From: Blastopirellula sediminis
Lineage (GTDB): Bacteria; Planctomycetota; Planctomycetia; Pirellulales; Pirellulaceae
DNA length: 64,000 bases
Assembly (NCBI RefSeq): GCF_020966755.1
Contig: NZ_JAJKFT010000004.1
Span: 1,302,001 to 1,366,000, forward strand
Direction: 5' to 3'
Shown: piece by piece, positions 1 through 64,000 of the stretch
Numbering within the stretch: position 1 is the stretch's first letter
How the letters are laid out: every line of letters begins with the position of its first letter
Made by a program: the position numbers and the translations under genes
The notes under the pieces: generated by a model
Told to the model about the DNA's origin: nothing
Database searches by the model: none
The model's input: the letters and a program-made list of their open reading frames with translations, nothing else

Positions 1-261
1 AGCGACTTCTGCCAGTACGCGGTGGGAGAGATGGCCCGCTTGAAATCGCGCGTCGAAGGTTCGCCTGCGCTCGAAGTGATGACGATCTCACGCGATTTGC
101 GCGATCGCATTTGGCGAAAATACAACGGCCGCTGCGGCGCCTGCGGCGCGGGCAACTATCTGGAGATGGTCCGGATCATCCCGAAGGCGATGGGGGGCGG
201 AGATGACGAAGCCAACATTCAACTGCTCTGTCGTCGCTGCGTGGGGCAGACGCACGCGTAA
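1..261 (+). CDS. HNH-like zinc-finger endonuclease fragment (C-terminal part)
   Basis: The frame is open from the first base of the window, so this is probably the 3' end of a longer gene; an internal GTG at 22 is the only start-like codon seen near the edge. The product has a CGACG pair about 40 residues before the end and a closing CRRC pair, with the spaced sequence IIPKAMGGGDDEANIQLLC between them. This matches the treble-clef layout of HNH endonucleases (two CxxC knuckles around a His/Asn-type core), but the first catalytic His of the core is not clear (RIIP where many have DHI.P), so activity is uncertain. It may be a structural zinc finger rather than an active nuclease. A bidirectional terminator follows at 295. 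Confidence 0.55.
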   Translation, partial: SDFCQYAVGEMARLKSRVEGSPALEVMTISRDLRDRIWRKYNGRCGACGAGNYLEMVRIIPKAMGGGDDEANIQLLCRRCVGQTHA

Positions 262-294
262 CGCGGCGCGATCCAACTGAACAAGAACGAAAAA

Positions 295-326
295 AGCCGA
301 CGGCTCGAAAGCCGCCGGCTCTTTTT
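295..326. terminator. Bidirectional intrinsic terminator
   Basis: An 11-bp stem (AGCCGACGGCT against AGCCGCCGGCT, one mismatch) is flanked by an A-run on the left and a T-run on the right. It can therefore end both the leftward YTV-protein gene and the rightward HNH-like gene, which converge here. Confidence 0.8.
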
Positions 327-354
327 CATTTCGGTCGGGGCAAATTACGTCGTC

Positions 355-2022
355 TTAGCATCCGCACTTCGGTACGGTGATCGTCTTGGGCACCATCTTG
401 CAGACGGGAACCTGGACTTCTTTGGTCACTTGAACCGGAACCATGCAGGTGTACGAGACGACCTTTTCTTCCGGAACTTGCTTGTAGGTGGTGACGTTGC
501 AGGTCTTTTCACGGGTTTCCGGACGGCAGACCGTGTACGGCACTTCCTTCGTCAGCACTTCGTTAACGTATTCGCACGTCTGAACCGTGCAGGTCTTTTG
601 AACCGGCTTCATCACGCAGACCTTGTAGGTATACGGGACTTGCTCGGTGACCGGCTTGCAAACGGTGTAGGTCACGTCTTTCGACATCACTTCGTTCACG
701 TATTCGCAAGTTTTCACCGTGCAGGTCTTTTCGACCGGCTTCATCACGCAGACCTGGTAGGTGTACGGGACTTGTTCGGTGACCTGCTTGCAAACGGTGT
801 AGGTCACGTCTTTCGACATGACTTCGTTCACGTATTCGCAAGTTTTGACCGTGTAGGTCTTTTCGACCGGCGTCATCACGCAGACGTTATACGTGTACGG
901 GACTTCTTCGGTAACCTGCTTGCAGACGGTGTAGGGGACTTCCTTCGTGACGACTTCCTTTTCATAGGTGCAAGTCGCAACTTCGTAGGTCTTTTCAACC
1001 GGCTTCATCACGCAGACCTTGTAGGTGTACGGGACTTCTTCCCGAACCGGTTTCATCACCGTGCAGGGGACTTCGACCTGGACGACGTTCGGAACCCACT
1101 TACGGCAAGTCTTTTCGCAACCGCAGCAGTCGGTCACGACGACGTCTTGCCAGCAGCCTTGGTCCTTGCAAACGGTCTTGGTGATCGTTTCCGGAACCAT
1201 CTTGCAGACGGTGTGGGTCCCTTCACGTTCTTCGTACGACGGAACCATCACGGTTTCGGTGACGGTCTTGGTGCCGTGGACCGGTTTGCAAACGGTGTAT
1301 TCGACCGTCTTGGTCGCCGTTTCAGAGACCGTCTTGCAAACGTTGCGAACTCCTTCGCGGGTTTCTTGCGTCGGAACCATGACCGTCTTGGTCACTTCTT
1401 TGGTGCCGTAGACCGGCTTGCAAACGGTGTAGTTTACCGTCTTGGTCAACGTTTCCGGAACGGTCTTGCAAACGTTGCGGACCCCTTCGCGGGTTTCATA
1501 GGTCGGAACCATCACCGTCGTGGTGACGTCTTTGGTGCCGTAGACCGGTTTGCATACGGTGTAGTTGACCGTCTTGGTCATCGTTTCCGGAACCATGCGG
1601 CAGACGTTGCGAACCCCTTCGCGAGTCTCGTAGGTCGGAACCATGACCGTCGTGGTGACGTCTTTGGTTCCATAGACCGGCTTGCGAACGGTGTACTCAA
1701 CGGTCTTGGTCAAAGTTTCCGGGACCATCACCGTGTAAGTCCGCGTCACGGAAGTCGTTTCCGGCACGCAGCGATAGACGGTGATCGTCTTCTGGCGGAC
1801 CTCAGGACGCATCTCCGTGCAAGTGATGGTGCGCGTTTCGTACGATTGCACCGGGACCATGATCGTCTTTTCGACGTAGGTAACTTCCGGTTCGCAAGGC
1901 GAACCGCAAGGCGCCGCACACGCGGGCGCACAGCCCGGGCGACAGTGACGACAGGCTTCGGCTACGTTCGCTGCGCCCAACGAGGCGGCGATCGTAGCGA
2001 GAAATAGCAAGCTGCGAATCAT
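355..2022 (-). CDS. Secreted Cys-rich tandem-repeat protein, planctomycete YTV type
   Basis: A 555-residue protein with a Sec-type signal peptide (about residues 1-23, ending near VAEA) followed by a Cys/His/Pro-rich segment and then tandem repeats built on the recurring YTVCKP motif. The first half carries about five 44-residue units (YGTKDVTTTVMVPTYETREG type). The second half carries about four 44-residue units with a VCVMKPVEKT core. Cys is spaced regularly through every unit, so the chain is probably cross-linked by disulfides outside the cytoplasm. YTV-motif, Cys-rich repeat proteins have been reported as cell-wall-associated proteins of Rhodopirellula; assignment to that group rests on the motif and Cys pattern. 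It is monocistronic, with a terminator at 295-326. No enzyme domain is visible, so a structural role is inferred. Confidence 0.8.
   Translation of the reverse strand: MIRSLLFLATIAASLGAANVAEACRHCRPGCAPACAAPCGSPCEPEVTYVEKTIMVPVQSYETRTITCTEMRPEVRQKTITVYRCVPETTSVTRTYTVMVPETLTKTVEYTVRKPVYGTKDVTTTVMVPTYETREGVRNVCRMVPETMTKTVNYTVCKPVYGTKDVTTTVMVPTYETREGVRNVCKTVPETLTKTVNYTVCKPVYGTKEVTKTVMVPTQETREGVRNVCKTVSETATKTVEYTVCKPVHGTKTVTETVMVPSYEEREGTHTVCKMVPETITKTVCKDQGCWQDVVVTDCCGCEKTCRKWVPNVVQVEVPCTVMKPVREEVPYTYKVCVMKPVEKTYEVATCTYEKEVVTKEVPYTVCKQVTEEVPYTYNVCVMTPVEKTYTVKTCEYVNEVMSKDVTYTVCKQVTEQVPYTYQVCVMKPVEKTCTVKTCEYVNEVMSKDVTYTVCKPVTEQVPYTYKVCVMKPVQKTCTVQTCEYVNEVLTKEVPYTVCRPETREKTCNVTTYKQVPEEKVVSYTCMVPVQVTKEVQVPVCKMVPKTITVPKCGC
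589..1740 (-). repeat. 132-bp tandem repeats inside the YTV protein gene
   Basis: Near-identical DNA blocks recur every 132 bp: the GACCGG(T/C)TTGCAAACGG block near 1279, 1411, 1543 and 1675, and the AGGTCTTTT block near 591, 723, 855 and 987. The two halves use different unit sequences but the same period, which suggests the halves diverged from one ancestral 44-residue unit and were then amplified separately. Confidence 0.85.
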
Positions 2023-2308
2023 TTTTGTCTTCTCCCCGAAATTTAGTGAATTTCGCCCCGACCTTGCTGATTGTAGCGGTCCTAATTCGCGTTTTAAATC
2101 AAGCTTGGGTTAAATTGGAGAAATTATATGGGTGCGTTCGCAAGGGATTGGGTAGGAAGAGGGATCCCTTTCCGGTTCGTTTTCGGCTTCGATAAAGAGG
2201 GATAAAACGAAACCGATTTCGTCTTTTGCGCTACGTCGTTTGGTCGACTTATTGGAAGAACGGCGACCGAATCTATTTTTACGGGCCGGGAATCAGGCGA
2301 AACAATCG

Positions 2309-3100
2309 ATGGCGGATAAATCGATGGAAGAACGAACTCGCGAATTGCAGAACCTGAACGCGAAGCTGGAAGCGGAGATTCGCGAACGCTCGCTGGTCGA
2401 ACAGCAACTGCTGCAAGACAAAGTTTATTTGCAGTATCTTCTCTCGGGACATGAGCGGGACAGACAACTGATCGCTTATGAGATCCACGACGGCATTGTT
2501 CAGGGATTGACCGCGGCGATTATGCATTTGGAGATGGCGCCGGGACAAATTGACCAAGAGCGGATCGATACGGCGCTCCGGATCTTGCGCGGCAGCGTCT
2601 CGGAAGCCCGGCGGGTGATGAAAGGGCTCAGCCCGCCGCTATTGGAAGATATCGGCGTGATTGCGGCGATCGAAGGCATGCTGGACGAGCAGATGCCCGA
2701 CAGCTGCGAGATCGACTTTCAACATGACGTGCAGTTTGATCGTTTGCTGCCGCTGTTGGAATGTACGATCTACCGCGTCGTCCAAGAGTCGGTCGCCAAT
2801 ATCATGCGCCACAGCCAGGCGAAACATGCGCGGATCCGGCTCGACGAAATGGGGGATCGGTTGATCCTGACGGTGGAGGATGACGGCATTGGATTTGACC
2901 CGGGCCGCGTCGCCGGGTCTGGATTTGGCCTGAAGGGAATCGCCGAGCGGGCCAAATTGTTCGACGTCGAGGCGAAAATCGAATCGAGCCCTGGTGCGGG
3001 AACGCGGCTGAAGATCGATTTTCCGCTGATTCGCGCCAACCAGGATTTCGACAAATGGAGCGTTATCTCGGGTAACCCCCCGGGGACGAAGGGAGTATAA
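2309..3100 (+). CDS. Cytoplasmic histidine kinase (HisKA_3/HATPase_c), orphan
   Basis: The product has an N-terminal coiled-coil (about residues 5-50), a HisKA_3 phospho-acceptor box with YEIHDGIVQGL (His60 from this start) and a C-terminal ATPase with an N-box (ESVANIMRHS), a G1 box (DDGIGFD) and a G2 box (GFGLKGI). This is the NarL/DesK class, which normally phosphorylates a LuxR-type response regulator. No transmembrane segment, sensor domain or response regulator is present here. I chose the ATG at 2309, where the coiled-coil begins; an in-frame TTG at 2240 would add 23 residues. lutA begins 71 bases downstream on the same strand, so co-transcription with lactate genes is possible but not shown. 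Confidence 0.8.
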   Translation: MADKSMEERTRELQNLNAKLEAEIRERSLVEQQLLQDKVYLQYLLSGHERDRQLIAYEIHDGIVQGLTAAIMHLEMAPGQIDQERIDTALRILRGSVSEARRVMKGLSPPLLEDIGVIAAIEGMLDEQMPDSCEIDFQHDVQFDRLLPLLECTIYRVVQESVANIMRHSQAKHARIRLDEMGDRLILTVEDDGIGFDPGRVAGSGFGLKGIAERAKLFDVEAKIESSPGAGTRLKIDFPLIRANQDFDKWSVISGNPPGTKGV

Positions 3101-3171
3101 TACAGGGCTAGCTTTCGACCGGCAGGAGGCTCGGTCGGCATCCACCCATTCGTCTCCCCCCTCAAGCATCG

Positions 3172-3921
3172 ATGCAAGTCGCGCTCTTCATTCCCTGCTA
3201 CATCGACCAGCTTTATCCCCGCGTCGGCATGGCGACCTTGGAAATTCTCGAGCGTCGCGGCTGCGACGTCGTTTTTCCGTCGGCTCAAACGTGCTGCGGC
3301 CAGCCGATGTCGAACACCGGTTGTGCCTCCGACGCCAAACCGCTGGCCGAGCGGTTCCTGGAAATATTCGCTCCTTACCAGTACGTCGTTTGTCCGAGCG
3401 GCAGTTGCGTCTCGATGGTTCGCCGCCATTACGACGAGTTCCTGGAAGGACGTCCTGGATTTGAAGAGCTGAAGGGAAAGACCTTTGAGCTGTGCGAGTT
3501 TCTGGTCGACGTCCTGAAGGTCGACTCATGGAACGGCGCCTATCCGCACAAGGTTGGTCTCCATTCCAGCTGCCACGGTTTGCGTGAACTGGGGATGGGG
3601 AAGCCGAGCGAACGAGTCGGCCCGGCATTCAACAAGCCGCAGCGTCTGCTCGAAATGCTTGACCAGATTGAACTGGTAAAACCGCAGCGCCCGGACGAAT
3701 GCTGCGGCTTCGGCGGAACCTTCGCCGTCGCCGAAGAAGCGGTCTCTTGCATGATGGGGGGCGATCGCTTGCGGGATCATCTTTCGGCCGGCGCCGAGGT
3801 TCTGACTGCGGCCGACATGTCTTGCTTGATGCATCTGCAGGGGCTCGCCAAACGGAAAGAGATGCCGCTGCAAATCAAGCACATCGCCGAGATCCTCAAC
3901 GAGAGCGAAGCGAAATCATGA
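3172..3921 (+). CDS. lutA: L-lactate oxidation complex subunit LutA (CCG-domain Fe-S protein)
   Basis: A 249-residue protein of two cysteine-rich CCG repeats (CCGQPMSNTGC near residue 42 and CCGFGGTF near residue 178), the ligand pattern for Fe-S centres in LutA/YkgE and heterodisulfide reductase-like proteins. Length and order match LutA. With LutB and LutC it forms the cytosolic complex that oxidises L-lactate to pyruvate. Its stop overlaps the lutB start in ATGA (3918-3921), so translation is coupled. A TATAAT hexamer lies at 3096-3101, over the stop codon of the upstream kinase gene, and could be a -10 box, but no convincing -35 is present. Confidence 0.92.
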   Translation: MQVALFIPCYIDQLYPRVGMATLEILERRGCDVVFPSAQTCCGQPMSNTGCASDAKPLAERFLEIFAPYQYVVCPSGSCVSMVRRHYDEFLEGRPGFEELKGKTFELCEFLVDVLKVDSWNGAYPHKVGLHSSCHGLRELGMGKPSERVGPAFNKPQRLLEMLDQIELVKPQRPDECCGFGGTFAVAEEAVSCMMGGDRLRDHLSAGAEVLTAADMSCLMHLQGLAKRKEMPLQIKHIAEILNESEAKS

Positions 3922-5306
3922 AAGCGGCTCAGCATCCGGAAGAGGCGGCAAAGTTCGTCGCCAACGACGCTCGCGCGCACTGGCACGACCAGGCGCTTTG
4001 GTTCGTCCGCGAAAAACGCGATCGCATGGCGGTCAGCTTGCCCGAATGGGAAGAGCTGCGCAACACCGCGTCGCAAATCAAATTGCACACCGTCAGCCGC
4101 ATGGCCGACTACTTGGAAGAGTTTGAACGGAACGCGACCAAGCTGGGCGCCGTCGTCCATTGGGCGAAAGACGCCGACGAGCACAATCAGATCGTCTTGT
4201 CGCTGCTGCAAAAGATCGGCGCCAAGCATATCGTCAAAAGCAAGTCGATGTTGACCGAAGAGTGCCACTTGAACCCATTCCTGCAGGAGCATGGGATAGA
4301 AGTGGTCGACACCGATCTTGGCGAACGGATTGTGCAGCTTCGCGACGAAGCCCCCTCCCACATCGTCTTGCCGGCGATCCACATCAAAAAGGAAGAAGTC
4401 AGCGAGACCTTCCACGAACATCTCCATACCGAAGCCGGCAACAACGATCCGAACTACCTTACCGAAGCGGCCCGCAATCACTTGCGAGAGAAGTTCGTCG
4501 CCGCCGACGCCGGCATTACCGGCGTGAATTTTGCGATCGCCGAAACCGGCGGCCTGGTCGTTTGCACCAACGAAGGGAACGCTGACCTTGGCGTCTCGCT
4601 GCCGAAGCTGCACATCGCCTGCTTGGGGATCGAGAAGCTCGTCCCGAAGGCGGCCGACCTGAGCGTTTTTCTGCGGCTGTTGGCTCGCAGTGCGACGGGG
4701 CAGCCGATCACGACTTACTCCTCCCATTTCCATGGGCCCCGTCCCGGCGGAGAACTGCACATCATTCTGGTCGACAACGGCCGGAGCAACTTGATGGGGA
4801 GCTCGCAGTTCCGCAACTCGCTGAAGTGCATCCGCTGCGGCGCCTGCATGAACACTTGCCCTGTTTACAGACGCAGCGGCGGGCACAGCTACGGAACGAC
4901 GGTCCCGGGTCCGATCGGATCAATTCTCGCTCCTTCGCGCGACTCGAAGCAACACAAGAGCCTGCCGTTCGCCTGCACGCTCTGCGGATCGTGCACCGAC
5001 GTTTGCCCGGTGAAGATCGACCTGCATCACGAACTGCTCGAGTGGCGCGGCGAGATTCGCAAACGGGGCCAGTTGCCGATGTCGAAAACGGTTCCGATGA
5101 AGCTGACCAGCTGGATGATGCAGTCGCCTTGGCTGTTTCGATTCGTCGGCGCGGTCGGTCGTTGGTTCCTACGGCATTTGCCTCGCTGGGCGATCTACCA
5201 CGGTTTGAATCCGTGGGGCAAACAACGCGAAATGCCGGAGGCTCCGAAGCAAAGCTTCCGCGAGCTCTATCAAATTCACGAGTCGAAAAAAGCCAGCGAT
5301 GAGTAG
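3918..5306 (+). CDS. lutB: L-lactate oxidation complex subunit LutB (LUD + ferredoxin domains)
   Basis: A 462-residue protein: an N-terminal LUD domain (about residues 60-290, with ITGVNFAIAETGG), two 4Fe-4S motifs (CIRCGACMNTCP near residue 304 and CTLCGSCTDVCP near residue 353) and a C-terminal region typical of LutB/YkgF. The electron-transfer role between LutA and LutC is known for the family. The true start is the ATG at 3918, which overlaps the lutA stop by 4 bases; the frame stays open further upstream inside lutA but that region is lutA coding sequence. The 3' end overlaps lutC by 8 bases. Confidence 0.93.
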   Translation: MKAAQHPEEAAKFVANDARAHWHDQALWFVREKRDRMAVSLPEWEELRNTASQIKLHTVSRMADYLEEFERNATKLGAVVHWAKDADEHNQIVLSLLQKIGAKHIVKSKSMLTEECHLNPFLQEHGIEVVDTDLGERIVQLRDEAPSHIVLPAIHIKKEEVSETFHEHLHTEAGNNDPNYLTEAARNHLREKFVAADAGITGVNFAIAETGGLVVCTNEGNADLGVSLPKLHIACLGIEKLVPKAADLSVFLRLLARSATGQPITTYSSHFHGPRPGGELHIILVDNGRSNLMGSSQFRNSLKCIRCGACMNTCPVYRRSGGHSYGTTVPGPIGSILAPSRDSKQHKSLPFACTLCGSCTDVCPVKIDLHHELLEWRGEIRKRGQLPMSKTVPMKLTSWMMQSPWLFRFVGAVGRWFLRHLPRWAIYHGLNPWGKQREMPEAPKQSFRELYQIHESKKASDE

Positions 5307-5904
5307 CCGCGATCAAATCTTAAAAAGCATCCGCAACCAGATTGTCGCCGCCGTCGATCATCCCGGCTTGGCTGGGGATTGGATTCGCTACGACGATCGG
5401 GTCGCCCATTTCAGTTCGGTGCTGGCTGCTGTCGGCGGCGTCGCGCATGTCGTCGACTCGTCGGAACAGATCTTGGCTCAATTGAAACAGGTTCCAGCGT
5501 TCGCCGCAGGAAAGAAGATCGTCAGTCTCTGCGCGGAGGTCGCCGGCAACGTCGATTTCGCCGCGGTCGAAGATCCGCACCAACTGGAAGACGTCGATTT
5601 TGCGGTCTTGCCGGCGCAGTTCGCCGTCGCTGAAAACGGTGCCGTTTGGGTCGACGATGCCGACGTTAAGCACCGAGTTATCTACTTTATTCCGCAGCAT
5701 TTGTCCTTTATTGTTCCCGCGCCGGCCAATGCAGCCGACGCGATTGTGGACAACATGCACCAGGCGTACGAACGGCTCTCGTTTGGCGAGCCCCGCTTTG
5801 GCGCGTTCATTTCGGGCCCCTCCAAGACGGCCGACATCGAGCAGTCGCTGGTGATCGGCGCCCATGGGGCCCGGTCGCTGAACGTCTTCTTTTTGCGACA
5901 ATAA
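5299..5904 (+). CDS. lutC: L-lactate oxidation complex subunit LutC (LUD domain)
   Basis: A 201-residue LUD-domain protein, equivalent to LutC/YkgG. It has the family pattern of a Rossmann-like core with FAVAENGAVWVDD near residue 115 and a closing GAHGARSLNVFFL stretch. It begins inside the end of lutB (8-base overlap), completing a translationally coupled lutABC operon. No LutP-type lactate permease or LutR regulator is adjacent, so lactate may enter by a transporter encoded elsewhere. Confidence 0.92.
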   Translation: MSSRDQILKSIRNQIVAAVDHPGLAGDWIRYDDRVAHFSSVLAAVGGVAHVVDSSEQILAQLKQVPAFAAGKKIVSLCAEVAGNVDFAAVEDPHQLEDVDFAVLPAQFAVAENGAVWVDDADVKHRVIYFIPQHLSFIVPAPANAADAIVDNMHQAYERLSFGEPRFGAFISGPSKTADIEQSLVIGAHGARSLNVFFLRQ

Positions 5905-6035
5905 TTTCGGCCCAAGCCGCCGCTTGATAGCTGCACAACCGGGCGGCGATCTCTAGAATGAAATTGGCCGAGCGGCGGTTGCGAACCTGTTGGAATAGTT
6001 CGCTTCCCGCGCGCCGTCTTCTCAGGACTCGATGG

Positions 6036-6986
6036 ATGAGCGAAGTAGAACAGCAAACTTCTGATGCGCCCCGATTGAATTTGCTCCGACTAGCGTTGGA
6101 CGGATCGCCGACCAAGCTAGAGATCGAATCGTTCCAGGATGACGAACTTTCTATCGCCGCCCGCAAGTGGCGGATGATCGCGACGCCGCTCGATCCAGAC
6201 GGCGCGAAGAATTTGACCCGCGTCATGCAGCAGATGGTGCAAAACCGCACCGCGGTCAATCCTGGCATTCTGGCCGGCGACACTCCCGGCGTGCAGATTC
6301 ATCGCTACCTGCGCGGCTACGGTTCGCACGGCCGCGCCGCCCACGGCGACTATTTGATCGAGTGCGGCGACGACTGGGTCTTCGTGATGGTGGTCGCGCG
6401 GGCGCCGCATGATGAATTTGAAGCGGCCGAAGTCGAACGAGTTTTGGCGACGGCCAGTCTGGCCGAAGAGCCCGCCTTGGATCGCCAGGTACTGCCGGCG
6501 TGGGAAGAGTTCCTGCAAAATCGCCAGGAGTCCGATCCGGACGGCAAGTTTCTGATTTCGCTCGAACCGGCGCCGATCATGATCGGCAACTTCGACCTGT
6601 TTGAAGAGCTGGAAGACCAGGCCGACTTGTCGCCCGATGATGACGACGTCCAGCGCGGCGGACGGGCGCTCGATCGCCAACTGATCGAGTTCTACGTCTT
6701 GGACGAGCCGCTCTCGATTCGCTGCGATCTGTGGGTCAATCGAGAGCCCGAAGTTTCGCAGCCGCGCGAACTGGTCTTTCGCTCGAAACTGGAAGTCGCC
6801 ATTGGCCGCATCGAAATCTGGTCGGCCGATGAGATCTACCAGTACGAAGTCCCCAACGGCAAGTACGACGCGAGCATCTATGTCGTCGAACGCGGCAAGA
6901 TCTGCGACGACGATCTGACCGACCGCGAGTTCTTCCGCCGCGACGACTTGGAACGATACGAGATCGTCCTTAAGCCGATCGGCTAA
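6036..6986 (+). CDS. Hypothetical protein, soluble, unknown function
   Basis: I do not recognise a family. The 316-residue product has no signal peptide or membrane segment and is acidic in its C-terminal half, with Asp-rich stretches (LSPDDDDV; CDDDLTDREF). An in-frame ATG at 5958 would add 26 Arg/Leu-rich residues; I prefer the ATG at 6036 because the preceding stretch (WNSSLPARRLLRTRW) looks non-coding. It stands alone after lutC and ends 8 bases before a palindromic element. Confidence 0.6.
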   Translation: MSEVEQQTSDAPRLNLLRLALDGSPTKLEIESFQDDELSIAARKWRMIATPLDPDGAKNLTRVMQQMVQNRTAVNPGILAGDTPGVQIHRYLRGYGSHGRAAHGDYLIECGDDWVFVMVVARAPHDEFEAAEVERVLATASLAEEPALDRQVLPAWEEFLQNRQESDPDGKFLISLEPAPIMIGNFDLFEELEDQADLSPDDDDVQRGGRALDRQLIEFYVLDEPLSIRCDLWVNREPEVSQPRELVFRSKLEVAIGRIEIWSADEIYQYEVPNGKYDASIYVVERGKICDDDLTDREFFRRDDLERYEIVLKPIG

Positions 6987-6994
6987 TAGTCTTG

Positions 6995-7131
6995 ACTAGC
7001 CCGCAGCGCAAGCAAGGGAATGCGGTCTCCATGTAATAACGAATGTCGAACGGGTATTCGTTCGACATTCTGGTTTCGACACGGTTCATTTCGCCCAGCG
7101 CATTCCGTCGCTTGCGCTGCGGGCTAGTGTT
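6995..7131. repeat. Palindromic element, family A, complete copy
   Basis: The left arm (6995-7025) begins ACTAGCCCGCAGCGCAAGC and the right arm (7099-7131) is its near-exact reverse complement. The spacer holds a second hairpin, GAATGTCGAAC (7041-7051) against GTTCGACATTC (7060-7070). The element starts 8 bases after the stop of the rightward gene and ends about 8 bases before the stop of the leftward gene at 7140. Other copies or halves lie at 27740, 30177, 31151, 31737 and 13454. Confidence 0.85.
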
Positions 7132-7139
7132 GGGGCGAG

Positions 7140-8519
7140 CTAGTTTCCGATCGTGACGATGCGGTTCGGAACGCCGTCGACCTTGATCTTCTCCAGCACT
7201 TCCAGTCGCGTCAGCGACATCACCCAGATCGTGCCGTCGCCGGGGTTGCTGATGCAGGCATATCGCCCGCCGGGCATGATGCAGATGTCGTGATGACCGC
7301 TATGGCCGACGATCTTGCTCTTGCCGATCGGAATATGCTTCACGATTTTGGCGTCGGAGAAGTCGCCGTTGCGATCGGGATCAAGGTTGATTGCGGTCAG
7401 TTGCTCCGTCGCGTCGCCGTCATGGCGATCTTGAAAGAGAAACGCCATCTTCAAACCGCTCGGCGTTTCCAAGATCTGCGGCGTCGTGAGGCGAAGCCCC
7501 TCGGCCGCTTCGATCGGCAGCTTTTGCACCTTCGGCTCGCTCGCCGTCGCATCGATCAGGCCGAGAAACGACTCTTCCGACGATTGCGAAGTGAAGAGTA
7601 CCCAATGGCCGGCGTTGGCGAAGGCCCCAGTCCGGAGCGGCTTTTCCGTTTCCGGATCTTTGCCGAGCGAGACGTGATGCACCTGCGTGGACTTCTCGGT
7701 TTGGATCAGTTCGCGATCGGCGTCGACCCAGCAGATGCCGTCGGCCGGTGCGAAGAAGACGCGACCTGAATTGGCGGTGGCGCCATGCAGTCCGCCGGTC
7801 GGAGTGTGGATCTTGTAGTTCCCCTTGCCGTTCTCTGATTCACGCAGATTGACGACGTCGATACGCCCGCTGTTCTCCTCTTTCCCGTCAATCCAGGTCG
7901 AGTAGGCGACCTGATCGTTTACGGCCGCAAGCGTGATATGTTGGCCGCCGCCAGCGAAGAACTTAGCCGCTGCGGCCGTATCTCCCTTGGCGAGCATTTC
8001 GGGACGGAGCCGCGTAAACCCGTTCTTCTGATCGTTCGCCAGGTAAAAGGCGCCGTCGTATTGATAGAGATGGGCTGGGTTCCCTTGTTGGTCGTCGAGT
8101 TGGGTGGCGAGCACCTGCGGAGCTTGGGTAAACCGCCAATGCGTATGATCCCCATGTTCTTCTTCGTGACCGCCCCCGTCGATTGCGATCCAGCCGCTCT
8201 CGAGCTCTCCTTCTTCCATATCCCGCACGCCGGCGACCAGCACATTGCCGATCGCTTGCATCTGTACCAGCGTTTGCGAGTCGCGATCGAGCTGCGGGAA
8301 GCCGGGGATCGCTTTCGGCTCCAGCGCCCATTTTTCTCCGCGGGTCAGGTCCCCATAGGCGAGCGTCGCGTCCGCTTCGTTCTGCCAGAAGATGCGACCG
8401 ATCAGGCGGGGTTCGCTGTGGTGGGAATGTTGTCCGGACGCTTCTTCGGCGTAGGAGCATCGATCGGAAAAGGAAATGAGTAATGCCAGCGTCGTGGCAA
8501 TGGCTACGTAAGTTCTCAT
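7140..8519 (-). CDS. Exported His-rich beta-propeller, AztD-like
   Basis: A 459-residue protein with a signal peptide (residues 1-24, ending SYA). After it come two His clusters: HSHH at residues 31-34 and HEEEHGDHTHW at 118-128. The rest reads as repeated beta-propeller blades, with a GLHGATANSGRVFFAPADG segment and a closing GHSGHHDICIMPGGRYACI. The plan of a secreted propeller with His-rich loops resembles AztD, a periplasmic zinc chaperone; I infer metal handling from this resemblance and from the His clusters only. No zinc ABC transporter is adjacent. It is the last gene of a leftward cluster, 56 bases after the lipoprotein gene. A non-metal YVTN/PQQ-like propeller is the alternative. 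Confidence 0.6.
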   Translation of the reverse strand: MRTYVAIATTLALLISFSDRCSYAEEASGQHSHHSEPRLIGRIFWQNEADATLAYGDLTRGEKWALEPKAIPGFPQLDRDSQTLVQMQAIGNVLVAGVRDMEEGELESGWIAIDGGGHEEEHGDHTHWRFTQAPQVLATQLDDQQGNPAHLYQYDGAFYLANDQKNGFTRLRPEMLAKGDTAAAAKFFAGGGQHITLAAVNDQVAYSTWIDGKEENSGRIDVVNLRESENGKGNYKIHTPTGGLHGATANSGRVFFAPADGICWVDADRELIQTEKSTQVHHVSLGKDPETEKPLRTGAFANAGHWVLFTSQSSEESFLGLIDATASEPKVQKLPIEAAEGLRLTTPQILETPSGLKMAFLFQDRHDGDATEQLTAINLDPDRNGDFSDAKIVKHIPIGKSKIVGHSGHHDICIMPGGRYACISNPGDGTIWVMSLTRLEVLEKIKVDGVPNRIVTIGN

Positions 8520-8575
8520 GGGAAAATCGCCAAGGAGTTGTGGTGGATAGATTGGCTAGGTACGAATGCGAACGA

Positions 8576-8971
8576 TCAGTCGGCGCTGGAACCAAGCGGT
8601 CCGGCCCCATTGGTGATGCGAAAGCGTTTGTTCTCGAAATGGAGGCAAGTCCAAATCGGTTGGTCTTGGGCAGGGCGAATCCAGTAGTAACGCCGCTGTT
8701 TTTCGGTGGCGTAAACGACCGGCGTTCCCTCCAACTCGGTACTGTCGCGCCAATTGGGATGGCTATGGAAAAATCGGGCGAGATTCGCCTGGTCTTCCTC
8801 GGAAAACGTGTCCTGCTTAAGCCACATTTTGCCGGCGTCGACAAACTGCTCGACGGCTGCCGATGGAGCGTCGACCATCGGTTCTGCTGAACCGCGACAT
8901 CCCAGCAGCAGGGCGCCAAGGATCGTTAGAACGAGCGCGGTCTGAATGGGCGAAGAGTCGATGCGGATCAT
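8576..8971 (-). CDS. Small lipoprotein, unknown function
   Basis: A 131-residue protein with a type II signal peptide and lipobox LLLGC (Cys at about 25), so it should be membrane-anchored and face the periplasm. The mature part has no family I recognise. Its start codon overlaps the stop of the propeller gene upstream (ATGA, 8968-8971), so the two are translationally coupled. Confidence 0.7.
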   Translation of the reverse strand: MIRIDSSPIQTALVLTILGALLLGCRGSAEPMVDAPSAAVEQFVDAGKMWLKQDTFSEEDQANLARFFHSHPNWRDSTELEGTPVVYATEKQRRYYWIRPAQDQPIWTCLHFENKRFRITNGAGPLGSSAD

Positions 8972-10497
8972 TGCGGAAGCGGCTCTGCGGTTGGAGTTGC
9001 GAGGGGCGTATCGGACAAGCAGTAGAGACGCGTTCCGGTGCGAATCACGATTCGCCCGGCCGCCGCGGCGGCGCCATAGACGATCGGATCACGGGCGTTT
9101 TCCTGCGAGCTCGCGCGACGTTCGGCCATCGCTTTGCCGGCCGCTTCAATTTCAGCGGCGTCGAGTCGACCATCCTGGTCCTTGTCATTGCCGGCGAGGA
9201 GCGATTGAAAACGTCCCGGCAGTTCGTCCTTCGTCAGATAGCCGTCTTTGTCGGCGTCGTTTTTCTCCAGTAAGTCGTCCAGGCTGAAGGAACGTCGTTC
9301 GGAAGACACGTTTTCGACATAGCTCTCCGGCGCCGGCGGTGCGTCGCGATCCCAGAGCGTATTGACGACCAACTCTTGAAACTCGGCCCCTTCCTGCAGC
9401 ACGACCGTCCGCCCATCCTTGCCGAAAAAGTAGACGCGATTCTCAGAAACGATCGGCGTCCCCCAACATTCGGCGCCAATGCGTTTGGCGTAGTGCAAGT
9501 CGCCGCTAAGCTTGTCGAGGCAATAGACGACGCCGACGTTGTTCAGGTAATAGACGCACTGGCCACAGACCACCGGGCTGGCGAAATCGCTGACCGCCTT
9601 CTCGGCTCGCCACAAGATCTGCGGCGTTTCGGCCCCGCTGCGCGTGATGCAGAGATTGGAGCGACTTACGTCGCCGCCGCCGGAACGTTCCGCGATGCGA
9701 GCGCCGACGTACAGCCGATCGCCATCCGGCGTTGGCGAGGGGACGCTGTTGCCGTCCAAGTCGCCGATATTCCAGAGTTGTTTGCCTGTTTGTGCGTCGT
9801 AAGCGGTCACCGCGCCGCTGGAACTGACGATGATCTGGCCGTCGAGGGCGATCGGCGACGACCAGGAGCTGGAAGAGGGACGCTCCGTCTTCCAGCGCGT
9901 ATCGCCGGTCTTCTTATCGAGCGCGATCAGGTACGAGGGGCCTCGATGCTCGATATTGACGAAGACGAGCTCGTCGGTCTGCGTCGGCGACGCGCCGAGA
10001 CCATGGTTGTTGTCGAACGCTCCGAAGTCCGCGACCAAATCGCGACGCCAAAGGGGATGCCCTTCATGATCGATCGCCGCGACGTCGCCGCTTTCAAAGA
10101 AGAGGTAAACCGCTCGGGCGTCGACCAACGGAGTTGGCGCCGCGCGGGCCATCATGAAGCTCGAAGGAGCCTGGTTGGCTGCGGGAAAACGATGTCGCCA
10201 GATTTGGCCGCCGGAATGGAGATCAAAGCAAGCGACATTGCAGGTCTCCTTGTTCAACCCTTCAACCGACGTGACGAAGATTCGCTCGCCGTAGATGATC
10301 GGCGTCGATTGTCCATAACCGTCGAGCTCGCGTTGCCACGCGATGCCGTCGTCTGGAGACCAGCGAAGCGGCAGCGGCGCTGCGGCGTGCGAACTTCCCC
10401 CCGCCCGAAATTCGGACCAGTTCGCTTGTTGGCCGTACAGGGAGGAGCCGGCCGCTGCAATCGTCAGTAGTGCAAGTAATGACGAAACCGATTTCAT
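8968..10497 (-). CDS. Exported PQQ-like beta-propeller protein with two EF-hands
   Basis: A 509-residue protein with a Sec signal peptide (about residues 1-22, ending LYG). The body is an eight-blade PQQ/quinoprotein-type repeat (repeated LDKKTGDTRWK-like and YDAQTGKQLWN blades). Near the C-terminus there are two canonical EF-hand loops, DADKDGYLTKDE and DKDQDGRLDAAE, expected to bind calcium. No dehydrogenase Cys pair or catalytic Asp motif is evident, so it is probably a scaffold or BamB/outer-protein type rather than a quinoprotein enzyme. It lies 44 bases downstream of a DUF1559 gene and overlaps the next lipoprotein gene by 4 bases. Confidence 0.78.
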   Translation of the reverse strand: MKSVSSLLALLTIAAAGSSLYGQQANWSEFRAGGSSHAAAPLPLRWSPDDGIAWQRELDGYGQSTPIIYGERIFVTSVEGLNKETCNVACFDLHSGGQIWRHRFPAANQAPSSFMMARAAPTPLVDARAVYLFFESGDVAAIDHEGHPLWRRDLVADFGAFDNNHGLGASPTQTDELVFVNIEHRGPSYLIALDKKTGDTRWKTERPSSSSWSSPIALDGQIIVSSSGAVTAYDAQTGKQLWNIGDLDGNSVPSPTPDGDRLYVGARIAERSGGGDVSRSNLCITRSGAETPQILWRAEKAVSDFASPVVCGQCVYYLNNVGVVYCLDKLSGDLHYAKRIGAECWGTPIVSENRVYFFGKDGRTVVLQEGAEFQELVVNTLWDRDAPPAPESYVENVSSERRSFSLDDLLEKNDADKDGYLTKDELPGRFQSLLAGNDKDQDGRLDAAEIEAAGKAMAERRASSQENARDPIVYGAAAAAGRIVIRTGTRLYCLSDTPLATPTAEPLPQ

Positions 10498-10541
10498 CGT
10501 GTGTTCCTAGTGCCTAAGAAAGGTAGTAGAAGAAGATGCGT

Positions 10542-11531
10542 TTAGAATTCGCCGACAACGTTGCCGTCATTGCGTGCGAACAGGTTCCGCCAAGTCGCCA
10601 GGTCGACCGTTTCGCTGACCAGGCGCACGCTGCCGTCGGCGAAGCTGACCATCGCGCCGCCGGGATGTTGGCTGCGGGCGCCCATCACGGCGTCGCCGTG
10701 ATACAGGATGTCCGGTGAAGAGGAGTTGGGCGGAAAGTAGCCGTTGATGAACGACTGGTAAGTCAAATTGCGCATCCATTGTCCGGCGCGGCGACCGTCG
10801 TAACTGGCGACCGATCGAACGTCGAGATCGGCGGCGGACGTCGAACAAGGACTTCCCCCGCCGCTGGTCGAGCGGAGCTGCGTCTGGGCGTCGAGGAGAT
10901 CGGTCGAGTTGGTCCGATTGCCGAACAGCGTCTCCGCCATCAGGATCGTATTGCTGGTTCCGTCAGTGATGTCACGAAAGCCGATGACGCTGCCGCGCCA
11001 GAAGAGCCCGCCGGTATCGCTGGTGCTGCAGTATTGCGTTCCAACTCCCGGCCCGGCGTTCATCATGTAGTTGCCGCCGGCCCAGGTAACGCCGCCATCC
11101 TCATAAAGCGGATCGCCGGGATCACTGGGGCAGATCAAGACGTCGATCTTGGTTCCGACCAGGTTGTTGTAGATCGGATTGAGCGTTTTCAGATAGCTGG
11201 CGCCGATCATCAGCGGCTGCGAAAAGTCGATCTGGTCCTGGAAATTCCCTTGTTCGATGAAGGGAAGGATCTTCGACTGGGCCGAATAGCCGTAATTGGA
11301 ATCTTTGGCCGGGTAGGGGAAGACCTTGTAGGTCGATTCGTAGTTGTGGGCGGCGAGCGCTAGCTGTTTCAGGTTGTTGCTGCACTGCATCCGGCGAGCC
11401 GCTTCGCGGGCTTGCTGCACCGCAGGAAGCAAGAGTCCGATCAGTACGCCGATGATCGCGATGACGACTAGCAGTTCGACCAGGGTGAATCCGCGGCGTC
11501 GTCGCATCGAGGAATTAGGGTAGGGGATCAT
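10542..11531 (-). CDS. DUF1559 prepilin-like protein
   Basis: A 329-residue protein with an N-terminal type IV prepilin/pseudopilin signal (RRRRG cleaved before [14 protein letters not shown]), a hydrophobic helix, the family motif [17 protein letters not shown], and a C-terminal block HPGGAMVSFADGSV, the H-X9-DG signature of DUF1559. This family is hugely expanded in planctomycetes; its exact role (pseudopilin-like surface or export components) is not established. It heads a leftward cluster of at least three more exported proteins. A 14-bp palindrome lies 35 bases upstream. Confidence 0.88.
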   Translation of the reverse strand: MIPYPNSSMRRRRGFTLVELLVVIAIIGVLIGLLLPAVQQAREAARRMQCSNNLKQLALAAHNYESTYKVFPYPAKDSNYGYSAQSKILPFIEQGNFQDQIDFSQPLMIGASYLKTLNPIYNNLVGTKIDVLICPSDPGDPLYEDGGVTWAGGNYMMNAGPGVGTQYCSTSDTGGLFWRGSVIGFRDITDGTSNTILMAETLFGNRTNSTDLLDAQTQLRSTSGGGSPCSTSAADLDVRSVASYDGRRAGQWMRNLTYQSFINGYFPPNSSSPDILYHGDAVMGARSQHPGGAMVSFADGSVRLVSETVDLATWRNLFARNDGNVVGEF

Positions 11532-11565
11532 GCAGTTGCTCCAGTGGTTTTCGGTCAGGTCCTCC

Positions 11566-11579
11566 TCACTTTAAAGTGA
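11566..11579. promoter_or_regulatory. 14-bp perfect palindrome ahead of the DUF1559 cluster
   Basis: TCACTTTAAAGTGA lies 35 bases upstream of the leftward DUF1559 gene. On the minus strand a TTGACT hexamer lies about 15 bases before it, so the palindrome could overlap a -10 region. The rest of the 312-base gap (11532-11843) between divergent genes shows nothing else I can support. Confidence 0.35.
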
Positions 11580-11843
11580 ATGTACCTGCAGTCAATATGC
11601 AAGTGCAAGAAAGATTGAAAACGGCGAATGGGCCTGTTTCAAGCGTGAGCTGAGTCACTAAAGGCGCCGAAAAGAGGAAGTCATCAGCTGGTGTTGCTGT
11701 AAAACGGCGATGAATTTTTCTGCGCGAATTTGTTTTCGTTCGTGACTTCCAGCCGCTACGATGAGCAAAAAGACGCAATCGGCGTCCTGCCGATCGCGCC
11801 GCTGAATCTCCAGGTGGAGCCTCTTTTTGCGGGGAGAGTGGCG

Positions 11844-12575
11844 ATGGGTCTCGGAAAGCGCTGTACGGCGGAATTCATTGGGACGTTCTGGTTGGTCTTT
11901 GGGGGCTGCGGCAGCGCCGTCTTGGCGTCGGTCGTCGGGGCCAAGCTGGAAGGGACCGACGTCAACATCGGCATTACGCTCTTGGGCGTTGCGCTCGCGT
12001 TTGGGCTGACGGTGCTGACGATGGCCTTTGCGATCGGGCATATCTCCGGATGCCATCTCAACCCGGCCGTTTCGCTGGGGCTTGCCGCGGGAGGACGATT
12101 CGCGGCGAAGGATCTTGTTCCTTACATCGTCGCGCAGTTGTTGGGCGCGTTGGCCGGTTCCGCGGTGCTCTACGTGATCGCTTCCGGCAAAGAGGGCTTT
12201 TCGCTGGCCGATGGTTTCGCCGCGAACGGCTATGCGGAACATTCGCCGGCTGGCTATTCGCTGATCGCTTGCCTGGTCGCCGAGATCGTTCTCACCTTCA
12301 TGTTTTTGATGATCATTATGGGATCGACCGACTCGCGAGCCCCGGCCGGTCTGGCGCCGATCGCGATCGGACTAGGGCTGACGTTGATTCACTTGATTGG
12401 GATTCCGGTCACCAATCTCTCGGTCAATCCGGCCCGCTCGACCGGCCCGGCAGTCTTTGTCGGCGGCTGGGCGCTGATGCAGCTCTGGCTCTTCTGGGTT
12501 GCGCCGATCATCGGCGCCATCGCCGCTGGGGCGCTCTATCGCGGTTGTTTTGAGGAAGTGAAAGCGGAAGAGTAG
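11844..12575 (+). CDS. aqpZ: Aquaporin Z-type water channel (MIP family)
   Basis: A 243-residue integral membrane protein with six predicted helices and two NPA half-helices: HLNPAVS near residue 73 and [11 protein letters not shown] near residue 195. The Arg following the second NPA and the His/small-residue filter pattern fit a water-selective AqpZ rather than a glycerol facilitator (GlpF has Asp after the second NPAR). I chose the ATG at 11844 because it follows GGGGAGAG at proper spacing; the frame extends upstream to 11730 but that part is not hydrophobic. It is monocistronic. Confidence 0.9.
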
Positions 12576-12712
12576 CTTTCTTGAAGGAGAAAATGGCGAA
12601 CCTTTGAGACGGTTTTCCTATCTAGAGGATTGAGGAAGCGTCGCCTCGCATTCTGCCGCATTGGTTTCACAAGAGAGAAGTTCTATTCGCGAATTATTTT
12701 GATTCAACCGAG

Positions 12713-13387
12713 TTGCGTCGCGCCGTAGATATGCAGCGACGAAGCTACCGATTGCTTCGTTGGATGGCGGACTCCGTCACCCGGGGATTGATTCCGTTGG
12801 GAACAGTCCATCCCTATTCGGAATTGCCGAAAGCGACCGAAGCTTGGATTCGGGAACACTTCTTCAGTATTCCGCAAAACGCGCGTCCTGATTGGGATGA
12901 TCTGCCCCAATTTGCACAATTCTTTACGACCTATCTGATCAATTCGTTTGATCTGATCGCTAGTCCAGGGATGCAGCGCTTTTCTCCTGGCGCCCATTGT
13001 TTTTGTCCGATATGCAGTTGGATGATCGCGGCGCCAAATCTGCAAGCCAGGAAGGTGACGGGAAAGCACAAAAGCTACGCCGATCGGCTGATGGTCGATG
13101 CGATTGCACAGTTAGCGATCGAACAGCAGGTGACGCTCGAGGAAACGGACATCGCCGCGTGGATCGAACAGCCGCCGCAGCGTGAGCCGGCGGCGCTGGT
13201 CGCGTACGGGCGCGATCTGTTTCTGCGAATGCAAGGCGTCGCAGAAGGTCCGGCCATTTTAGCGCTTTGGCGACGTTTTGCCTGGACGCCCCAAGGTTCG
13301 CCGAAACCCAATTTTCGACTGACCGTCAAAGTGATTCTTCAGGCGGAACAGCAACTTGCGACGGCGATCCTGGCGATGAAGGGGTAG
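12713..13387 (+). CDS. Hypothetical protein, start uncertain
   Basis: A 224-residue soluble protein with two CxxC-like cysteines (CFCPICSW near residue 100) that might bind metal. I recognise no family. The start is unclear: TTG at 12713 and ATG at 12731 both lack a good ribosome-binding site, and the same frame is open up to a stop near 12624 with plausible coding sequence (HKREVLFANYFDSTELRR). The gene may use a non-standard start or have lost its 5' end. Confidence 0.5.
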   Translation: MRRAVDMQRRSYRLLRWMADSVTRGLIPLGTVHPYSELPKATEAWIREHFFSIPQNARPDWDDLPQFAQFFTTYLINSFDLIASPGMQRFSPGAHCFCPICSWMIAAPNLQARKVTGKHKSYADRLMVDAIAQLAIEQQVTLEETDIAAWIEQPPQREPAALVAYGRDLFLRMQGVAEGPAILALWRRFAWTPQGSPKPNFRLTVKVILQAEQQLATAILAMKG

Positions 13388-13453
13388 GGCTATCGGGTGC
13401 CGAAACGGCAGCGTTGTCCACTCGCTTCCCGGCATGGCCCTGGGCTTGCGACC

Positions 13454-13482
13454 GCTTTCCCTCGGCTTGCGCCTCGGGCTAC
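13454..13482. repeat. Family A palindrome, single arm (GAGGCGCG subtype)
   Basis: CTTTCCCTCGGCTTGCGCC followed by TCGGGCTAC is the right arm of the subtype seen as a pair at 31151-31281. The partner arm is not convincing here. It lies in the 215-base gap before treZ. Confidence 0.5.
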
Positions 13483-13602
13483 GATCGCTACTTCTTGGCG
13501 TCGCTTTGCTGCCAGGGTTTGCAGCGTCTGGAAATCGCCTAACATGAAATGCAGGGCGACTAACGGATTTCTGCACCTACCTACTTCCAAGAGCGAGCGA
13601 CT

Positions 13603-15489
13603 GTGGCGATGAATCCGAAACCGGCAGTGAGAAACTATTCCTTTGGGGCGATTGTTCGGCAGTCAGGCGTTGATTTCTCGGTCTGGGCGCCGCAGCGCAA
13701 CCAGGTTGAGTTGGCGATCGTCAACGACAAGGGAGAAGCTCAGCGATTCTTTTCGCTCGAACGCCGCGAGGATGGTTTCTTTTTCGCGCACCTAGGCGAC
13801 ATCCAGCCCGGTGCGTTGTACATGTACCGGCTCGACGGGGCAGGGCAGCTCTATCCCGATCCCGCTTCGCGGTTTCAACCGTTCGGCGTGCATGGTCCTT
13901 CGCAAGTGATCGACTCGTCGGCGTACGACTGGAAAGATCACGCGTGGGGAGGATTGCCGCTGGAAGGTCAGGTCCTGTACGAACTCCATCTCGGCACGTT
14001 TACCGACGAAGGAACCTGGGCCGCGGCGAAAGAAAAGCTGCCGTACTTGAAGAGCGTCGGCGTGACCGCGGTGGAGATCATGCCGGTCGCCGACTTTCAG
14101 GGAGAATTCGGCTGGGGCTATGACGGCGTCTATTGGTACGCGCCTTGTCGGTTGTATGGCTCGCCTGACGACTTTCGCGACTTCGTCGATGCGGCCCATC
14201 AGATCGGCATCGGGGTAATGCTCGACGTCGTCTACAACCACTTCGGTCCGACCGGCAACTATTGGGGCGCCTATTCTCCTTACTTTCCGTCGGTCAAACA
14301 TGCGACCGACTGGGGCGACGCGCTGAACTACGATGGGGAGCATCGCGGGCCGGTTCGGCGTTTTGTGATTGAAAACGCCGCCTATTGGATACGCGAGTTT
14401 CACCTCGACGGGCTCCGTTTCGATGCGACGCAGACGATTTTCGATGATACGAGCCCGCACGTTTTGGCCGAGACGACGACCGCCGCGCGAGAAGCGGCCG
14501 GCGATCGCCCGATTGTCGTCGTCGCCGAGAACGACGCCCAGGAGATTTGCCACGTCCATTCGCCGGACGAGGGCGGTTACGGCATGGATGGTCTCTGGAA
14601 CGACGACTTCCATCACGCGTGTCGCGTCGCGGCGACCGGCCACCGCGAGTTTTACTTCGCCGACTATGTCGGGACGCCGCAAGAGTTGGTCTCGGCGATG
14701 CGGTGGGGCTATCTCTATCAGGGGCAATGGAACCAGCGCAACAAGCGTAAACGAGGCTCGGCCGCCCTCGGGACGCCGCGGAAACGCTTTATCCACTTCT
14801 TGCAAAACCACGATCAGGTTTCCAACTCGGCCAGTGCGATGCGAACGCACGCGCTCACCTCGCCGGGACGGTTTCGCGCACTCACGGCGTTGATGCTGCT
14901 TGGTCCGCAGACGCCGATGCTCTTCATGGGACAAGAGTTCGCCGCGTCGAGCCCGTTTTACTTTTTCGCCGACCATGAAGTCGGGATCGATCAGCTGGCG
15001 CGCGACGGGCGACTCGAGTTCATGCGCTGCTTTCCCCGCGCGGCTGGTTACTTCAAATCGCACCTGCCGAACGATCCGATCGGCCGCGAGGCGTTCCAGC
15101 GCTCGAAGTTGAAGTGGGAAGAAGTGGAGACCAACGCGCAGGTCGTCGCACTGCATCGCGATTTGCTCCACCTGCGGAAGAATGACGTGACGATCTCGCA
15201 GCAGGATGACGTGATGCTGGAAGGCGCCGTGATCGGCGACGAAGCGTTCTTGCTCCGCTGGATCACGCCGAGTGGTGAAGACCGGCTGATGCTGGTCAAC
15301 CTGGGACGCGACTTGCCGTGGGATCCGGTCGCCGAACCGCTGATCGCTGCGCCGCATGGAACGCAGTGGTCGCTGCTATGGTCGAGCGAAGAGCCCCGCT
15401 ACGGCGGATCAGGAACGGCGCTGTTGGATACGCAGCGGTGGTTGATACCGGGGCATACGGCGGTGGCGATGCGCCCGGTGGAGCGGTAG
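13603..15489 (+). CDS. treZ: Malto-oligosyltrehalose trehalohydrolase
   Basis: A 628-residue GH13 enzyme: an N-terminal CBM48-like domain (FSVWAPQRNQVELAI), the (beta/alpha)8 barrel with DVVYNHFGPTGNYWG, nucleophile Asp274 in GLRFDATQT, acid/base Glu309 in VVAENDA and Asp404 in FLQNHDQVSNS. The GPTGNYWGAYSPYF segment and overall length mark TreZ, which releases trehalose from maltooligosyl-trehalose, rather than a branching enzyme. The start is GTG at 13603 or ATG at 13609. Its usual partner treY is not in the window. The gene ends 8 bases before a palindromic element shared with a converging gene. Confidence 0.88.
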   Translation: MAMNPKPAVRNYSFGAIVRQSGVDFSVWAPQRNQVELAIVNDKGEAQRFFSLERREDGFFFAHLGDIQPGALYMYRLDGAGQLYPDPASRFQPFGVHGPSQVIDSSAYDWKDHAWGGLPLEGQVLYELHLGTFTDEGTWAAAKEKLPYLKSVGVTAVEIMPVADFQGEFGWGYDGVYWYAPCRLYGSPDDFRDFVDAAHQIGIGVMLDVVYNHFGPTGNYWGAYSPYFPSVKHATDWGDALNYDGEHRGPVRRFVIENAAYWIREFHLDGLRFDATQTIFDDTSPHVLAETTTAAREAAGDRPIVVVAENDAQEICHVHSPDEGGYGMDGLWNDDFHHACRVAATGHREFYFADYVGTPQELVSAMRWGYLYQGQWNQRNKRKRGSAALGTPRKRFIHFLQNHDQVSNSASAMRTHALTSPGRFRALTALMLLGPQTPMLFMGQEFAASSPFYFFADHEVGIDQLARDGRLEFMRCFPRAAGYFKSHLPNDPIGREAFQRSKLKWEEVETNAQVVALHRDLLHLRKNDVTISQQDDVMLEGAVIGDEAFLLRWITPSGEDRLMLVNLGRDLPWDPVAEPLIAAPHGTQWSLLWSSEEPRYGGSGTALLDTQRWLIPGHTAVAMRPVER

Positions 15490-15497
15490 TCGCTTCC

Positions 15498-15606
15498 TGG
15501 TGCCATGCTCTTGCCGCGTCTTCGCGGGATGAGCATGTCTTCCGCCCTGGCACAACGCATTGAAGACATGCTTACCCGTCGAAGACGCCGTAAGAGCATG
15601 GCACCA
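15498..15606. repeat. Palindromic element, family B, copy 1
   Basis: The left arm begins TGGTGCCATGCTCTTGCCGC (15498) and the right arm ends GAGCATGGCACCA (15606); the arms are about 45 bases with few mismatches. Exactly 8 bases separate it from the treZ stop on one side and 8 from the esterase stop on the other. A second copy lies at 20600. No T-run follows the stem. Confidence 0.85.
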
Positions 15607-15614
15607 GTTCAATA

Positions 15615-16724
15615 CTACGGTTTGTCCGCCACGTACGCGTTCAGCCAGGCAATCACCCGAGCGCCGGAATCCAACGAAAGCTTGTGCCCTTCGTGATGAT
15701 TCCACAGCCCTATTCGCACTGGCTCTCCGTAGAGTGCGGCGACGCGTTGGCCGACCAGTAGTTCTGGCCAACTTCGCTCACCGTCGGCGCAGCCGGGACC
15801 TTGTTCGCCTCCCAAAACCAGAAACGGCCGCGGTGCGATTAGCGCTATCAAGTCGTCATGCCGCCGGATAAAACCGTCCGATTTGACGACCGGGCCGAGA
15901 TACCAGGGAGCTTCCCAGTTGGTCGAGAACATCCCGATCCCACCTTCGCTGGCGACTCCGGCACAAACGCGATCGTCGAGCGCCATGAGGTACAGCGTTT
16001 CCTTAGCGCCAAGCGAATGCCCATAGGCGCCAATCCGCTGCGGATCGACATTCTTCTGCGCCAGCAAAACGTCAACCGCTCGAACGCCGTCGGCCAGCAT
16101 CACCGCCATCCCTTTGCTTTCGGGATGCGGCTTCAGCGCCGCCGCGGTCGAAGCGAGGTACGACTCTTTCTCCCACAGATAGTTTTCGGGGCAGAGAACG
16201 ACGAACCCTTGTTCGACGAGTCGCAGCCCAATGTGCCGCTCCGGTTCGGCGTCGAGTCCAACCAGCTTTTGAAACGTCTTCGCATTGGTCCCATGAAACG
16301 CCACGATCGCCGGCATTTTTTTGCTGGTCGATTGGTGCGGAACAAGTAGGTAGGCGCGGACTCGACGTCCCGGTTCGGCTTGGTAGCGAATGAGAGTGCG
16401 GGTGCAATGTTCGAGACGCTCCGTTTCCAGCGTTTCGATTTCGAGCGGCAAGTCGGGGTAGGCGTAGGCGCCAAGGAACTTCCGCCAGTCGGCTGCGATC
16501 GCGGCCCGCTTCTCTTTCCAGGCATCGAGCGAATCGATCTCGGCGCCGGCGGCGGTCTGCAGCGTTTGGCTGTCGTCGATCTTCGCGGCGGGGGGCGGCG
16601 TAACCGCCTGGGCGACCCAGGAAGGCTCCTCAGCGGCGGTAACGCGCAGCAGGGCGGAAATCATCGTCACCGCCAGGAAGCTGCGGCGCCAGGCACGAAG
16701 CGTCGGTTGCGTTAAAGCATTCAT
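15615..16724 (-). CDS. Exported alpha/beta-hydrolase (acetyl xylan esterase / dienelactone hydrolase-like)
   Basis: A 369-residue protein with a signal peptide (residues 1-31, ending VTAAEE). It shows the alpha/beta-hydrolase plan: an oxyanion-loop motif AFHGTN near residue 143, nucleophile elbow GHSLG with Ser237, and a C-terminal His within HHEGHKL. Family members deacetylate plant or algal polysaccharides, or cleave other esters; the substrate cannot be told from sequence. It is a single gene that converges with treZ. Confidence 0.78.
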   Translation of the reverse strand: MNALTQPTLRAWRRSFLAVTMISALLRVTAAEEPSWVAQAVTPPPAAKIDDSQTLQTAAGAEIDSLDAWKEKRAAIAADWRKFLGAYAYPDLPLEIETLETERLEHCTRTLIRYQAEPGRRVRAYLLVPHQSTSKKMPAIVAFHGTNAKTFQKLVGLDAEPERHIGLRLVEQGFVVLCPENYLWEKESYLASTAAALKPHPESKGMAVMLADGVRAVDVLLAQKNVDPQRIGAYGHSLGAKETLYLMALDDRVCAGVASEGGIGMFSTNWEAPWYLGPVVKSDGFIRRHDDLIALIAPRPFLVLGGEQGPGCADGERSWPELLVGQRVAALYGEPVRIGLWNHHEGHKLSLDSGARVIAWLNAYVADKP

Positions 16725-16797
16725 GGATATCAGCTTACGAGGAGGATTATGCGAAATCCAGCGGCAAAATTCGGCCGGGGAAGAAAAACCTTTACGC

Positions 16798-16821
16798 TTA
16801 AGATATCTCGTGGTATCTTAA
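16798..16821. promoter_or_regulatory. Operator-like palindrome ahead of the Gfo/Idh operon
   Basis: TTAAGATA (16798-16805) and TATCTTAA (16814-16821) form perfect 8-bp arms around an 8-bp spacer with a central CpG. The core is GATATC-TCGT-GGTATC (16802-16817). A TTTACG box lies 17 bases before TATCTT, so the palindrome fills the space between possible -35 and -10 boxes. Start of the gene is 86 bases further on. The core recurs at 22525, 22742, 23181 and 37046. Confidence 0.6.
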
Positions 16822-16906
16822 ATGCAATTCCTTTCCTGAAGTCGCCGGCGCATGCGTACGGCGAAGTTGCTCCTTCCCCAGCCACCCACCACCTGGAACG
16901 ATACGT

Positions 16907-17887
16907 ATGAAGATCCTCCTTTCCGCCGCCATCGGTCTGGCGGTCGCTGCTGTGATGAGCGGCGGCGCCAATGCTGCTGAGACGATTCGCATTGGTCTGA
17001 TCGGTCTCGATAGCTCGCACGCGATTGCGTTCTCGAAGTCGATCAACGCCGAGCCTTCGAAGCCGGAACTGGCCGGCGCCAAAATCGTCGCCGCGTTCCC
17101 CGGCGGAAGCCCCGACATTGCGGCCAGCACCGACCGGATCGAAGGATTTACGAAGCAGATCAGCGACATGGGAATCGAAATCGTTCCCTCGATCGAAGTG
17201 CTGCTGAAGAAAGTGGACGCCGTCGTGATCAACAGCGTCGACGGCCGCGTTCACCTGAAGCAGGTCAAACCGGTGTTTGAAGCGGGGATTCCGGTCTTCG
17301 TCGACAAGCCGATGACCGGCTCGCTGGCCGAAGCGAAGGAGTTGGTGGCGTTATCGAAGAAGACCGGCACGCCGTTCTTCTCCTGCTCTTGCTTGCGATA
17401 TTGCGATGACGTCGTCGCGCTGCAAAAAGAGAACGCCGCCGGCAATCTGGTCGGTTGCGTCGCGTTCAGTCCTTGCACCACCGATCCGACCCACCCTGAC
17501 CTTTACTGGTACGGGATTCACGGCGTCGAAACCTTGTTCACGGTGATGGGGCCCGGCTGCGTCAGCCTTCAACGTACGAAAGTGGATGGAGTCGACGTCG
17601 TGACCGGCGTCTGGAAAGATGGACGCGTCGGCACGTTCCGCGGCATTCGCGACGGCTCCAAAGGATACGGCGTGCTCGCCTTCGGCGAAAAAAAGAACGA
17701 GTACGTCCCGATCCGCGTTTCTTACGAACCGATGCTGGTCGAAGTGGTAAAATTCTTCCACACGAAGAAGCCGCCGATTTCGCCCGAAGAAACGCTCGAA
17801 ATCATGGCCTTCATGACGGCGGCCGACGTCAGCCGCGACCTGGACGGGAAGAGCGTGACGCTGGAAAGCGTGCTGAACGCGAAGTAA
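16907..17887 (+). CDS. Exported Gfo/Idh/MocA-family oxidoreductase
   Basis: A 326-residue protein with a Sec signal peptide (residues 1-24, ending NAAE). An N-terminal Rossmann domain follows (IRIGLIGLDSSHA in place of the usual GxGxxG), then FVDKPMTGS, which fits the family's EKP-type motif with Asp for Glu. The family uses a tightly bound NAD(P) to oxidise or isomerise sugars; export in planctomycetes is common and the substrate is unknown. It is followed after 56 bases by a second Gfo/Idh gene and then a LacI regulator. The operator-like palindrome at 16798 lies upstream. Confidence 0.82.
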   Translation: MKILLSAAIGLAVAAVMSGGANAAETIRIGLIGLDSSHAIAFSKSINAEPSKPELAGAKIVAAFPGGSPDIAASTDRIEGFTKQISDMGIEIVPSIEVLLKKVDAVVINSVDGRVHLKQVKPVFEAGIPVFVDKPMTGSLAEAKELVALSKKTGTPFFSCSCLRYCDDVVALQKENAAGNLVGCVAFSPCTTDPTHPDLYWYGIHGVETLFTVMGPGCVSLQRTKVDGVDVVTGVWKDGRVGTFRGIRDGSKGYGVLAFGEKKNEYVPIRVSYEPMLVEVVKFFHTKKPPISPEETLEIMAFMTAADVSRDLDGKSVTLESVLNAK

Positions 17888-17943
17888 CGTCCGCTTAAGA
17901 TCTAACTACCAGTCAAACTATTTCCGCTTGTAAGGAAAACTGC

Positions 17944-19392
17944 ATGGTTTCGGTCAATCGCCGCCATTTTCTCGCCGCCGCTTCGGCCGCCGCTTTCACT
18001 TCGATGACGTCGCTCGGTCGTTCGGCGGAAGCCAATGACGAGTTGCGCGTCGTCGTGATCGGCGTCAACAGCATCGGCAACACCCACTTGAACGGCTTTC
18101 CCAAGATTCCCGGCGTCAAAGTCGTGGGGGCTTGCGATTGCGACAGCGCGGTGCTTGGGACGCGAGTTGAAGAGTTTGACAAGAAGTTCGGCTATCAGCT
18201 GAAGAAGTACGAAGACCTCCGCCGCGTTTTCGACGATCAAGACGTCGACGCGGTGGTGGTCGGCATGCCGAATCACTGGCACGGGCTGGCGACCGTCTGG
18301 GGCTGCCAGGCGGGCAAAGACGTTTACACCGAAAAGCCCTGCTCCCACAACATCTGGGAAGCGGGCCAGATGGCCAAGGCGGCTGAGAAGTACGATCGCA
18401 TCGTCCAGATCGGCATCCAGCGCCGCAGCTTCAAGCACCTGCAAGACTTCTTCCAGGAAGTGCACGAAGGCGCCCTCGGCAAAATCAAAAACGTGAAGGG
18501 GCTTTACCTGTCGCGTCGCGAATCGATCGGCCGTCCGACCTCGCAGCCGACGCCGCCGGCCACGGTCAATCATGACCTCTGGTGCGGACCGGGCTCGACG
18601 AAGCTCGAACGGGCCAAGTATCACTACGACTGGCACTGGTTCTGGGATTACGGCAACGCCGAACTCGGCAACAACGGCCCGCACATTCTCGATCTCTGCC
18701 GCTGGGCCGTAGGCGCCGAAGAATTTCCGACCGCCGTCTCCAGCATCGGCGGACGTTACGCGTGGGATGACAACGGCCAGACGCCGAATACGCACCTCCT
18801 GCGTTATGAATACGCCAAGGCGCCGATCACGTTCGAGATCCGCGACCTGCCGACCGCGACCGGTAAGAAAGATACCTGCGATTACATGGGTCTCAGCTAC
18901 GGGATCGTGATCGAAGGGGAAGAGGGGACCTACCTCGGATTTGATACCGGGAAGGTGGTTGATCCCGACGGCAAGACGATTCGTGAGATCAAGGGAGACA
19001 CCGGCAGCGATGGCGGACGTCAGCTTCATCGCGAAAACTTCGTGAAAGCGGTCCGTTCGCGAAAGACCAGCGATCTCAATTGCCCCGTGAAAACGGGTCA
19101 TCTCTCGACGGCGCTGTGCCATTTGGGGAACATTTCGCATCGAACCGGCGAGGCCGTTTCCCTCTCGTCCCTCTCCGAACGGATCCAGGATCAGCCGCTG
19201 ATGTCGGACGCCGCCGCTCGAATGACCGAGCATTTGGCCGCCAACGGCGTGGATGTGGCGACCGCCGCCGTCGAAATGGGGCGGACTTTAACGATTGATC
19301 CGACGACCGAAACCTTCCCGGGGGACGAAGCGGCCAATCGTCTGCTGCGGCGCGAATATCGGGCGCCGTTCGTCGTTCCAGAACAAGTCTAA
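17944..19392 (+). CDS. Tat-exported Gfo/Idh/MocA-family oxidoreductase
   Basis: A 482-residue protein with a twin-arginine leader (VNRRHFLAAASAAAF), so it is folded, with cofactor, before export. The Rossmann domain has VVVIGVNSIGNTH, the family motif YTEKPCSHN near residue 135, and a C-terminal domain with DWHWFWDYGNAELGNNGPH, typical of the planctomycete group. Sugar oxidoreduction is inferred from the family. It probably forms an operon with the gene at 16907. Confidence 0.87.
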   Translation: MVSVNRRHFLAAASAAAFTSMTSLGRSAEANDELRVVVIGVNSIGNTHLNGFPKIPGVKVVGACDCDSAVLGTRVEEFDKKFGYQLKKYEDLRRVFDDQDVDAVVVGMPNHWHGLATVWGCQAGKDVYTEKPCSHNIWEAGQMAKAAEKYDRIVQIGIQRRSFKHLQDFFQEVHEGALGKIKNVKGLYLSRRESIGRPTSQPTPPATVNHDLWCGPGSTKLERAKYHYDWHWFWDYGNAELGNNGPHILDLCRWAVGAEEFPTAVSSIGGRYAWDDNGQTPNTHLLRYEYAKAPITFEIRDLPTATGKKDTCDYMGLSYGIVIEGEEGTYLGFDTGKVVDPDGKTIREIKGDTGSDGGRQLHRENFVKAVRSRKTSDLNCPVKTGHLSTALCHLGNISHRTGEAVSLSSLSERIQDQPLMSDAAARMTEHLAANGVDVATAAVEMGRTLTIDPTTETFPGDEAANRLLRREYRAPFVVPEQV

Positions 19393-19553
19393 GTCGCCCA
19401 GTTGGGCCATCGGGCCCGCCGAACTTCCTCGGCGGGCTTGCCTGAAGCGCGGTTTGTTACGTATTCTGGAGGGCTTGCGAATTCAATTGCGGCCCGAAAA
19501 CGCCGGACGAAGTGGTCCGGCGCTGGCTGGCCGGCCTTGGCAAGTCGAAGTGC

Positions 19554-20591
19554 ATGGCCGAAGAAGAACGAAAAGTTCGTCTAGTAGATATCGCCAATAA
19601 AGCTGGCGTCTCGCGCGCAGCGGTTGGACATATTCTGAACAACTCCGGGGTCGACAGCGTCCGCGTGTCGGAAGCGACGCGCCAAAAGGTGCTGAAGATC
19701 GCCGAGGAGCTCGATTATCGACCGAACCGAGCGGCCCAGCGGTTGCGCGGCATGCCGACCAAGATCATCGGCGTCGTGCTCGACACGGTGAACCGCGCGG
19801 TCTTCTCGGCTCGTCTCTCCGCGATCGAAGCCGAAGCGCACTCGCGCGGGTACCGCTTGATGATCGGTCAGGCCCATCACGACCCGGACGAAATCAAATC
19901 GTATCTCGACGACTTTGCGGATCACGGCATGGACGCGATCCTTTGCATGTTCGACTTGATGCAGGACTTCCGGCCGAAGTTGAAGAAGATCTTCCGCGAT
20001 CGGAACAACATCATTCTCCACTCGCAGCCGATTTTGAAAACGCAGCCCTGCGTGCGCGTCGAAACTTCCTCGGCGATTGAGCAACTGGTCGATCACCTGG
20101 CCGACCGGGGACGCAAACGGGTCGCGATTCAACTTTGGTCTCCGACCGACCAATTGATGGCGATTCGCTGCGAGGCCTGGAAGGCGAACGTCAAACGTCG
20201 CAAGCTGGCGACCAGCGAGTCGCTGATCTGGACCAATCCCGAAGCGACCCAAAAGCCGTCGCGCGATGCGATCGACGACTGCATTCAGAAGCTGGTCGTG
20301 AAGAACAAAGCGGACGCCATCATCGCGTCGAACGACGAATGGGCGGTGCGCATCATGCAAGGCTTGCACCGCCATGGCTACAAGGTGCCGGAAGATTTGG
20401 CGGTGACCGGCTACGATAATCTCGACATCGCCGACGTGATCGAGCCGGGGCTGACGACGATCGATCAGTGTCACGCCGCCTACGCCAAAGCGACCCTCGA
20501 CCTGGTCGAAGAGTCGCTGCAAGGAGAGATTCCCGCGGCGAAACGAGTCCGCGTGATTCGCCCCGAACTGGTCGTCCGCGAATCGACGTAG
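19554..20591 (+). CDS. LacI-family transcriptional regulator
   Basis: A 345-residue regulator with an N-terminal helix-turn-helix ([20 protein letters not shown]), the hinge helix NRAAQRLRG and a periplasmic-binding-protein-like effector domain with [19 protein letters not shown] near the end. The start at 19554 puts the HTH at the usual position; an in-frame upstream GTG would add an atypical leader. It follows the two Gfo/Idh genes by 161 bases and is the obvious candidate regulator for them, with a sugar-type effector. Its recognition helix (SRAAVG) differs from common LacI types, so its operator cannot be predicted from known ones. Confidence 0.88.
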
Positions 20592-20599
20592 TTGGCTTC

Positions 20600-20706
20600 T
20601 GGTGGCATGCTCTTGCGGCGTCTTCGCCGGATGAGCATGTCTTGAATGCGTTTCGGAACTTCTCGAAGACATGCTCACTCGGCTATCCTCGTGAGAGCAT
20701 GCAGCC
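20600..20706. repeat. Palindromic element, family B, copy 2
   Basis: The left arm TGGTGGCATGCTCTTGCGGC (20600) matches copy 1 at 15498. The right arm starts GAAGACATGCTCACTC (20665) and is more diverged. It starts 8 bases after the lacI stop and ends about 8 bases before the nagA stop, repeating the geometry of copy 1. Confidence 0.8.
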
Positions 20707-20714
20707 CGCGAGTC

Positions 20715-21692
20715 TTACGGCGCGGTCGCCGGGTGAACGCCGTTCTTGGCGACATAGCGGGTTGGCGCCGGAATCGCGGCGCCCATGATTCGCCGCGGAT
20801 TCATGCGGGTCAGACGATCGATTTCGACCGGCGTCAGGCCCAGCTCGCGCTCCAGGTTCTCGGCCATCCGCCGCATCGTCGTCCCCGACCCAATCAGGTG
20901 GCTGTCATCTTCGGCACGCGGCACGCCATCTTCGCCGACCTGCACGACTCGATCTCCCAGCGGATACAAGCCGGGACCGCAACCAGCGGCCGAGATTGCA
21001 TCCGACACGATGAACGCGCGATCGAGGCCGGTGATTTGCAGGTAGTTCTTCAAAGCGAAGAAGGGAACGTGGGCGCCGTCGGCGATGAAGCCGAAGTAAA
21101 GCTGGTCGGCTCGACTAAGAGCACGCTGAATGATGTTGTCATGGCGATCCATCAGACGCGGGCAACCGTTCCCCAGGTGCGTGAACATCGAGAGCCCGGC
21201 GTCAATCGAAGCGTCGAGTTGGTCGAGCGACGCGTTGGTGTGCCCGGCCGAGACGACGATTCCTTGTTTGGCCAAACGACGCGTCACGTCATGTTCAGGA
21301 TCTTGTTCAGGAGCCAGCGTGACGATGCGGGCCAGTCCGTCCGCGGCGTCGAGCAGCAGCGTCATCTCGTCCCAGGTCGCCTCTTTGGCGTGAGCCACCG
21401 GGTGAGCGCCGACGTAGCCGACCTTGGTGCTGATGAACGGACCTTCGATATGAAAGCCGGCGATCATGCGGCTAATCAGTGGATCGGCGATACGCAGTTG
21501 CACGAAGCGCGACAAGCGAGCCGCCATCCGCGCGATGTCGTCGGTAATGATCGTCGCCAGCACGCCGCCGACGTTGTCGCGCTCTAGCGCCGCGCAAGCG
21601 TTGTGCAGGTCGTCCGCCGAAATGTCGTCTTGATTGAAGTCGACGCCGAAGTAGCCGTTAATTTGCAGGTCGAAGAACTTGGAGTCAGGCAT
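20715..21692 (-). CDS. nagA: N-acetylglucosamine-6-phosphate deacetylase, short form
   Basis: The product has the NagA barrel motifs: [13 protein letters not shown] at the very start, HIEGPF with metal-ligand Glu83, SAGHTNA, THLGNG, DGAHV and SDAI (catalytic Asp). It converts GlcNAc-6-P to GlcN-6-P plus acetate. At 325 residues it is about 55 shorter than the usual NagA: it begins where the barrel begins and stops at [10 protein letters not shown], so both strands groups of the small beta-sandwich domain are missing. It lies 17 bases downstream of nagB, in the same operon. Confidence 0.85.
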
Positions 21693-21709
21693 GCGGTATT
21701 CCAGGCGTT

Positions 21710-22459
21710 CTAGAGGGTCGAGGAGGCGGTCAATTCCGATGCGGAGGCTTTGTCGAGAAACAACGACGTCTCCGCATGGTTTTGCAAAATCGAGGCGGGA
21801 ACATCCGGGGTTACGGGACCTTCCACCGAGTTGCGGACCGCAATCGCTTTGCGCTCGTCAGGGACGCTGCAAATGATGGTCTTGGTACGCAGGATTTGTT
21901 GACAAGACATGCTGATGGCCCGAGTCGGGACATCCTCTAGTGTAGCGAACCAACCTTCGCCCGCCTGCTGTTTTCTGCAGGCTTCGTCCAATTCGACCAC
22001 CAGGTAGGGCGAATCGGTCTCGAAATCGGCCGGCGGGTCGTTGAAGGCCAAGTGCCCGTTCTCGCCGATGCCGACAAAGGCGACGTCGATCGGATGCTGG
22101 GCGATCAGCTCTGCTAAACGTGCACAAACCTGCTCCGGATTCGGATCGGAGCCGTCGACGTAGTGAAACGCTTTGAGCGGCACTTTGTCGACGAATCGTT
22201 CGCGCAGATAGAGACGAAACGAGGCGGGATGCTGATCGCTGATCCCAAGGTACTCGTCCAAATGGAAGCCGGTCACGCAGCTCCAGTCGATATCGGACTC
22301 GGCGATCAAGGCGGCCAAAGTCTCGAACTGGGAAGCGCCGGTGGCGACGATAATATTGGCGAAACCTTTCTCAGCGATGGCGGTTCGAATAGCGGCGGCG
22401 CCCTGACGTGCGGCGGCGACGCCCAGTTGAGAAGCGTCGTCGAAGATCTGGATATTCAT
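21710..22459 (-). CDS. nagB: Glucosamine-6-phosphate deaminase
   Basis: A 249-residue member of the NagB/6-phosphogluconolactonase fold, with [12 protein letters not shown] near residue 82 and [14 protein letters not shown] near 135, the active-site signatures of NagB. It converts glucosamine-6-phosphate to fructose-6-phosphate and ammonia, following NagA. It is the first gene of nagBA. An operator-like site lies 65-82 bases upstream of its start. No PTS or NagK kinase is present, so the origin of GlcNAc-6-P is not shown here. Confidence 0.9.
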
Positions 22460-22523
22460 GCAGGTTGGCAGGTCTGGGAGTGGGGATTAGCGGCAAAACG
22501 GAGAGAAGAATCCGCGATGCTAG

Positions 22524-22541
22524 TGATGTCACGCGATATCA
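22524..22541. promoter_or_regulatory. Operator-like site ahead of nagBA
   Basis: TGATGTCACGCGATATCA is an 18-base imperfect palindrome differing from the perfect site at 22741 at four positions. It is placed to control the leftward nagB promoter. Confidence 0.55.
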
Positions 22542-22731
22542 TTTTTGTCGCAACGGGCGACGATGTCAACTGATTTATTGGTAGGTCGCCCAGAGATTCT
22601 CAGGTCCGATTGTTAACAAGATCGGATTGCGCCGCCTGGGGATAGGGAAGAACGGCTTGTGCGCGAAACAGAGAAAAGCAGAGAATATTGCGCAATCTGG
22701 CGGAAAAACGGGAGGAAGCGTGATAATTTCT

Positions 22732-22759
22732 TTGCCAATCTGATATCAGCTGATATCAT
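22732..22759 (+). promoter_or_regulatory. Promoter with perfect 18-bp operator in its spacer
   Basis: TTGCCA (22732-22737) and TATCAT (22754-22759) are separated by 16 bases, each matching the sigma-70 consensus at 5 of 6 positions. The perfect palindrome TGATATCAGCTGATATCA (22741-22758) covers the spacer and the -10 box. Transcription would run rightward into the gap, with no clear gene before the terminator at 23149. Confidence 0.5.
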
Positions 22760-22765
22760 TGCCCT

Positions 22766-23172
22766 CAGTGAAATGACGAGTTGCACGCCGTCCGCACTTG
22801 CGGCGAACGGCGCCTTATCCAAACTCGGTCGTCGCAGCCAGAAACGTGATGAAGATGGGATTGCCCATTTTTCGCGCGATCTCCGAAATGCGACGACGAA
22901 GACGTAAGCAATCGCGTAGCGGTCGACCGCCGCAGAACGCGTAGTCGAGTAGAGAGAAGCCAGCGAATCGAGATTCGTGCGGACGAATACCGATTTGTTT
23001 GTGAGAGTCGACTCGAATGGCGCATCGTTTGCTTTTTAACTTTTAGCGTATTTGATCATGCGGATCGATGCGTCGCGAACGAAGCCGACGCGGTTGACCG
23101 TATCGAGTAGAGCTGAAAAAGAAATTGCCGCTTCCTGGTGGGGCGGTTTCGCTCGCGGGAGCGATTTTTTTT
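22766..23172 (+). ncRNA. Candidate short regulated RNA (promoter to terminator)
   Basis: This interval runs from just past the promoter at 22732-22759 to the T-run ending at 23172, about 400 nt. I see no recognised RNA family and no well-supported gene. Existence rests only on the flanking promoter-like and terminator-like signals; it could instead be a leader with attenuator for the DUF1559 gene. Confidence 0.25.
23149..23172 (+). terminator. Rightward intrinsic terminator in the nagB/DUF1559 gap
   Basis: TCGCTC (23149-23154) and GAGCGA (23159-23164) form a short GC-rich stem with a 4-base loop, followed by eight Ts. No rightward gene precedes it within the gap, which is what makes it notable. 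Confidence 0.6.
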
Positions 23173-23179
23173 ACACCCT

Positions 23180-23197
23180 AGATATCAGCTGACATCA
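23180..23197. promoter_or_regulatory. Operator-like site ahead of the DUF1559-Nramp operon
   Basis: AGATATCAGCTGACATCA matches the perfect site at 22741 in 16 of 18 positions. It starts 8 bases after the T-run of the terminator at 23172 and ends about 109 bases before the DUF1559 start. A TTTACA hexamer lies just upstream. Confidence 0.55.
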
Positions 23198-23305
23198 ACC
23201 TTGCCGCTTGGGGCGGCCGGCGAACACGAAATCAGTTTTGCGATCGAGAAACAGGCCAGTTACACGAACTTCGTATTCTTTATCTAGTCTTTGCGAGGAT
23301 TGCTT

Positions 23306-24235
23306 ATGAAACGGAACCACGGATTTACGTTGGTAGAACTTTTGGTAGTGATCGCCATTATCGGCGTTTTGATTGCGCTCTTGTTGCCGGCGGTGCAGCA
23401 AGCCCGTGAAGCGGCTCGTCGCATGCAGTGCAGCAACAACCTGAAGCAACTTGGCCTGGCGTTCCACAACTATCACGATACGTACGGCAAGTTCATGCCA
23501 GGCGGTCTAACGCCCAACGTCACGTATCCGCTTGGTTGGGTTCCCCGCTTGTTTCCCTTCTTCGAGCAAGGGACGCGTTACGACGCGATGGAAGCGCTTT
23601 ACCCGGCGTACATGATGAATCGCAGCCCTTACCGCAGCCATGATCAGACCAATCCGATTTTCGGTCCGGTTCCTTCGCTGTCGTGCCCGTCGTCGCCGCT
23701 TGGGGATACCGCGTCGGACCATGCGGTCACGTCCTTTTTTCCCAACACGCAGATTCAAGGCGCACTGCACTATCGCGGCAACGGCGGTTCGGTCGATGTG
23801 GACATCGTTCCGGCGACGACGTCGGGACGCGATCCCTACGTGAAGTCGGGTATTTTCTATCCGGAAAGCAAAGTTCGCTTTGGCGATATTGTGGACGGCA
23901 CGACCAACACGATCTTGCTCGGCGAATCGTCCAGCACCAAGGGCTGGACCACTTCCCAGGCGCAAGGCTTCGGCGGCATCAAGCCGTGGGTCTGGGGCTA
24001 CTATCGTTACAGCGCGACCGAATGGCTGATGATCGACCACAAGATGGTGCAGTTCCCGATCAACTACTCCGGTTCGTTCACCAACAGCAACACGCCGTTT
24101 ACCAGCTATCATCCGGGCGGCGCAATGTTCGCCAACTGCGACGGCAGCGTCGTCTTCTTGGCGGAAACCATGAATCTTGACATTCTGAAAGCGATGGCGA
24201 CGCGCAAGAACGGAGAGGTCGTTCCCGGGAGCTAA
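23306..24235 (+). CDS. DUF1559 prepilin-like protein
   Basis: A 309-residue protein: prepilin leader MKRNHG followed by [14 protein letters not shown], the conserved [19 protein letters not shown] segment, and the C-terminal [18 protein letters not shown] block (H-X9-DG signature). The ATG at 23306 follows GAGGA at good spacing. The next genes on the strand encode a lipoprotein (gap 99 bases) and an Nramp-like transporter. The gene is preceded by an operator-like site shared with nagBA, so co-regulation with amino-sugar use is possible. Confidence 0.9.
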
Positions 24236-24334
24236 GCTCGGACTGTTCGTTGGGGCGAGCGTCGGCCCGAACCGGCCGACGCTCGCAGAATGTTGGAGAT
24301 TGCGCTTCGTTTTACTTTTCTGGGGATGCTGATT

Positions 24335-24736
24335 ATGAAATACTCAACGCTGGCGACTTCGCTGTCCGCCGCCTTGATGATCGCACTCGTCGGCTGCGGC
24401 GCTCGCGGTCCGGAAATGGGCGATGTTATGGGAACGGTCACCTACAAAGGGAAGCCGCTTGGTACCGGAACGATAACTTTTGTGCCTGAGACGGACGGCT
24501 TGCCGATGGGGTATGCCAAAATCGGAGCCGACGGCACGTATGAAGGGTATACCGACGAATTCGGCAAAGGCGTGCCGATCGGCAAACACCGCGTCATGAT
24601 CATGGCCGTGAAGGACAACGGTCCCGAAGCGGCCGCGATGGCCTTGATTCCCTTTAAATACAGCAGCGATCGTCAATCTGGTTTGACGGCCGAAGTCGCC
24701 GCCGGCGAGAATACGGTCGATTTCAAGTTGGAATAG
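24335..24736 (+). CDS. Lipoprotein with carboxypeptidase-regulatory-like fold
   Basis: A 133-residue protein with a type II signal peptide and lipobox ALVGC (Cys near 21). The mature part starts with GDVMGTVTYKGKPLGTGTIT, typical of the small beta-sandwich (transthyretin/CarboxypepD_reg-like) lipoproteins that often follow DUF1559 genes in planctomycetes; a similar protein follows the DUF1559 gene at 37244. The start at 24335 gives a proper signal peptide; an in-frame ATG at 24290 would add 15 residues. Function is unknown. Confidence 0.72.
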   Translation: MKYSTLATSLSAALMIALVGCGARGPEMGDVMGTVTYKGKPLGTGTITFVPETDGLPMGYAKIGADGTYEGYTDEFGKGVPIGKHRVMIMAVKDNGPEAAAMALIPFKYSSDRQSGLTAEVAAGENTVDFKLE

Positions 24737-24786
24737 TTGACGCACGCGTTACGAAAATTCTCCCACTCAGAATTCACACCAACTCT

Positions 24787-24818
24787 ATCGACTGGGGCCT
24801 CGGCGGGCCTCAGTCGAT
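24787..24818 (+). terminator. Hairpin between lipoprotein and Nramp-like genes
   Basis: ATCGACTGGGGCC pairs with GGCCTCAGTCGAT (one mismatch) around a 6-base loop. It is followed by CACTTCATTT rather than a clean T-run, so it may be a weak or partial terminator that lowers expression of the transporter. Confidence 0.5.
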
Positions 24819-24843
24819 CACTTCATTTCAAGGCAAGGTTTGA

Positions 24844-26127
24844 ATGTCGGAAGCGACGATCGAAAAACAGAGCGGAATTTCTCTCCTGCGGGTCGTGAAG
24901 GCGATCGGACCGGCGATTGTCGTCGCGTCGGTTGTGCTCGGTCCCGGGAGCATTTTGTCGAACTCGAAAGTCGGCGCGGCTTACGGGTACGACATGATCT
25001 GGGTCTTGGGGCTCGCTTCGGTCTTCATGGCGCTGACCGTCTTTTTGGCGGCGGTCCTGGGCATCAGCTACGCCGAAACTCCGTTTACCGAAATCGCCAA
25101 TCGACTGGGACGCCCTGTCTCGATCGTGATCGGCGTCGTCTTCTTTTTGATTACCAGTTGCTTTCAGTTCACCAATAACCTCGCGATTATCGACGTGGTG
25201 AACATCGCCACCGAGTCAGCCGGCGGTGGGATGCTGGCGAAATATGGATCGCTGGTCGCCATCGTGCTGGTCAATCTTGGGCTGATATGGGCCTTATACG
25301 GCAGCAGCGCCCCGTATCGGTTCATCGAAAAGCTGATGATGGTGATGGTCGGATTGATGCTGCTCGGGTTTATGGTGAACCTGATCTTCGTGCAGCCGTC
25401 GCTGCCTGGCGTGTTGGGGGGCATGGTGCCGAAGTTGCCGGAAGGGGGAACATCGCCTGAGAACATCGTGATGCTGCTCGGGATGTTCGGGACCACCTTC
25501 TCGATCGCCGGCGCCTTCTACCAGATTTACGCCGTTCGCGAAAAGAACTGGACTCGCGACGACTTGGCCAACGGCATCGTCGACTCGATCGCCGGGATCG
25601 CCGTACTGGGCGGGATCAGCTTCGTCATCATGATCACTTCCGCGACCGTTTTGCACGGCGCCAATCTGACCAACATTACCGATGTGGCGAAACAACTGGA
25701 GCCGCTGATCGGCCCGCAAGCGAAAGTGATGTTCTGCATCGGCTTGTCGGCCGGGGCGTTCAGTTCGCTGCTGGTCAATGCTTTGATCGGCGGTACGGCG
25801 CTCAGCGACAGCCTTGGGCTGCCGGCCAGCGTCAAAGATGGCCCGGTCAAAGCGATGACTGTCGCCGGGTTGATGATCGGCATGCTGGTCGCCATCGCAA
25901 TCAACTGGCTCGAGATGTCGAACGTGCAGTTGATCGTCTTCGCCCAGGCGCTGACCGTGATCGGCGTGCCGCTGTTGGCGTTTGCGATGCTCTTTTTGTC
26001 GCTGAAACTGGAGCCCTCGAAGCTGAAAGCCGCCGCGATTGCGATCGCTTCCGCCTCGTTGTTGTTGGCGCTGCTGTTATCGGGCCGAATGCTGATGTCG
26101 CTGATTCAGAAGCTGATGGCTTCCTAG
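24844..26127 (+). CDS. Divergent Nramp-family transporter lacking the canonical metal site
   Basis: A 427-residue membrane protein with about 11 helices and the overall Nramp (PF01566-like) pattern: amphipathic N-terminus, broken first helix, YAETPFTEIANRLGRPV after helix 2. The helix-1 metal motif that is DPGN in Mn/Fe transporters reads GPGS here (residues 33-36), and the helix-6 motif, normally with MPHN, reads GTTFSIAGAFYQIYAV (from about residue 216). Both metal-coordinating segments are therefore altered, so transport of Mn2+ or Fe2+ should not be assumed. It follows a DUF1559 gene and a lipoprotein gene and ends at a strong terminator. Confidence 0.78.
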   Translation: MSEATIEKQSGISLLRVVKAIGPAIVVASVVLGPGSILSNSKVGAAYGYDMIWVLGLASVFMALTVFLAAVLGISYAETPFTEIANRLGRPVSIVIGVVFFLITSCFQFTNNLAIIDVVNIATESAGGGMLAKYGSLVAIVLVNLGLIWALYGSSAPYRFIEKLMMVMVGLMLLGFMVNLIFVQPSLPGVLGGMVPKLPEGGTSPENIVMLLGMFGTTFSIAGAFYQIYAVREKNWTRDDLANGIVDSIAGIAVLGGISFVIMITSATVLHGANLTNITDVAKQLEPLIGPQAKVMFCIGLSAGAFSSLLVNALIGGTALSDSLGLPASVKDGPVKAMTVAGLMIGMLVAIAINWLEMSNVQLIVFAQALTVIGVPLLAFAMLFLSLKLEPSKLKAAAIAIASASLLLALLLSGRMLMSLIQKLMAS

Positions 26128-26159
26128 GCGATTTCGATTTTCGTTCGCTTCCGCAGGAG

Positions 26160-26196
26160 ACGCGCGTTACGATTTCGCAACGCGCGTGCGTCTTTT
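26160..26196 (+). terminator. Intrinsic terminator after the Nramp-like gene
   Basis: ACGCGCGTT (26160-26168) pairs perfectly with AACGCGCGT (26179-26187), followed by GCGTCTTTT. Confidence 0.75.
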
Positions 26197-26222
26197 CTTG
26201 CCCCATCTGCGGAGGTGTCGCC

Positions 26223-26681
26223 ATGCAACTGCGAATGTTGGCCGTTCCTTTTGTTCTGCTCCTCTCGGCGGGCCTCGCGGTTGGTGAGGAGGGACCGGCC
26301 ATCTTGTCGTCAGAACCGCTCGAGATTGCGGAGGACGCCGATCCGCTGCAAGTGCTGCTGGTAGAGCGTCTCAACGCCGCCGTGTTGGAGTTGAAATACG
26401 TCAAGCGAATGTACGAAAGCGGCATCGTCTCTTTTGGAGACCTGATCGAACCGGCGAAACGGGTGCGCGATTCGGGCTTGGAATTGAGCGACGATACGCA
26501 GAATCAAGTCGCGTGGCTCGAGCGGTTTTTGGAACTGGCCCGGTTTAACGAAGCGATCGTAGAGCGGCGAATCCAAAGCGGCTCGGAAACGCAGAACGCA
26601 TTACAGACGGCCAAGTATCTGCGGCTTGATACTGAAATCATGCTTCTCCGCCTCAAACGGAAGGCGGAGAAGGAGAAATAG
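26223..26681 (+). CDS. Small exported helical protein, unknown function
   Basis: A 152-residue protein with a signal peptide (residues 1-21, ending LAVGEE). The mature part is charged and almost entirely predicted helix, ending in RLKRKAEKEK. It has no recognised domain. The regular heptad-like pattern suggests a coiled-coil. It lies after the Nramp terminator and ends 10 bases before the converging aldolase gene. Confidence 0.6.
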   Translation: MQLRMLAVPFVLLLSAGLAVGEEGPAILSSEPLEIAEDADPLQVLLVERLNAAVLELKYVKRMYESGIVSFGDLIEPAKRVRDSGLELSDDTQNQVAWLERFLELARFNEAIVERRIQSGSETQNALQTAKYLRLDTEIMLLRLKRKAEKEK

Positions 26682-26691
26682 CTGCAGACGT

Positions 26692-27597
26692 TTACGTCAT
26701 CGAAGCGTCGAAAATGCTCTGAATCGACTTGCCGAGGGTCGCATCGAACTCGGCGTCCGATTGCTGAGCCGAAAGCCCTTCGGCCAAAGCCCGGGAAAAG
26801 CTCGCCACGACGCCGTGATTGCGCCGCAGCAGATCATCCGCTTCGGCCCGCGTGTAGCCGCCCGATAGTGCGACCACTTTCAACACGCGAGGATGTTTGA
26901 CGAAGTCGGCGTAAAAATCGTCGACGCTCGGCAGCGTCAGCTTCAGCATGACGTATTGCCCTTCGGGAAGCTTGTCGAGTTCGGCGGCCAGGCTCGCTTT
27001 CAAAATCGTTTCCGCCTCCGCTTTATCGGGGCAATGGATGTCGACTTCCGGCTCGACGATCGGCACCAGGCCGGCAGCGATGATCTGCCGGGCGACTTCA
27101 AACTGCTGATCGACGACCGCTTGAATGCCCGCCTTGTTGGCGTGCAGGATGACCGAACGCATCTTGGTGCCGAAGACATGCTTGGCGACTGCCCGCTTGA
27201 GCAACTCGTCGAGCCCCGGCATCGGCTTCATCACGCGGACGCCATCTTGCTCTGCGGCCAGACCTTTGTCGACCTTCAGGAAGGGGACGACGTTCTTCTT
27301 TTCCCAGAGGAAATCGGCGGTCGGAATGCCGTCGATGTCGCGATCCATCGTGTTTTCAAATAGGATCGCTCCCAGAATATGCTCGCCGGTGAAAGCGGGG
27401 CTGGTGATGATCCGGGCTCGCATCTGATGAACGAGCGCGAACATCTCGTCGTCACTGGACCAAGCGTCGTCGGTCAACCCGTACGCATGCAGCGCTGTTG
27501 GAGTGCTGCCGCCGCTCTGATCGAGCGCCGCGATGAAGCCGGGCTTCGTCTTGACCTTGTCGAACTGCAACTTGTTACCGGCAAATGTGGTGCTCAT
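26692..27597 (-). CDS. Class I fructose-bisphosphate aldolase
   Basis: A 301-residue bacterial class I aldolase: [16 protein letters not shown] at the N-terminus, [22 protein letters not shown] and VMLKLTLPS (the family's Schiff-base lysine lies in this last segment). It cleaves fructose-1,6-bisphosphate reversibly to DHAP and glyceraldehyde-3-phosphate without metal. The ATG at 27597 is preceded by TTGGAG; an in-frame ATG 12 bases upstream is less likely. It is a single gene. Fructose-6-phosphate made by nagBA would enter this pathway. Confidence 0.9.
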
Positions 27598-27739
27598 GGC
27601 GGTCTCCAATCAGTCATTCCATGTAGAAGAAACGTCCAGGGCTGCTACTTGTAGTTTAGGACTTTTCGACCCCGCTGTCGTGGGTCGGAGATTCGCTTAA
27701 GAGATTTTTCATCGAACCTGCACGCTGTCGGCGAAAACC

Positions 27740-27854
27740 AACACTAGCCCGCAGCGCAAGCAAGGGAATGCGGTCGCGCCGTCAGAGAAGGGCAGGGCGT
27801 GTTCAAGCGATATGGCCTTGCACATTCCCTCGCTTGCGCTACGGGCTAGTGTTG
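27740..27854. repeat. Palindromic element, family A, complete copy
   Basis: The left arm AACACTAGCCCGCAGCGCAA (27740) is matched by the right arm ending GCGGGCTAGTGTT-like at 27854 (with GCTACGGGC here). The arms are about 32 bases, the spacer about 50. It ends 4 bases before the stop of the leftward gene at 27859. Confidence 0.85.
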
Positions 27855-27858
27855 AGCC

Positions 27859-28452
27859 CTACGCCGCCATCCACCGGCGATACGGTTGGTACCCGTAATA
27901 CTTCGGCGAGTCGTCCAGCCGCACATGTAGCCAAGAGACTCCGGCGCCAGCGGTGCTGAGCCAGACGGGGCGCGTTCCGAGTCGCCGTTTCACTTGTTCG
28001 CCGACCTCCTTCCAAAGCGCCAGTCGCTGCTCTTCGGGCCCTTGCCGAACGAACGCAGCTAGATGACCGTAGGCGTTCTCTTCCGCGATTGGCGTCGGGG
28101 CGATGAGTAGTGCGTCGCGACGGAGATTGGCGAAAGTTGCAACTGTACTGACCGAAGATGCGAAATGCTGGGCGAATTGATGCCGCTCTGGCGGTCTCGC
28201 CAGATTGGGACTATTCAGCACAACGAATTCCCATGGTTTGTCGGTCGTCGCGGCGTCGACCGGCGGCGTTTCCCAGCGAAACGCCGCGTACGGAGCGTCG
28301 GCCAGTTCGGCATTCAGCCAGGCGGCGAACTCGGCGTCTTTACGCAACCGGGAGATCGCCTCGGCGTTGGAAAGCGTTTGCTGCGAGTACCGGACGACGT
28401 AACGTCGGCCGGAGTGACCTGGCAATTCAGAAGTCGCGGCGTTCCATGACAT
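27859..28452 (-). CDS. Conserved hypothetical protein, DUF6940-like
   Basis: A 197-residue soluble protein with the conserved segments YAAFRWETPPV, FEFVVLNSPNLAR-like (WEFVVLNSPNL), ANLRRDALLIAP, YGHLAAFVRQGP and VSWLHVRLDDSPKYYGYQPYR. I recognise this pattern as that of DUF6940 proteins, whose function is unknown. It is transcribed leftward, 38 bases downstream of the DUF1254 gene, possibly with it. Confidence 0.65.
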   Translation of the reverse strand: MSWNAATSELPGHSGRRYVVRYSQQTLSNAEAISRLRKDAEFAAWLNAELADAPYAAFRWETPPVDAATTDKPWEFVVLNSPNLARPPERHQFAQHFASSVSTVATFANLRRDALLIAPTPIAEENAYGHLAAFVRQGPEEQRLALWKEVGEQVKRRLGTRPVWLSTAGAGVSWLHVRLDDSPKYYGYQPYRRWMAA

Positions 28453-28490
28453 AGGCGATCGAACCCTCGCGTTGAAGTAAGCCTTCGCGG

Positions 28491-30011
28491 TTAGTCAGCA
28501 GGATGAATTCCCGGCGGCTGCCACGATCCTTCGCCCGGCGGCAGGATCGACGGCGGCATTTCTTTCGGCCAATAAAGTCGCATCACCATGTAGATCGGGC
28601 CATCCGGCGCCGGCAGCCAGTTCGGCTCTTTCTCTTTGCCCGGCGAATCCTTTTGAATGTAAATCGTCAGCGAACCATCCTCGTTCTTCTGCAAGTTGGG
28701 GAGCATCGGCGAATTGATCAGGTAACGATCGATCGGGTTTTCGATCAGCAGTTGCGTCTTGCCGTCGTACATGGTGATCGACCAAAACGCTTGGACCGGT
28801 GGAAACTCGTCCTTGGCGAAGGTCAGCGTGTAATTGTGCTGACTGCCGTCGAGCGGATTGCCGGCCGCGTCGCTATGCGCCAGCGGATAAGTCGCTTCGA
28901 TCGCATCATTGCCATAGATCCCCGCTTTGGCGGCCGCCGCACGCAGCGCCCAGTCCCCATGGAAGAAATCACGATCGCCGAACGCTGCGCCAATGCTCCA
29001 GCCGTTGATCAGCTTGCCGAACGAGCCGGCCCGCGCCGCGATCTTTTCCATGCCCGACTTCATCGCCGCGGCCAGAGATTCCTTTTGCGCGTCGGTCAGC
29101 TTGTCGACGTCAAACGGTTTGCCCGCTTCGACGCCGATCTTGGCGAACTTCGCCCGCAGGTCCTTTTCCGCTGCGGCCGGACCGGTCGCCGGACAAAGCT
29201 GCAGCACGAAATTCAAATAGGCGAACGGATTCGCTTTGATCGCTTTTTCGTCAACTGCCGGCCAGTCGATTTTCGCCGCTGATTCTGGGGCTGGTTGTTT
29301 CAGGAACGCAGAGAGGGGCTGGGCGTGGTAGCCAGCTTGAACCTCTTTCACGTTTTCCAAATCCGCCGCGTCGAACAACTGCGTACGAATGACGGCCAGC
29401 GAAAAGTCGGTTTCGCACGGAAAGACCTTGTCGATCCCTTCGGGCTTCTCTCCCTGCCAACTTGGTCCGGCGATCATGTAGGTCCCGCCGTCATTGCCGG
29501 TGGTGCGACTGCCGATGTAGCCGTAGTTGAAGGTGTACATGTCGATCAACTGAAACGAGAAGTAGCGTTTCGGATCGATCTTGGGAACGGTGAGCACGAG
29601 CGGTTCGGCTCGCAGGTCGGCGCAAATGAAGGAGTAGGGGGTATCGCTATTCGGCGTCACGACCGCGGTATCTTTGGGCGTATAGACCCGCGCGGTGTTG
29701 AACAACTGATTGATCGGGCACTTGTATTGGCTCGAGTCGGGATTGAGGAAGTATTCGTTCATCACACCATAGTTCATCACCATCGGAAAGCCGTAGATGA
29801 ACGCTTCTTCGGCGATCTCACGATATTCGGCGTCGCTGATCACGGACTCCGTCGCAGCAGGCGGCGCGTCCTTGTCGGCAACCGTCATCTGCGCTTCGTT
29901 GTCGCTTTCGGCCGGCAGAGAGATGACTTTTTCTTCTTCCAGTCCATGGCAGCCGGGCGCAAGACAACTAACCGCGAGCAGGAGGGAAAAAGCAAGCATA
30001 CGCGTGGGCAT
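28491..30011 (-). CDS. DUF1254/DUF1214 lipoprotein
   Basis: About 506 residues with a lipoprotein signal (lipobox LAPGC), an N-terminal DUF1254 domain (EEAFIYGFPMVMNYGVM; TPNSDTPYSFICADLR) and a C-terminal DUF1214 domain (FWSITMYDGKTQLLIENPIDRY). The family is widespread, periplasmic and of unknown function. I chose the ATG at 30011, which places the hydrophobic stretch directly at the start; an ATG at 30032 is an alternative. The frame is open up to 30263 but the added sequence is not protein-like. Confidence 0.85.
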   Translation of the reverse strand: MPTRMLAFSLLLAVSCLAPGCHGLEEEKVISLPAESDNEAQMTVADKDAPPAATESVISDAEYREIAEEAFIYGFPMVMNYGVMNEYFLNPDSSQYKCPINQLFNTARVYTPKDTAVVTPNSDTPYSFICADLRAEPLVLTVPKIDPKRYFSFQLIDMYTFNYGYIGSRTTGNDGGTYMIAGPSWQGEKPEGIDKVFPCETDFSLAVIRTQLFDAADLENVKEVQAGYHAQPLSAFLKQPAPESAAKIDWPAVDEKAIKANPFAYLNFVLQLCPATGPAAAEKDLRAKFAKIGVEAGKPFDVDKLTDAQKESLAAAMKSGMEKIAARAGSFGKLINGWSIGAAFGDRDFFHGDWALRAAAAKAGIYGNDAIEATYPLAHSDAAGNPLDGSQHNYTLTFAKDEFPPVQAFWSITMYDGKTQLLIENPIDRYLINSPMLPNLQKNEDGSLTIYIQKDSPGKEKEPNWLPAPDGPIYMVMRLYWPKEMPPSILPPGEGSWQPPGIHPAD

Positions 30012-30176
30012 GATGGGCGATACTTTCGGCATGGGGGAAAGCGAGAACAACCCGATTGCCCGAGTCGTTTCCCGTATGATACAGGGACTCGCCAAACGCC
30101 GGCAGCAAGTTTCCGGTAAATTCAGCAAATTAAGAATCGAGGAAGGGAGTAAGGAGAAAGGGAGAACCACTCCTTC

Positions 30177-30208
30177 ATGGCCCGCAGCGCCAGCGAGGGA
30201 AATGCGGC
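30177..30208. repeat. Family A palindrome, single arm
   Basis: ATGGCCCGCAGCGCCAGCGA followed by GGGAAATGCGG is a family A arm with one changed base pair region. It stands in the gap between divergent genes, 68 bases ahead of the lipoprotein start; no partner arm is close by. Confidence 0.55.
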
Positions 30209-30275
30209 CGCAAATCGATTCGCTTCGGACTCGAACCAACTTCCCGCTCGAAGCCAAAGCCAAAAGGCGTTCACC

Positions 30276-30713
30276 ATGAACAAAACCAATCCCGACTTCC
30301 TCCCCCGCACGATCCTGGCGTCCCTTTGGGTCTTCAGCATCTTGCTAAGCGGATGCATGCGCGTTCCTCCAACTCCGCTGACCAAAGACGACATCGCCAG
30401 GCTCGAAGCGGCCGAGCTATTTAACCTCGCAATCGAGAAACCAGGAGGCGGTACTGCGCCTCTGACGGATGCGGAAGCGAAAGCGTTTCTGCGCAGCTTG
30501 GCCAGCATCGTGGATACGACGCGTGGAAAGCTGATCGGCAGTCGCCTGCGCTGTATCGTCGTCATGCAGTCAAGCAAAGATCCCCTCTCCTTTTTCGTCT
30601 ACGACGACGGCACGCGGATGATGGTGAGCGTGGAAGGGAGCGTCTTCTTGGTAGAAAGCGATGCGGATCTCCGGAGTTGGTTGGAGCAGCAACTCCCCGC
30701 GGATTCGCCGTAA
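30276..30713 (+). CDS. Small lipoprotein, unknown function
   Basis: A 145-residue protein with lipobox LLSGC (Cys near 27). The mature part has a short helical region and a C-terminal beta-rich segment (KDPLSFFVYDDGTRMMVSVEG). I recognise no family. The frame is open upstream to 30177, but that part is the family A repeat arm, so the ATG at 30276 is preferred. Confidence 0.6.
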   Translation: MNKTNPDFLPRTILASLWVFSILLSGCMRVPPTPLTKDDIARLEAAELFNLAIEKPGGGTAPLTDAEAKAFLRSLASIVDTTRGKLIGSRLRCIVVMQSSKDPLSFFVYDDGTRMMVSVEGSVFLVESDADLRSWLEQQLPADSP

Positions 30714-31150
30714 TCTGGGTAGGGTGCGTCTGGACGCACCGCGAACCTGCCGTTGGATACATTTTCTCCATCGCGTGGCAACGCAATCGGAACCGACATC
30801 GGCGTTCTCGCGAGACCCCGTTTTCCATGGTTCCCGCAGCGTCCCAACGCACTCTACCGCACCAACGTTTTTGCTTGCTCAATTCCCCCGGTTTTTGGTA
30901 AAATCCTCGCATGATGCGGGCGTCTGATCCATCGCCCAGGGCATCCTTTTTTCTTCCCACTTCGGATTGAGCCGAGGTGGTTTGGCGACTGGAAAATGAC
31001 TTCCCAATCGCTACCTTTTTTTTTCGCCGCACGCGTTGCGGCTGCGCTAGACGTATGCGCCGAACTGGCCGGTCGAAAGTCGACGTATCCGATGGTGGCG
31101 GAGAAGCGAAGAATTGGAACGGTCCGGTCCAGTCCGGCCGGCAGCAATCG

Positions 31151-31281
31151 TAGCCCGAGGCGCGAGCCGAGGGAATGTCGAGAAAACAATCGACGAGAGT
31201 CCACGGCACTGTGGGCGGAGATTGGGATGGAGGCATTCTGGGGTCGCGAAACGCTTTCCCTCGGCTCGCGCCTCGGGCTAG
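31151..31281. repeat. Family A palindrome, GAGGCGCG subtype, complete pair
   Basis: TAGCCCGAGGCGCGAGCCGA (31151) continues GGGAATG, and its reverse complement lies at 31253-31281 (CTTTCCCTCGGCTCGCGCC then TCGGGCTAG). Relative to the main subtype, GCAGCGCAAGC is replaced by GAGGCGCGAGC while TAGCCC and GGGAATG are kept. Confidence 0.8.
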
Positions 31282-31306
31282 TTTTGCCCTGCGGAGAAAA
31301 ATGTCA

Positions 31307-31553
31307 CGGTCCAGTCCACTGGGTGAGGAAAAAAAATGCGCTGCGGTCCAGTCCACTCACAGGCGATCGCTGATCGGTTGGCGACTGGGCCGGTAACAAA
31401 AAAATGCGCTTCGCGGTCCAGTCCAATCGGTGACGAAAAAAAACGAAGCGTTGCGGTCCACATGATAGGAGGACAGGCGGGGCTGGGTAAGATTGCGAGC
31501 CGGTTTGGGGTGAGATTGGTCAGCGCAAAAAAAAACGCGCGGTCCAGTCCACT
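31307..31553. repeat. Cluster of CGGTCCAGTCCACT repeats preceded by A-tracts
   Basis: CGGTCCAGTCCACT or a close variant occurs at 31307, 31344, 31414, 31454 (partial) and 31540, each preceded within about 15 bases by a run of 5 to 9 A residues and often ATGCGCT. A related GGTCCAGTCCGG lies near 31126. Intervals of 37, 70, 40 and 86 bases are irregular. Confidence 0.8.
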
Positions 31554-31557
31554 CCGC

Positions 31558-31646
31558 CCGTAGGGTCCGCTGTGCGGACCATGGGAAGCGGTTGCGAGTT
31601 GGCCAATTCGTTCGGCGGGGCGCGGTCCGCACAGCGGACCCTACGG
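31558..31646. repeat. 23-bp perfect inverted repeat
   Basis: CCGTAGGGTCCGCTGTGCGG plus ACC (31558-31580) is the exact reverse complement of 31624-31646. Each arm also contains its own palindrome, GGTCCGC/GCGGACC. The 43-base spacer is unrelated. Confidence 0.85.
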
Positions 31647-31736
31647 AAGATGTGCGAAAGAATAACTGCGCGGGGTCCGGTCCTATTTTTGACTCGGCCT
31701 GTTTTTGAACTGGCGAAGGCGCTTTGGGACATCCGG

Positions 31737-31766
31737 CCGCATTCCCTTGCTTGCGCTGCGGGCTAC
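31737..31766. repeat. Family A palindrome, single arm
   Basis: CGCATTCCCTTGCTTGCGCT followed by GCGGGCTAC is the right arm of the main family A subtype. It ends 29 bases before the stop of the leftward glycoside hydrolase gene. Confidence 0.65.
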
Positions 31767-31794
31767 GAAGGTTCGGGCGACTGGCGAAGGACGG

Positions 31795-33573
31795 CTACTT
31801 GAACGGCTCGGTGCTGACTTCGATTTCGCCGATGACGAAGGGGACCGATTGTTCAGGGCGGATGGTGATGTCGTTGCCCCACATTTTGGCGAAGCAGGCC
31901 TCTTTGACGTGCCAGACGCCGGTTTGCCAGCCGGGATCGGCCGAGACGCCGAACCAGGTACCGACGTTCCGGTAGGGCGTTCCTCCCTGGGTGTCGGCGA
32001 CTTCATACAACAGATTCATGCCGACGTTGCCAGCGCTAACGCGGCGCACTTTTACGCGAACGTAATAGTCGCGCGTCAGGATGCTGGCGAACGTCGGATG
32101 AACGAAGAGGCTAACGGGATGTCCGATGTCTCCCTGGACGAGCAAGCCGGAGCTGCCGTCGGCGAAGGTGACGGTCGGATAGGCGTCGCGATTAAGCGGA
32201 AAGAGGCCGGCCGTTTCGTCGGCGGCGCCAGCGGAAAAGCGAACCGTTTTCGCTTGGCGGTGGTCGCCTCCCCAGGGGAAGTTTTGTGCGGCGTTCGCCT
32301 TCGCTTGGCTGACCAAGGTGGGCGACAGCGAAGTGATGAGGAGCGGAGCGTTGGTCAAGGTGAGTTTTTCGCCTGCCTCGAAGCGGCGGAGGCGCCCGGT
32401 GATCGGATCAGCGACGACGACCATGGTGGGAAAGGTGAGCGTTTGCTCTTCACCGACCGGCGACCAGGCGATCATCAAGTTCGCCTGCGTTCCGGCGAAG
32501 ACAAAGCCGTAACCGGCGCCTTGTTCGCCGAGAGCGAGCCAGCCGAGATATTTCGGTTTGGTCCCCAACTGCGTCGCCAAGGTTTTCAGCGCTGCGTAAG
32601 CGGGACGCGGTTCGCCCGAGCGATTGATCAGGCCGAAGCCTGACTCTTCGCCGTACGGATCTTGCGCTTCGAACCATTGCGTGCGGGCGATCCCCTGGGC
32701 GATCGCCATGGCGTACATCTTGACGAGCGACTGCGCGGCGTCGAGGTCGGTGGTCGGCGTGCGACCGTCCGCGTGAAGCTTGTCGCCGACTTCGCTGATC
32801 CAGATCGGCGCGTCGACTTTGTCAGGGGCCGATTCGGCCAGGATGGTGCGGAGAGTCTGGTTCATCCAGAGAAACGGAATCTCACCATTCTTGCTCCGCA
32901 GTCCGCCGGCGATTTCGTACGGATGAATGCAGAGGTAGTCGAAATGATCGGCGGCGCCGGCGTCGCGCAGCGCCAGAATCGTTTGATGCAGATAGGCCGG
33001 GTCGTAGCTGGCGACGGTCAAACCAACTTGGGCGTCGGGGTTTCCCTTTTTGGCTGCGACGTAGGTGGCCGCCGCGAGCTTGGCGTAGTCGACGGTCGTG
33101 TGGTGGGCGTCATTGAAGCCGCCGTTTCCTTCGTTCCAGACTTCCCAGTAGCGGACGTCACCTTTGTAGTGCGAGACGGCGCCTTCGACAAACTGCGACC
33201 ATGCCGGCAAGTCGTCCATCGGAAACGCGTGGACATATTTCGAGTCAGGAGGAGAACCCATCAAAATTGCGTTGAGCTGCAAATTGTTTTTCTTCGCCGA
33301 CTCGACCAGTTGATCCCCTTCTTTCCAGTTCCACTGATCGAGTTGCGGTTGGAAGGTGCGCCAGCCAGGGAAGAGTCGCACCGACGTAACGCCGGCTGTG
33401 GAAACTTTGGGGAACCACTCGGTGTGATTGCGAAATGCACTGGCCGAAGAACTGACGCCCCATGGTCCGACATCTCCGTCCGGCGACTCGGCCAGGGCAG
33501 GGGAGCAGAAGAGCGAAGCGAACGTGATCGCAAACGCATAAGCGGCGGCGAAGTAGCGGGGCGACAGGAACAA
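31795..33573 (-). CDS. Exported clan-A glycoside hydrolase-like protein
   Basis: About 592 residues: a signal peptide (to about residue 29, ending SPALAES), a (beta/alpha)8 domain with acid/base Glu148 in WEVWNEGNGG and candidate nucleophile Glu261 in WISEVG, as in GH39/GH5-type enzymes, and a C-terminal beta-rich domain. Substrate is unknown. I assign the TTG at 33573 as start because GGAG sits 6 bases ahead of it and it places the signal peptide at the N-terminus; the frame is open to an ATG at 33834, which would put 87 non-signal-like residues in front. Confidence 0.72.
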   Translation of the reverse strand: MFLSPRYFAAAYAFAITFASLFCSPALAESPDGDVGPWGVSSSASAFRNHTEWFPKVSTAGVTSVRLFPGWRTFQPQLDQWNWKEGDQLVESAKKNNLQLNAILMGSPPDSKYVHAFPMDDLPAWSQFVEGAVSHYKGDVRYWEVWNEGNGGFNDAHHTTVDYAKLAAATYVAAKKGNPDAQVGLTVASYDPAYLHQTILALRDAGAADHFDYLCIHPYEIAGGLRSKNGEIPFLWMNQTLRTILAESAPDKVDAPIWISEVGDKLHADGRTPTTDLDAAQSLVKMYAMAIAQGIARTQWFEAQDPYGEESGFGLINRSGEPRPAYAALKTLATQLGTKPKYLGWLALGEQGAGYGFVFAGTQANLMIAWSPVGEEQTLTFPTMVVVADPITGRLRRFEAGEKLTLTNAPLLITSLSPTLVSQAKANAAQNFPWGGDHRQAKTVRFSAGAADETAGLFPLNRDAYPTVTFADGSSGLLVQGDIGHPVSLFVHPTFASILTRDYYVRVKVRRVSAGNVGMNLLYEVADTQGGTPYRNVGTWFGVSADPGWQTGVWHVKEACFAKMWGNDITIRPEQSVPFVIGEIEVSTEPFK

Positions 33574-33949
33574 GCGGGACTCCAGCGTCGATTCTGGGGG
33601 CAATGGCAAAGCGCGTTCTCTATTAAATGTGTTGGCGGCGACGCGAAGGTTTCGGATTTTTCTCGTAACCAATGCGAAAAGAAACGCAATTTGAAGGAGG
33701 AATTTGCATGCGATAAGATTCGAACCTCCGCTCTGCCCGCGGTGGCGCCGGAAATGGGGAACGAATGCCAGTGTTTTGTGCACAATGTTTGGCCAGTAGG
33801 ATGGAAAATACTTCCTGGGCCAGTAAAATCTCATAGATCAACGAGTACAATTGGACGTCATAACGAGGGGCGCCCCCGCTACTTGTCGATCCCACCCCAC
33901 GTTCACCCAACAACGCTCCGTCATTTCACGCCAAAGGAAACTCATTCTC
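33574..33949. other. 376-base gap between divergent genes
   Basis: It should hold the promoters of both the leftward glycoside hydrolase and the rightward Gfo/Idh gene. I see no GATATC-type site, repeat or RNA structure in it that I can support. Confidence 0.5.
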
Positions 33950-35320
33950 ATGGTTAAGTCTGGTCACGCGACACGTCGCCAATTTTTGCAAGGCATGGCC
34001 GCGGCTGGCGCCGCCGGCGCTTTGGTTTCGCCTGCTTCTCTTGTGATGGGCGCCGAGTCGCCGAACGAACGTCCGGTTTTCGCGACCATCGGTCTGCGTA
34101 ACCAAGGTTGGGGCATCACCAGCAAATCGTTGGGCTTGGCCGACTTCGCCGCTTTGGCCGATGTCGACGCCAACGTGTTGGGGACGAACGTCGAGCGCGT
34201 GAAAGAGCGTCAGAAGAAAGCTCCGGACGCTTACAAGGACTACCGCAAGATTCTGGAACGGAACGACATCGACGCGGTCATGATCGCGACCCCGGATCAC
34301 TGGCACACCAAGATCTCGGTCGAAGCGATGCTGGCCGGCAAAGACGTCTACTGCGAAAAGCCGCTGACGCTGACGATCGACGAAGGAAAGCTGATCGAAA
34401 AGATCGTGAAGCAGACCGGTCGCGTCTTCCAGGTCGGCACGATGCAGCGGTCCGAAAGCGATAAACGCTTCTTGCAGGCGATCGCGCTGATTCGCGCCGG
34501 CCGTATCGGCAAGGTGCAGAAGATCACCTGCGGCATCAACGGCACGAGCGGTTCGCCGGAGATTCCGGTCGCTTCGGTTCCGGCCGAATTGGATTGGGAC
34601 TTCTGGCTCGGCCCGGCCCCGAAGGTCGACTATCGCGCGTTGCCGGAAATTCGCCAAGGTTACGGCGGCGGCGTGCCGCTGTACAGCAACTGCCATTACT
34701 CGTTCCGCGAATGGCACGAATACGCCGGCGGCAAGCTGACCGACTGGGGCGCTCACCACGTCGACATCGCCTGCTGGGCGCTGGGCGAAGACGCCAACAG
34801 CCCGAAGAAGATTTCGCCGGTCAGCTATTCGTTGCCGGTCGAATACAAAGACGGCTACCCGTTGGTTCACGATCGTTACAACGTCGCGACGAAATTCAAC
34901 ATCAAAGTGGAGATGCCGAACGACGTCGAACTGACGATCACCAGCGAAGGGGACAACGGCATCCTGTTCGAGGGAACCGACGGCCGCTTCTTCGTCAACC
35001 GCGGCAAGATCGTCGGCGCTCCGGTCGAAGCGTTGGCCACGAACCCGCTGCCGGAAGGCGCCATCGAAGCGGTCTACGGCGGTCCGGTTCCGTCGAACCA
35101 CACCGCGAACTGGATCGAAGCGATGAACGCGCGCAAGCAGCCGATTTCGGACGTCTGGTCGCACAACCGCATGCTCGAGATCTGCCATCTCTCGAACATC
35201 GCGATGCGTCTGGGCCGCGACCTGAACTGGGACGCGTCGAAGCGCGAAATCGTCGGCGACGACCAGGCCAACGCGTTCCTCGCTCGCGAAAGCCGCAAGG
35301 GTTACGAGATCAACATGTAG
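33950..35320 (+). CDS. Tat-exported Gfo/Idh/MocA-family oxidoreductase
   Basis: A 456-residue protein with a twin-arginine leader (ATRRQFLQGMAAAGAAGA), the Rossmann domain (first loop altered to IGLRNQGWG), the EKP motif (DVYCEKPLTLTID near residue 136) and a C-terminal domain with GGKLTDWGAHHVDIACWALG. An exported sugar oxidoreductase is inferred from the family. It is monocistronic, ending at a terminator. It encodes the third such enzyme of the window and its codon use (heavily GCC/GGC/CTG) suggests high expression. Confidence 0.88.
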   Translation: MVKSGHATRRQFLQGMAAAGAAGALVSPASLVMGAESPNERPVFATIGLRNQGWGITSKSLGLADFAALADVDANVLGTNVERVKERQKKAPDAYKDYRKILERNDIDAVMIATPDHWHTKISVEAMLAGKDVYCEKPLTLTIDEGKLIEKIVKQTGRVFQVGTMQRSESDKRFLQAIALIRAGRIGKVQKITCGINGTSGSPEIPVASVPAELDWDFWLGPAPKVDYRALPEIRQGYGGGVPLYSNCHYSFREWHEYAGGKLTDWGAHHVDIACWALGEDANSPKKISPVSYSLPVEYKDGYPLVHDRYNVATKFNIKVEMPNDVELTITSEGDNGILFEGTDGRFFVNRGKIVGAPVEALATNPLPEGAIEAVYGGPVPSNHTANWIEAMNARKQPISDVWSHNRMLEICHLSNIAMRLGRDLNWDASKREIVGDDQANAFLARESRKGYEINM

Positions 35321-35346
35321 TCTTGGACTACCAAAGCTGAACCTTC

Positions 35347-35384
35347 AAAAGAGTCGCTGGCGCGGTTGCGTCAGCGGCTCTTTT
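35347..35384. terminator. Intrinsic terminator after the Gfo/Idh gene
   Basis: AAAAGAGTCGCTGGCGC pairs with GCGTCAGCGGCTCTTTT around GGTT with two mismatches; the T-run and A-run let it act on both strands. Confidence 0.8.
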
Positions 35385-35594
35385 CACGTATTGCCCGCAC
35401 GATCGGCAGAATCGTCGCGACCGCAACAGCACTACGATTTGCGACGTTTGCGGCAGAAAACCGCAAGCAGGAACCCCGTTGTTCTCGAAATGTCGCGTCA
35501 TTAGTGACCTAAGTTTTTGGGCAACAGTTTTGGCCGCTGCGGCGGCGTTCAACTATCCCAAACAGGGCGAGCAATCGCCGTTAGAAGGCACACC

Positions 35595-36701
35595 ATGAAG
35601 ACGCAATTTCGTACTTTCGCCCGCGTTGGTATCGTCGCAACCTTGTTGATGACGCTGATCGCACAGCCGTTGTCGGCTTGCACTGGATTGCGATTGATCT
35701 CGGCCGATGGCGGCACGGTGATCGGACGAACGATGGAGTTCGGTTTTGATCTGCAGTCGAAGGCGCTGGTCGTGCCGGCCGGAGTTCGCCTCCGTAACAC
35801 GCTGACCGATCCGAGCCAGGGAATGAGCTACGACGCGAAGTACGGCTTCGTCGGGGCCAATGTGCTGGGGTTTGAGATGATCGTCGACGGCGTGAACGAT
35901 CAAGGATTGTACGTCGGCTCGTTTTACTTCCCCGGATACGCTGGCTACGCGACCCTTGGCCCGGACAACCAAGACCGGGCCCTGGCGCCGGAAGATTACG
36001 GCATGTGGCTGTTGGCCAACTGTGCGACGGTGGCGGAAGTCAAACAGCGCTACAACGAAGTGGTGCTGGTTGATCGCCCGATCGAACAGCTCGGCGGCAA
36101 GAACTTCGACGGGCACTTTGTGGTGCACGACCATACCGGCGCCAGCGTGGTGATCGAACCGATCGACGGCGGTCTGCGGATCTACGACAACCCGCTCGGC
36201 GTGATCACCAACTCGCCGACCTTCGATTGGCACATGACCAACCTGCGTAACTACATCAACCTGAGCGTCTCGAACGTCCCGGCGGTGAAGATGGAAGATA
36301 TCCAGCTGAGCGGCTTTGGTCAGGGGAGCGGCCTGCATGGTCTTCCCGGCGACTCGACCCCGCCGTCGCGATTCGTCCGCGCGGTCGCTTATTCGCAAGC
36401 GGCCAACCAACTGAAGACGACCGAAGAGACGGTCAACCAGGTCTTTCACCTGATGAATGCGTTCGACATCCCGGTCGGCTCGATCCGCGAGAAGGATGGA
36501 AGCACGGTGACCGAGGACTACACGTTGTGGACGACCGTTTCGGACCTGAAGAACGTCCGTTGGCTCTTCCGCACCTACGGCGACCAGACGATCCGCTGTA
36601 TCGACGTCCGTAAAGCGACGAAGGAGGCCGGCGACAAGATCCAGGTGATCGAGATGAAATCGACCCAGCCGATCGCCGACATCTCGACTGACTTCAGCTA
36701 A
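35595..36701 (+). CDS. Exported Ntn hydrolase, choloylglycine hydrolase/penicillin V acylase family
   Basis: A 368-residue protein with a signal peptide (residues 1-28, ending LSA) directly followed by Cys29 in CTGLRLISADGG; removal of the leader exposes this Cys as the N-terminal nucleophile, as in family C59. GRTMEFGFDL follows, and GVITNSPTFDWHMTNLRNY holds the conserved Asn. These enzymes cut amide bonds (bile salts, penicillin V, N-acyl homoserine lactones). In an aquatic bacterium a linear amide or acyl-homoserine lactone is more likely than bile salts, but this is inference. Single gene with its own terminator. Confidence 0.85.
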   Translation: MKTQFRTFARVGIVATLLMTLIAQPLSACTGLRLISADGGTVIGRTMEFGFDLQSKALVVPAGVRLRNTLTDPSQGMSYDAKYGFVGANVLGFEMIVDGVNDQGLYVGSFYFPGYAGYATLGPDNQDRALAPEDYGMWLLANCATVAEVKQRYNEVVLVDRPIEQLGGKNFDGHFVVHDHTGASVVIEPIDGGLRIYDNPLGVITNSPTFDWHMTNLRNYINLSVSNVPAVKMEDIQLSGFGQGSGLHGLPGDSTPPSRFVRAVAYSQAANQLKTTEETVNQVFHLMNAFDIPVGSIREKDGSTVTEDYTLWTTVSDLKNVRWLFRTYGDQTIRCIDVRKATKEAGDKIQVIEMKSTQPIADISTDFS

Positions 36702-36737
36702 CGCAGTTAAGAGCGGCAAAACCATCGAGAGTGAAGA

Positions 36738-36767
36738 GCGGCGACCGAATTGCGGTCGACCGCTTTT
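36738..36767 (+). terminator. Intrinsic terminator after the Ntn hydrolase gene
   Basis: GCGGCGACCG pairs with CGGTCGACCGC (bulge of one base) around AATTG, followed by TTTT. Confidence 0.7.
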
Positions 36768-37045
36768 CGCATGAAGGAGCCGTCGCGTTTTGAAGAATTG
36801 CTAGACTCGAATGGATCGCTACAGTTTACCGGCAGTGCAAAATAATTCTTATTTCGCGCAATGATCCGCACAGTTGGCGGAGCGACAGCATTGCCTTCGA
36901 AATGGAACCGAGGTTCTAACGGAATAGCGCCTCTGGAGAATTCCATTCACCCAAAGGTGTGGATCGCAATGCTGAATTGCGCATCACTTGCTTCCAATTA
37001 GGAGGCAGTTTCTCGGTCGTCCGCAAAATCGAGTGATTACGGGTA

Positions 37046-37061
37046 GATATCTCGTAACATC
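37046..37061. promoter_or_regulatory. Operator-like site ahead of a DUF1559 operon
   Basis: GATATC-TCGT-AACATC, the second of two sites with the TCGT centre. The match to the site at 16802 extends beyond the core: upstream ATTACG against TTTACG, and downstream GTAAATCC against TTAAATGC. It lies about 182 bases upstream of the gene start. Confidence 0.55.
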
Positions 37062-37243
37062 GTAAATCCAAGAGTGGAGAGGGGATTTCGAATGTTTCCC
37101 CATTTTTAGCTGGCAGCCTTGGCACGGAAAGTGCTAATCGCAATAGCGACACTTCTCAATAGATGCGCCCATTTTTCGGCTGATCAGCAGGACATAAATC
37201 TGGTCAGCGATTTATTGATATTCATTCAGGGCTGGGTCGAATC

Positions 37244-38269
37244 ATGTCGCAAATTTCTCCCGATCGGCGTGGCTTCACGCTGGTGGAATTGTTGGTGGTG
37301 ATCGCCATTATCGGCGTACTCATCGCACTCTTATTGCCGGCGGTACAACAGGCGCGCGAAGCGGCGCGGCGGATGCACTGCAGCAACAACATGAAACAGC
37401 TGGGGCTCGCCCTGCATAACTACGTCGACACGCATGGCAAGCTGCCGGCGTCGAGCCGCGGTTACGGCGGCTGCCTGGGCACGCCGGTAAACAGCGAAAT
37501 CAAAAATGCCCATGGCTTGGTGTCGCTGCTTCCGTTCATGGAACAGAGCAATCTCTACGATCAGTTCAATCACAAAGAAGCCTATTCGGTCAGCACTAGC
37601 ACCAGTTATCAGCGAGCGACTGGAACGATCATCGGCGATCCGGTGACCAATGGAAACGCAGCTCTGGCCGGCACGGTGGTCGAAGCGTTTATTTGCCCGT
37701 CGGACAACAACGACGCCACGGGACGTCTCGCCGGCGCGGCGTATGGCCCTGGGGGTTCGTACCAGGGCGCTGCGACCAACTACGACTTCATCGTCAATTG
37801 CAGCCTGGAGTTTGGAACGTGCAATGGGTACGCCACGACCTCCAGCGCCACCAAGCGGATGTTCGGCGCTGATGTAAACACCAGTTTCGCCGACGTCGTC
37901 GACGGTCTCTCGAACACGTTCATGATGGGGGAAACGACCAAGAACCACGTCAATGGAGCCGCGTTCGCCTGGTCGTATCGCGCCTGGGTGATGACCGGGA
38001 TCGACACCTATTACAACAACGGGATTTACGGCGGCATCAACATCTGGCATCAGCCGGCCGTTCACCCGACCTGGCAAAGTCCTCCGTTCGTTCCCATTCG
38101 CGGTCGAGCCCGTAGCTGGTGGGTGCCGGCCGCTAGTTTGCATCCCGGCGGAACGCACTTTTTGATGGGAGATGGCTCGGTTCAATTCATTCAAGAGACG
38201 ATCGACAAGACGAGCCTCTATCGGTTGACCTTCATGGCTGACGGCGAAGTCGTCTCGCTCCCGAACTAA
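37244..38269 (+). CDS. DUF1559 prepilin-like protein
   Basis: A 341-residue protein with a prepilin leader (SPDRRG before [14 protein letters not shown]), the [18 protein letters not shown] segment and a C-terminal LHPGGTHFLMGDGSV block (H-X9-DG type signature). The middle is longer than in the other two DUF1559 proteins and is Tyr/Trp/Gly-rich. A carboxypeptidase-like small lipoprotein gene follows, the same pairing as at 23306-24736. Confidence 0.9.
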   Translation: MSQISPDRRGFTLVELLVVIAIIGVLIALLLPAVQQAREAARRMHCSNNMKQLGLALHNYVDTHGKLPASSRGYGGCLGTPVNSEIKNAHGLVSLLPFMEQSNLYDQFNHKEAYSVSTSTSYQRATGTIIGDPVTNGNAALAGTVVEAFICPSDNNDATGRLAGAAYGPGGSYQGAATNYDFIVNCSLEFGTCNGYATTSSATKRMFGADVNTSFADVVDGLSNTFMMGETTKNHVNGAAFAWSYRAWVMTGIDTYYNNGIYGGINIWHQPAVHPTWQSPPFVPIRGRARSWWVPAASLHPGGTHFLMGDGSVQFIQETIDKTSLYRLTFMADGEVVSLPN

Positions 38270-38333
38270 ATCTAAGAATCCATTTTCACGTCAGATCCTG
38301 ACCATCGTTATCCTTTATCCTGGTAGGTGGGAG

Positions 38334-38870
38334 ATGTATCAACTTTGGAAATTCGGGCTGCCGCTGCTGGTGGTCGCCCTTGTCGGCTGTAGTGATCCTG
38401 GGCCGCATCGTTTTGCCGTCGAAGGCACGCTGCTGCTGGATGGTAAGCCGCTTCCTTACAAGAGCCTGGCCCTGTTGCCGGTCGAAGGGACCACCGGACA
38501 AGGCGCCGCTGGGTTTAGCAAAGGGGACGGAACGTTCAACCTGCAAGCGATCGTGCCGGGTGCGGTCCGCGACTATCGGGGCTGTCCGCCTGGTCGATAT
38601 CGCGTCGTCATCGGCGAACCGCTGATTCCGATTACCGATGACTTGGCGGTCGAAGAGCCAGTTAGCGAAGACGAAGGGCCGGCGCCTGCCATCGCTTTGG
38701 ATATTACGCCGCGTCGTCGTCCGGCCAAGGGAGGCATCCCGGCGATCTACCGCACCGAAACGACGACTCCCTTGATCGTGGAAGTGAGCGAAGGGGTTGA
38801 AGCGTACGAATTCACGCTCGAATCGAAGCCGAAACCGGGCGCCGTCGCCTCGGTTCAATACAAACGCTGA
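38334..38870 (+). CDS. Lipoprotein paired with a DUF1559 protein
   Basis: A 178-residue protein with lipobox ALVGC (Cys near 19). The mature part opens with FAVEGTLLLDGKPLPYKSLA, the same beta-sandwich type as the lipoprotein at 24335 (there GTVTYKGKPLGTGTIT). It is inferred to work with the upstream DUF1559 protein at the cell surface. Ends at a strong terminator. Confidence 0.72.
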   Translation: MYQLWKFGLPLLVVALVGCSDPGPHRFAVEGTLLLDGKPLPYKSLALLPVEGTTGQGAAGFSKGDGTFNLQAIVPGAVRDYRGCPPGRYRVVIGEPLIPITDDLAVEEPVSEDEGPAPAIALDITPRRRPAKGGIPAIYRTETTTPLIVEVSEGVEAYEFTLESKPKPGAVASVQYKR

Positions 38871-38910
38871 GGAAACTCGGTCTAAAAACGAGAATTTCGC
38901 GAACGCCTCC

Positions 38911-38943
38911 GGGGCGGCTGCAACATTGCGGCCGCCCCTTTTT
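38911..38943 (+). terminator. Intrinsic terminator
   Basis: GGGGCGGCTGC pairs with GCGGCCGCCCC around AACATT, followed by five Ts. Confidence 0.82.
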
Positions 38944-39084
38944 CGTGGGAAGGCCCGTTGGTTAGCGTCCGATTTTCGGCTATGAATGTGTACAAAATGC
39001 TGATGCGGCTTGCGCGGTTGGAACCGCGGCAGCCAGGCGGAAATAGGGCGTCAGCTTCGGCTACACTTTCTGGGAAATCTTGGG

Positions 39085-40380
39085 ATGCGCCATCAACCGA
39101 TCGATTCGAGTCTGTTTGTCGAAAATCGTGCCCGTCTGAAGCGACTTTTACCTCCCAATTCGCTGGTAATCGTCCATGCCAATGACGTGCTGCCGACGAA
39201 CGCGGACGGCTCGTTCAAGAATTTTCCCAGTACCGACCTTTTCTACCTGACGGGGGTGGAGCAGGAAGAGTCGATTCTCCTTCTCTTTCCTGATTCGCCG
39301 GAACCGACGCAGCGCGAGATCCTGTTCGTACGTGAGCCGATCGAGATTCTCGAGATCTGGGAAGGTCACAAGCTGACGAAAGCGGAAGCGACCGAAGCTT
39401 CCGGCGTCACCACCATCAAATGGATCGGCGATTTTCCGAACATCCTGCGTAACTGCATGTTGACCGCCGAGCAGATCTTCCTGAATCAAAACGAACATCG
39501 CCGCGCCGCCGCAGTCGTGCAAACCCGCGACGATCGCTTTGTGGCGGAGTGTCAGAAACAATTCCCACTTCATACGTATCGCCGCTTGGCGCCGCTGTTG
39601 CATCAATTGCGAGCGGTGAAGTCAGATGCCGAGGTTGAACTGATTCGTCGCGCCTGTGGGATTACCAAGGGGGGCTTCGAGCGTCTGTTGGGCTTCGTCA
39701 AACCGGGCGTCTACGAACACGAAGTTGAAGCGGAATTGTCGCACGAATTCATCCGCAATCGCGGGGCGTTCGCTTACACGCCGATTATCGCATCGGGCAA
39801 GAATGCCTGCGGATTGCACTACGTTCAGAACGATCAGATCTGTAACGATGGCGATCTGCTGCTGTTGGACGTTGCGTCGAACTACGCCAACTACAACTCG
39901 GACCTGACCCGTACCATCCCGGTCAACGGTCGTTTTACGCCGCGGCAGCGCGACGTTTATGATGCGGTGTTGCGGGTGATGCGGGCCTCGATCGCGGGCG
40001 CGGTGGTTGGCAAGATGCATCGCGATTGGCATCACGAATCGCAGTTGATGATGAACGAAGAGCTCCTGAAGCTCGGCCTGCTGACCAAAGAGGACGTCGC
40101 CAAGCATACGCGGGAAGAACCGGCCTGCAAGAAGTACTTCATGCATGGGCTGGGACATTCGATCGGCCTCGACGTGCATGACGTCGCGCCGGGCAACGTT
40201 CCGTTCGCCGCCGGTTGGGTGATGACGGTCGAGCCGGGGATTTATCTGCCGGACGAAGGTTTCGCTGTTCGCCTGGAAAACGACATCCTGATCACCGAGG
40301 ATGGTTCGGTCGACCTGATGGCCGACATCCCCGTAGAAGCGGACGAAATTGAAGCGATGATGGCCGCCTCGCGAAAATAG
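39085..40380 (+). CDS. M24B metallopeptidase, Xaa-Pro aminopeptidase-like
   Basis: A 431-residue protein with an N-terminal aminopeptidase-P domain and a C-terminal pita-bread fold. All five metal ligands are visible: Asp262 (LLDVAS), Asp273 (NSDLTRT), His358 (HGLGHSIGLD), Glu383 (VEPGIYL) and Glu398 (RLENDIL). It should remove N-terminal residues preceding proline. The ATG at 39085 fits the family N-terminus (HQPIDSSLFVENRARL). Cytoplasmic, single gene. Confidence 0.9.
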   Translation: MRHQPIDSSLFVENRARLKRLLPPNSLVIVHANDVLPTNADGSFKNFPSTDLFYLTGVEQEESILLLFPDSPEPTQREILFVREPIEILEIWEGHKLTKAEATEASGVTTIKWIGDFPNILRNCMLTAEQIFLNQNEHRRAAAVVQTRDDRFVAECQKQFPLHTYRRLAPLLHQLRAVKSDAEVELIRRACGITKGGFERLLGFVKPGVYEHEVEAELSHEFIRNRGAFAYTPIIASGKNACGLHYVQNDQICNDGDLLLLDVASNYANYNSDLTRTIPVNGRFTPRQRDVYDAVLRVMRASIAGAVVGKMHRDWHHESQLMMNEELLKLGLLTKEDVAKHTREEPACKKYFMHGLGHSIGLDVHDVAPGNVPFAAGWVMTVEPGIYLPDEGFAVRLENDILITEDGSVDLMADIPVEADEIEAMMAASRK

Positions 40381-40426
40381 GAAGGCTAGACGAAAGAGCG
40401 ACTTCGCTTCTGATTGCACGAACCGA

Positions 40427-40465
40427 AGCCTGGAATGCCGATCGCATTCCAGGCTTTGTGCTTTT
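40427..40465 (+). terminator. Intrinsic terminator after the peptidase gene
   Basis: AGCCTGGAATGC pairs perfectly with GCATTCCAGGCT around CGATC, followed by TTGTGCTTTT. Confidence 0.75.
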
Positions 40466-40622
40466 GGGGGGAGGGGGGATGGTCCATTGCTGAGCGTGCG
40501 AGATTTTTTTGGGGTGACTCTTTCAGCCCGCACCACTATACTAAGGGTCACTCCAAACTCCCGCCTGCGTTACTCTCGCATTTTCCTCCACCCGCTTCCC
40601 GCCCAGGCAATCTCAGGTGAAC

Positions 40623-43238
40623 ATGATGTCTCGTGGAATCGCCGCTGCATTATTGATTGCGTTCGTCGGAAACTGCTACGCCCAGGACGAGTTTCATTTT
40701 GAAACGGACGTTCGCGGCATCTTCAAGAAGCATTGTTTCCATTGCCATGGTGAAGAAGAAACGGTCGAAGGAGGACTCGACCTGCGGCTGGTGCGGCGGA
40801 TGGTCGAAGGGGGCGACTCCGGTTCGGCGATTATCGCCGGGAAGCCGGACGAAAGTTTGATCGTTGAACGCCTCGAATCGCGCGAGATGCCGCCGGACGA
40901 AAGCAAGCAACTATCGCCCGACGAGCTCGCCAAGGTAAAACGCTGGATCGCCGGCGGGGCAACGACCGCTCGGCCTGAGCCGGAGACGATCGGCAGCGAG
41001 TATCTGATCACCGATGAAGAGCGGTCGCACTGGGCGTATCAGCCGATCAAGCGGCCAGAAGTCCCTGCCGTTCAGCATGCCGAGAGCGTCGCGAATCCGA
41101 TCGACGCGTTTCTGTTGGCCAAGCTGGAAAAACATGGGCATCAATTCAGTCCAAAGGGGACGCCGGATCGTTTGACGCGACGGCTTTCGCTCGATTTACT
41201 GGGGCTTCCTCCAGAAGAGGAATGGACGGCTGAATTGCAAACGAGCGAAGATCCGGCCCAGTGGAGCAAGTTGGTCGACCAATTGCTCGCGTCGCCCCAT
41301 TATGGAGAACGTTGGGGACGGCATTGGTTGGACGTCGCCGGCTATGCGGACAGCGAAGGGTATAGCGACGTCGACGCCGACCGCCCCTACGCGTGGCGCT
41401 ATCGCGACTATGTGATTCGAGCGTTCAATGAAGGGATGCCGTTCAATCAGTTCATTCGCGAACAACTAGCGGGAGACGAGTTGATCTCAAGTCCGCTGAA
41501 CGATCTGTCGCTGCAAGATGTCGAACTGCTGGCCGCGACCGGCTTCTTGCGGATGGCGCCCGATGGAACCGGGGGCGCCGTCGATGACGCGCAGCAAGCG
41601 CGAAACGATACGATCGCCGATACGATTCACATCGTCTCTTCTTCGCTCATGTCAATTACGTTGTCGTGCGCCCAATGTCACGATCATCGCTACGATCCAA
41701 TTTCGCAGGCCGACTATTTCCGCTTTCGCGCGATCTTTGACCCGGCATTCGATTGGCAAAAGTGGAAGAACCCGAAACAGCGTCTGATTTCGCTCTACAC
41801 CGATGACGATCGGAAAGCGGCTGCGGAGATCGAAGAAAAGGCGAAAGTGCTCGACGCCGCCGTCGCGGAAAAGCGAAAGGAATTCATTCAGAAGACTTTT
41901 GACGAGCAGCTTGCCAAAATTCCTGCGGAAATGCATGAACTGGCGCGAGCCGCCTTCGCCGCTGACGCAAAAACGCGAACGCCGGAACAGAAGGATATCT
42001 TCAAGAAGCACCCCAATCTCAACGTTTCGGCCGGGTCGCTTTACCTTTACAACCAAAAGGCGGCGGACGAACTGAAGAAGATGCAGCAGGAAGCGACCGA
42101 CGTTCGCAACACCAAGCCGAAGCAAGAGTACGTGCGAGCGCTGACCGAAACGCCGGGGCAGATTCCGACGACGCGACTGTTCTATCGCGGCGACTACGCC
42201 CAACCGAAGCAAGAGCTGACCCCGGCCGGATTGTCGATCGTCCGTCAAGCGTCTGGGCTGCCGGAGATACCGGTTCGCTCTTCCAATTTGCCCACCTCCG
42301 GCAGACGTCTGGCGCTGGCCGACTATCTGACCGATCCCAAACATCCGCTGACGGCCCGAGCGATCATGAATCGGGTTTGGATGCATCATTTCGGGGCTGG
42401 TCTGGTGACGACGCCGACCGACTTCGGCGTGCTCGGCGATGCGCCGACCCATCCGGAACTGCTCGATTGGTTGGCGGCCGAGTTCATCGAGAGCGGCTGG
42501 GATATGAAACACATGCACCGGTTGATCTTGAACTCCAACGCCTGGCGGCAAGAGGTTCGCAACAACACGGCGCTGCAAGAGCAGGATCCGGACAATCATT
42601 GGTACGGCGGCGCCCGACTGCGAAGGCTCGACGCCGAGGCGATTCGCGACAGCTTGCTGACGATTTCGGGCGAACTCAATCCGAAGCAGTTTGGCCCGGC
42701 GGTTCCGGTGATGCCGGATGTTGTCGGCCGCATTGTCGTTGGTCAGGAGAATACCGACGCGGGGCGACCAGGCCAGGTGATTGATATGAAGGGAGAGGAT
42801 CTACGCCGGAGCGTTTACATTCAGGTCCGTCGGAGCCAGCCCTTGAGCATGATGGAGACGTTCGACCAGCCGGCGATGAGTCCGAACTGCGATCAGCGTC
42901 GCCCGTCGACCAACGCGACGCAATCGCTGATGATGCTGAACAGCGTGGAGCTGATCGATCGTTCGCGGAAGGCGGCGGCCAAGCTAATCAAGGAATTCCC
43001 TGAGGACTCGAAACGACGGATCGAGTCGGCCTGGCGACAAGTTTATGGTCGCGCGATCGAAGAGGAGGAGGTCGCCGGCGCGCAAGCGTTCGTGCAACAG
43101 GTTACGGAAAACCTCAAGACCCAAGCGGACTATCAGGCGAAAGGCGATAAGCCGCCGGCCCGGTCGCCGGATGAGGAATCGCTCGCCGTGTTGTGTCAGG
43201 TGCTCCTCAGCTCCAACGAGTTTTTGTACGTCCAGTAG
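40623..43238 (+). CDS. Planctomycete cytochrome c / DUF1549 / DUF1553 protein
   Basis: An 871-residue exported protein: signal peptide (to about residue 20), a PSCyt1-type heme-binding motif CFHCH (Cys38, Cys41, His42), then DUF1549 (RLSLDLLGLPP; HWLDVAGYADSEG) and DUF1553 (NRVWMHHFGAGLV; WRQEVR; QPLSMMETFDQP). The family is a planctomycete hallmark of unknown function. AGGTGA lies just ahead of the two ATGs at 40623 and 40626. It is always found next to a DUF1501 partner, present 14 bases downstream. Confidence 0.9.
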   Translation: MMSRGIAAALLIAFVGNCYAQDEFHFETDVRGIFKKHCFHCHGEEETVEGGLDLRLVRRMVEGGDSGSAIIAGKPDESLIVERLESREMPPDESKQLSPDELAKVKRWIAGGATTARPEPETIGSEYLITDEERSHWAYQPIKRPEVPAVQHAESVANPIDAFLLAKLEKHGHQFSPKGTPDRLTRRLSLDLLGLPPEEEWTAELQTSEDPAQWSKLVDQLLASPHYGERWGRHWLDVAGYADSEGYSDVDADRPYAWRYRDYVIRAFNEGMPFNQFIREQLAGDELISSPLNDLSLQDVELLAATGFLRMAPDGTGGAVDDAQQARNDTIADTIHIVSSSLMSITLSCAQCHDHRYDPISQADYFRFRAIFDPAFDWQKWKNPKQRLISLYTDDDRKAAAEIEEKAKVLDAAVAEKRKEFIQKTFDEQLAKIPAEMHELARAAFAADAKTRTPEQKDIFKKHPNLNVSAGSLYLYNQKAADELKKMQQEATDVRNTKPKQEYVRALTETPGQIPTTRLFYRGDYAQPKQELTPAGLSIVRQASGLPEIPVRSSNLPTSGRRLALADYLTDPKHPLTARAIMNRVWMHHFGAGLVTTPTDFGVLGDAPTHPELLDWLAAEFIESGWDMKHMHRLILNSNAWRQEVRNNTALQEQDPDNHWYGGARLRRLDAEAIRDSLLTISGELNPKQFGPAVPVMPDVVGRIVVGQENTDAGRPGQVIDMKGEDLRRSVYIQVRRSQPLSMMETFDQPAMSPNCDQRRPSTNATQSLMMLNSVELIDRSRKAAAKLIKEFPEDSKRRIESAWRQVYGRAIEEEEVAGAQAFVQQVTENLKTQADYQAKGDKPPARSPDEESLAVLCQVLLSSNEFLYVQ

Positions 43239-43252
43239 CAGGAAAGAAGAGC

Positions 43253-44710
43253 ATGACTTCACCCCACGATCTTGCTGTCGGAAGTCGCCGTCACTTTATG
43301 GCGACCAGCGCGATGAGTCTTGGCTCGTTGGCTTTCTCCTGGATGCAGCAGCAGGAAGCCTGGGCCGCTGAACAAATCAAACCGCCGATCGGGCCGCAGG
43401 TCTTCGACACGACGCCGAAGATTCCGACGGCGCCGCCGCGCGCGAAAGCGATGATCTCGCTTTGGATGCAAGGTGGTCCCAGCCATCACGACTTGTTCGA
43501 TCCGAAGCCGGAGATGAAGAAGTACGACGGCAAGGTCTTTCCGGGCGAACTGAAGCAAGACAACGCCGCCCAGGCGAGCTCCAAGGTGTTCGCGTCGCCG
43601 TGGAAGTTTTCTCCCAGCGGTCAGTGCGGCATGGAGCTTTCGGAACTGCTGCCCCACCTGCAGTCGGTGGCGGACGACATCTGTTTGATTCGCTCGATGA
43701 AAACCGGCGTCAACAATCATGGGCAATCGATCCGGGCGCTGCAGGGAGGTCGCATCACCGGCGGTCGACCGACGCTGGGAAGTTGGATGACCTACGGATT
43801 GGGCTCGGAGGCGGACAATCTGCCGGCGTTCGTGGCGCTGATCGATCCGGGCCAACTGCCGGTGCTGGGAGTCGAGAATTGGTCGAATGGTTGGTTGCCG
43901 TCGATCTACCAGGGAACCGTGATCCGACCGACGGAGCCGCGGATTCTCGATCTTACGCCGCCAGCCCATCTAAAGGGCTTGGCCCAGACGAAGTCGCTGG
44001 AATACTTGGAGCAGTTGAACTCGCGCCATGTCGGGCAGTTTTCGGACGTTTCCGATCTGCAGGCCCGGATGGCGAGCTATGAGCTGGCCGCCAAGATGCA
44101 GATGGCGGCGACTGATGCGCTCGACTTGTCGCAGGAAACCGAAGCGACCAAGAAAATGTACGGCATCGATCAGAAAGAGACGACCGACTACGGCAGTCGC
44201 TGTTTGATCGCGCGGCGCTTGATCGAGCGCGGAGTACGGTTCGTCCAGGTCTATACGGCGAATCAGTTGTGGGACAGCCACGGCCGGATCACGACGCTGC
44301 TTCCCAATGCGTGTAAGAAAGTCGATCAACCTTCCGCCGCTCTGGTGGCTGACCTGAAGCAACGCGGCCTGTTGGACGAGACGGTCGTTCACTGGGGGGG
44401 CGAAATGGGACGCTTGCCGGTCGTTCAGAACGACGCCGGTCCCGATAAGATTGGCCGCGATCACAACACGTACGGCTTCAGCATGTGGGTCGCCGGGGGC
44501 GGTTTCCGCGAAGGATACGTTCACGGCAAGACCGACGAGTGGGGGCATCACGCGATCGAAGGGGTGGTCAATCATTTCGACTACCACGCGACGCTGCTCC
44601 ATTTGTTCGGCCTGGAGCATGACAAACTCACCTTCCGCCGCAGCGATCGCGATCAGACCCTGACCGACGGGCAGCCGGCGCAGATCGTCCGCGAACTGCT
44701 CAAGGCGTAG
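43253..44710 (+). CDS. DUF1501 protein, Tat-exported
   Basis: A 485-residue protein with a Tat leader (GSRRHFMATSAMSLGSLAFSW-like, RR at about residues 11-12). The alkaline-phosphatase-like fold shows LWMQGGPSHHDLFDPKPEM, ARRLIERGVRFVQV, WGGEMGRLP and WGHHAIEGVVNH, motifs of DUF1501. It is the standard partner of the DUF1553 cytochrome. The metal-type residues suggest a hydrolase, but no activity is established. Ends at a terminator. Confidence 0.9.
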   Translation: MTSPHDLAVGSRRHFMATSAMSLGSLAFSWMQQQEAWAAEQIKPPIGPQVFDTTPKIPTAPPRAKAMISLWMQGGPSHHDLFDPKPEMKKYDGKVFPGELKQDNAAQASSKVFASPWKFSPSGQCGMELSELLPHLQSVADDICLIRSMKTGVNNHGQSIRALQGGRITGGRPTLGSWMTYGLGSEADNLPAFVALIDPGQLPVLGVENWSNGWLPSIYQGTVIRPTEPRILDLTPPAHLKGLAQTKSLEYLEQLNSRHVGQFSDVSDLQARMASYELAAKMQMAATDALDLSQETEATKKMYGIDQKETTDYGSRCLIARRLIERGVRFVQVYTANQLWDSHGRITTLLPNACKKVDQPSAALVADLKQRGLLDETVVHWGGEMGRLPVVQNDAGPDKIGRDHNTYGFSMWVAGGGFREGYVHGKTDEWGHHAIEGVVNHFDYHATLLHLFGLEHDKLTFRRSDRDQTLTDGQPAQIVRELLKA

Positions 44711-44715
44711 TCAAC

Positions 44716-44750
44716 AAAAAAGGCCGCGGAGATGATCCGCGGCCTCTTGC
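44716..44750. terminator. Bidirectional terminator between DUF1501 and yebC
   Basis: GGCCGCGGA pairs with TCCGCGGCC around GATGA. A six-A run on the left serves the leftward yebC gene and TCTTGCTTT on the right the rightward gene; the two genes converge here. Confidence 0.75.
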
Positions 44751-44778
44751 TTTGAATGGATCGCAAGCTCGGCGGCCG

Positions 44779-45501
44779 CTAGTCCGGAAGCTTCGCGTTG
44801 TGGTAGACGTTCTGCACGTCGTCGCAGTCATGGAGCAGGTCCATGAACTTCTCGAACGTCTTGGCTTCATCCTCGCTCAGCTCGCTGGTCGACTGCGGAA
44901 CAAAGGTGATTTCCTGCACCTCGAATTCCACGTCGGGTAGCGTTTCCTGGAGCGCTTGCTTCGTTTTGAAGTAGTCGCTGGCCGCCGCGAAGACCGTCAA
45001 GTAGCCGTCTTCTTCTTCCACGTCTTCGACGTTAACGTCCGCTTCCAGACAGGCTTCCAGAACCTGATCCTGGTTTCCCCCTTTGAAGCGGAAGACCGCC
45101 AGGTGGTCGAACAGGTGGGCGACTGAACCGGTGTTCCCCAGCTTTGAGCCGGTCTTGGTAAAGCAGTTGCGGACGTCGGTGATGGTCCGATTCGCGTTGT
45201 CGGTCAGGCAGTCGACGATTACCGAGCAGCCGCCGGGGCCGTAACCTTCGTACCGCGATTCCGAGTAATCTTCGCCGCCGGCGCCTTTCGCCTTTTCGAT
45301 CGCTTTGTCGATCACGTGGGCCGGGACTTGCTCACGCTTGGCCTTTTCCATCATGGCCTTCAGAGTCGGGTTCGACTCCGGATCAGGGACGCCGTTCTTG
45401 GCGGCGACATAGATCATTTTGCCGAATTTGGAGTAGAGCTTGGTCTTCTGAGCGGCCGTCTTGGCGATCGCGTGCTTCCGGTTCTCGAAACTTCGTCCCA
45501 T
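44779..45501 (-). CDS. YebC/PmpR-family protein (TACO1-like)
   Basis: A 240-residue protein with the family N-terminus ([20 protein letters not shown]), [19 protein letters not shown] and [17 protein letters not shown]. Members act as transcription regulators (PmpR) or help translation through difficult sequences (YebC in ribosome stalling, TACO1 in mitochondria). Cytoplasmic. It is not linked to ruvABC here, unlike in many bacteria; it lies alone between two cytochrome/partner operons. Confidence 0.92.
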
Positions 45502-45706
45502 GGGAGTGGTCTATCGACTCTGGCAAAAGTGGTGAAGGAAATGTCTCCCTAGAAAGATAGACAAGTTCCTGCTTTCGGGCAATCATGACTCGCCTTCCCC
45601 AAGCGGGGCGAGGCGTCACTGCCCCTAAAATGGCGAAAATCGTTCAATATTAACGGGTTTTCGGCGAGAGATCGCCGAGCGGTGCGGGCGAAAGTCGCTC
45701 CGCCAC

Positions 45707-47083
45707 CTAGCTCCAACCTTCCAGCGGACCGGTGCTGTCGCCAAAGCTCTCCGCTTCGACCCCCATGTGATGCAGCAGCGAGACGTACATGTTGCAAAGC
45801 GGGGTCTTCTTCGCGGCGGTAATGCGGCGGTTGGTCTTGAACGATCCGCCCCCTTTGCCGGCCAGGAGCAGCGGGAGGTCTTCTTCCTTGTGCGTGTTGC
45901 CGTCTTTGATGCTGGAGCCGTACATCACCAGGCTGTTGTCCAGCAGCGAGCGTCCCCCTTCGTCGAGTCCGCGCATCTTGTCGATCAGGTAGGCGTACTG
46001 CGTCATGTGCCACAGGACGATCTTTTCATACTGCCGGCGTTCGTTCTCTTCGTTCCGGTGGTGCGACAGCCCGTGGAACGAGCCGCGGACCCCGTCGATA
46101 AAGCTGAAGTTTCGCCCGGTCTGGGCGTTCCCCAGCATGAAGGTCGAGATCCGCGTCGTATCGGTCCAGAAGGCCAGGACCATGATGTCGAGCATTAAAC
46201 GGACATGCTCTTCGTGGCTTTCGGGAATCCCCGGACCGGGGCGCGGCACGTCGAAGCGGCCTTCATTGATCCAGCGCTTTTGCGGTTTGAGGGCGGTTTC
46301 GATGCGCTTCTCGACGCTCCGAACCGATTCGAGGTATTCGTCCAGCTTCGCCTGATCGGCTTCGCCCACTTTGCGGCGAAGGTCTTTCGCGTCGGTCAGG
46401 ACCAGGTCGAGCACGCTGGCGTCGTCGCGGGCCAGCGAGTCGGCGACCGCTTTTTGATGCGGGTTGAATCCGGAGACGACCGGGCCGGCCGAGGTGGTGC
46501 GGAACAAGCGATCGAACGCCAAACGCGGGACGATTTCCTTCGGCACCGGAGTGTGCGGATCTCGCCACGCGATATGCGAACCGTAGATACGGGTAAAACC
46601 GCCGCCAACGTTGTCGACGCCGGTGTAGGCGGCGTCGACCCCCAGTTCCAACGACGGCAGCGGAGTCCGGTCGCCAATCTTGCTGGCGAGGACCTGGTCG
46701 ACCGACACGCCGCCGGTGTTGATATCGCGGCCCGAGGTCCGCTGGACGAAACCGCCTGAGAGCCAGGCCGGCACTTTCGGCCAGTGGCCGTTCCGGCCGA
46801 CCGTTTCCTTGTGCCAGAGGTTTTCGAGAACGGTGATTTCCTCTTTCACGCCCTTCAGCGGCTCGAGCATTGGAGTCAGCTCAAAGCTGCCGTCTTCCGT
46901 CTTCGCCGGATTCCATTGATCGGAACGAACGCCGTTCGGGACGAATAGAAAGGCCACCCGCTTCGGCGGTTCGCTGAGCGTTTCCGAGCCCCAACTGCTG
47001 CGGCTCATCGCTTCCAGCCAAGGCAAAGCGAGTGCGGCGCCGGTACCTTTTAGCAGCGTCCTGCGCGAAATCGGTTGAGGCAT
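45707..47083 (-). CDS. DUF1552 protein, Tat-exported
   Basis: A 458-residue protein with a Tat leader (ISRRTLLKGTGAALALPWLEA). It has family motifs VAFLFVPNGVRSDQWNP, GGVSVDQVLASKIG, LPSLELGV and, near the C-terminus, LVMYGSSIKDGNTHKEEDLPLLLAGKG-like sequence. Family function is unknown; it is the usual partner of DUF1592-type cytochromes. It lies 33 bases downstream of such a gene. Confidence 0.9.
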   Translation of the reverse strand: MPQPISRRTLLKGTGAALALPWLEAMSRSSWGSETLSEPPKRVAFLFVPNGVRSDQWNPAKTEDGSFELTPMLEPLKGVKEEITVLENLWHKETVGRNGHWPKVPAWLSGGFVQRTSGRDINTGGVSVDQVLASKIGDRTPLPSLELGVDAAYTGVDNVGGGFTRIYGSHIAWRDPHTPVPKEIVPRLAFDRLFRTTSAGPVVSGFNPHQKAVADSLARDDASVLDLVLTDAKDLRRKVGEADQAKLDEYLESVRSVEKRIETALKPQKRWINEGRFDVPRPGPGIPESHEEHVRLMLDIMVLAFWTDTTRISTFMLGNAQTGRNFSFIDGVRGSFHGLSHHRNEENERRQYEKIVLWHMTQYAYLIDKMRGLDEGGRSLLDNSLVMYGSSIKDGNTHKEEDLPLLLAGKGGGSFKTNRRITAAKKTPLCNMYVSLLHHMGVEAESFGDSTGPLEGWS

Positions 47084-47116
47084 GAGGAACTCCTGGATGT
47101 GGCTTGCGAGGGAGGC

Positions 47117-49405
47117 TTAGTGGGAGGAAGGCTGGGACACGGCGGCGGCGGTCAGCTGACGATTGCGGAAGGGAGTGCTGAGGACGATTTGCTCGATCAG
47201 CGTCTGCATCCGGTAGTCGTTCTCTTCGAGCGACGTCACCAGCGATTCGATCGTGCAGCTATCCGGATCTTCGAGGCTCCGCCCTAACGCATAACCTAAG
47301 ACTTTTCGGCTCAATTGACGAGTGAATTCCTGCTTGCGATCGAGCAGAATTTTTTTCAGTTCGGCTGGACCGGCGAACTTTTCCCCCGACGGCATGATGC
47401 CAGAGGCGTCCAGCGGCTTGCCGTTCTCGTTCTTATCGCGCCAGCGGCCCAGCAGGTCGTAGTTGTCGAGCCCGAAGCCGATCGGGTCGATCAGGTCATG
47501 ACAGGCCGCACACGACGGGTTGTCGCGATGCTTTTCGAGCTGTTCGCGGAAGGTCTTCGCATTCGACGCACTTACTTTTTTCGGTAGGGGCGGGACGTCC
47601 GCCGGGGGGCTGGGTACCGGCGTGCCGAGCAGCGTTTCCAGAACCCATGCGCCGCGTAAGACGGGGCTCGAACGTTGCGGGTAAGAGGTCACCATGTGAA
47701 CGCCCCCCAGCCCAAGCAGCCCGCCGCGCTGGCCATTGGTCACATCCACCTTGCGGAGCTGGCTCCCTTGGACGCCCGACACTTCGTAGTGCTTGGCCAG
47801 GCGTTCGTTCAGGAAGCAATAATCGCCGTCAATGAATTCCAGAATCGATCGATTCTCGCGGATGACGTAGGTCATCAGTTGAATCGCCTCCGCGCGAAAA
47901 TCGGCGGCCAGTTCGCTGGAGTAGACCTCTTTGTACTCACCGTTGATCGGAGAGACGCTTCCGCCGACTTCCTTCGTGCCGAGCCATTGGCCGGTGAACG
48001 TATCAAAGAAGACGTCCGCTTTGGGATCTTGCAACATTCGCTGGACTTCGGCCTGAAGGACCGGAGTTTCATGCAGCTTGTTTTGCTTCGCCAATTCGAT
48101 CAGCCGATCGTCCGGCATGCTCGACCAGAGGAAGTAAGAGAGACGCGTCGCGAGTTCGAAATCGTCGATCGGCTCGATCTTGTCGGACTTGGGCGCCTCT
48201 TCCATGCGGAAGAGGAAATTGGGAGAGACGAGGATCCCCTTGAGAGCGAGCTTGATACGCTCTTCGTACGGATCCTGCCGATCGGAGGCGCGATCGTACA
48301 GTGCGACGAACGGTGCGAGTTCGTCTTTCGTCACCGGGCGACGAAACGCGCGAGCGGCAAATTGGTGCAGAAGTCGCTCGGCGGCTTCGCGACTCTGTTC
48401 GTACTTGCCTTCCTTCGCCTGAAAGATGCGATCGTGAAACTTCTGGGCATCTTTGGGACGTTTAATGCCGACTTCTTTGAGCTTCAAGCGAAGCAGCTGA
48501 AATTCCGACTGATCTTTCGGGTTATGAATTCCGAATGCGTGAAAGCCGCGACTCAGTCGCACCGTGGTCTGGAGCGACTGGTCTCCCTGTTTGACTTTCA
48601 GCGTGAAACGATCGGCGGGGAGGCCGTCAAGCTTCAGGACGAGCTTTAGCTCCTTGTCCGACGGGTTGCGGACTTCGGCGGTCAGCTCGTAGTCGCCGGC
48701 AACATAGATGACGGAGCCGGCCGTTAGATCGGCGCCTGGTTTCAGGGGGCGAAATTCCCCTTTCGATTCGCTGGTCGGAATCAATCGATCCGCGGCGAAC
48801 TCTTTTCGCAAGGGAGGCGTGATGATCGCCGCGTCGAGGATTTCCTGCGCCGCTTCGACATACCGTTCCATCAACATCGGCGGCAGAAAGAGGGTCTCGC
48901 CGTTGTTGTTGAAACCTTCGCCCCCGCCGCCGTCGGTCGGAAACGACTCGTCATAACCAAGCTGCGGTCCGACCAGATCGCGAATCGTGTTTTCGTATTC
49001 CAAGCGGTTCAGTCGGCGGGTCGTAACATGGCCCGCATAGGGACCCAGTTCGCACGCCGTCGCCCGCAGATGGTCGTCAATCCAGTTGGCGATCTCCAGA
49101 CGCTCTTGTTCGCTCGGCTGCTCTTCGTCCGGCGGCGGCATCGTCCGATTGCGGAGTTGCGCCGAGACGCTTCCCCAACTGCTGCGCAGATGCTGCATCT
49201 CGGGCGCCGTCTTCGCTTTCAGGAAGAGAATGTGGTTGTCTGGATCTTCCGGATCGTGGCACGAGGCGCAGTACTGCGTAAGGACCGGGCGGATCTTCTG
49301 CTCGAAATGGTCGGCGGCTTCCGGCTCCATGGCGACGGCCGAAGAGATCCAACAATTGGCCATGAATGCGAGAGCCAAACAGAAGCTAAGTACGCGCAGC
49401 GACAT
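47117..49405 (-). CDS. DUF1587/DUF1592/DUF1588/DUF1585 cytochrome c-like protein
   Basis: A 762-residue exported protein: signal peptide (to about residue 25), heme motif CASCH (Cys46, Cys49, His50), DUF1587 (TRRLNRLEYENTIRDL), a carbohydrate-binding-like segment (VIYVAGDYELTAEV), DUF1592 (AARAFRRPVTKDEL), DUF1588 (GGLLGLGGVHMVTSYPQRSSPV) with a second CxxCH (CAACHDLIDP) and DUF1585 (QEFTRQLSRKVLGYALGRSL). Function unknown; the two heme sites suggest electron transfer. First gene of a two-gene leftward operon with DUF1552. Confidence 0.9.
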   Translation of the reverse strand: MSLRVLSFCLALAFMANCWISSAVAMEPEAADHFEQKIRPVLTQYCASCHDPEDPDNHILFLKAKTAPEMQHLRSSWGSVSAQLRNRTMPPPDEEQPSEQERLEIANWIDDHLRATACELGPYAGHVTTRRLNRLEYENTIRDLVGPQLGYDESFPTDGGGGEGFNNNGETLFLPPMLMERYVEAAQEILDAAIITPPLRKEFAADRLIPTSESKGEFRPLKPGADLTAGSVIYVAGDYELTAEVRNPSDKELKLVLKLDGLPADRFTLKVKQGDQSLQTTVRLSRGFHAFGIHNPKDQSEFQLLRLKLKEVGIKRPKDAQKFHDRIFQAKEGKYEQSREAAERLLHQFAARAFRRPVTKDELAPFVALYDRASDRQDPYEERIKLALKGILVSPNFLFRMEEAPKSDKIEPIDDFELATRLSYFLWSSMPDDRLIELAKQNKLHETPVLQAEVQRMLQDPKADVFFDTFTGQWLGTKEVGGSVSPINGEYKEVYSSELAADFRAEAIQLMTYVIRENRSILEFIDGDYCFLNERLAKHYEVSGVQGSQLRKVDVTNGQRGGLLGLGGVHMVTSYPQRSSPVLRGAWVLETLLGTPVPSPPADVPPLPKKVSASNAKTFREQLEKHRDNPSCAACHDLIDPIGFGLDNYDLLGRWRDKNENGKPLDASGIMPSGEKFAGPAELKKILLDRKQEFTRQLSRKVLGYALGRSLEDPDSCTIESLVTSLEENDYRMQTLIEQIVLSTPFRNRQLTAAAVSQPSSH

Positions 49406-49490
49406 AGATGCGAAGGTGGGAATAGGAAGGAGGGAAATCGGCGTGGGAGGTCCCTTTATGATAACCGCTGATTCCGCGTGTGGATATGGA

Positions 49491-49514
49491 GAAAACGCCC
49501 CGATTCACGGGGCG
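49491..49514 (-). terminator. Leftward terminator after the sulfatase gene
   Basis: On the minus strand CGCCCCG and CGGGGCG pair around a 5-base loop, followed by TTTTC. It separates the sulfatase from the cytochrome operon. Confidence 0.65.
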
Positions 49515-49579
49515 CATGCCGCGGTTTTGTCGGCATTTCCCGACAAAAACCCTGTCTGACGAATCGGCCGAGGATGCGG

Positions 49580-51409
49580 TTAGGGGGCGAGCCGCTCGAC
49601 GTAGAGGTAATAGGCCCCGCAGATTTCTTTGCCGGAATCGTCCACCAGGTAGGTCTGCAATTCGGTGGGGCCTGCCGAAAGGGACTTTTGCGTCACGAAG
49701 GCGGTTCCCTCTTTGTTGCTGTCGGCCAATTCCAGAACTTCCTCGTTGACGCGAAGTCGAGCCGAATGAATCGGCAACGCGGCGCCGGAAACGAACGTGC
49801 CGTCGGTGACCTTCAGTTCGGGACAACCTTCGCTCAGCTTTAGCCCGCTCTCGCGCGGCCAACGACGGAGTTCAAACTGGTACGTTCCTGGTTGAGCGAC
49901 CGTAACCTGCCAGGCGCCATTCTTGAGAACGCCGCGGCGAATCTGAACTTGCTGATCGACGAAGACGTCGAGCCATTCGCAGCCCGAGAGGAGGAGCGGG
50001 TTCTCGGCGTCAGCGCCGATGATGACCCGCTGCGGGGTCAAGACGTCCTCTTTGACCCCGTCCCACCAATCGTTCAGGTGAGATCGCATCTTGGCGACAA
50101 CCTCTGGATGATCGGCGGCGACGTCGTGGTCTTGATGCGCGTCGGTCTTAACGTTGTAGAGTTCGCGGTTCTCGAGCAGGCGCCAATCATGCCACATCAC
50201 GCAAGCGCCGTTGCGCTGCGGGATCGCCGGATTGCCGTCGGTATACTTCACCTTGAAGGTCGGCATGCGACTGTAGTTAATGACGAGCGTCCGATCCGCG
50301 GCGGACGATTTGTCGTCCTGCAGAAGCGACTTGAGGCTGACGCCATCGAGTGTGGGAGGGAGTTGCTCGGCGGCGCCGGCCAGGTCGGCGAGCGTTGGCA
50401 AGAGATCTTGCACGTGGCAGAGTTGGTCGATGTCGCGCGGCTTGTTCAGTCCCGCGGGCCAGCGAATAAAGCAGGGAACGCGATGGCCTCCCTCCCAGAG
50501 CTGCGTCTTGTGACCTTTCATCCCGGCGTTGTAGTAGTCGTGCCCCATCGTACTGCCGTTGTCGGTGAGAAAGACAACGATCGTGTTTCGCTTCAGGTCG
50601 TTCGCTTCCAGGAATTGATCGAGTTTGCCGATGTTGTCGTCGATGTTCGCCCCCATCGCCAGAAAGCTGATCAGGTCCTTTTTCTTTTGCGGGCCGAGGT
50701 GACCGGTGACTTTCGGATGGGAATTCACCGATTTGCGAACGGCGGCGCGATATTGATCCGGGACGAACCAAGGCCAGTGAGCGGCGTTCAGGGCGATGTA
50801 CGCAAAGAATGGACGGTCGTCCTCCCTTTGATCCACCCACTTCATCGCCTCGCGAAAGAAGACGTCCGTGCAGTACCCTTCGTATTGCTGCGGTTTCGTG
50901 TTGTGGATATAGGTGTCGTCGAAGTAGTCGTTATCCCAATGGTCGGGCACGCTGTTGATATGCGACGAAGGAAACCAAACCGCTTCGTCAAAGCCTCGGT
51001 CTTCGGGGCGAAATGGGTAGTTGTCTCCCAGATGCCATTTGCCGAAATGCCCGGTGCGATAACCAGCGGCGCGAAAGACGTCGGCCATCGTCTTTAGTTC
51101 TGGTCTAAGTAGCGTACGCCCGCTGCTGACGTTGATCGCTCCGTTGCGAAACGCATCGAGCCCCGTCATCAGTTGCCCACGCGTCGGCGTACACATCGGA
51201 GAGACATGGAAGTCGGTCAGCCGAACGCTTGCTGCCGCCAATTGGTCGATGTTGGGCGTTTTGGCGATCGGATTGCCGTTGCACGAAAACTCTCCGTAGC
51301 CTTGATCATCGGTCATCACGACAATCACGTTGGGGCGGTCGGCGGCTTGACTGACGTGGACGTAGGCCAGCGAGACGAACAAGGCGAGCAGGGGGATGAT
51401 TCGGTTCAT
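49580..51409 (-). CDS. Exported sulfatase (arylsulfatase type I)
   Basis: A 609-residue protein with a signal peptide (residues 1-23, ending SQAAD). The motif CTPTRGQLMTG (Cys73, Arg77) is the formylglycine site that anaerobic or FGE-type maturation converts to the catalytic residue. Metal ligands are in MTDDQGYGE (Asp34, Asp35), and later HYNAG-like and FLTDNGSTMG (Asp/Asn) segments complete the site. It should release sulfate from glycans such as algal polysaccharides. A C-terminal beta-rich domain (about residue 460 onward) may bind substrate. No maturase gene is nearby. Confidence 0.9.
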   Translation of the reverse strand: MNRIIPLLALFVSLAYVHVSQAADRPNVIVVMTDDQGYGEFSCNGNPIAKTPNIDQLAAASVRLTDFHVSPMCTPTRGQLMTGLDAFRNGAINVSSGRTLLRPELKTMADVFRAAGYRTGHFGKWHLGDNYPFRPEDRGFDEAVWFPSSHINSVPDHWDNDYFDDTYIHNTKPQQYEGYCTDVFFREAMKWVDQREDDRPFFAYIALNAAHWPWFVPDQYRAAVRKSVNSHPKVTGHLGPQKKKDLISFLAMGANIDDNIGKLDQFLEANDLKRNTIVVFLTDNGSTMGHDYYNAGMKGHKTQLWEGGHRVPCFIRWPAGLNKPRDIDQLCHVQDLLPTLADLAGAAEQLPPTLDGVSLKSLLQDDKSSAADRTLVINYSRMPTFKVKYTDGNPAIPQRNGACVMWHDWRLLENRELYNVKTDAHQDHDVAADHPEVVAKMRSHLNDWWDGVKEDVLTPQRVIIGADAENPLLLSGCEWLDVFVDQQVQIRRGVLKNGAWQVTVAQPGTYQFELRRWPRESGLKLSEGCPELKVTDGTFVSGAALPIHSARLRVNEEVLELADSNKEGTAFVTQKSLSAGPTELQTYLVDDSGKEICGAYYLYVERLAP

Positions 51410-51483
51410 AGGGCGTTCCTGATCGATAGGACGGGGATGCGATAGGGGGAAGCCGATTGATAAGGAGGTTTGCTTGGTTTGCG

Positions 51484-52434
51484 TTAGCGGTTGAGTTTGC
51501 TGCGTAGGGCGTCGATCAAGACGGCGACCACAATCACGCTACCGGTGATGATTTGTTTGTTGGCGTCGCTGACGCCGAGCTGTGCCAGGCCGGTTTGCAG
51601 AACCGAAATGATCAGCACGCCGATGAACGAGCTGATGACGCTGCCTCGTCCGCCCATCAGACTCGTTCCGCCGATCACGCAGGCGGCGATGGCCGATAGC
51701 TCCAGGCCGATCGCAGCGTTCGGATCGGCGCTCGAAAGTCGCGACGCTTGCACCAAGCCGCCAAGTCCGCACAGAAGTCCGCTTAAGACGAACACCGCGA
51801 TCGAGTAAGGGGCGGTCCGAATGCCCGACATGCGGACCGCTTCTTCATTCGTACCGATCGCAATCAGGTAGCGTCCGAAGACCGTACGCGAAAGGAGAAA
51901 CTGTCCGGCCAGAACGGCGCCGAGCGCAAGCAGGAACGCGGTCGAAAAGTGGATATAGGCAAGCGGCTCGCCGATCCCTTCGACCGCAGAGCCGATGTAT
52001 TTCGTCTGCGAATCGGTGATGACCTTCGTCACGCCGCGGGCAATCTCCAGCATTCCGAGGGTCACGATGAACGAAGGAATGCCGAACCCGATCGAAACGC
52101 AACCATTGATCAACCCGCAGAAGGCGCCGCTGACAAGGCAGATTGGGATCGCAGCCCAAAGCGGCCAACCGGCGTCGACCATCAGCGCGCCAAGTACCGC
52201 CGAGGAAAGGGCCAGGATCGACCCAACCGAAAGATCAATGCCGCCGATGACCAACACGAACGTCATGCCGACGGCGACCAGCGTCAGATCGGGAATCTGA
52301 TTGGCGATCGTCGTGAAGGTGGAACGCTGAAAAAAGTTCTCACTCTGCAAGCTGAATACGCCGACCATCGCCAGGAGAACGAGCAGGAGTCCTCCATATT
52401 GCAGGGCCAATGTTTTGAGGTATTGCGTTTTCAC
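51484..52434 (-). CDS. rbsC: Ribose-type sugar ABC transporter permease
   Basis: A 316-residue membrane protein with about nine to ten helices and the RbsC/BPD_transp_2 motif GGIDLSVGSILALSSAVLGA, and ANQIPDLTLVAVGMTFV near the N-terminus. The last gene of the operon, overlapping rbsA by 4 bases (ATGA). It forms the homodimeric membrane channel. Confidence 0.9.
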   Translation of the reverse strand: MKTQYLKTLALQYGGLLLVLLAMVGVFSLQSENFFQRSTFTTIANQIPDLTLVAVGMTFVLVIGGIDLSVGSILALSSAVLGALMVDAGWPLWAAIPICLVSGAFCGLINGCVSIGFGIPSFIVTLGMLEIARGVTKVITDSQTKYIGSAVEGIGEPLAYIHFSTAFLLALGAVLAGQFLLSRTVFGRYLIAIGTNEEAVRMSGIRTAPYSIAVFVLSGLLCGLGGLVQASRLSSADPNAAIGLELSAIAACVIGGTSLMGGRGSVISSFIGVLIISVLQTGLAQLGVSDANKQIITGSVIVVAVLIDALRSKLNR

Positions 52435-53975
52435 GCGTGGGAACTCCGATCGAGATAACCAGAGAACGCGGCCCGCATGATGGCGTCGTGCGACATGTCT
52501 GGTCGGGAGAAGATCTCACATAGCCGCCCGTTCGACATGACGGCGATGCGATCACAAGTTTCAAATAGTTCTTCCAAGTCGCTACTGACAATGACGATCG
52601 TTTTGCCTTCGTCGGCTAGAGTGTCGATCAGGCGATAGATTCGCCGGCGAGCCGGCACGTCAATGCCGCGGGTCGGTTCATCGAAGAGGAAGACCGACGC
52701 TTCGGTCGTCAGCCAACGAGCGATGACCACCTTCTGTTGATTGCCGCCGCTGAGGGCACTTGTGTGCTGTTCGATGCTAGTGCAGCGAATTTCCATCGAC
52801 TCGCGGTGCGATTCGGCAGATTCGGCTTCCGCTTGCGAGCGAATCACCCCCCAGCGACTAAAACGTTTGCCCAACGCCGCCAAGGTGCTGTTCGCTCGGA
52901 TCGATTGCGGTAGAAGAAGGCCGTTTTGTTTGCGGTCTTCGGTGACCATCGCCAACCCGGCGGCGACCGCTTCGCTCGGATGGCGAAAGCGACGCGGCGT
53001 GTCGCTGTTGTCGAGATAGATGTGCCCCCTGGAAGCGACATCGGCGCCAAAAATCAGGCGCAGCAGTTCCGTTCGTCCCGAGCCGACCAGACCGGCGATC
53101 CCAAAACGTTCGCCTCGGCGTACCTCGAACGAAACGTCTTGAACCTTTCCGCCGGAAATCCCTTCGACGCGCAGCGCGAAGTCGGAAGATTTCTCGCCGA
53201 GCGTTTCTTCGGGATTCGGATGGTGCGAAGCGGGATTGTGCACGTCGCCGGTCATCAAGTCGACCATCTGATCGGTCGTCAGCTGCGAAGTTTCGTACGT
53301 GCCGAAGTATTGGCCGTCGCGCAGGACGGTGATGCGATCGGAGAGCCGGGCGACTTCATCCAGCCGGTGGCTGATGTAGATAATCCCGACCCCCTTGGCT
53401 CGCAGATTCTCTAGCCAGGGAAATAACGCTTCCACCTCGGCGACGCTTAACGCGGCGGTCGGCTCGTCGAGGATCAGCAGTTTGCATTGGCGATCGAGGG
53501 CGGCGGCAATTTCGATCATCTGCTGCTGACCGACCCCGAGCGTTTCGACGATCGCGTCGGTAGAAATGTCGTGGAGATCGAGTCGCTCCAGCGCCGTTTT
53601 GGCTCGCCGGTGTAGTTCCTTCCGGTTGATCACGCCGCCGAGCGACGGCAACCGCGTCAGCAGCAGGTTCTCGGCGACGCTCAAGGTTGGGATAAGGTTG
53701 AACTCTTGCTGCACGATCTGGACGCCAGCTTCTTCCGCTTCGCGTTTTTGGGAAGGGGCGTAGGACGTTCCGTTGAGCTTCATCTCTCCCGCGGTCGGAC
53801 TGACCAGCCCGGCGATGATCCGGACCAACGTGCTCTTGCCGGCGCCATTTCCTCCGAGCAATGCGTGGATTTCGCCGGCGCGTACCTGTAGCTGGCAATC
53901 GTTCAACACGGTCGCCTCGCCGTAGCGTTTGGTAACGCCTTGGACTTCCAGCAAGTTGGAGCCTGAGGAGATCAC
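52431..53975 (-). CDS. rbsA: Ribose-type sugar ABC transporter ATPase (fused double NBD)
   Basis: A 514-residue protein with two ATPase domains: Walker A GGNGAGKST (about residue 37), signature LGVGQQQM and Walker B LLILDEPTAAL in the first; GLVGSGRTELLR and LSGGNQQKV with FLFDEPTRGID in the second. The second Walker A has a degenerate sequence, typical of RbsA. It energises ribose uptake. It overlaps the neighbouring genes by 4 bases at both ends. Confidence 0.92.
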   Translation of the reverse strand: MISSGSNLLEVQGVTKRYGEATVLNDCQLQVRAGEIHALLGGNGAGKSTLVRIIAGLVSPTAGEMKLNGTSYAPSQKREAEEAGVQIVQQEFNLIPTLSVAENLLLTRLPSLGGVINRKELHRRAKTALERLDLHDISTDAIVETLGVGQQQMIEIAAALDRQCKLLILDEPTAALSVAEVEALFPWLENLRAKGVGIIYISHRLDEVARLSDRITVLRDGQYFGTYETSQLTTDQMVDLMTGDVHNPASHHPNPEETLGEKSSDFALRVEGISGGKVQDVSFEVRRGERFGIAGLVGSGRTELLRLIFGADVASRGHIYLDNSDTPRRFRHPSEAVAAGLAMVTEDRKQNGLLLPQSIRANSTLAALGKRFSRWGVIRSQAEAESAESHRESMEIRCTSIEQHTSALSGGNQQKVVIARWLTTEASVFLFDEPTRGIDVPARRRIYRLIDTLADEGKTIVIVSSDLEELFETCDRIAVMSNGRLCEIFSRPDMSHDAIMRAAFSGYLDRSSHA

Positions 53976-54928
53976 TTCGCCAACGACTCCTTGGTGATCA
54001 GATCAACCGGCGTTTCGACGTCTTCGATTTTCGCGTCGGGGTCTTCCAGCAGTTTGAGCGCATTCTGAATTCCAAAGACCGCGAGCTGGTCGCCATGTTG
54101 ATCGGCGGTCGCCAAGATTTTCCCTTCGCGGATCGCTTCCTGAACGGCGGAGATATTGTCGAAGCCGATGATCAGGACGTCGCCGGATCGACCGGCCGCT
54201 TTCACCGCGGCGACGGCGCCGAGAGCCATGCTGTCATTGGCGGCGAGAATCGCCTTCGTTTCGGGATGTTCGCTGAGCATCGAGGCCGCAATGGTGTTCG
54301 CTTTGCTCATTTCCCATTCGGCCGACTGATGATCGACGATCTTCGCCCCGGCGTCGTTCATCGCTTCTTCAAAACCGGCGAAGCGTTGTTGCCCGTTGAA
54401 AGAGGTGCGGACCCCTTCCAGGATGCAAACCGCATCCCCCGGCTTCAGGCTTTGGGCGAGAAAACTGCCGGTCGTTTTGGCGCCGGCTTTGTTGTCGGGG
54501 CCGACGAAGGGGATTGATACTCCTTCCGCTTCCAGGATGGCGGCGTCTAAACGATTGTCGATGTTGACGACGATGACGCCGGCCTTCTTGGCACGACGCA
54601 GGGCCGGGACGAGCGCCTTGGAATCGGCCGGAGCGATGACGATCGCATCAACGTTGGCGGCGATCATTTCATCGACCAAGGCGACCTGGCGGCTCAGATC
54701 TCGTTCGTCCTTAATGCCGTTCACGACCAGGTCGAACTCCTCTGGATGTTCGGCCTGGTATTTCTCGGCTCCATCGGCCATGGTCGAGAAGAACTCGTTG
54801 GCGAGCGACTTCATGATCAGCGCGACTTTCGGCTTCTTTGGCGCATCCGTGTCAGGCTTGGCGGTTGAGTCGCCGTTGCACCCGATGAGTGCGAGCAGCA
54901 AGAGGCAGAGGAGGGGGGATTTATTCAT
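53972..54928 (-). CDS. rbsB: Ribose-type sugar-binding lipoprotein
   Basis: A 318-residue periplasmic-binding protein with lipobox LIGC (Cys about 17), so it is membrane-tethered rather than free in the periplasm. It has PKVALIMKSLANEFFSTMADG, VDAIVIAPADSKALVPAL, VNIDNRLD and ILAANDSMALGAV, motifs of the type 1 sugar-binding family. The ATG at 54928 overlaps the rbsK stop by 4 bases. Ribose is inferred from the operon; another pentose is possible. Confidence 0.88.
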   Translation of the reverse strand: MNKSPLLCLLLLALIGCNGDSTAKPDTDAPKKPKVALIMKSLANEFFSTMADGAEKYQAEHPEEFDLVVNGIKDERDLSRQVALVDEMIAANVDAIVIAPADSKALVPALRRAKKAGVIVVNIDNRLDAAILEAEGVSIPFVGPDNKAGAKTTGSFLAQSLKPGDAVCILEGVRTSFNGQQRFAGFEEAMNDAGAKIVDHQSAEWEMSKANTIAASMLSEHPETKAILAANDSMALGAVAAVKAAGRSGDVLIIGFDNISAVQEAIREGKILATADQHGDQLAVFGIQNALKLLEDPDAKIEDVETPVDLITKESLAK

Positions 54929-55863
54929 GTCAGGGATTTCCAAAGTTGTTCGATTTCGGTGCGTGAGCCCATGCTTGGTTGGGCGCCAAGTCGTGTCGCG
55001 GCAATCGAGCCGGCGGCGTTTCCAAAGCGAATCGCTTCTTCCAGGTCGTCGGTCTCAATCCAGCGAATCGCCAGGGCGCCGACGAACGCGTCGCCGGCGG
55101 CGGTTGTGTCGACGACGGTCGTTGCGAAGGCCGGAATCAAGCGGCCTCCCTGATCGTCGTAGAGGTAGGCGCCTTGCGCGCCGAGGGTGATCACGACATG
55201 CCTGGCGCCACGTTGATAAAGCGATCTGGCGGCGAGCTCGATTTGCTCGAGCGACTCGACCGGCAGGCCCGACAATTGAGCCGCTTCCTGTTCATTCGGG
55301 CAAATCAGGTCGACCTGCAGCAGTTCGTCGGGACAAACGGTTGGCGCCGGAGCGGGGTCGAGGATGACGCGCGTCTCGCACTCGCGTGCAATCTCGATGA
55401 CGCGCAGGACCGTCGCGAGCGGCGTCTCCAATTGCAGCAGGACGGCGTCGCTGGTTTGAATCAACTGCCGAAAGGTTTCGATATCGTCGGCCGACAGACG
55501 TCCATTGGCTCCGGCGACGATCATGATCGCATTCTGACCGCTATCTTCGACGCTGATCAGAGCCAGCCCGCTTTCGCAGTTGGCGGTTGGCTGGACCGAG
55601 TCGCAATTGACGCCGAAATTCTTCAGCCCCTGAATCAGCCGTCCGCCAAACGCGTCGTCCCCAACGCGCCCAATCATCGAAACGTTCCCGCCAGCACAGG
55701 CGGCCGAGACCGCCTGGTTGGCGCCTTTGCCGCCGGAAACCTCTTGCAAGGAACGAGCGGCGATCGTTTCGCCGGGCTGGGGGAAATGTGCGCACCTGAC
55801 GACCAGATCCATGTTGATCGAACCGACGACGACGACTCGGGGAGGAGCGAGCGTATCGCGCAT
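54925..55863 (-). CDS. rbsK: Ribokinase
   Basis: A 312-residue PfkB-family kinase with GSINMDLVVR, the first signature SGGKGANQA (residues 43-51) and the second signature DTTAAGDAFVGALA with catalytic Asp. Sequence and length match ribokinase, which makes ribose-5-phosphate. The start is 4 bases after the nucleoside hydrolase stop. Other pfkB sugars cannot be excluded. Confidence 0.9.
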   Translation of the reverse strand: MRDTLAPPRVVVVGSINMDLVVRCAHFPQPGETIAARSLQEVSGGKGANQAVSAACAGGNVSMIGRVGDDAFGGRLIQGLKNFGVNCDSVQPTANCESGLALISVEDSGQNAIMIVAGANGRLSADDIETFRQLIQTSDAVLLQLETPLATVLRVIEIARECETRVILDPAPAPTVCPDELLQVDLICPNEQEAAQLSGLPVESLEQIELAARSLYQRGARHVVITLGAQGAYLYDDQGGRLIPAFATTVVDTTAAGDAFVGALAIRWIETDDLEEAIRFGNAAGSIAATRLGAQPSMGSRTEIEQLWKSLT

Positions 55864-55867
55864 TCGA

Positions 55868-56929
55868 CTATCTCTTGTCCGAGGAGGGGCTGGTCGCGTT
55901 ATGCGGCGGTTCGCTCGAGAGGAGCGTCAGCGCTTCGGTCGCGCGAGCCTTCTGGTCGTCTCGCAAAATCAGGTAGCGATCGCGGCCGTTTTCCATCGGT
56001 TCGAAGGTCGAATAGCCATCCTCTTCAATGGTGACCCGTCCGGCGGGAGAGAGATCGAAGTAGCGATGTTCCGGGCGAATTGCAACCAATACCGATGTCA
56101 GATCCCATGTCGGGCGGTTGTGCGGCGGCGTGATATAGAGGTTGTACGACTCAGCGACCGGGTGATGCTCGACATAGTCGAAGTCATGCACAATGCTGTC
56201 GTACGGATAGGTAAGGTTCAAGCCGATTTCAAAACCGCTCCAGAGGATCGGCGTCGGCCAGTTGGAAAACAAGCGGCGCGCCGACGGGATGTCTTTGAAG
56301 ACGTTGTATTCGCGGTAACGTTTCGGTTCGCCGGTTTTGTGATCCGGAATATCGGTGAAAGCCGCGGCCATGACCGAGAGAAGACGCACCTTCTTCTCGA
56401 CCAACTCCTTGCCGCTCAAGGGGCTGATGTCATCGGCTGGCGAATCGATAAGGTTGGCGAGATTGGTCGAAAAACCGACCTGGCAGATCACCACCGAGCC
56501 ATCCTCGGCGTCAACCAGCGCCTTGCGGAGTATGGCGACTGCGTCGGGCGCCGTTTTCCCCGACTTCAGATCGTGAGGGAAGCGGAAATGGCCATTCTCT
56601 TCGGCGGCGGCCAGGACGTTGAACTTCCCGGCTTCCGGAGTGACGCCGCTGCGGCAAACGCCGATCGGAATGTCTCCTCGGCCGTAGAACGTGTTCACGC
56701 AATCGGTGAACGGGGCGGCCAGTTCATGGTCTTTGGTGATGGTTACCGCGAGCAGTTTGCATTCGCCGCGCGACTCGAGGGCGTGCAGCATGGCGAGCGC
56801 CAACACGTCGTCGCAATCGTTGCCAATATCGGTGTCGAAAATGACCGGAATCGGTTGATGCGTTTCCTCCGCGGCGAGAACCGCGGGGACGAAGAGGCAC
56901 ATTACGGCGGAAATGAAAAGCCGTTTCAT
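55868..56929 (-). CDS. Exported inosine-uridine nucleoside hydrolase family protein
   Basis: A 353-residue protein with a signal peptide (residues 1-20, ending VLAAEE). The IUNH calcium site is seen as VIFDTDIGNDCDD (Asp32, Asp34, Asp38, Asp40, Asp41). The middle and C-terminal parts diverge from classical enzymes. It should split ribonucleosides into base and ribose outside the cytoplasm. Its place between a LacI regulator and ribokinase/ribose ABC genes supports a ribose-releasing role. Start and stop both overlap or abut neighbours. Confidence 0.85.
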   Translation of the reverse strand: MKRLFISAVMCLFVPAVLAAEETHQPIPVIFDTDIGNDCDDVLALAMLHALESRGECKLLAVTITKDHELAAPFTDCVNTFYGRGDIPIGVCRSGVTPEAGKFNVLAAAEENGHFRFPHDLKSGKTAPDAVAILRKALVDAEDGSVVICQVGFSTNLANLIDSPADDISPLSGKELVEKKVRLLSVMAAAFTDIPDHKTGEPKRYREYNVFKDIPSARRLFSNWPTPILWSGFEIGLNLTYPYDSIVHDFDYVEHHPVAESYNLYITPPHNRPTWDLTSVLVAIRPEHRYFDLSPAGRVTIEEDGYSTFEPMENGRDRYLILRDDQKARATEALTLLSSEPPHNATSPSSDKR

Positions 56930-57963
56930 GATGGGGAAACCTTTCCTACGGACGCTCGTGACATCAAGGTTACGGGGACTTTGTGCATGGTTTGGAGCGG
57001 CGGCTTGCCGAGTCGCACTTGCTCGGTCACCAGGGATGCGGCGCGACGCCCCAGTTCGGGGACGTCTTGCGCGATGGTGGTCAGGGGAACTCGCATGAAT
57101 TCGGCGAATTCAACGTCGTCAAACGTGACGAGCGACAAGTCGTCGGGAATACGCAAGCCGAGCTCGCAAATGGCGCGGATGGCGCCGAACGCGTTCGGCT
57201 TGCTCATTGCGAACAGGGCGGTAATGTCAGGATATTTGCTCAGCAACTGCCGAGCGGAACGATAGCCGGATTCCTCGGAGAATTGATCGCCGGCGATCAG
57301 CGACTCGTCCAAGCTGAGACCGATTTCGTCGAGAACTTCGCGGACGCCTTGAATTCGCAAGTCGCAGGGGAGCGTCCCTGGCAAACCTTGCAAGACGCCA
57401 ATGCGGCGATGACCATATTCGACGAGGAGCTCAATCGCTTGACGCGTGCCAGTAAGATGGTCGGAGGTAACCTGGACCATCGACGATTCGGCTTTGCAGC
57501 GATCGACGTTCACCAGCGGAACGCCTTGCTCAGCGACCTGTTCTAAATGATCGAACTCAAGTCCCACCGGACAAACGACGAGCGACTCGACGTTGCGGCT
57601 CACCAGTTGATCGATCAGCTCTCGTTCTTTTTCCACCGAGCCATCGCTATCGGCCAACAGCGCAGAGAACCCTTCCGCTTCGGCCGAGACGGTTACCGCG
57701 CGAGCGATCGCCGAGAAGAAGGGATTGGAGAGATCGGGGACTACGATCCCTACCAGGCCGGTTCGCTGCAGGCGAAGCGATCGGGCGACCTGGCTGGGGC
57801 GAAAGCCGAGACGTTGGGCCGATTCCTTGACCAGTTTCGCCGTCGATTCGCTGATGCGATACTTGCTGGCCAAACCATTGAGCGCACGAGAGGCAGTGGA
57901 AGTGCTTACTCCGGCAGCTTTCGCAACGTCGCTGAGCGTCGAATTGGCGCGTGGTTTCGGCAA
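56926..57963 (-). CDS. LacI-family regulator of the ribonucleoside/ribose operon
   Basis: A 345-residue regulator with HTH (TLSDVAKAAGVSTSTASRAL), hinge (PSQVARSLRLQRTGLVGI) and a sugar-binding effector domain (TGLVGIVVPDLSNPFFSAI; VTFDDVEFAEFMRVPLT). It is the first gene of the operon and its stop overlaps the nucleoside hydrolase start. An 18-bp operator-like palindrome lies 43-60 bases upstream, so auto-regulation is likely. Ribose or a ribonucleoside is the likely inducer. Confidence 0.9.
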   Translation of the reverse strand: MPKPRANSTLSDVAKAAGVSTSTASRALNGLASKYRISESTAKLVKESAQRLGFRPSQVARSLRLQRTGLVGIVVPDLSNPFFSAIARAVTVSAEAEGFSALLADSDGSVEKERELIDQLVSRNVESLVVCPVGLEFDHLEQVAEQGVPLVNVDRCKAESSMVQVTSDHLTGTRQAIELLVEYGHRRIGVLQGLPGTLPCDLRIQGVREVLDEIGLSLDESLIAGDQFSEESGYRSARQLLSKYPDITALFAMSKPNAFGAIRAICELGLRIPDDLSLVTFDDVEFAEFMRVPLTTIAQDVPELGRRAASLVTEQVRLGKPPLQTMHKVPVTLMSRASVGKVSPS

Positions 57964-58624
57964 TTTTCTAGAGGGGGCTACGGGGAGGGCAATGCGAAAA
58001 AGCGATGCTCAATCGATTGTGCAACCAGTATTATTCGATTTTTGAGCAGAATCAAGTAGGCGCGGATCTTTTTGGGGCAGGACGCTTCGTCAGGTTCGCA
58101 CACGGTTGATGAACGTCGAGATTGTGCCGTGGATCATAGATCAGCGCGGAGCTTTCCCTTGGCGAACTTCGAAAGCAATTGAACAGTAACGCACGTTAAT
58201 GACGTTAAGGACCGCGCCTTGTCAGGAAAACCGGTAATCGCGAATCGACGTTCAATCGATATGGCGGGATCCGCCAGGGGAATGATGTGAATTCAGACAA
58301 AGTTAACATCCAAAGCGACGAAGCAGGTGGCGTATGACAATCGCATTCTGTAGATTTCATAATTCAAAGAGCGGGGCCCGCCAGCCTCCGCTCTGTCATC
58401 TAAAAAAACGCTAATTAACTCCGCGTGTTTTAGAATATGGGCCGACGATCTGTCGCGAGAGGTTGGGCGTTTTTCCCGCCGCTCGCGCAAGCGAAGATCG
58501 ATGGCATGTTGCCGGTAACGCGGCAAGTCTGCGGCGAGGATTGAGCAAAGGCTTGTTCGCTGGGCTCGTCTGACAGCGTCTCTTGTTTTCATCGTGCATT
58601 TTGCATCATGCGTAGAGGATCGAT
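57964..58624. other. 661-base gap between divergent operons
   Basis: It holds the operator at 58006-58023 and a weaker similar sequence at 58249-58266 (CGTTCAATCGATATGGCG, 12 of 18 matching). I see no gene, RNA or repeat that I can support in the rest. Confidence 0.6.
58006..58023. promoter_or_regulatory. LacI-type operator ahead of the ribonucleoside operon
   Basis: TGCTCAATCGATTGTGCA is an 18-bp palindrome with one mismatched pair and a central CG, the usual design for LacI-family operators. It is placed 43 bases upstream of the regulator gene. Confidence 0.65.
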
Positions 58625-59905
58625 TTGAGCATGCACTCCGCTTATCGTATGCCCGCCCTTGCCGGGCTGCTTTCGCTCTGTTTCACCCTCGGCTGCGGCG
58701 GCGGAAAATCGCCCGACGTCGAAGTGGTTCGGCCCGTGAAGACGATCTTGGTTGGCGAAGGGGAAGATGTTCGGCAACGATCGTTTCCAGGTACCGTGGA
58801 AGCGTCGCGCCGCGTCGAACTTGCGTTTCGCGTGCCGGGACTGCTGGCCGAATTGCCAGTGAAGGAAGGAGACAAGGTCGTCGCCGGCGACGTAATCGCC
58901 CGACTTCGCCAGGACGAGTTTGAGGCGCGGCTCAAGACGTTGACCGGGGAACTGGATCAAGCGCGAGCGGCGCTGCGAGCGTTGCAAGCAGGCGAACGCC
59001 CTGAAGAAATCCGCCGCCGCGAAGCGGAAGTCCGAGCGGCGTCGCTACGGCTCGCGAACGGCCGAGCCGAATACGAGCGAGGCGTCGCACTGGCGCAGCG
59101 CAGCGGCATCTCGCAACAGGAACTGGAACGGCTGCGGACCGTCTATAACGTCGCTCAGGAAGAATACGCGGCCGCGCGGGAGTCGCTCGAAAAAGGGGCG
59201 ATGGGGCGCGAAGAAGATATTGAAGCGATGCAAGCTCAGGTTCGCGGCCTCGAAGGACGGGTCGTCGAAGCCCAGATTCAGCTTTCCGATTCGACGTTGC
59301 TCGCCCCGTACGACGGCGTCATCGCCCAGCGGTTTGTCGACAAAGCGCAGAACATCGCCGCCGGCGACCGCGTCGTGCAGTTTCAAGACGCCGAAGAAAT
59401 CGATATCGCGGTCGACGTCCCGGAAAACATCATGGTCGCTGATATTCAGCGTGCGGAAATCCTGCAACTGACGGCGACGCTGAGTGCGGCGCCGGGCATT
59501 TCGTTTCCGGTCCGGCTACGTGAGATCGCCCAGGTTGCCGATCCGGTGACGCAGACGTTCAACGTGCGAGTCGCGATGGAAGCGCCGGAGGATCTGCGCG
59601 TATTGCCGGGGATGACCGCCAGCGTCACTGCGGTCTATCGGCGGGCTCGCGTGCTGCAGCCGCAAGTGATGGTTCCGGTCGAAGCGATCGCACAGACGTC
59701 GTCCGGCGAACAGCTCGCGTGGGTATTGGGGGAAGAATCCAAGGTGACGCCGCGAACGGTAAAGCTTGGCGCAGCGGTCGGCGGCCGGATTGAAGTGCTG
59801 GAAGGTCTCGGCCCCGGCGATCGGATCGTTGTGGCCGGCGTTCGTTTTCTCCGCGACGGCATGCAAGTTCGCGATCTCGGCGACGCGCTCGGAGAACGAC
59901 AGTAA
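58625..59905 (+). CDS. RND efflux periplasmic adaptor lipoprotein (MFP)
   Basis: A 426-residue protein with lipobox TLGC (Cys24), so anchored in the cytoplasmic membrane. It has the HlyD/AcrA plan: lipoyl half-motif GLLAELPVKEGDKVVAGDVIARL, a long coiled-coil (about residues 100-200) and beta-barrel and membrane-proximal domains (STLLAPYDGVIAQRFV; VLPGMTASV). It links the inner-membrane pump to an outer-membrane channel. TTG at 58625 has AGAGG at 6-base spacing; ATG at 58631 is the alternative. The stop overlaps the pump start in TAATG. Confidence 0.9.
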   Translation: MSMHSAYRMPALAGLLSLCFTLGCGGGKSPDVEVVRPVKTILVGEGEDVRQRSFPGTVEASRRVELAFRVPGLLAELPVKEGDKVVAGDVIARLRQDEFEARLKTLTGELDQARAALRALQAGERPEEIRRREAEVRAASLRLANGRAEYERGVALAQRSGISQQELERLRTVYNVAQEEYAAARESLEKGAMGREEDIEAMQAQVRGLEGRVVEAQIQLSDSTLLAPYDGVIAQRFVDKAQNIAAGDRVVQFQDAEEIDIAVDVPENIMVADIQRAEILQLTATLSAAPGISFPVRLREIAQVADPVTQTFNVRVAMEAPEDLRVLPGMTASVTAVYRRARVLQPQVMVPVEAIAQTSSGEQLAWVLGEESKVTPRTVKLGAAVGGRIEVLEGLGPGDRIVVAGVRFLRDGMQVRDLGDALGERQ

Positions 59906-62900
59906 TGAATCCTGGCGTCTTTTCCGTAAAGTATGATCGCGTCGTCTTCGTCGCCATGGCATTTGTATTGGTCGGCGGGATCGTCGCCTACAACGCGCTC
60001 GGCCGGCTGGAAGATCCAGAGTTCACGATCAAAGAGGCGTTGATCATCACGCCTTATTCTGGAGCCAGCGCCGAGGAAGTCGCGCTGGAGGTGACCAACC
60101 CGATCGAGATCGCCTGCCAACAGTTGGGGCAGTTGGAGCGAGTCGAGTCGGAATCGGTACGCGGACGCTCGATCGTCAAAGCGGTGATTCGCGACCAGTA
60201 CGACCGCAACAAGATTCCGCAAGTGTGGGATGAGTTGCGACGTAAGATCGCGGATGCGCAGCCGACGTTGCCTCCCTCAGTGCGTGGCAATTCGGTCGTG
60301 ATCGACGATTTCGGCGACGTCTATGGCATCTTCCTCGCCGTCAGCGGCGAAGGGTTTACCTATCCCGAGCTGCGCCGCTACTCCGAGTTCCTCCGTCGCG
60401 AGTTGTTGCTGATCGACAATGTTAAGAAGGTCGAACTATTCGGCGAACAGCAGGAGCAAGTCTTCCTGCAAATCTCGCGACAACGGCTCGCCCGCTTGGG
60501 AGTCGACGAAGAGCAGATCTATAGCTTGTTGCGAGCCCAGAACATTGTCGCCGACGGCGGTCGTATCCGGATTGGAAGCGAACATCCGTCGCTCGATCCG
60601 GAAGGAGGCTTCCGCACTCCGGCCGATATGTTGGAACTGGTAATCGGCTCCAACCAATCGGGCCGGCAGTTTACGCTGGGGGACGTCGCCGAAATCGAAC
60701 GGGGCTACGCCGACCCGCCGCGGAGAATCTTGCGGTTTGACGGCCAGCCGTCGATCGGGATCGGCATTTCGACGATCCAAGGGGGGAACGTCGTCGCAAT
60801 GGGGACGGCGGTTCGGGAAAAGCTGGCCGAGCTTAAGCCTGAGCAGCCGATCGGCATTGAAATCGGCGAAATCAACTTCCAGCCGGAAGCGGTCAGCGCG
60901 GCGACCGGCGACTTCGTTTTCAACCTGGTGAAAGCGGTTAGCATCGTCATCCTGGTCTTGCTGCTCACCATGGGGCGGAAGACCGGCTTCATCATCGGGC
61001 TCGTCTTGTTCCTGACGATCATGGCGACGTTCCTGGTGATGTTCATGGACGGCAATCTGCTTATGGAGCGGATCTCGCTGGGCGCCTTGATCATCGCTTT
61101 GTGCATGTTGACCGATAACGCGATTATCGTGATCGAGGGGATCAAGGTCCGGATCGAAGCCGGCGAAGAAAAGTTGGAAGTGGTGCGCGACGTCGTTGCG
61201 CAAAACCAATGGCCCTTGTTCGGCGCGACGGCGATCGGCGTGTTGGCGTTTGCGGCGATCGCATGGTCCGAAGACTCGACGGGCGAATATACCAATTCGT
61301 TGTTCTGGGTGATTTTGATCTCGCTCAGTCTCAGTTGGCTCTCTTCGGTGACCGCGACGCCGCTGCTTGGCTATTTATTCTTCAAGCCGCAGGCCGACTC
61401 GTCGGCGAGTGCGAAACCGGCCTATTCGGGAACCGTTTTTCAGGCGTACCAAAAGCTGCTGATCCTGGCGCTGCGGAATCGCTGGGGGGTGGTGATTGGG
61501 GCGGTGATCCTGTTCATCATCTCGCTCTACGGCTTCACGCTGATTGATCAAAGCTTCTTTCCGCCGGCGACTCGGCCGCAGTTTATGGTCGACGTATTCC
61601 TGCCCTCGAGCGCCCATATCCGCGAGACGGAAGCGTTTGCCGAAGAGATCGAGCAATACGTTCAAGGGCAAGACCACGTGACGCACGTCGCGTCGTTTGT
61701 CGGCGGCGGCGGTTTGCGTTTCCTGTTGGTCTATTCTCCCGAGCCGGAGAATCGGGCGTTCGTGCAATTTCTGGTAGAAGTCGACGACCCCGATGAGATC
61801 AGCAAACTAGTCACGCAGGTGCAGCAGTATCTGGACGAGAAGTATCCGGACGCCAACGCTGTGGCGAAGAAGTTTCTGCTCGGTCCTGGGGCCGGCGGTC
61901 GCATTCAGGCGCGATTCCAAGGTCCCGATCCGGCAAAACTGCGCGAACTTGGCGAACAGGCCAAGCTGGTTCTCCAAGACGATGGCGGGGCCATTGGGGT
62001 GCGTCATGATTGGCGCGAACGGGAAAAAGTAATTCGGCCGAGTCTGTTTGAATCGCAGTCGCGTCGCAATGGTTTGACCCGCGTCGATGTGGCCAATGCG
62101 CTGCAAAGCAGTCTGGAGGGGCGCGTGGTTGGCGTTTATCGCGAACCAGGAAGCGCCGGAACCGGGATCGGCGCCTATCCGCAGGAGTCGCGACTCTTGC
62201 CAATCATCGCCAGGCCGCCGATTGAAGAACGGAGCGATGTCGCCGCGATCGACAGCATGCAGATTTGGAGCCCGATCGCCGGGCGGATGATTCCATTGAG
62301 TCAGGTCGTCTCCGGCGTGAATTTCGAGTGGGAAGATCCGATCGTGATTCGTCGTGATCGTTTCCCGACGCTCACCGTTCACGCCGATCCGCGGACAGGA
62401 CTTCCCAGCCAGCTCTTCAATCGGGTTCGGGAAAAGACCGAGTCGATCGAACTGCCGCCGGGCTACAGTCTGGAGTGGGGGGGCGAATACGAAGACTCTG
62501 GCAATGCGCGATCTGCCTTGGCGGAACCGCTCCCGTACTTTCTGGCTTTGATGGTTTTCATTGTGGTCTGTCTGTTCAACTCGTTTCGCGTGACGGCGCT
62601 GATCTGGCTGATCATGCCGCTCGCGATTATCGGCGTCACCGTCGGGTTGTTGCTCACCGGGCAGCCGTTCGGGTTTATGGCGTTGTTGGGCGTGCTGGCG
62701 CTCAGCGGCGAGCTAATCAAAAATCAGATCGTCGTCATCAGCAAGATCGAGACCGAGATCGCCGGCGGCAAATCGCCCTACGATGCGATCCTGTACGGCG
62801 GGACCAGCAAGATGCGTCCGGTGTCGATGGTCGTTTTGACGACCGTGTTGGGGATGATTCCTTTGCTGAAGGATCCGTTCTTCGGGGCGATGGCGGTATG

Positions 62901-63006
62901 CATCATGTTTGGTTTGTCGTTCGCGGCGGTGCTGTCGCTGCTGGTCACGCCGGTGGCTTACGCCATCATGTATGACATCCATGAAGAGCCTGCGAAAAAG
63001 GGGTAA
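59905..63006 (+). CDS. RND efflux transporter permease (AcrB-like)
   Basis: A 1033-residue transporter with 12 predicted helices and two large periplasmic loops. Proton-relay positions: helix 4 reads LTDNAIIV (Asp404, Asn405, where AcrB has Asp-Asp), and helix 10 has Lys939-Asn940 in GELIKNQIV. The single-Asp form occurs in a subgroup of RND pumps. Substrate is unknown. Translation is coupled to the adaptor gene (1-base overlap). No TolC-type gene is nearby. Confidence 0.92.
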   Translation: MNPGVFSVKYDRVVFVAMAFVLVGGIVAYNALGRLEDPEFTIKEALIITPYSGASAEEVALEVTNPIEIACQQLGQLERVESESVRGRSIVKAVIRDQYDRNKIPQVWDELRRKIADAQPTLPPSVRGNSVVIDDFGDVYGIFLAVSGEGFTYPELRRYSEFLRRELLLIDNVKKVELFGEQQEQVFLQISRQRLARLGVDEEQIYSLLRAQNIVADGGRIRIGSEHPSLDPEGGFRTPADMLELVIGSNQSGRQFTLGDVAEIERGYADPPRRILRFDGQPSIGIGISTIQGGNVVAMGTAVREKLAELKPEQPIGIEIGEINFQPEAVSAATGDFVFNLVKAVSIVILVLLLTMGRKTGFIIGLVLFLTIMATFLVMFMDGNLLMERISLGALIIALCMLTDNAIIVIEGIKVRIEAGEEKLEVVRDVVAQNQWPLFGATAIGVLAFAAIAWSEDSTGEYTNSLFWVILISLSLSWLSSVTATPLLGYLFFKPQADSSASAKPAYSGTVFQAYQKLLILALRNRWGVVIGAVILFIISLYGFTLIDQSFFPPATRPQFMVDVFLPSSAHIRETEAFAEEIEQYVQGQDHVTHVASFVGGGGLRFLLVYSPEPENRAFVQFLVEVDDPDEISKLVTQVQQYLDEKYPDANAVAKKFLLGPGAGGRIQARFQGPDPAKLRELGEQAKLVLQDDGGAIGVRHDWREREKVIRPSLFESQSRRNGLTRVDVANALQSSLEGRVVGVYREPGSAGTGIGAYPQESRLLPIIARPPIEERSDVAAIDSMQIWSPIAGRMIPLSQVVSGVNFEWEDPIVIRRDRFPTLTVHADPRTGLPSQLFNRVREKTESIELPPGYSLEWGGEYEDSGNARSALAEPLPYFLALMVFIVVCLFNSFRVTALIWLIMPLAIIGVTVGLLLTGQPFGFMALLGVLALSGELIKNQIVVISKIETEIAGGKSPYDAILYGGTSKMRPVSMVVLTTVLGMIPLLKDPFFGAMAVCIMFGLSFAAVLSLLVTPVAYAIMYDIHEEPAKKG

Positions 63007-63015
63007 GGCGCCGCG

Positions 63016-64000
63016 ATGACCGACGTATCGAACGCCTCGCCTGCGGGGCCTCCCTTCGTCTCGACAGGCGACTTGCCGCAGCCGGTTTGGATCCGGCAGT
63101 TGGTGGAGGAAGCGCACAAGCGGTTCAAGGAGAATCGCGACGGCGTCAACTCGCAGGTTTATCCGGCGCTGGCCCGTGTGCCGAGCGACTTGTTCGGCAT
63201 CTGCATCATCGGAACCAGCGGCGCCGTATACCCGGTGGGAGACGTCGACCACGAATTCTCAATCATGAGCGTCTCGAAGCCGTTCGTCTTCGCGCTGGTT
63301 AGCGAGAAGCTGGGCGCTGACGCCGTGCGTCAATACGTTGGCGTCAACGCCACAGGGCTGCCGTTCAATTCGCTCGCGGCGATCGAGAAACATGGCGACG
63401 GGCGGACCAATCCGATGGTCAATTCCGGCGCGATTGCGACGACGAGTCTCGTCCCGGGGGCGACGCTCGAAGAAAAGTGGGACTTCATCTACGAAGGACT
63501 GTGCCGCTTCGCCGGGCGTGAGCTGACGATGAATGAGGAGGTGTATCGTTGTGCGATCACGACGAACTTCCGCAACCAAAGCATTGCGCGGTTGTTGCAT
63601 TGCTTTGACCGGATCAACATCGATCCGGCCGACGCCGTCGAGTTGTATACCCGGCAATGCTCGCTCAACGTCAATGCGAAAGACCTGGCGCTAATGGGAG
63701 CGACGCTTGCGGATGGCGGCGTGAATCCGTTTACGAAAGAGCGGGTCGTCAGCCCGATGGTTTGTCACTACGCATTGGCGGTGATGACGATCGCCGGCAT
63801 GTATGAGACGTCGGGCGACTGGTTGTTCGACATTGGCCTTCCTGGAAAGAGCGGAATCGGCGGCGGCATCGTCGCGGTCTCGCCGGGGAAGGGGGGACTG
63901 GGAACCTTCGCGCCGCCGCTCGACGCGGCTGGAAATAGCGTCAAAGGTCAGCTCGCAGCCAAGTTCCTCTCGCAGAATCTGGGGATGGATCTTTTCCTGG
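63016..64000 (+). CDS. glsA: Glutaminase, partial at window edge
   Basis: The first 328 codons of a serine-dependent beta-lactamase-fold glutaminase. It has SVSKPF (Ser85, Lys88, the S-x-x-K pair), VNATGLPFNSLAAIE, TNPMVNSGAIATTSLV and GLPGKSGIGGGIV, hallmarks of glutaminase A. It converts glutamine to glutamate and ammonia. It starts 9 bases after the RND gene but is probably a separate function. It has no stop before the window end. Confidence 0.9.
   Translation, partial: MTDVSNASPAGPPFVSTGDLPQPVWIRQLVEEAHKRFKENRDGVNSQVYPALARVPSDLFGICIIGTSGAVYPVGDVDHEFSIMSVSKPFVFALVSEKLGADAVRQYVGVNATGLPFNSLAAIEKHGDGRTNPMVNSGAIATTSLVPGATLEEKWDFIYEGLCRFAGRELTMNEEVYRCAITTNFRNQSIARLLHCFDRINIDPADAVELYTRQCSLNVNAKDLALMGATLADGGVNPFTKERVVSPMVCHYALAVMTIAGMYETSGDWLFDIGLPGKSGIGGGIVAVSPGKGGLGTFAPPLDAAGNSVKGQLAAKFLSQNLGMDLFL

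Follow-up and report, generated by a model that had tools for sequence, protein, structure and literature searches.

A conserved GATATC palindrome marks a candidate LacI-family regulon of sugar-use and DUF1559 genes in Blastopirellula and a sister genus

Introduction

A 64,000-nucleotide stretch of the Blastopirellula sediminis genome (contig NZ_JAJKFT010000004.1, positions 1,302,001 to 1,366,000; hereafter the window) carries similar palindromes before genes for Gfo/Idh oxidoreductases, NagA- and NagB-like enzymes and DUF1559 proteins. Which protein might read these palindromes, and how far does the gene set that they mark extend? To our knowledge, little is known about the conditions under which the sulfatase and Gfo/Idh genes of this genome are used. 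The original prediction held that a 16-bp operator, GATATC-N4-GATATC, marks five promoters of a shared regulon. We examined this proposal within the window, across the genome, and in six relatives from two genera: the congeners G001, G002 (taken as Blastopirellula marina DSM 3645) and G003, and the sister-genus genomes G100, G116 and G033. Together with our own, these are the seven genomes referred to below.

Results

All five sites are present in the letters, and codon-usage gene calls agree that each is intergenic. The accompanying remark that every other GATATC is coding proved inexact, because a GATATC at 16726 falls just outside a called gene. The first site, O1 (16802..16817, + strand; GATATCTCGTGGTATC, GATATC-TCGT-GGTATC), lies in the promoter of a Gfo/Idh-Gfo/Idh-LacI operon, where it overlaps a presumed promoter (TTTACG, 16791-16796; 17 bp; TATCTT, 16814-16819) across the spacer and the -10. 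This 16-mer and both hexamers are unchanged in G001-G003, and the counterpart in the three sister-genus genomes is GATGTCACGTGGTATC, with TTTACT. The first gene of the operon (16907..17887, +; PF01408, E 1e-10) encodes a Gfo/Idh/MocA oxidoreductase predicted to be exported; the second (17944..19392, +) encodes another, whose best NCBIfam model is glycoside 3-dehydrogenase (129.4 bits; cut-off 750). The third encodes the LacI-family protein P0001 (19554..20591, +), with its start assigned by homology, as in G002 and G003, within an ORF that opens upstream at GTG 19512.

O2 (22525..22540, - strand; GATGTCACGCGATATC, read on the + strand as GATGTC-ACGC-GATATC) lies 66 bp from the start of nagB. 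It sits directly downstream of a conserved -35-like TTGAC[A/T] (22564-22569, -) and a presumed -10, and so appears to lie over the presumed transcription start; its letters are unchanged in G001-G003 and read GATGTCACGAGACATC in the sister genus. The NagB-like glucosamine-6-phosphate deaminase/isomerase (21710..22459, -; TIGR00502, 133.6 bits, cut-off 236.9) and the NagA-like deacetylase (20715..21692, -; TIGR00221, 160.6 bits, cut-off 225.65) both score under their NCBIfam cut-offs, and the latter has no Pfam match at 0.001. Between nagB and a DUF1559 gene lies O3 (22742..22757, +; GATATCAGCTGATATC, GATATC-AGCT-GATATC), inside a possible + strand promoter (TTTGCC-N17-TATCAT). O4 (23181..23196, +; GATATCAGCTGACATC, GATATC-AGCT-GACATC) precedes an operon for a DUF1559 (SBP_bac_10) protein with an N-terminal prepilin-type motif (23306..24235, +; PF07596, E 5.9e-52; PF07963), a 148-residue protein without a Pfam match that had been read as a lipoprotein (24290..24736, +), and an Nramp-family transporter (24844..26127, +; PF01566, E 3.3e-50). 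O5 (37046..37061, +; GATATCTCGTAACATC, GATATC-TCGT-AACATC) stands before a second DUF1559 operon, with the DUF1559 gene downstream of it at 37244..38269 (+; PF07596, E 1.6e-54). An Rfam search of 15400-38300 at the gathering threshold gave no match.

The half-sites of the predicted pattern stood up, and its free N4 centre did not: in a hand-compiled list of 44 sites from the genus, which includes many orthologous copies and was counted on both strands, C occupies position 8 in 80% and A or T position 7 in 93%. The loose N4 form alone proves nothing, because its count in the window is at chance level (21 matches with 3 mismatches against 18.15 expected; 26 of 100 shuffles reach 21). With the centre as in GATATCWCGWGATATC, a pattern refined after the sites had been seen, the same tolerance gives 6 matches against 0.58 expected, a number that none of 100 shuffles reaches. 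The sixth, at 40625, was scored intergenic by our script; given an ATG in frame with the ORF, it falls where a coding region begins, and we do not count it as an intergenic operator.

The genome has 51 matches to GATATCwCGwGATATC when up to 3 mismatches are allowed, compared with 4 to the reversed pattern; a composition-matched control palindrome has 1 match, and 5 when reversed. Thirty-nine of the 51 sites were scored intergenic (38 by the stricter reading of 40625), where 15.7% would be expected (binomial p ~1e-21, uncorrected for the somewhat higher frequency that an AT-rich word would have in intergenic DNA). Ten of the 34 sites with 3 mismatches fall in called genes, as do 2 of the 17 with fewer, and some of the 51 are probably chance matches. 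In G002, all 17 fetched sites were scored intergenic, or 16 of 17 more strictly, given a ceramidase-like gene discussed below. Conserved sites lie mostly 44-190 bp upstream of genes, O3 being the exception. According to the main text of PMC4052901, LacI-family sites lie mostly 140-30 bp upstream of start codons and are rarely coding; the placement of this motif is of that kind.

The motif is also kept at orthologous promoters. O1-O4, before the Gfo/Idh-LacI, nagBA and DUF1559-Nramp genes, are found in all seven genomes. For O5 the comparison is ambiguous: a DUF1559 gene with a site in G002 matches the O5 gene at 78.3% and another site-bearing DUF1559 gene of our genome at 77.8%. Outside the window, nine loci are matched, in one or more of the three congeners, by a site in front of the orthologous gene. 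One of these is doubtful: at the ceramidase-like gene (L037/L160) the site appears by eye, in both genomes, to fall in the part that encodes the signal peptide. It may therefore be conserved as coding sequence, and we set it aside as a firm conserved operator. Fourteen of 32 fetched congener sites have no partner among the targets in our genome. Intergenic enrichment and conservation in congeners and sister genus bear out the idea of a shared regulon; its extent had been underestimated, the candidate set being far wider than five promoters.

P0001 is most likely the regulator, as judged from its sequence and distribution. It carries a LacI helix-turn-helix (PF00356, 52.9 bits, cut-off 27; 55.2 bits in the genome search) and a periplasmic-binding-protein-like effector domain (PF13377, 93.6 bits, residues 193-359), and its residues 22-347 and 24-357 align to 3h5o and 3ctp, respectively, LacI-family proteins of solved structure. 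Orthologues with 82-94% identity occur in four own-genus and eight sister-genus genomes and nowhere else among 396 genomes of the order, the eight being those with a P0001 match rather than a census of that genus. A collection scan for orthologues gave Blastopirellula marina DSM 3645 as its one close match; at 11 further loci, identity over the best segments was 23-50%. The motif co-occurs with this gene: the 12 P0001-bearing genomes have 3-22 sites with up to 2 mismatches, and 33 other family members have 0-5, with 0-2 for reversed controls (Mann-Whitney p 5e-7). At the low end, G199 has a P0001 orthologue yet only 3 sites, and 1 in its control. This correlation may reflect one evolutionary event, because the 12 genomes belong to two genera only.

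Other LacI-family genes were considered. Our genome has a second, P0002 (56926-57963), which we ruled out because G002, whose single LacI gene is the P0001 orthologue, nevertheless has 21 sites. Three genomes with more distant LacI relatives (G371, at 48%, G082 and G184) do not appear to share the motif, with 2 sites each and 1, 0 and 1 in their controls; the intergenic stretches of these LacI loci hold no palindrome with 7 of 8 pairs and a central CG, or with 8 of 8. As LacI genes are scarce here, with none in 17 of 30 genomes searched (our own included), a broad LacI regulon is mildly surprising.

The operator might instead be genuine but belong to some other dimeric regulator that only the two genera possess, with the LacI gene a mere target or neighbour. 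Palindromes of 16 bp are bound by many regulators, the co-occurrence is confined to two genera, and sequence alone cannot tell which protein binds. Nevertheless, we consider this unlikely: in all seven clusters the LacI gene comes after the pair of Gfo/Idh genes downstream of O1 and lies within about 7 kb of O2-O4, Pfam recognises no further regulator among the eight called genes between 16907 and 26127, and the 14-residue recognition helix of P0001 is identical in all 12 genomes. Moreover, a central CG and even spacing are in keeping with LacI-family operators, which in the main text of PMC4052901 are typically even palindromes with a central CG; at 16 bp the motif falls within the 16-22 bp of such operators, O3 and O4 deviating in their centre (GC or CC). 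Separately, we observe that other genes unique to the two genera would also show a correlation with the motif.

The position of the sites also bears on the mode of action. By eye, operators cover presumed promoter elements at the Gfo/Idh (O1), nagB (O2), DUF7133 and DLH genes, and this overlap suggests repression by P0001. A protein that mainly activates, or is dual like Cra, seems unlikely to us in view of those four promoters, even though the site at one Gfo/Idh promoter (L031) lies just upstream of the presumed -35, a position that would also suit an activator, and FruR/Cra both represses and activates according to the main text of PMC4052901.

Might O3 and O4 answer to a second factor, with P0001 confined to the CG-centred sites? 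Neither has a CG centre in any of the seven genomes, and each genome holds a small set of AGCT-type sites within 1 mismatch of the pattern. In our genome, the only AGCT/AGGT-type centres at that tolerance are those at 22742, at 23181 and in the promoter of one Gfo/Idh gene; there are a few further ones in the sister genus. We think two overlapping regulons very unlikely, however. Half-sites and spacing are identical between the centre types, and of the 12 matches to the AGCT-type pattern in our genome, all but these 3 differ from it at more than 1 position, those 9 being CG-type or marginal sites. For the family, the main text of PMC4052901 also describes motifs whose centre is different or degenerate. 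At position 22742, our genome and the three sister-genus genomes have AGCT and the three congeners ACCT, and the left half, GATATC within the genus, is GATGTC in the sister genus; the centre therefore drifts while the half-sites stay. Because of this drift P0001 is likely to regulate the AGCT sites too: the original prediction had offered it as a candidate for the TCGT-centred sites, which still holds, and less so for the AGCT ones, which does not. A separate AGCT regulon is a weak candidate.

Finally, chance clustering of GATATC words in AT-rich intergenic DNA, for which the chance-level count of the loose form speaks, can be dismissed given control patterns about 10-50 fold rarer, the low counts in the 33 family members outside the two genera, and conservation before orthologous genes.

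Discussion

We think it likely, on sequence grounds, that GATATCwCGwGATATC is the operator of a repressing, autoregulated, sugar-released LacI-family protein, P0001, with dispersed targets. A P0001 dimer would contact both half-sites and place its hinge at the central base pair; when bound, it would cover the -35, the spacer, the -10 or the start in target promoters and so repress them. A sugar-type effector would release it; our guess would be an amino-sugar derivative, for example GlcNAc-6-P or GlcN-6-P. Since the operon that contains its gene is preceded by one of its own putative operators, P0001 would also regulate itself. Candidate targets would amount to up to a few dozen dispersed promoters, including those of Gfo/Idh, NagA/NagB-like, sulfatase, 3-keto-disaccharide hydrolase and esterase-type hydrolase genes, as well as of cytochrome/DUF7133 proteins and several DUF1559 operons.

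That amino-sugar use is controlled together with surface proteins is what we infer from gene content. DUF1559 genes stand at 6 or 7 loci of the candidate regulon, and the genome has 143 DUF1559 family matches. We tentatively raise the further possibility that one LacI-type repressor serves Blastopirellula and the sister genus as a broad glycan-scavenging switch, which would co-induce amino-sugar catabolism, keto-glycoside enzymes, sulfatases and a small selection of the many DUF1559 prepilin-like proteins, the latter acting as sugar-induced surface parts for glycan capture. If true, this would give the large planctomycete DUF1559 family a function; the placement of its genes with sugar catabolism is in any case a testable clue. 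The motif would provide a handle on how these planctomycetes switch sugar-scavenging and surface-protein genes, and in Blastopirellula marina DSM 3645, where the operator is defined and there is one candidate for the repressor, one can ask which sugar switches the genes on.

Several known systems invite comparison. In 3-keto-glycoside degradation, with its BT_2158-type glycoside 3-dehydrogenase and PF06439 hydrolase, the dehydrogenase here differs in scoring far under the equivalog cut-off, and the genes here are dispersed rather than in one operon; the activity is thus putative, but the candidate regulon does hold both a Gfo/Idh enzyme modelled in this way and a PF06439 enzyme (3-keto-disaccharide hydrolase, L030). 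In other lineages nag genes are regulated by ROK, GntR or LacI proteins, the bifidobacterial NagR being a ROK-family member. As described in the available text of PMC9599254, NagR combines nag targets with a broad regulon, as does our candidate set.

A literature search of titles and abstract openings, mostly outside subscription papers and preprints, returned no description of the operator or of a planctomycete LacI regulon, and the stem 'planctomycet' is absent from the main text of PMC4052901. The LacI-family operator type is known; by the titles and abstract openings searched, this operator and a planctomycete LacI regulon appear to be new. The GATATC half-site is not known to be shared by CcpA, FruR/Cra, PurR, GluR, GapR or PckR. 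Against NCBIfam orthologue groups (CcpA, RbsR, PurR, GalR, Cra and others), 17 models match P0001 at E 0.001 and none over its cut-off, RbsR scoring best (183.9 of 382 bits; CcpA, 119.5 of 442.35; PurR, 116.7 of 501), and its candidate target set differs from those of the LacI-family global regulators. With those regulators as described in the main text of PMC4052901 (CcpA, FruR/Cra, PurR and the alphaproteobacterial GluR, GapR and PckR), P0001 nonetheless shares its domain architecture, the even palindromic operator with a central CG, and, in its candidate set, many dispersed sugar-metabolism targets.

A probable palindromic operator in the window and across the genome

Five 16-bp words were originally predicted as operators, at 16802 (O1, Gfo/Idh-Gfo/Idh-LacI genes), 22525 (O2, nagB), 22742 (O3, nagB/DUF1559 gap), 23181 (O4, DUF1559-lipoprotein-Nramp genes) and 37046 (O5, second DUF1559 operon). 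All five were recovered by searching the window sequence, and codon-usage gene calls placed each between genes. The sites stand, but GATATC-N4-GATATC does not suffice as their motif: with three mismatches and a free centre, matches occurred at chance (21 versus 18.15 expected). Restricting the centre to wCGw (w, A or T), a refinement made after the sites had been seen, gave 6 window matches versus 0.58 expected, with none of 100 shuffles as high.

We extended the search from the window (1302001-1366000 of contig C4) to the whole 7.05-Mb genome. Allowing up to three mismatches, GATATCWCGWGATATC matched 51 times and its reversed pattern 4 times; a composition-matched control palindrome, GTATACWCGWGTATAC, matched once and its reversed form 5 times. 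Re-scanning the window and the fetched stretches again returned 51 sites. For sites outside the window, genes in the surrounding DNA were called by a model of codon usage learned from the window's own genes. The anticipated promoter enrichment was found: 39 of 51 sites score as intergenic, against a 15.7% non-coding share of the scanned stretches (window plus site surroundings; binomial p ~1e-21). This holds for 15/17 sites with at most two mismatches and 24/34 with three; a stricter count is 38, because the site at 40625, scored intergenic, falls where a coding region begins.

Conservation of the operators and their candidate targets

Conservation at orthologous promoters, also predicted, is seen in three congeners (G001-G003), which carry sites at the O1, O2, O3 and O4 positions. 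The cluster of Gfo/Idh-Gfo/Idh-LacI, nagA-nagB (opposite strand), DUF1559 and Nramp genes is kept there, with extra genes inserted in places, and both cluster and O1-O4 positions are likewise kept in the sister-genus genomes G100, G116 and G033. The NagA-like deacetylase and NagB-like deaminase assignments score below curated cut-offs. Across the four congeners the nagB-DUF1559 intergenic alignment averages 68% column identity, within which O2 and O3 form islands of near-complete identity; O4 of G001 is present, though off register in the automatic alignment. The orthology match for O5 is ambiguous, there being two DUF1559 paralogues. A Nramp-family (metal-type) transporter (24844-26127), beside nagBA, shares conserved gene order and an operator with the DUF1559 protein.

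Short conserved stretches also lie between O3 and O4 (22860-23036), around CATTTTTCG..GCGA, GAAGACGTAAGCA and GGCGCATCGTTTGC. All four congeners keep them, and the sister genus does so in part. They contain no called gene and might represent a leader RNA, a short transcript starting from O3 or a place where another protein binds; an Rfam search of 15400-38300 at gathering threshold returned no match.

Further sites in the congeners score as intergenic in 17/17 cases in G002 (one of them probably coding), 9/10 fetched sites in G003 (22 sites in the genome, cluster included) and 3/5 in G001. For nine B. sediminis loci beyond the window, at least one congener also carries a site in front of the orthologue. 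The genes concerned are one for a 472-aa protein that matches no Pfam family, a DUF1559 gene, a sulfatase and divergent cytochrome-type gene sharing one site between them, a 3-keto-disaccharide hydrolase, a Gfo/Idh gene, a DLH-type hydrolase, a DUF7133-cytochrome protein, a second sulfatase and, doubtfully, a ceramidase-like gene. For 14 of the 32 congener sites, no partner was found among the B. sediminis targets.

Site abundance follows a LacI-family protein

A genome search found two LacI-family genes in B. sediminis, both inside the window; any LacI match was found in 13 of 30 genomes searched. The candidate regulator, P0001, is encoded at 19554-20591 (+). Blastopirellula marina DSM 3645 (G002) has exactly one LacI match, the P0001 orthologue at the cluster (93% identical; NZ_CH672376.1), together with 21 sites at up to two mismatches. 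The other B. sediminis gene, P0002 (56926-57963), lies in the same 64-kb window; G002 lacks a second LacI match.

Searching 396 genomes of the order with P0001 gave matches in 36 at 1e-20. Orthologues of 82-94% identity were found in the four own-genus genomes and in eight from a single sister genus; after these, the best of the matches listed is 48% identical. The G166 orthologue match has two reported internal stops and an open frame of 346 aa. All 12 orthologues have an identical recognition helix, and their hinge stretch after RPN is identical too, bar one Arg-to-Lys change in G166. At up to two mismatches, the 12 orthologue-bearing genomes hold 17, 8, 21, 22, 13, 12, 12, 10, 9, 9, 9 and 3 sites, versus 0-5 in each of 33 other family members (Mann-Whitney p 5e-7, related genomes not being independent). 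Fourteen genomes from other families of the order hold 0-7, the 7 being in G023, where the control gives 5. Separately, GATATCCCGATATATC or its complement appears once each in the site listings of five sister-genus genomes (G071, G081, G100, G112 and G116); it may mark a conserved coding segment or some different element.

Operator placement and content of the probable regulon

Promoter elements, read by eye, are presumed. O1 lies inside TTTACG-N17-TATCTT, the same in four congeners, and O2 directly downstream of a -35-like TTGAC[A/T] seen in seven genomes, covering the presumed start. Before the DUF7133 gene, operator and presumed -35 overlap, and a -10-like TATACT follows in both genomes shown; before the DLH gene, the word ahead of the operator is TAGAAT/TAAAAT. 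Such placement suits a repressor. In the promoter of the L031 Gfo/Idh gene the presumed -35 comes only after the site, so the regulator might act there as an activator. The 3-keto-disaccharide hydrolase gene (L030, 4201-4226) has three GATATC-like half-sites at 10-bp spacing, forming two overlapping operators with one half-site in common; the half-sites are partly kept in G002.

DUF1559 is the first gene behind sites at six loci among the site neighbours scanned (window 23306 and 37244, L028, L033, L040 and L173); at a seventh, L044, DUF1559 proteins are later genes by coordinates. Genome-wide there are 143 DUF1559 matches, some partial. Further candidate targets in B. sediminis, named by family match, are a carbon-nitrogen hydrolase, an MFS transporter (14 bp downstream of a site with three mismatches), HlyD-type and UbiA-type proteins, and an ECF sigma factor (Rhodopirellula/Verrucomicrobium type) behind a 3-mismatch site (L039, 4257-4272). 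The sigma factor might introduce another layer of regulation.

Judged from sequence, these genes likely form a LacI-family regulon whose operator is GATATCwCGwGATATC and whose repressor is probably P0001. The case shown is statistical and comparative; binding, direction of control and an effector are inferred. Ravcheev et al. (2014; PMC4052901) report that LacI-family proteins mostly recognise palindromes of even length, 16-22 nt long and centred on CG, at sites mostly 140-30 bp upstream of genes, and GATATCwCGwGATATC fits the operator form described there.
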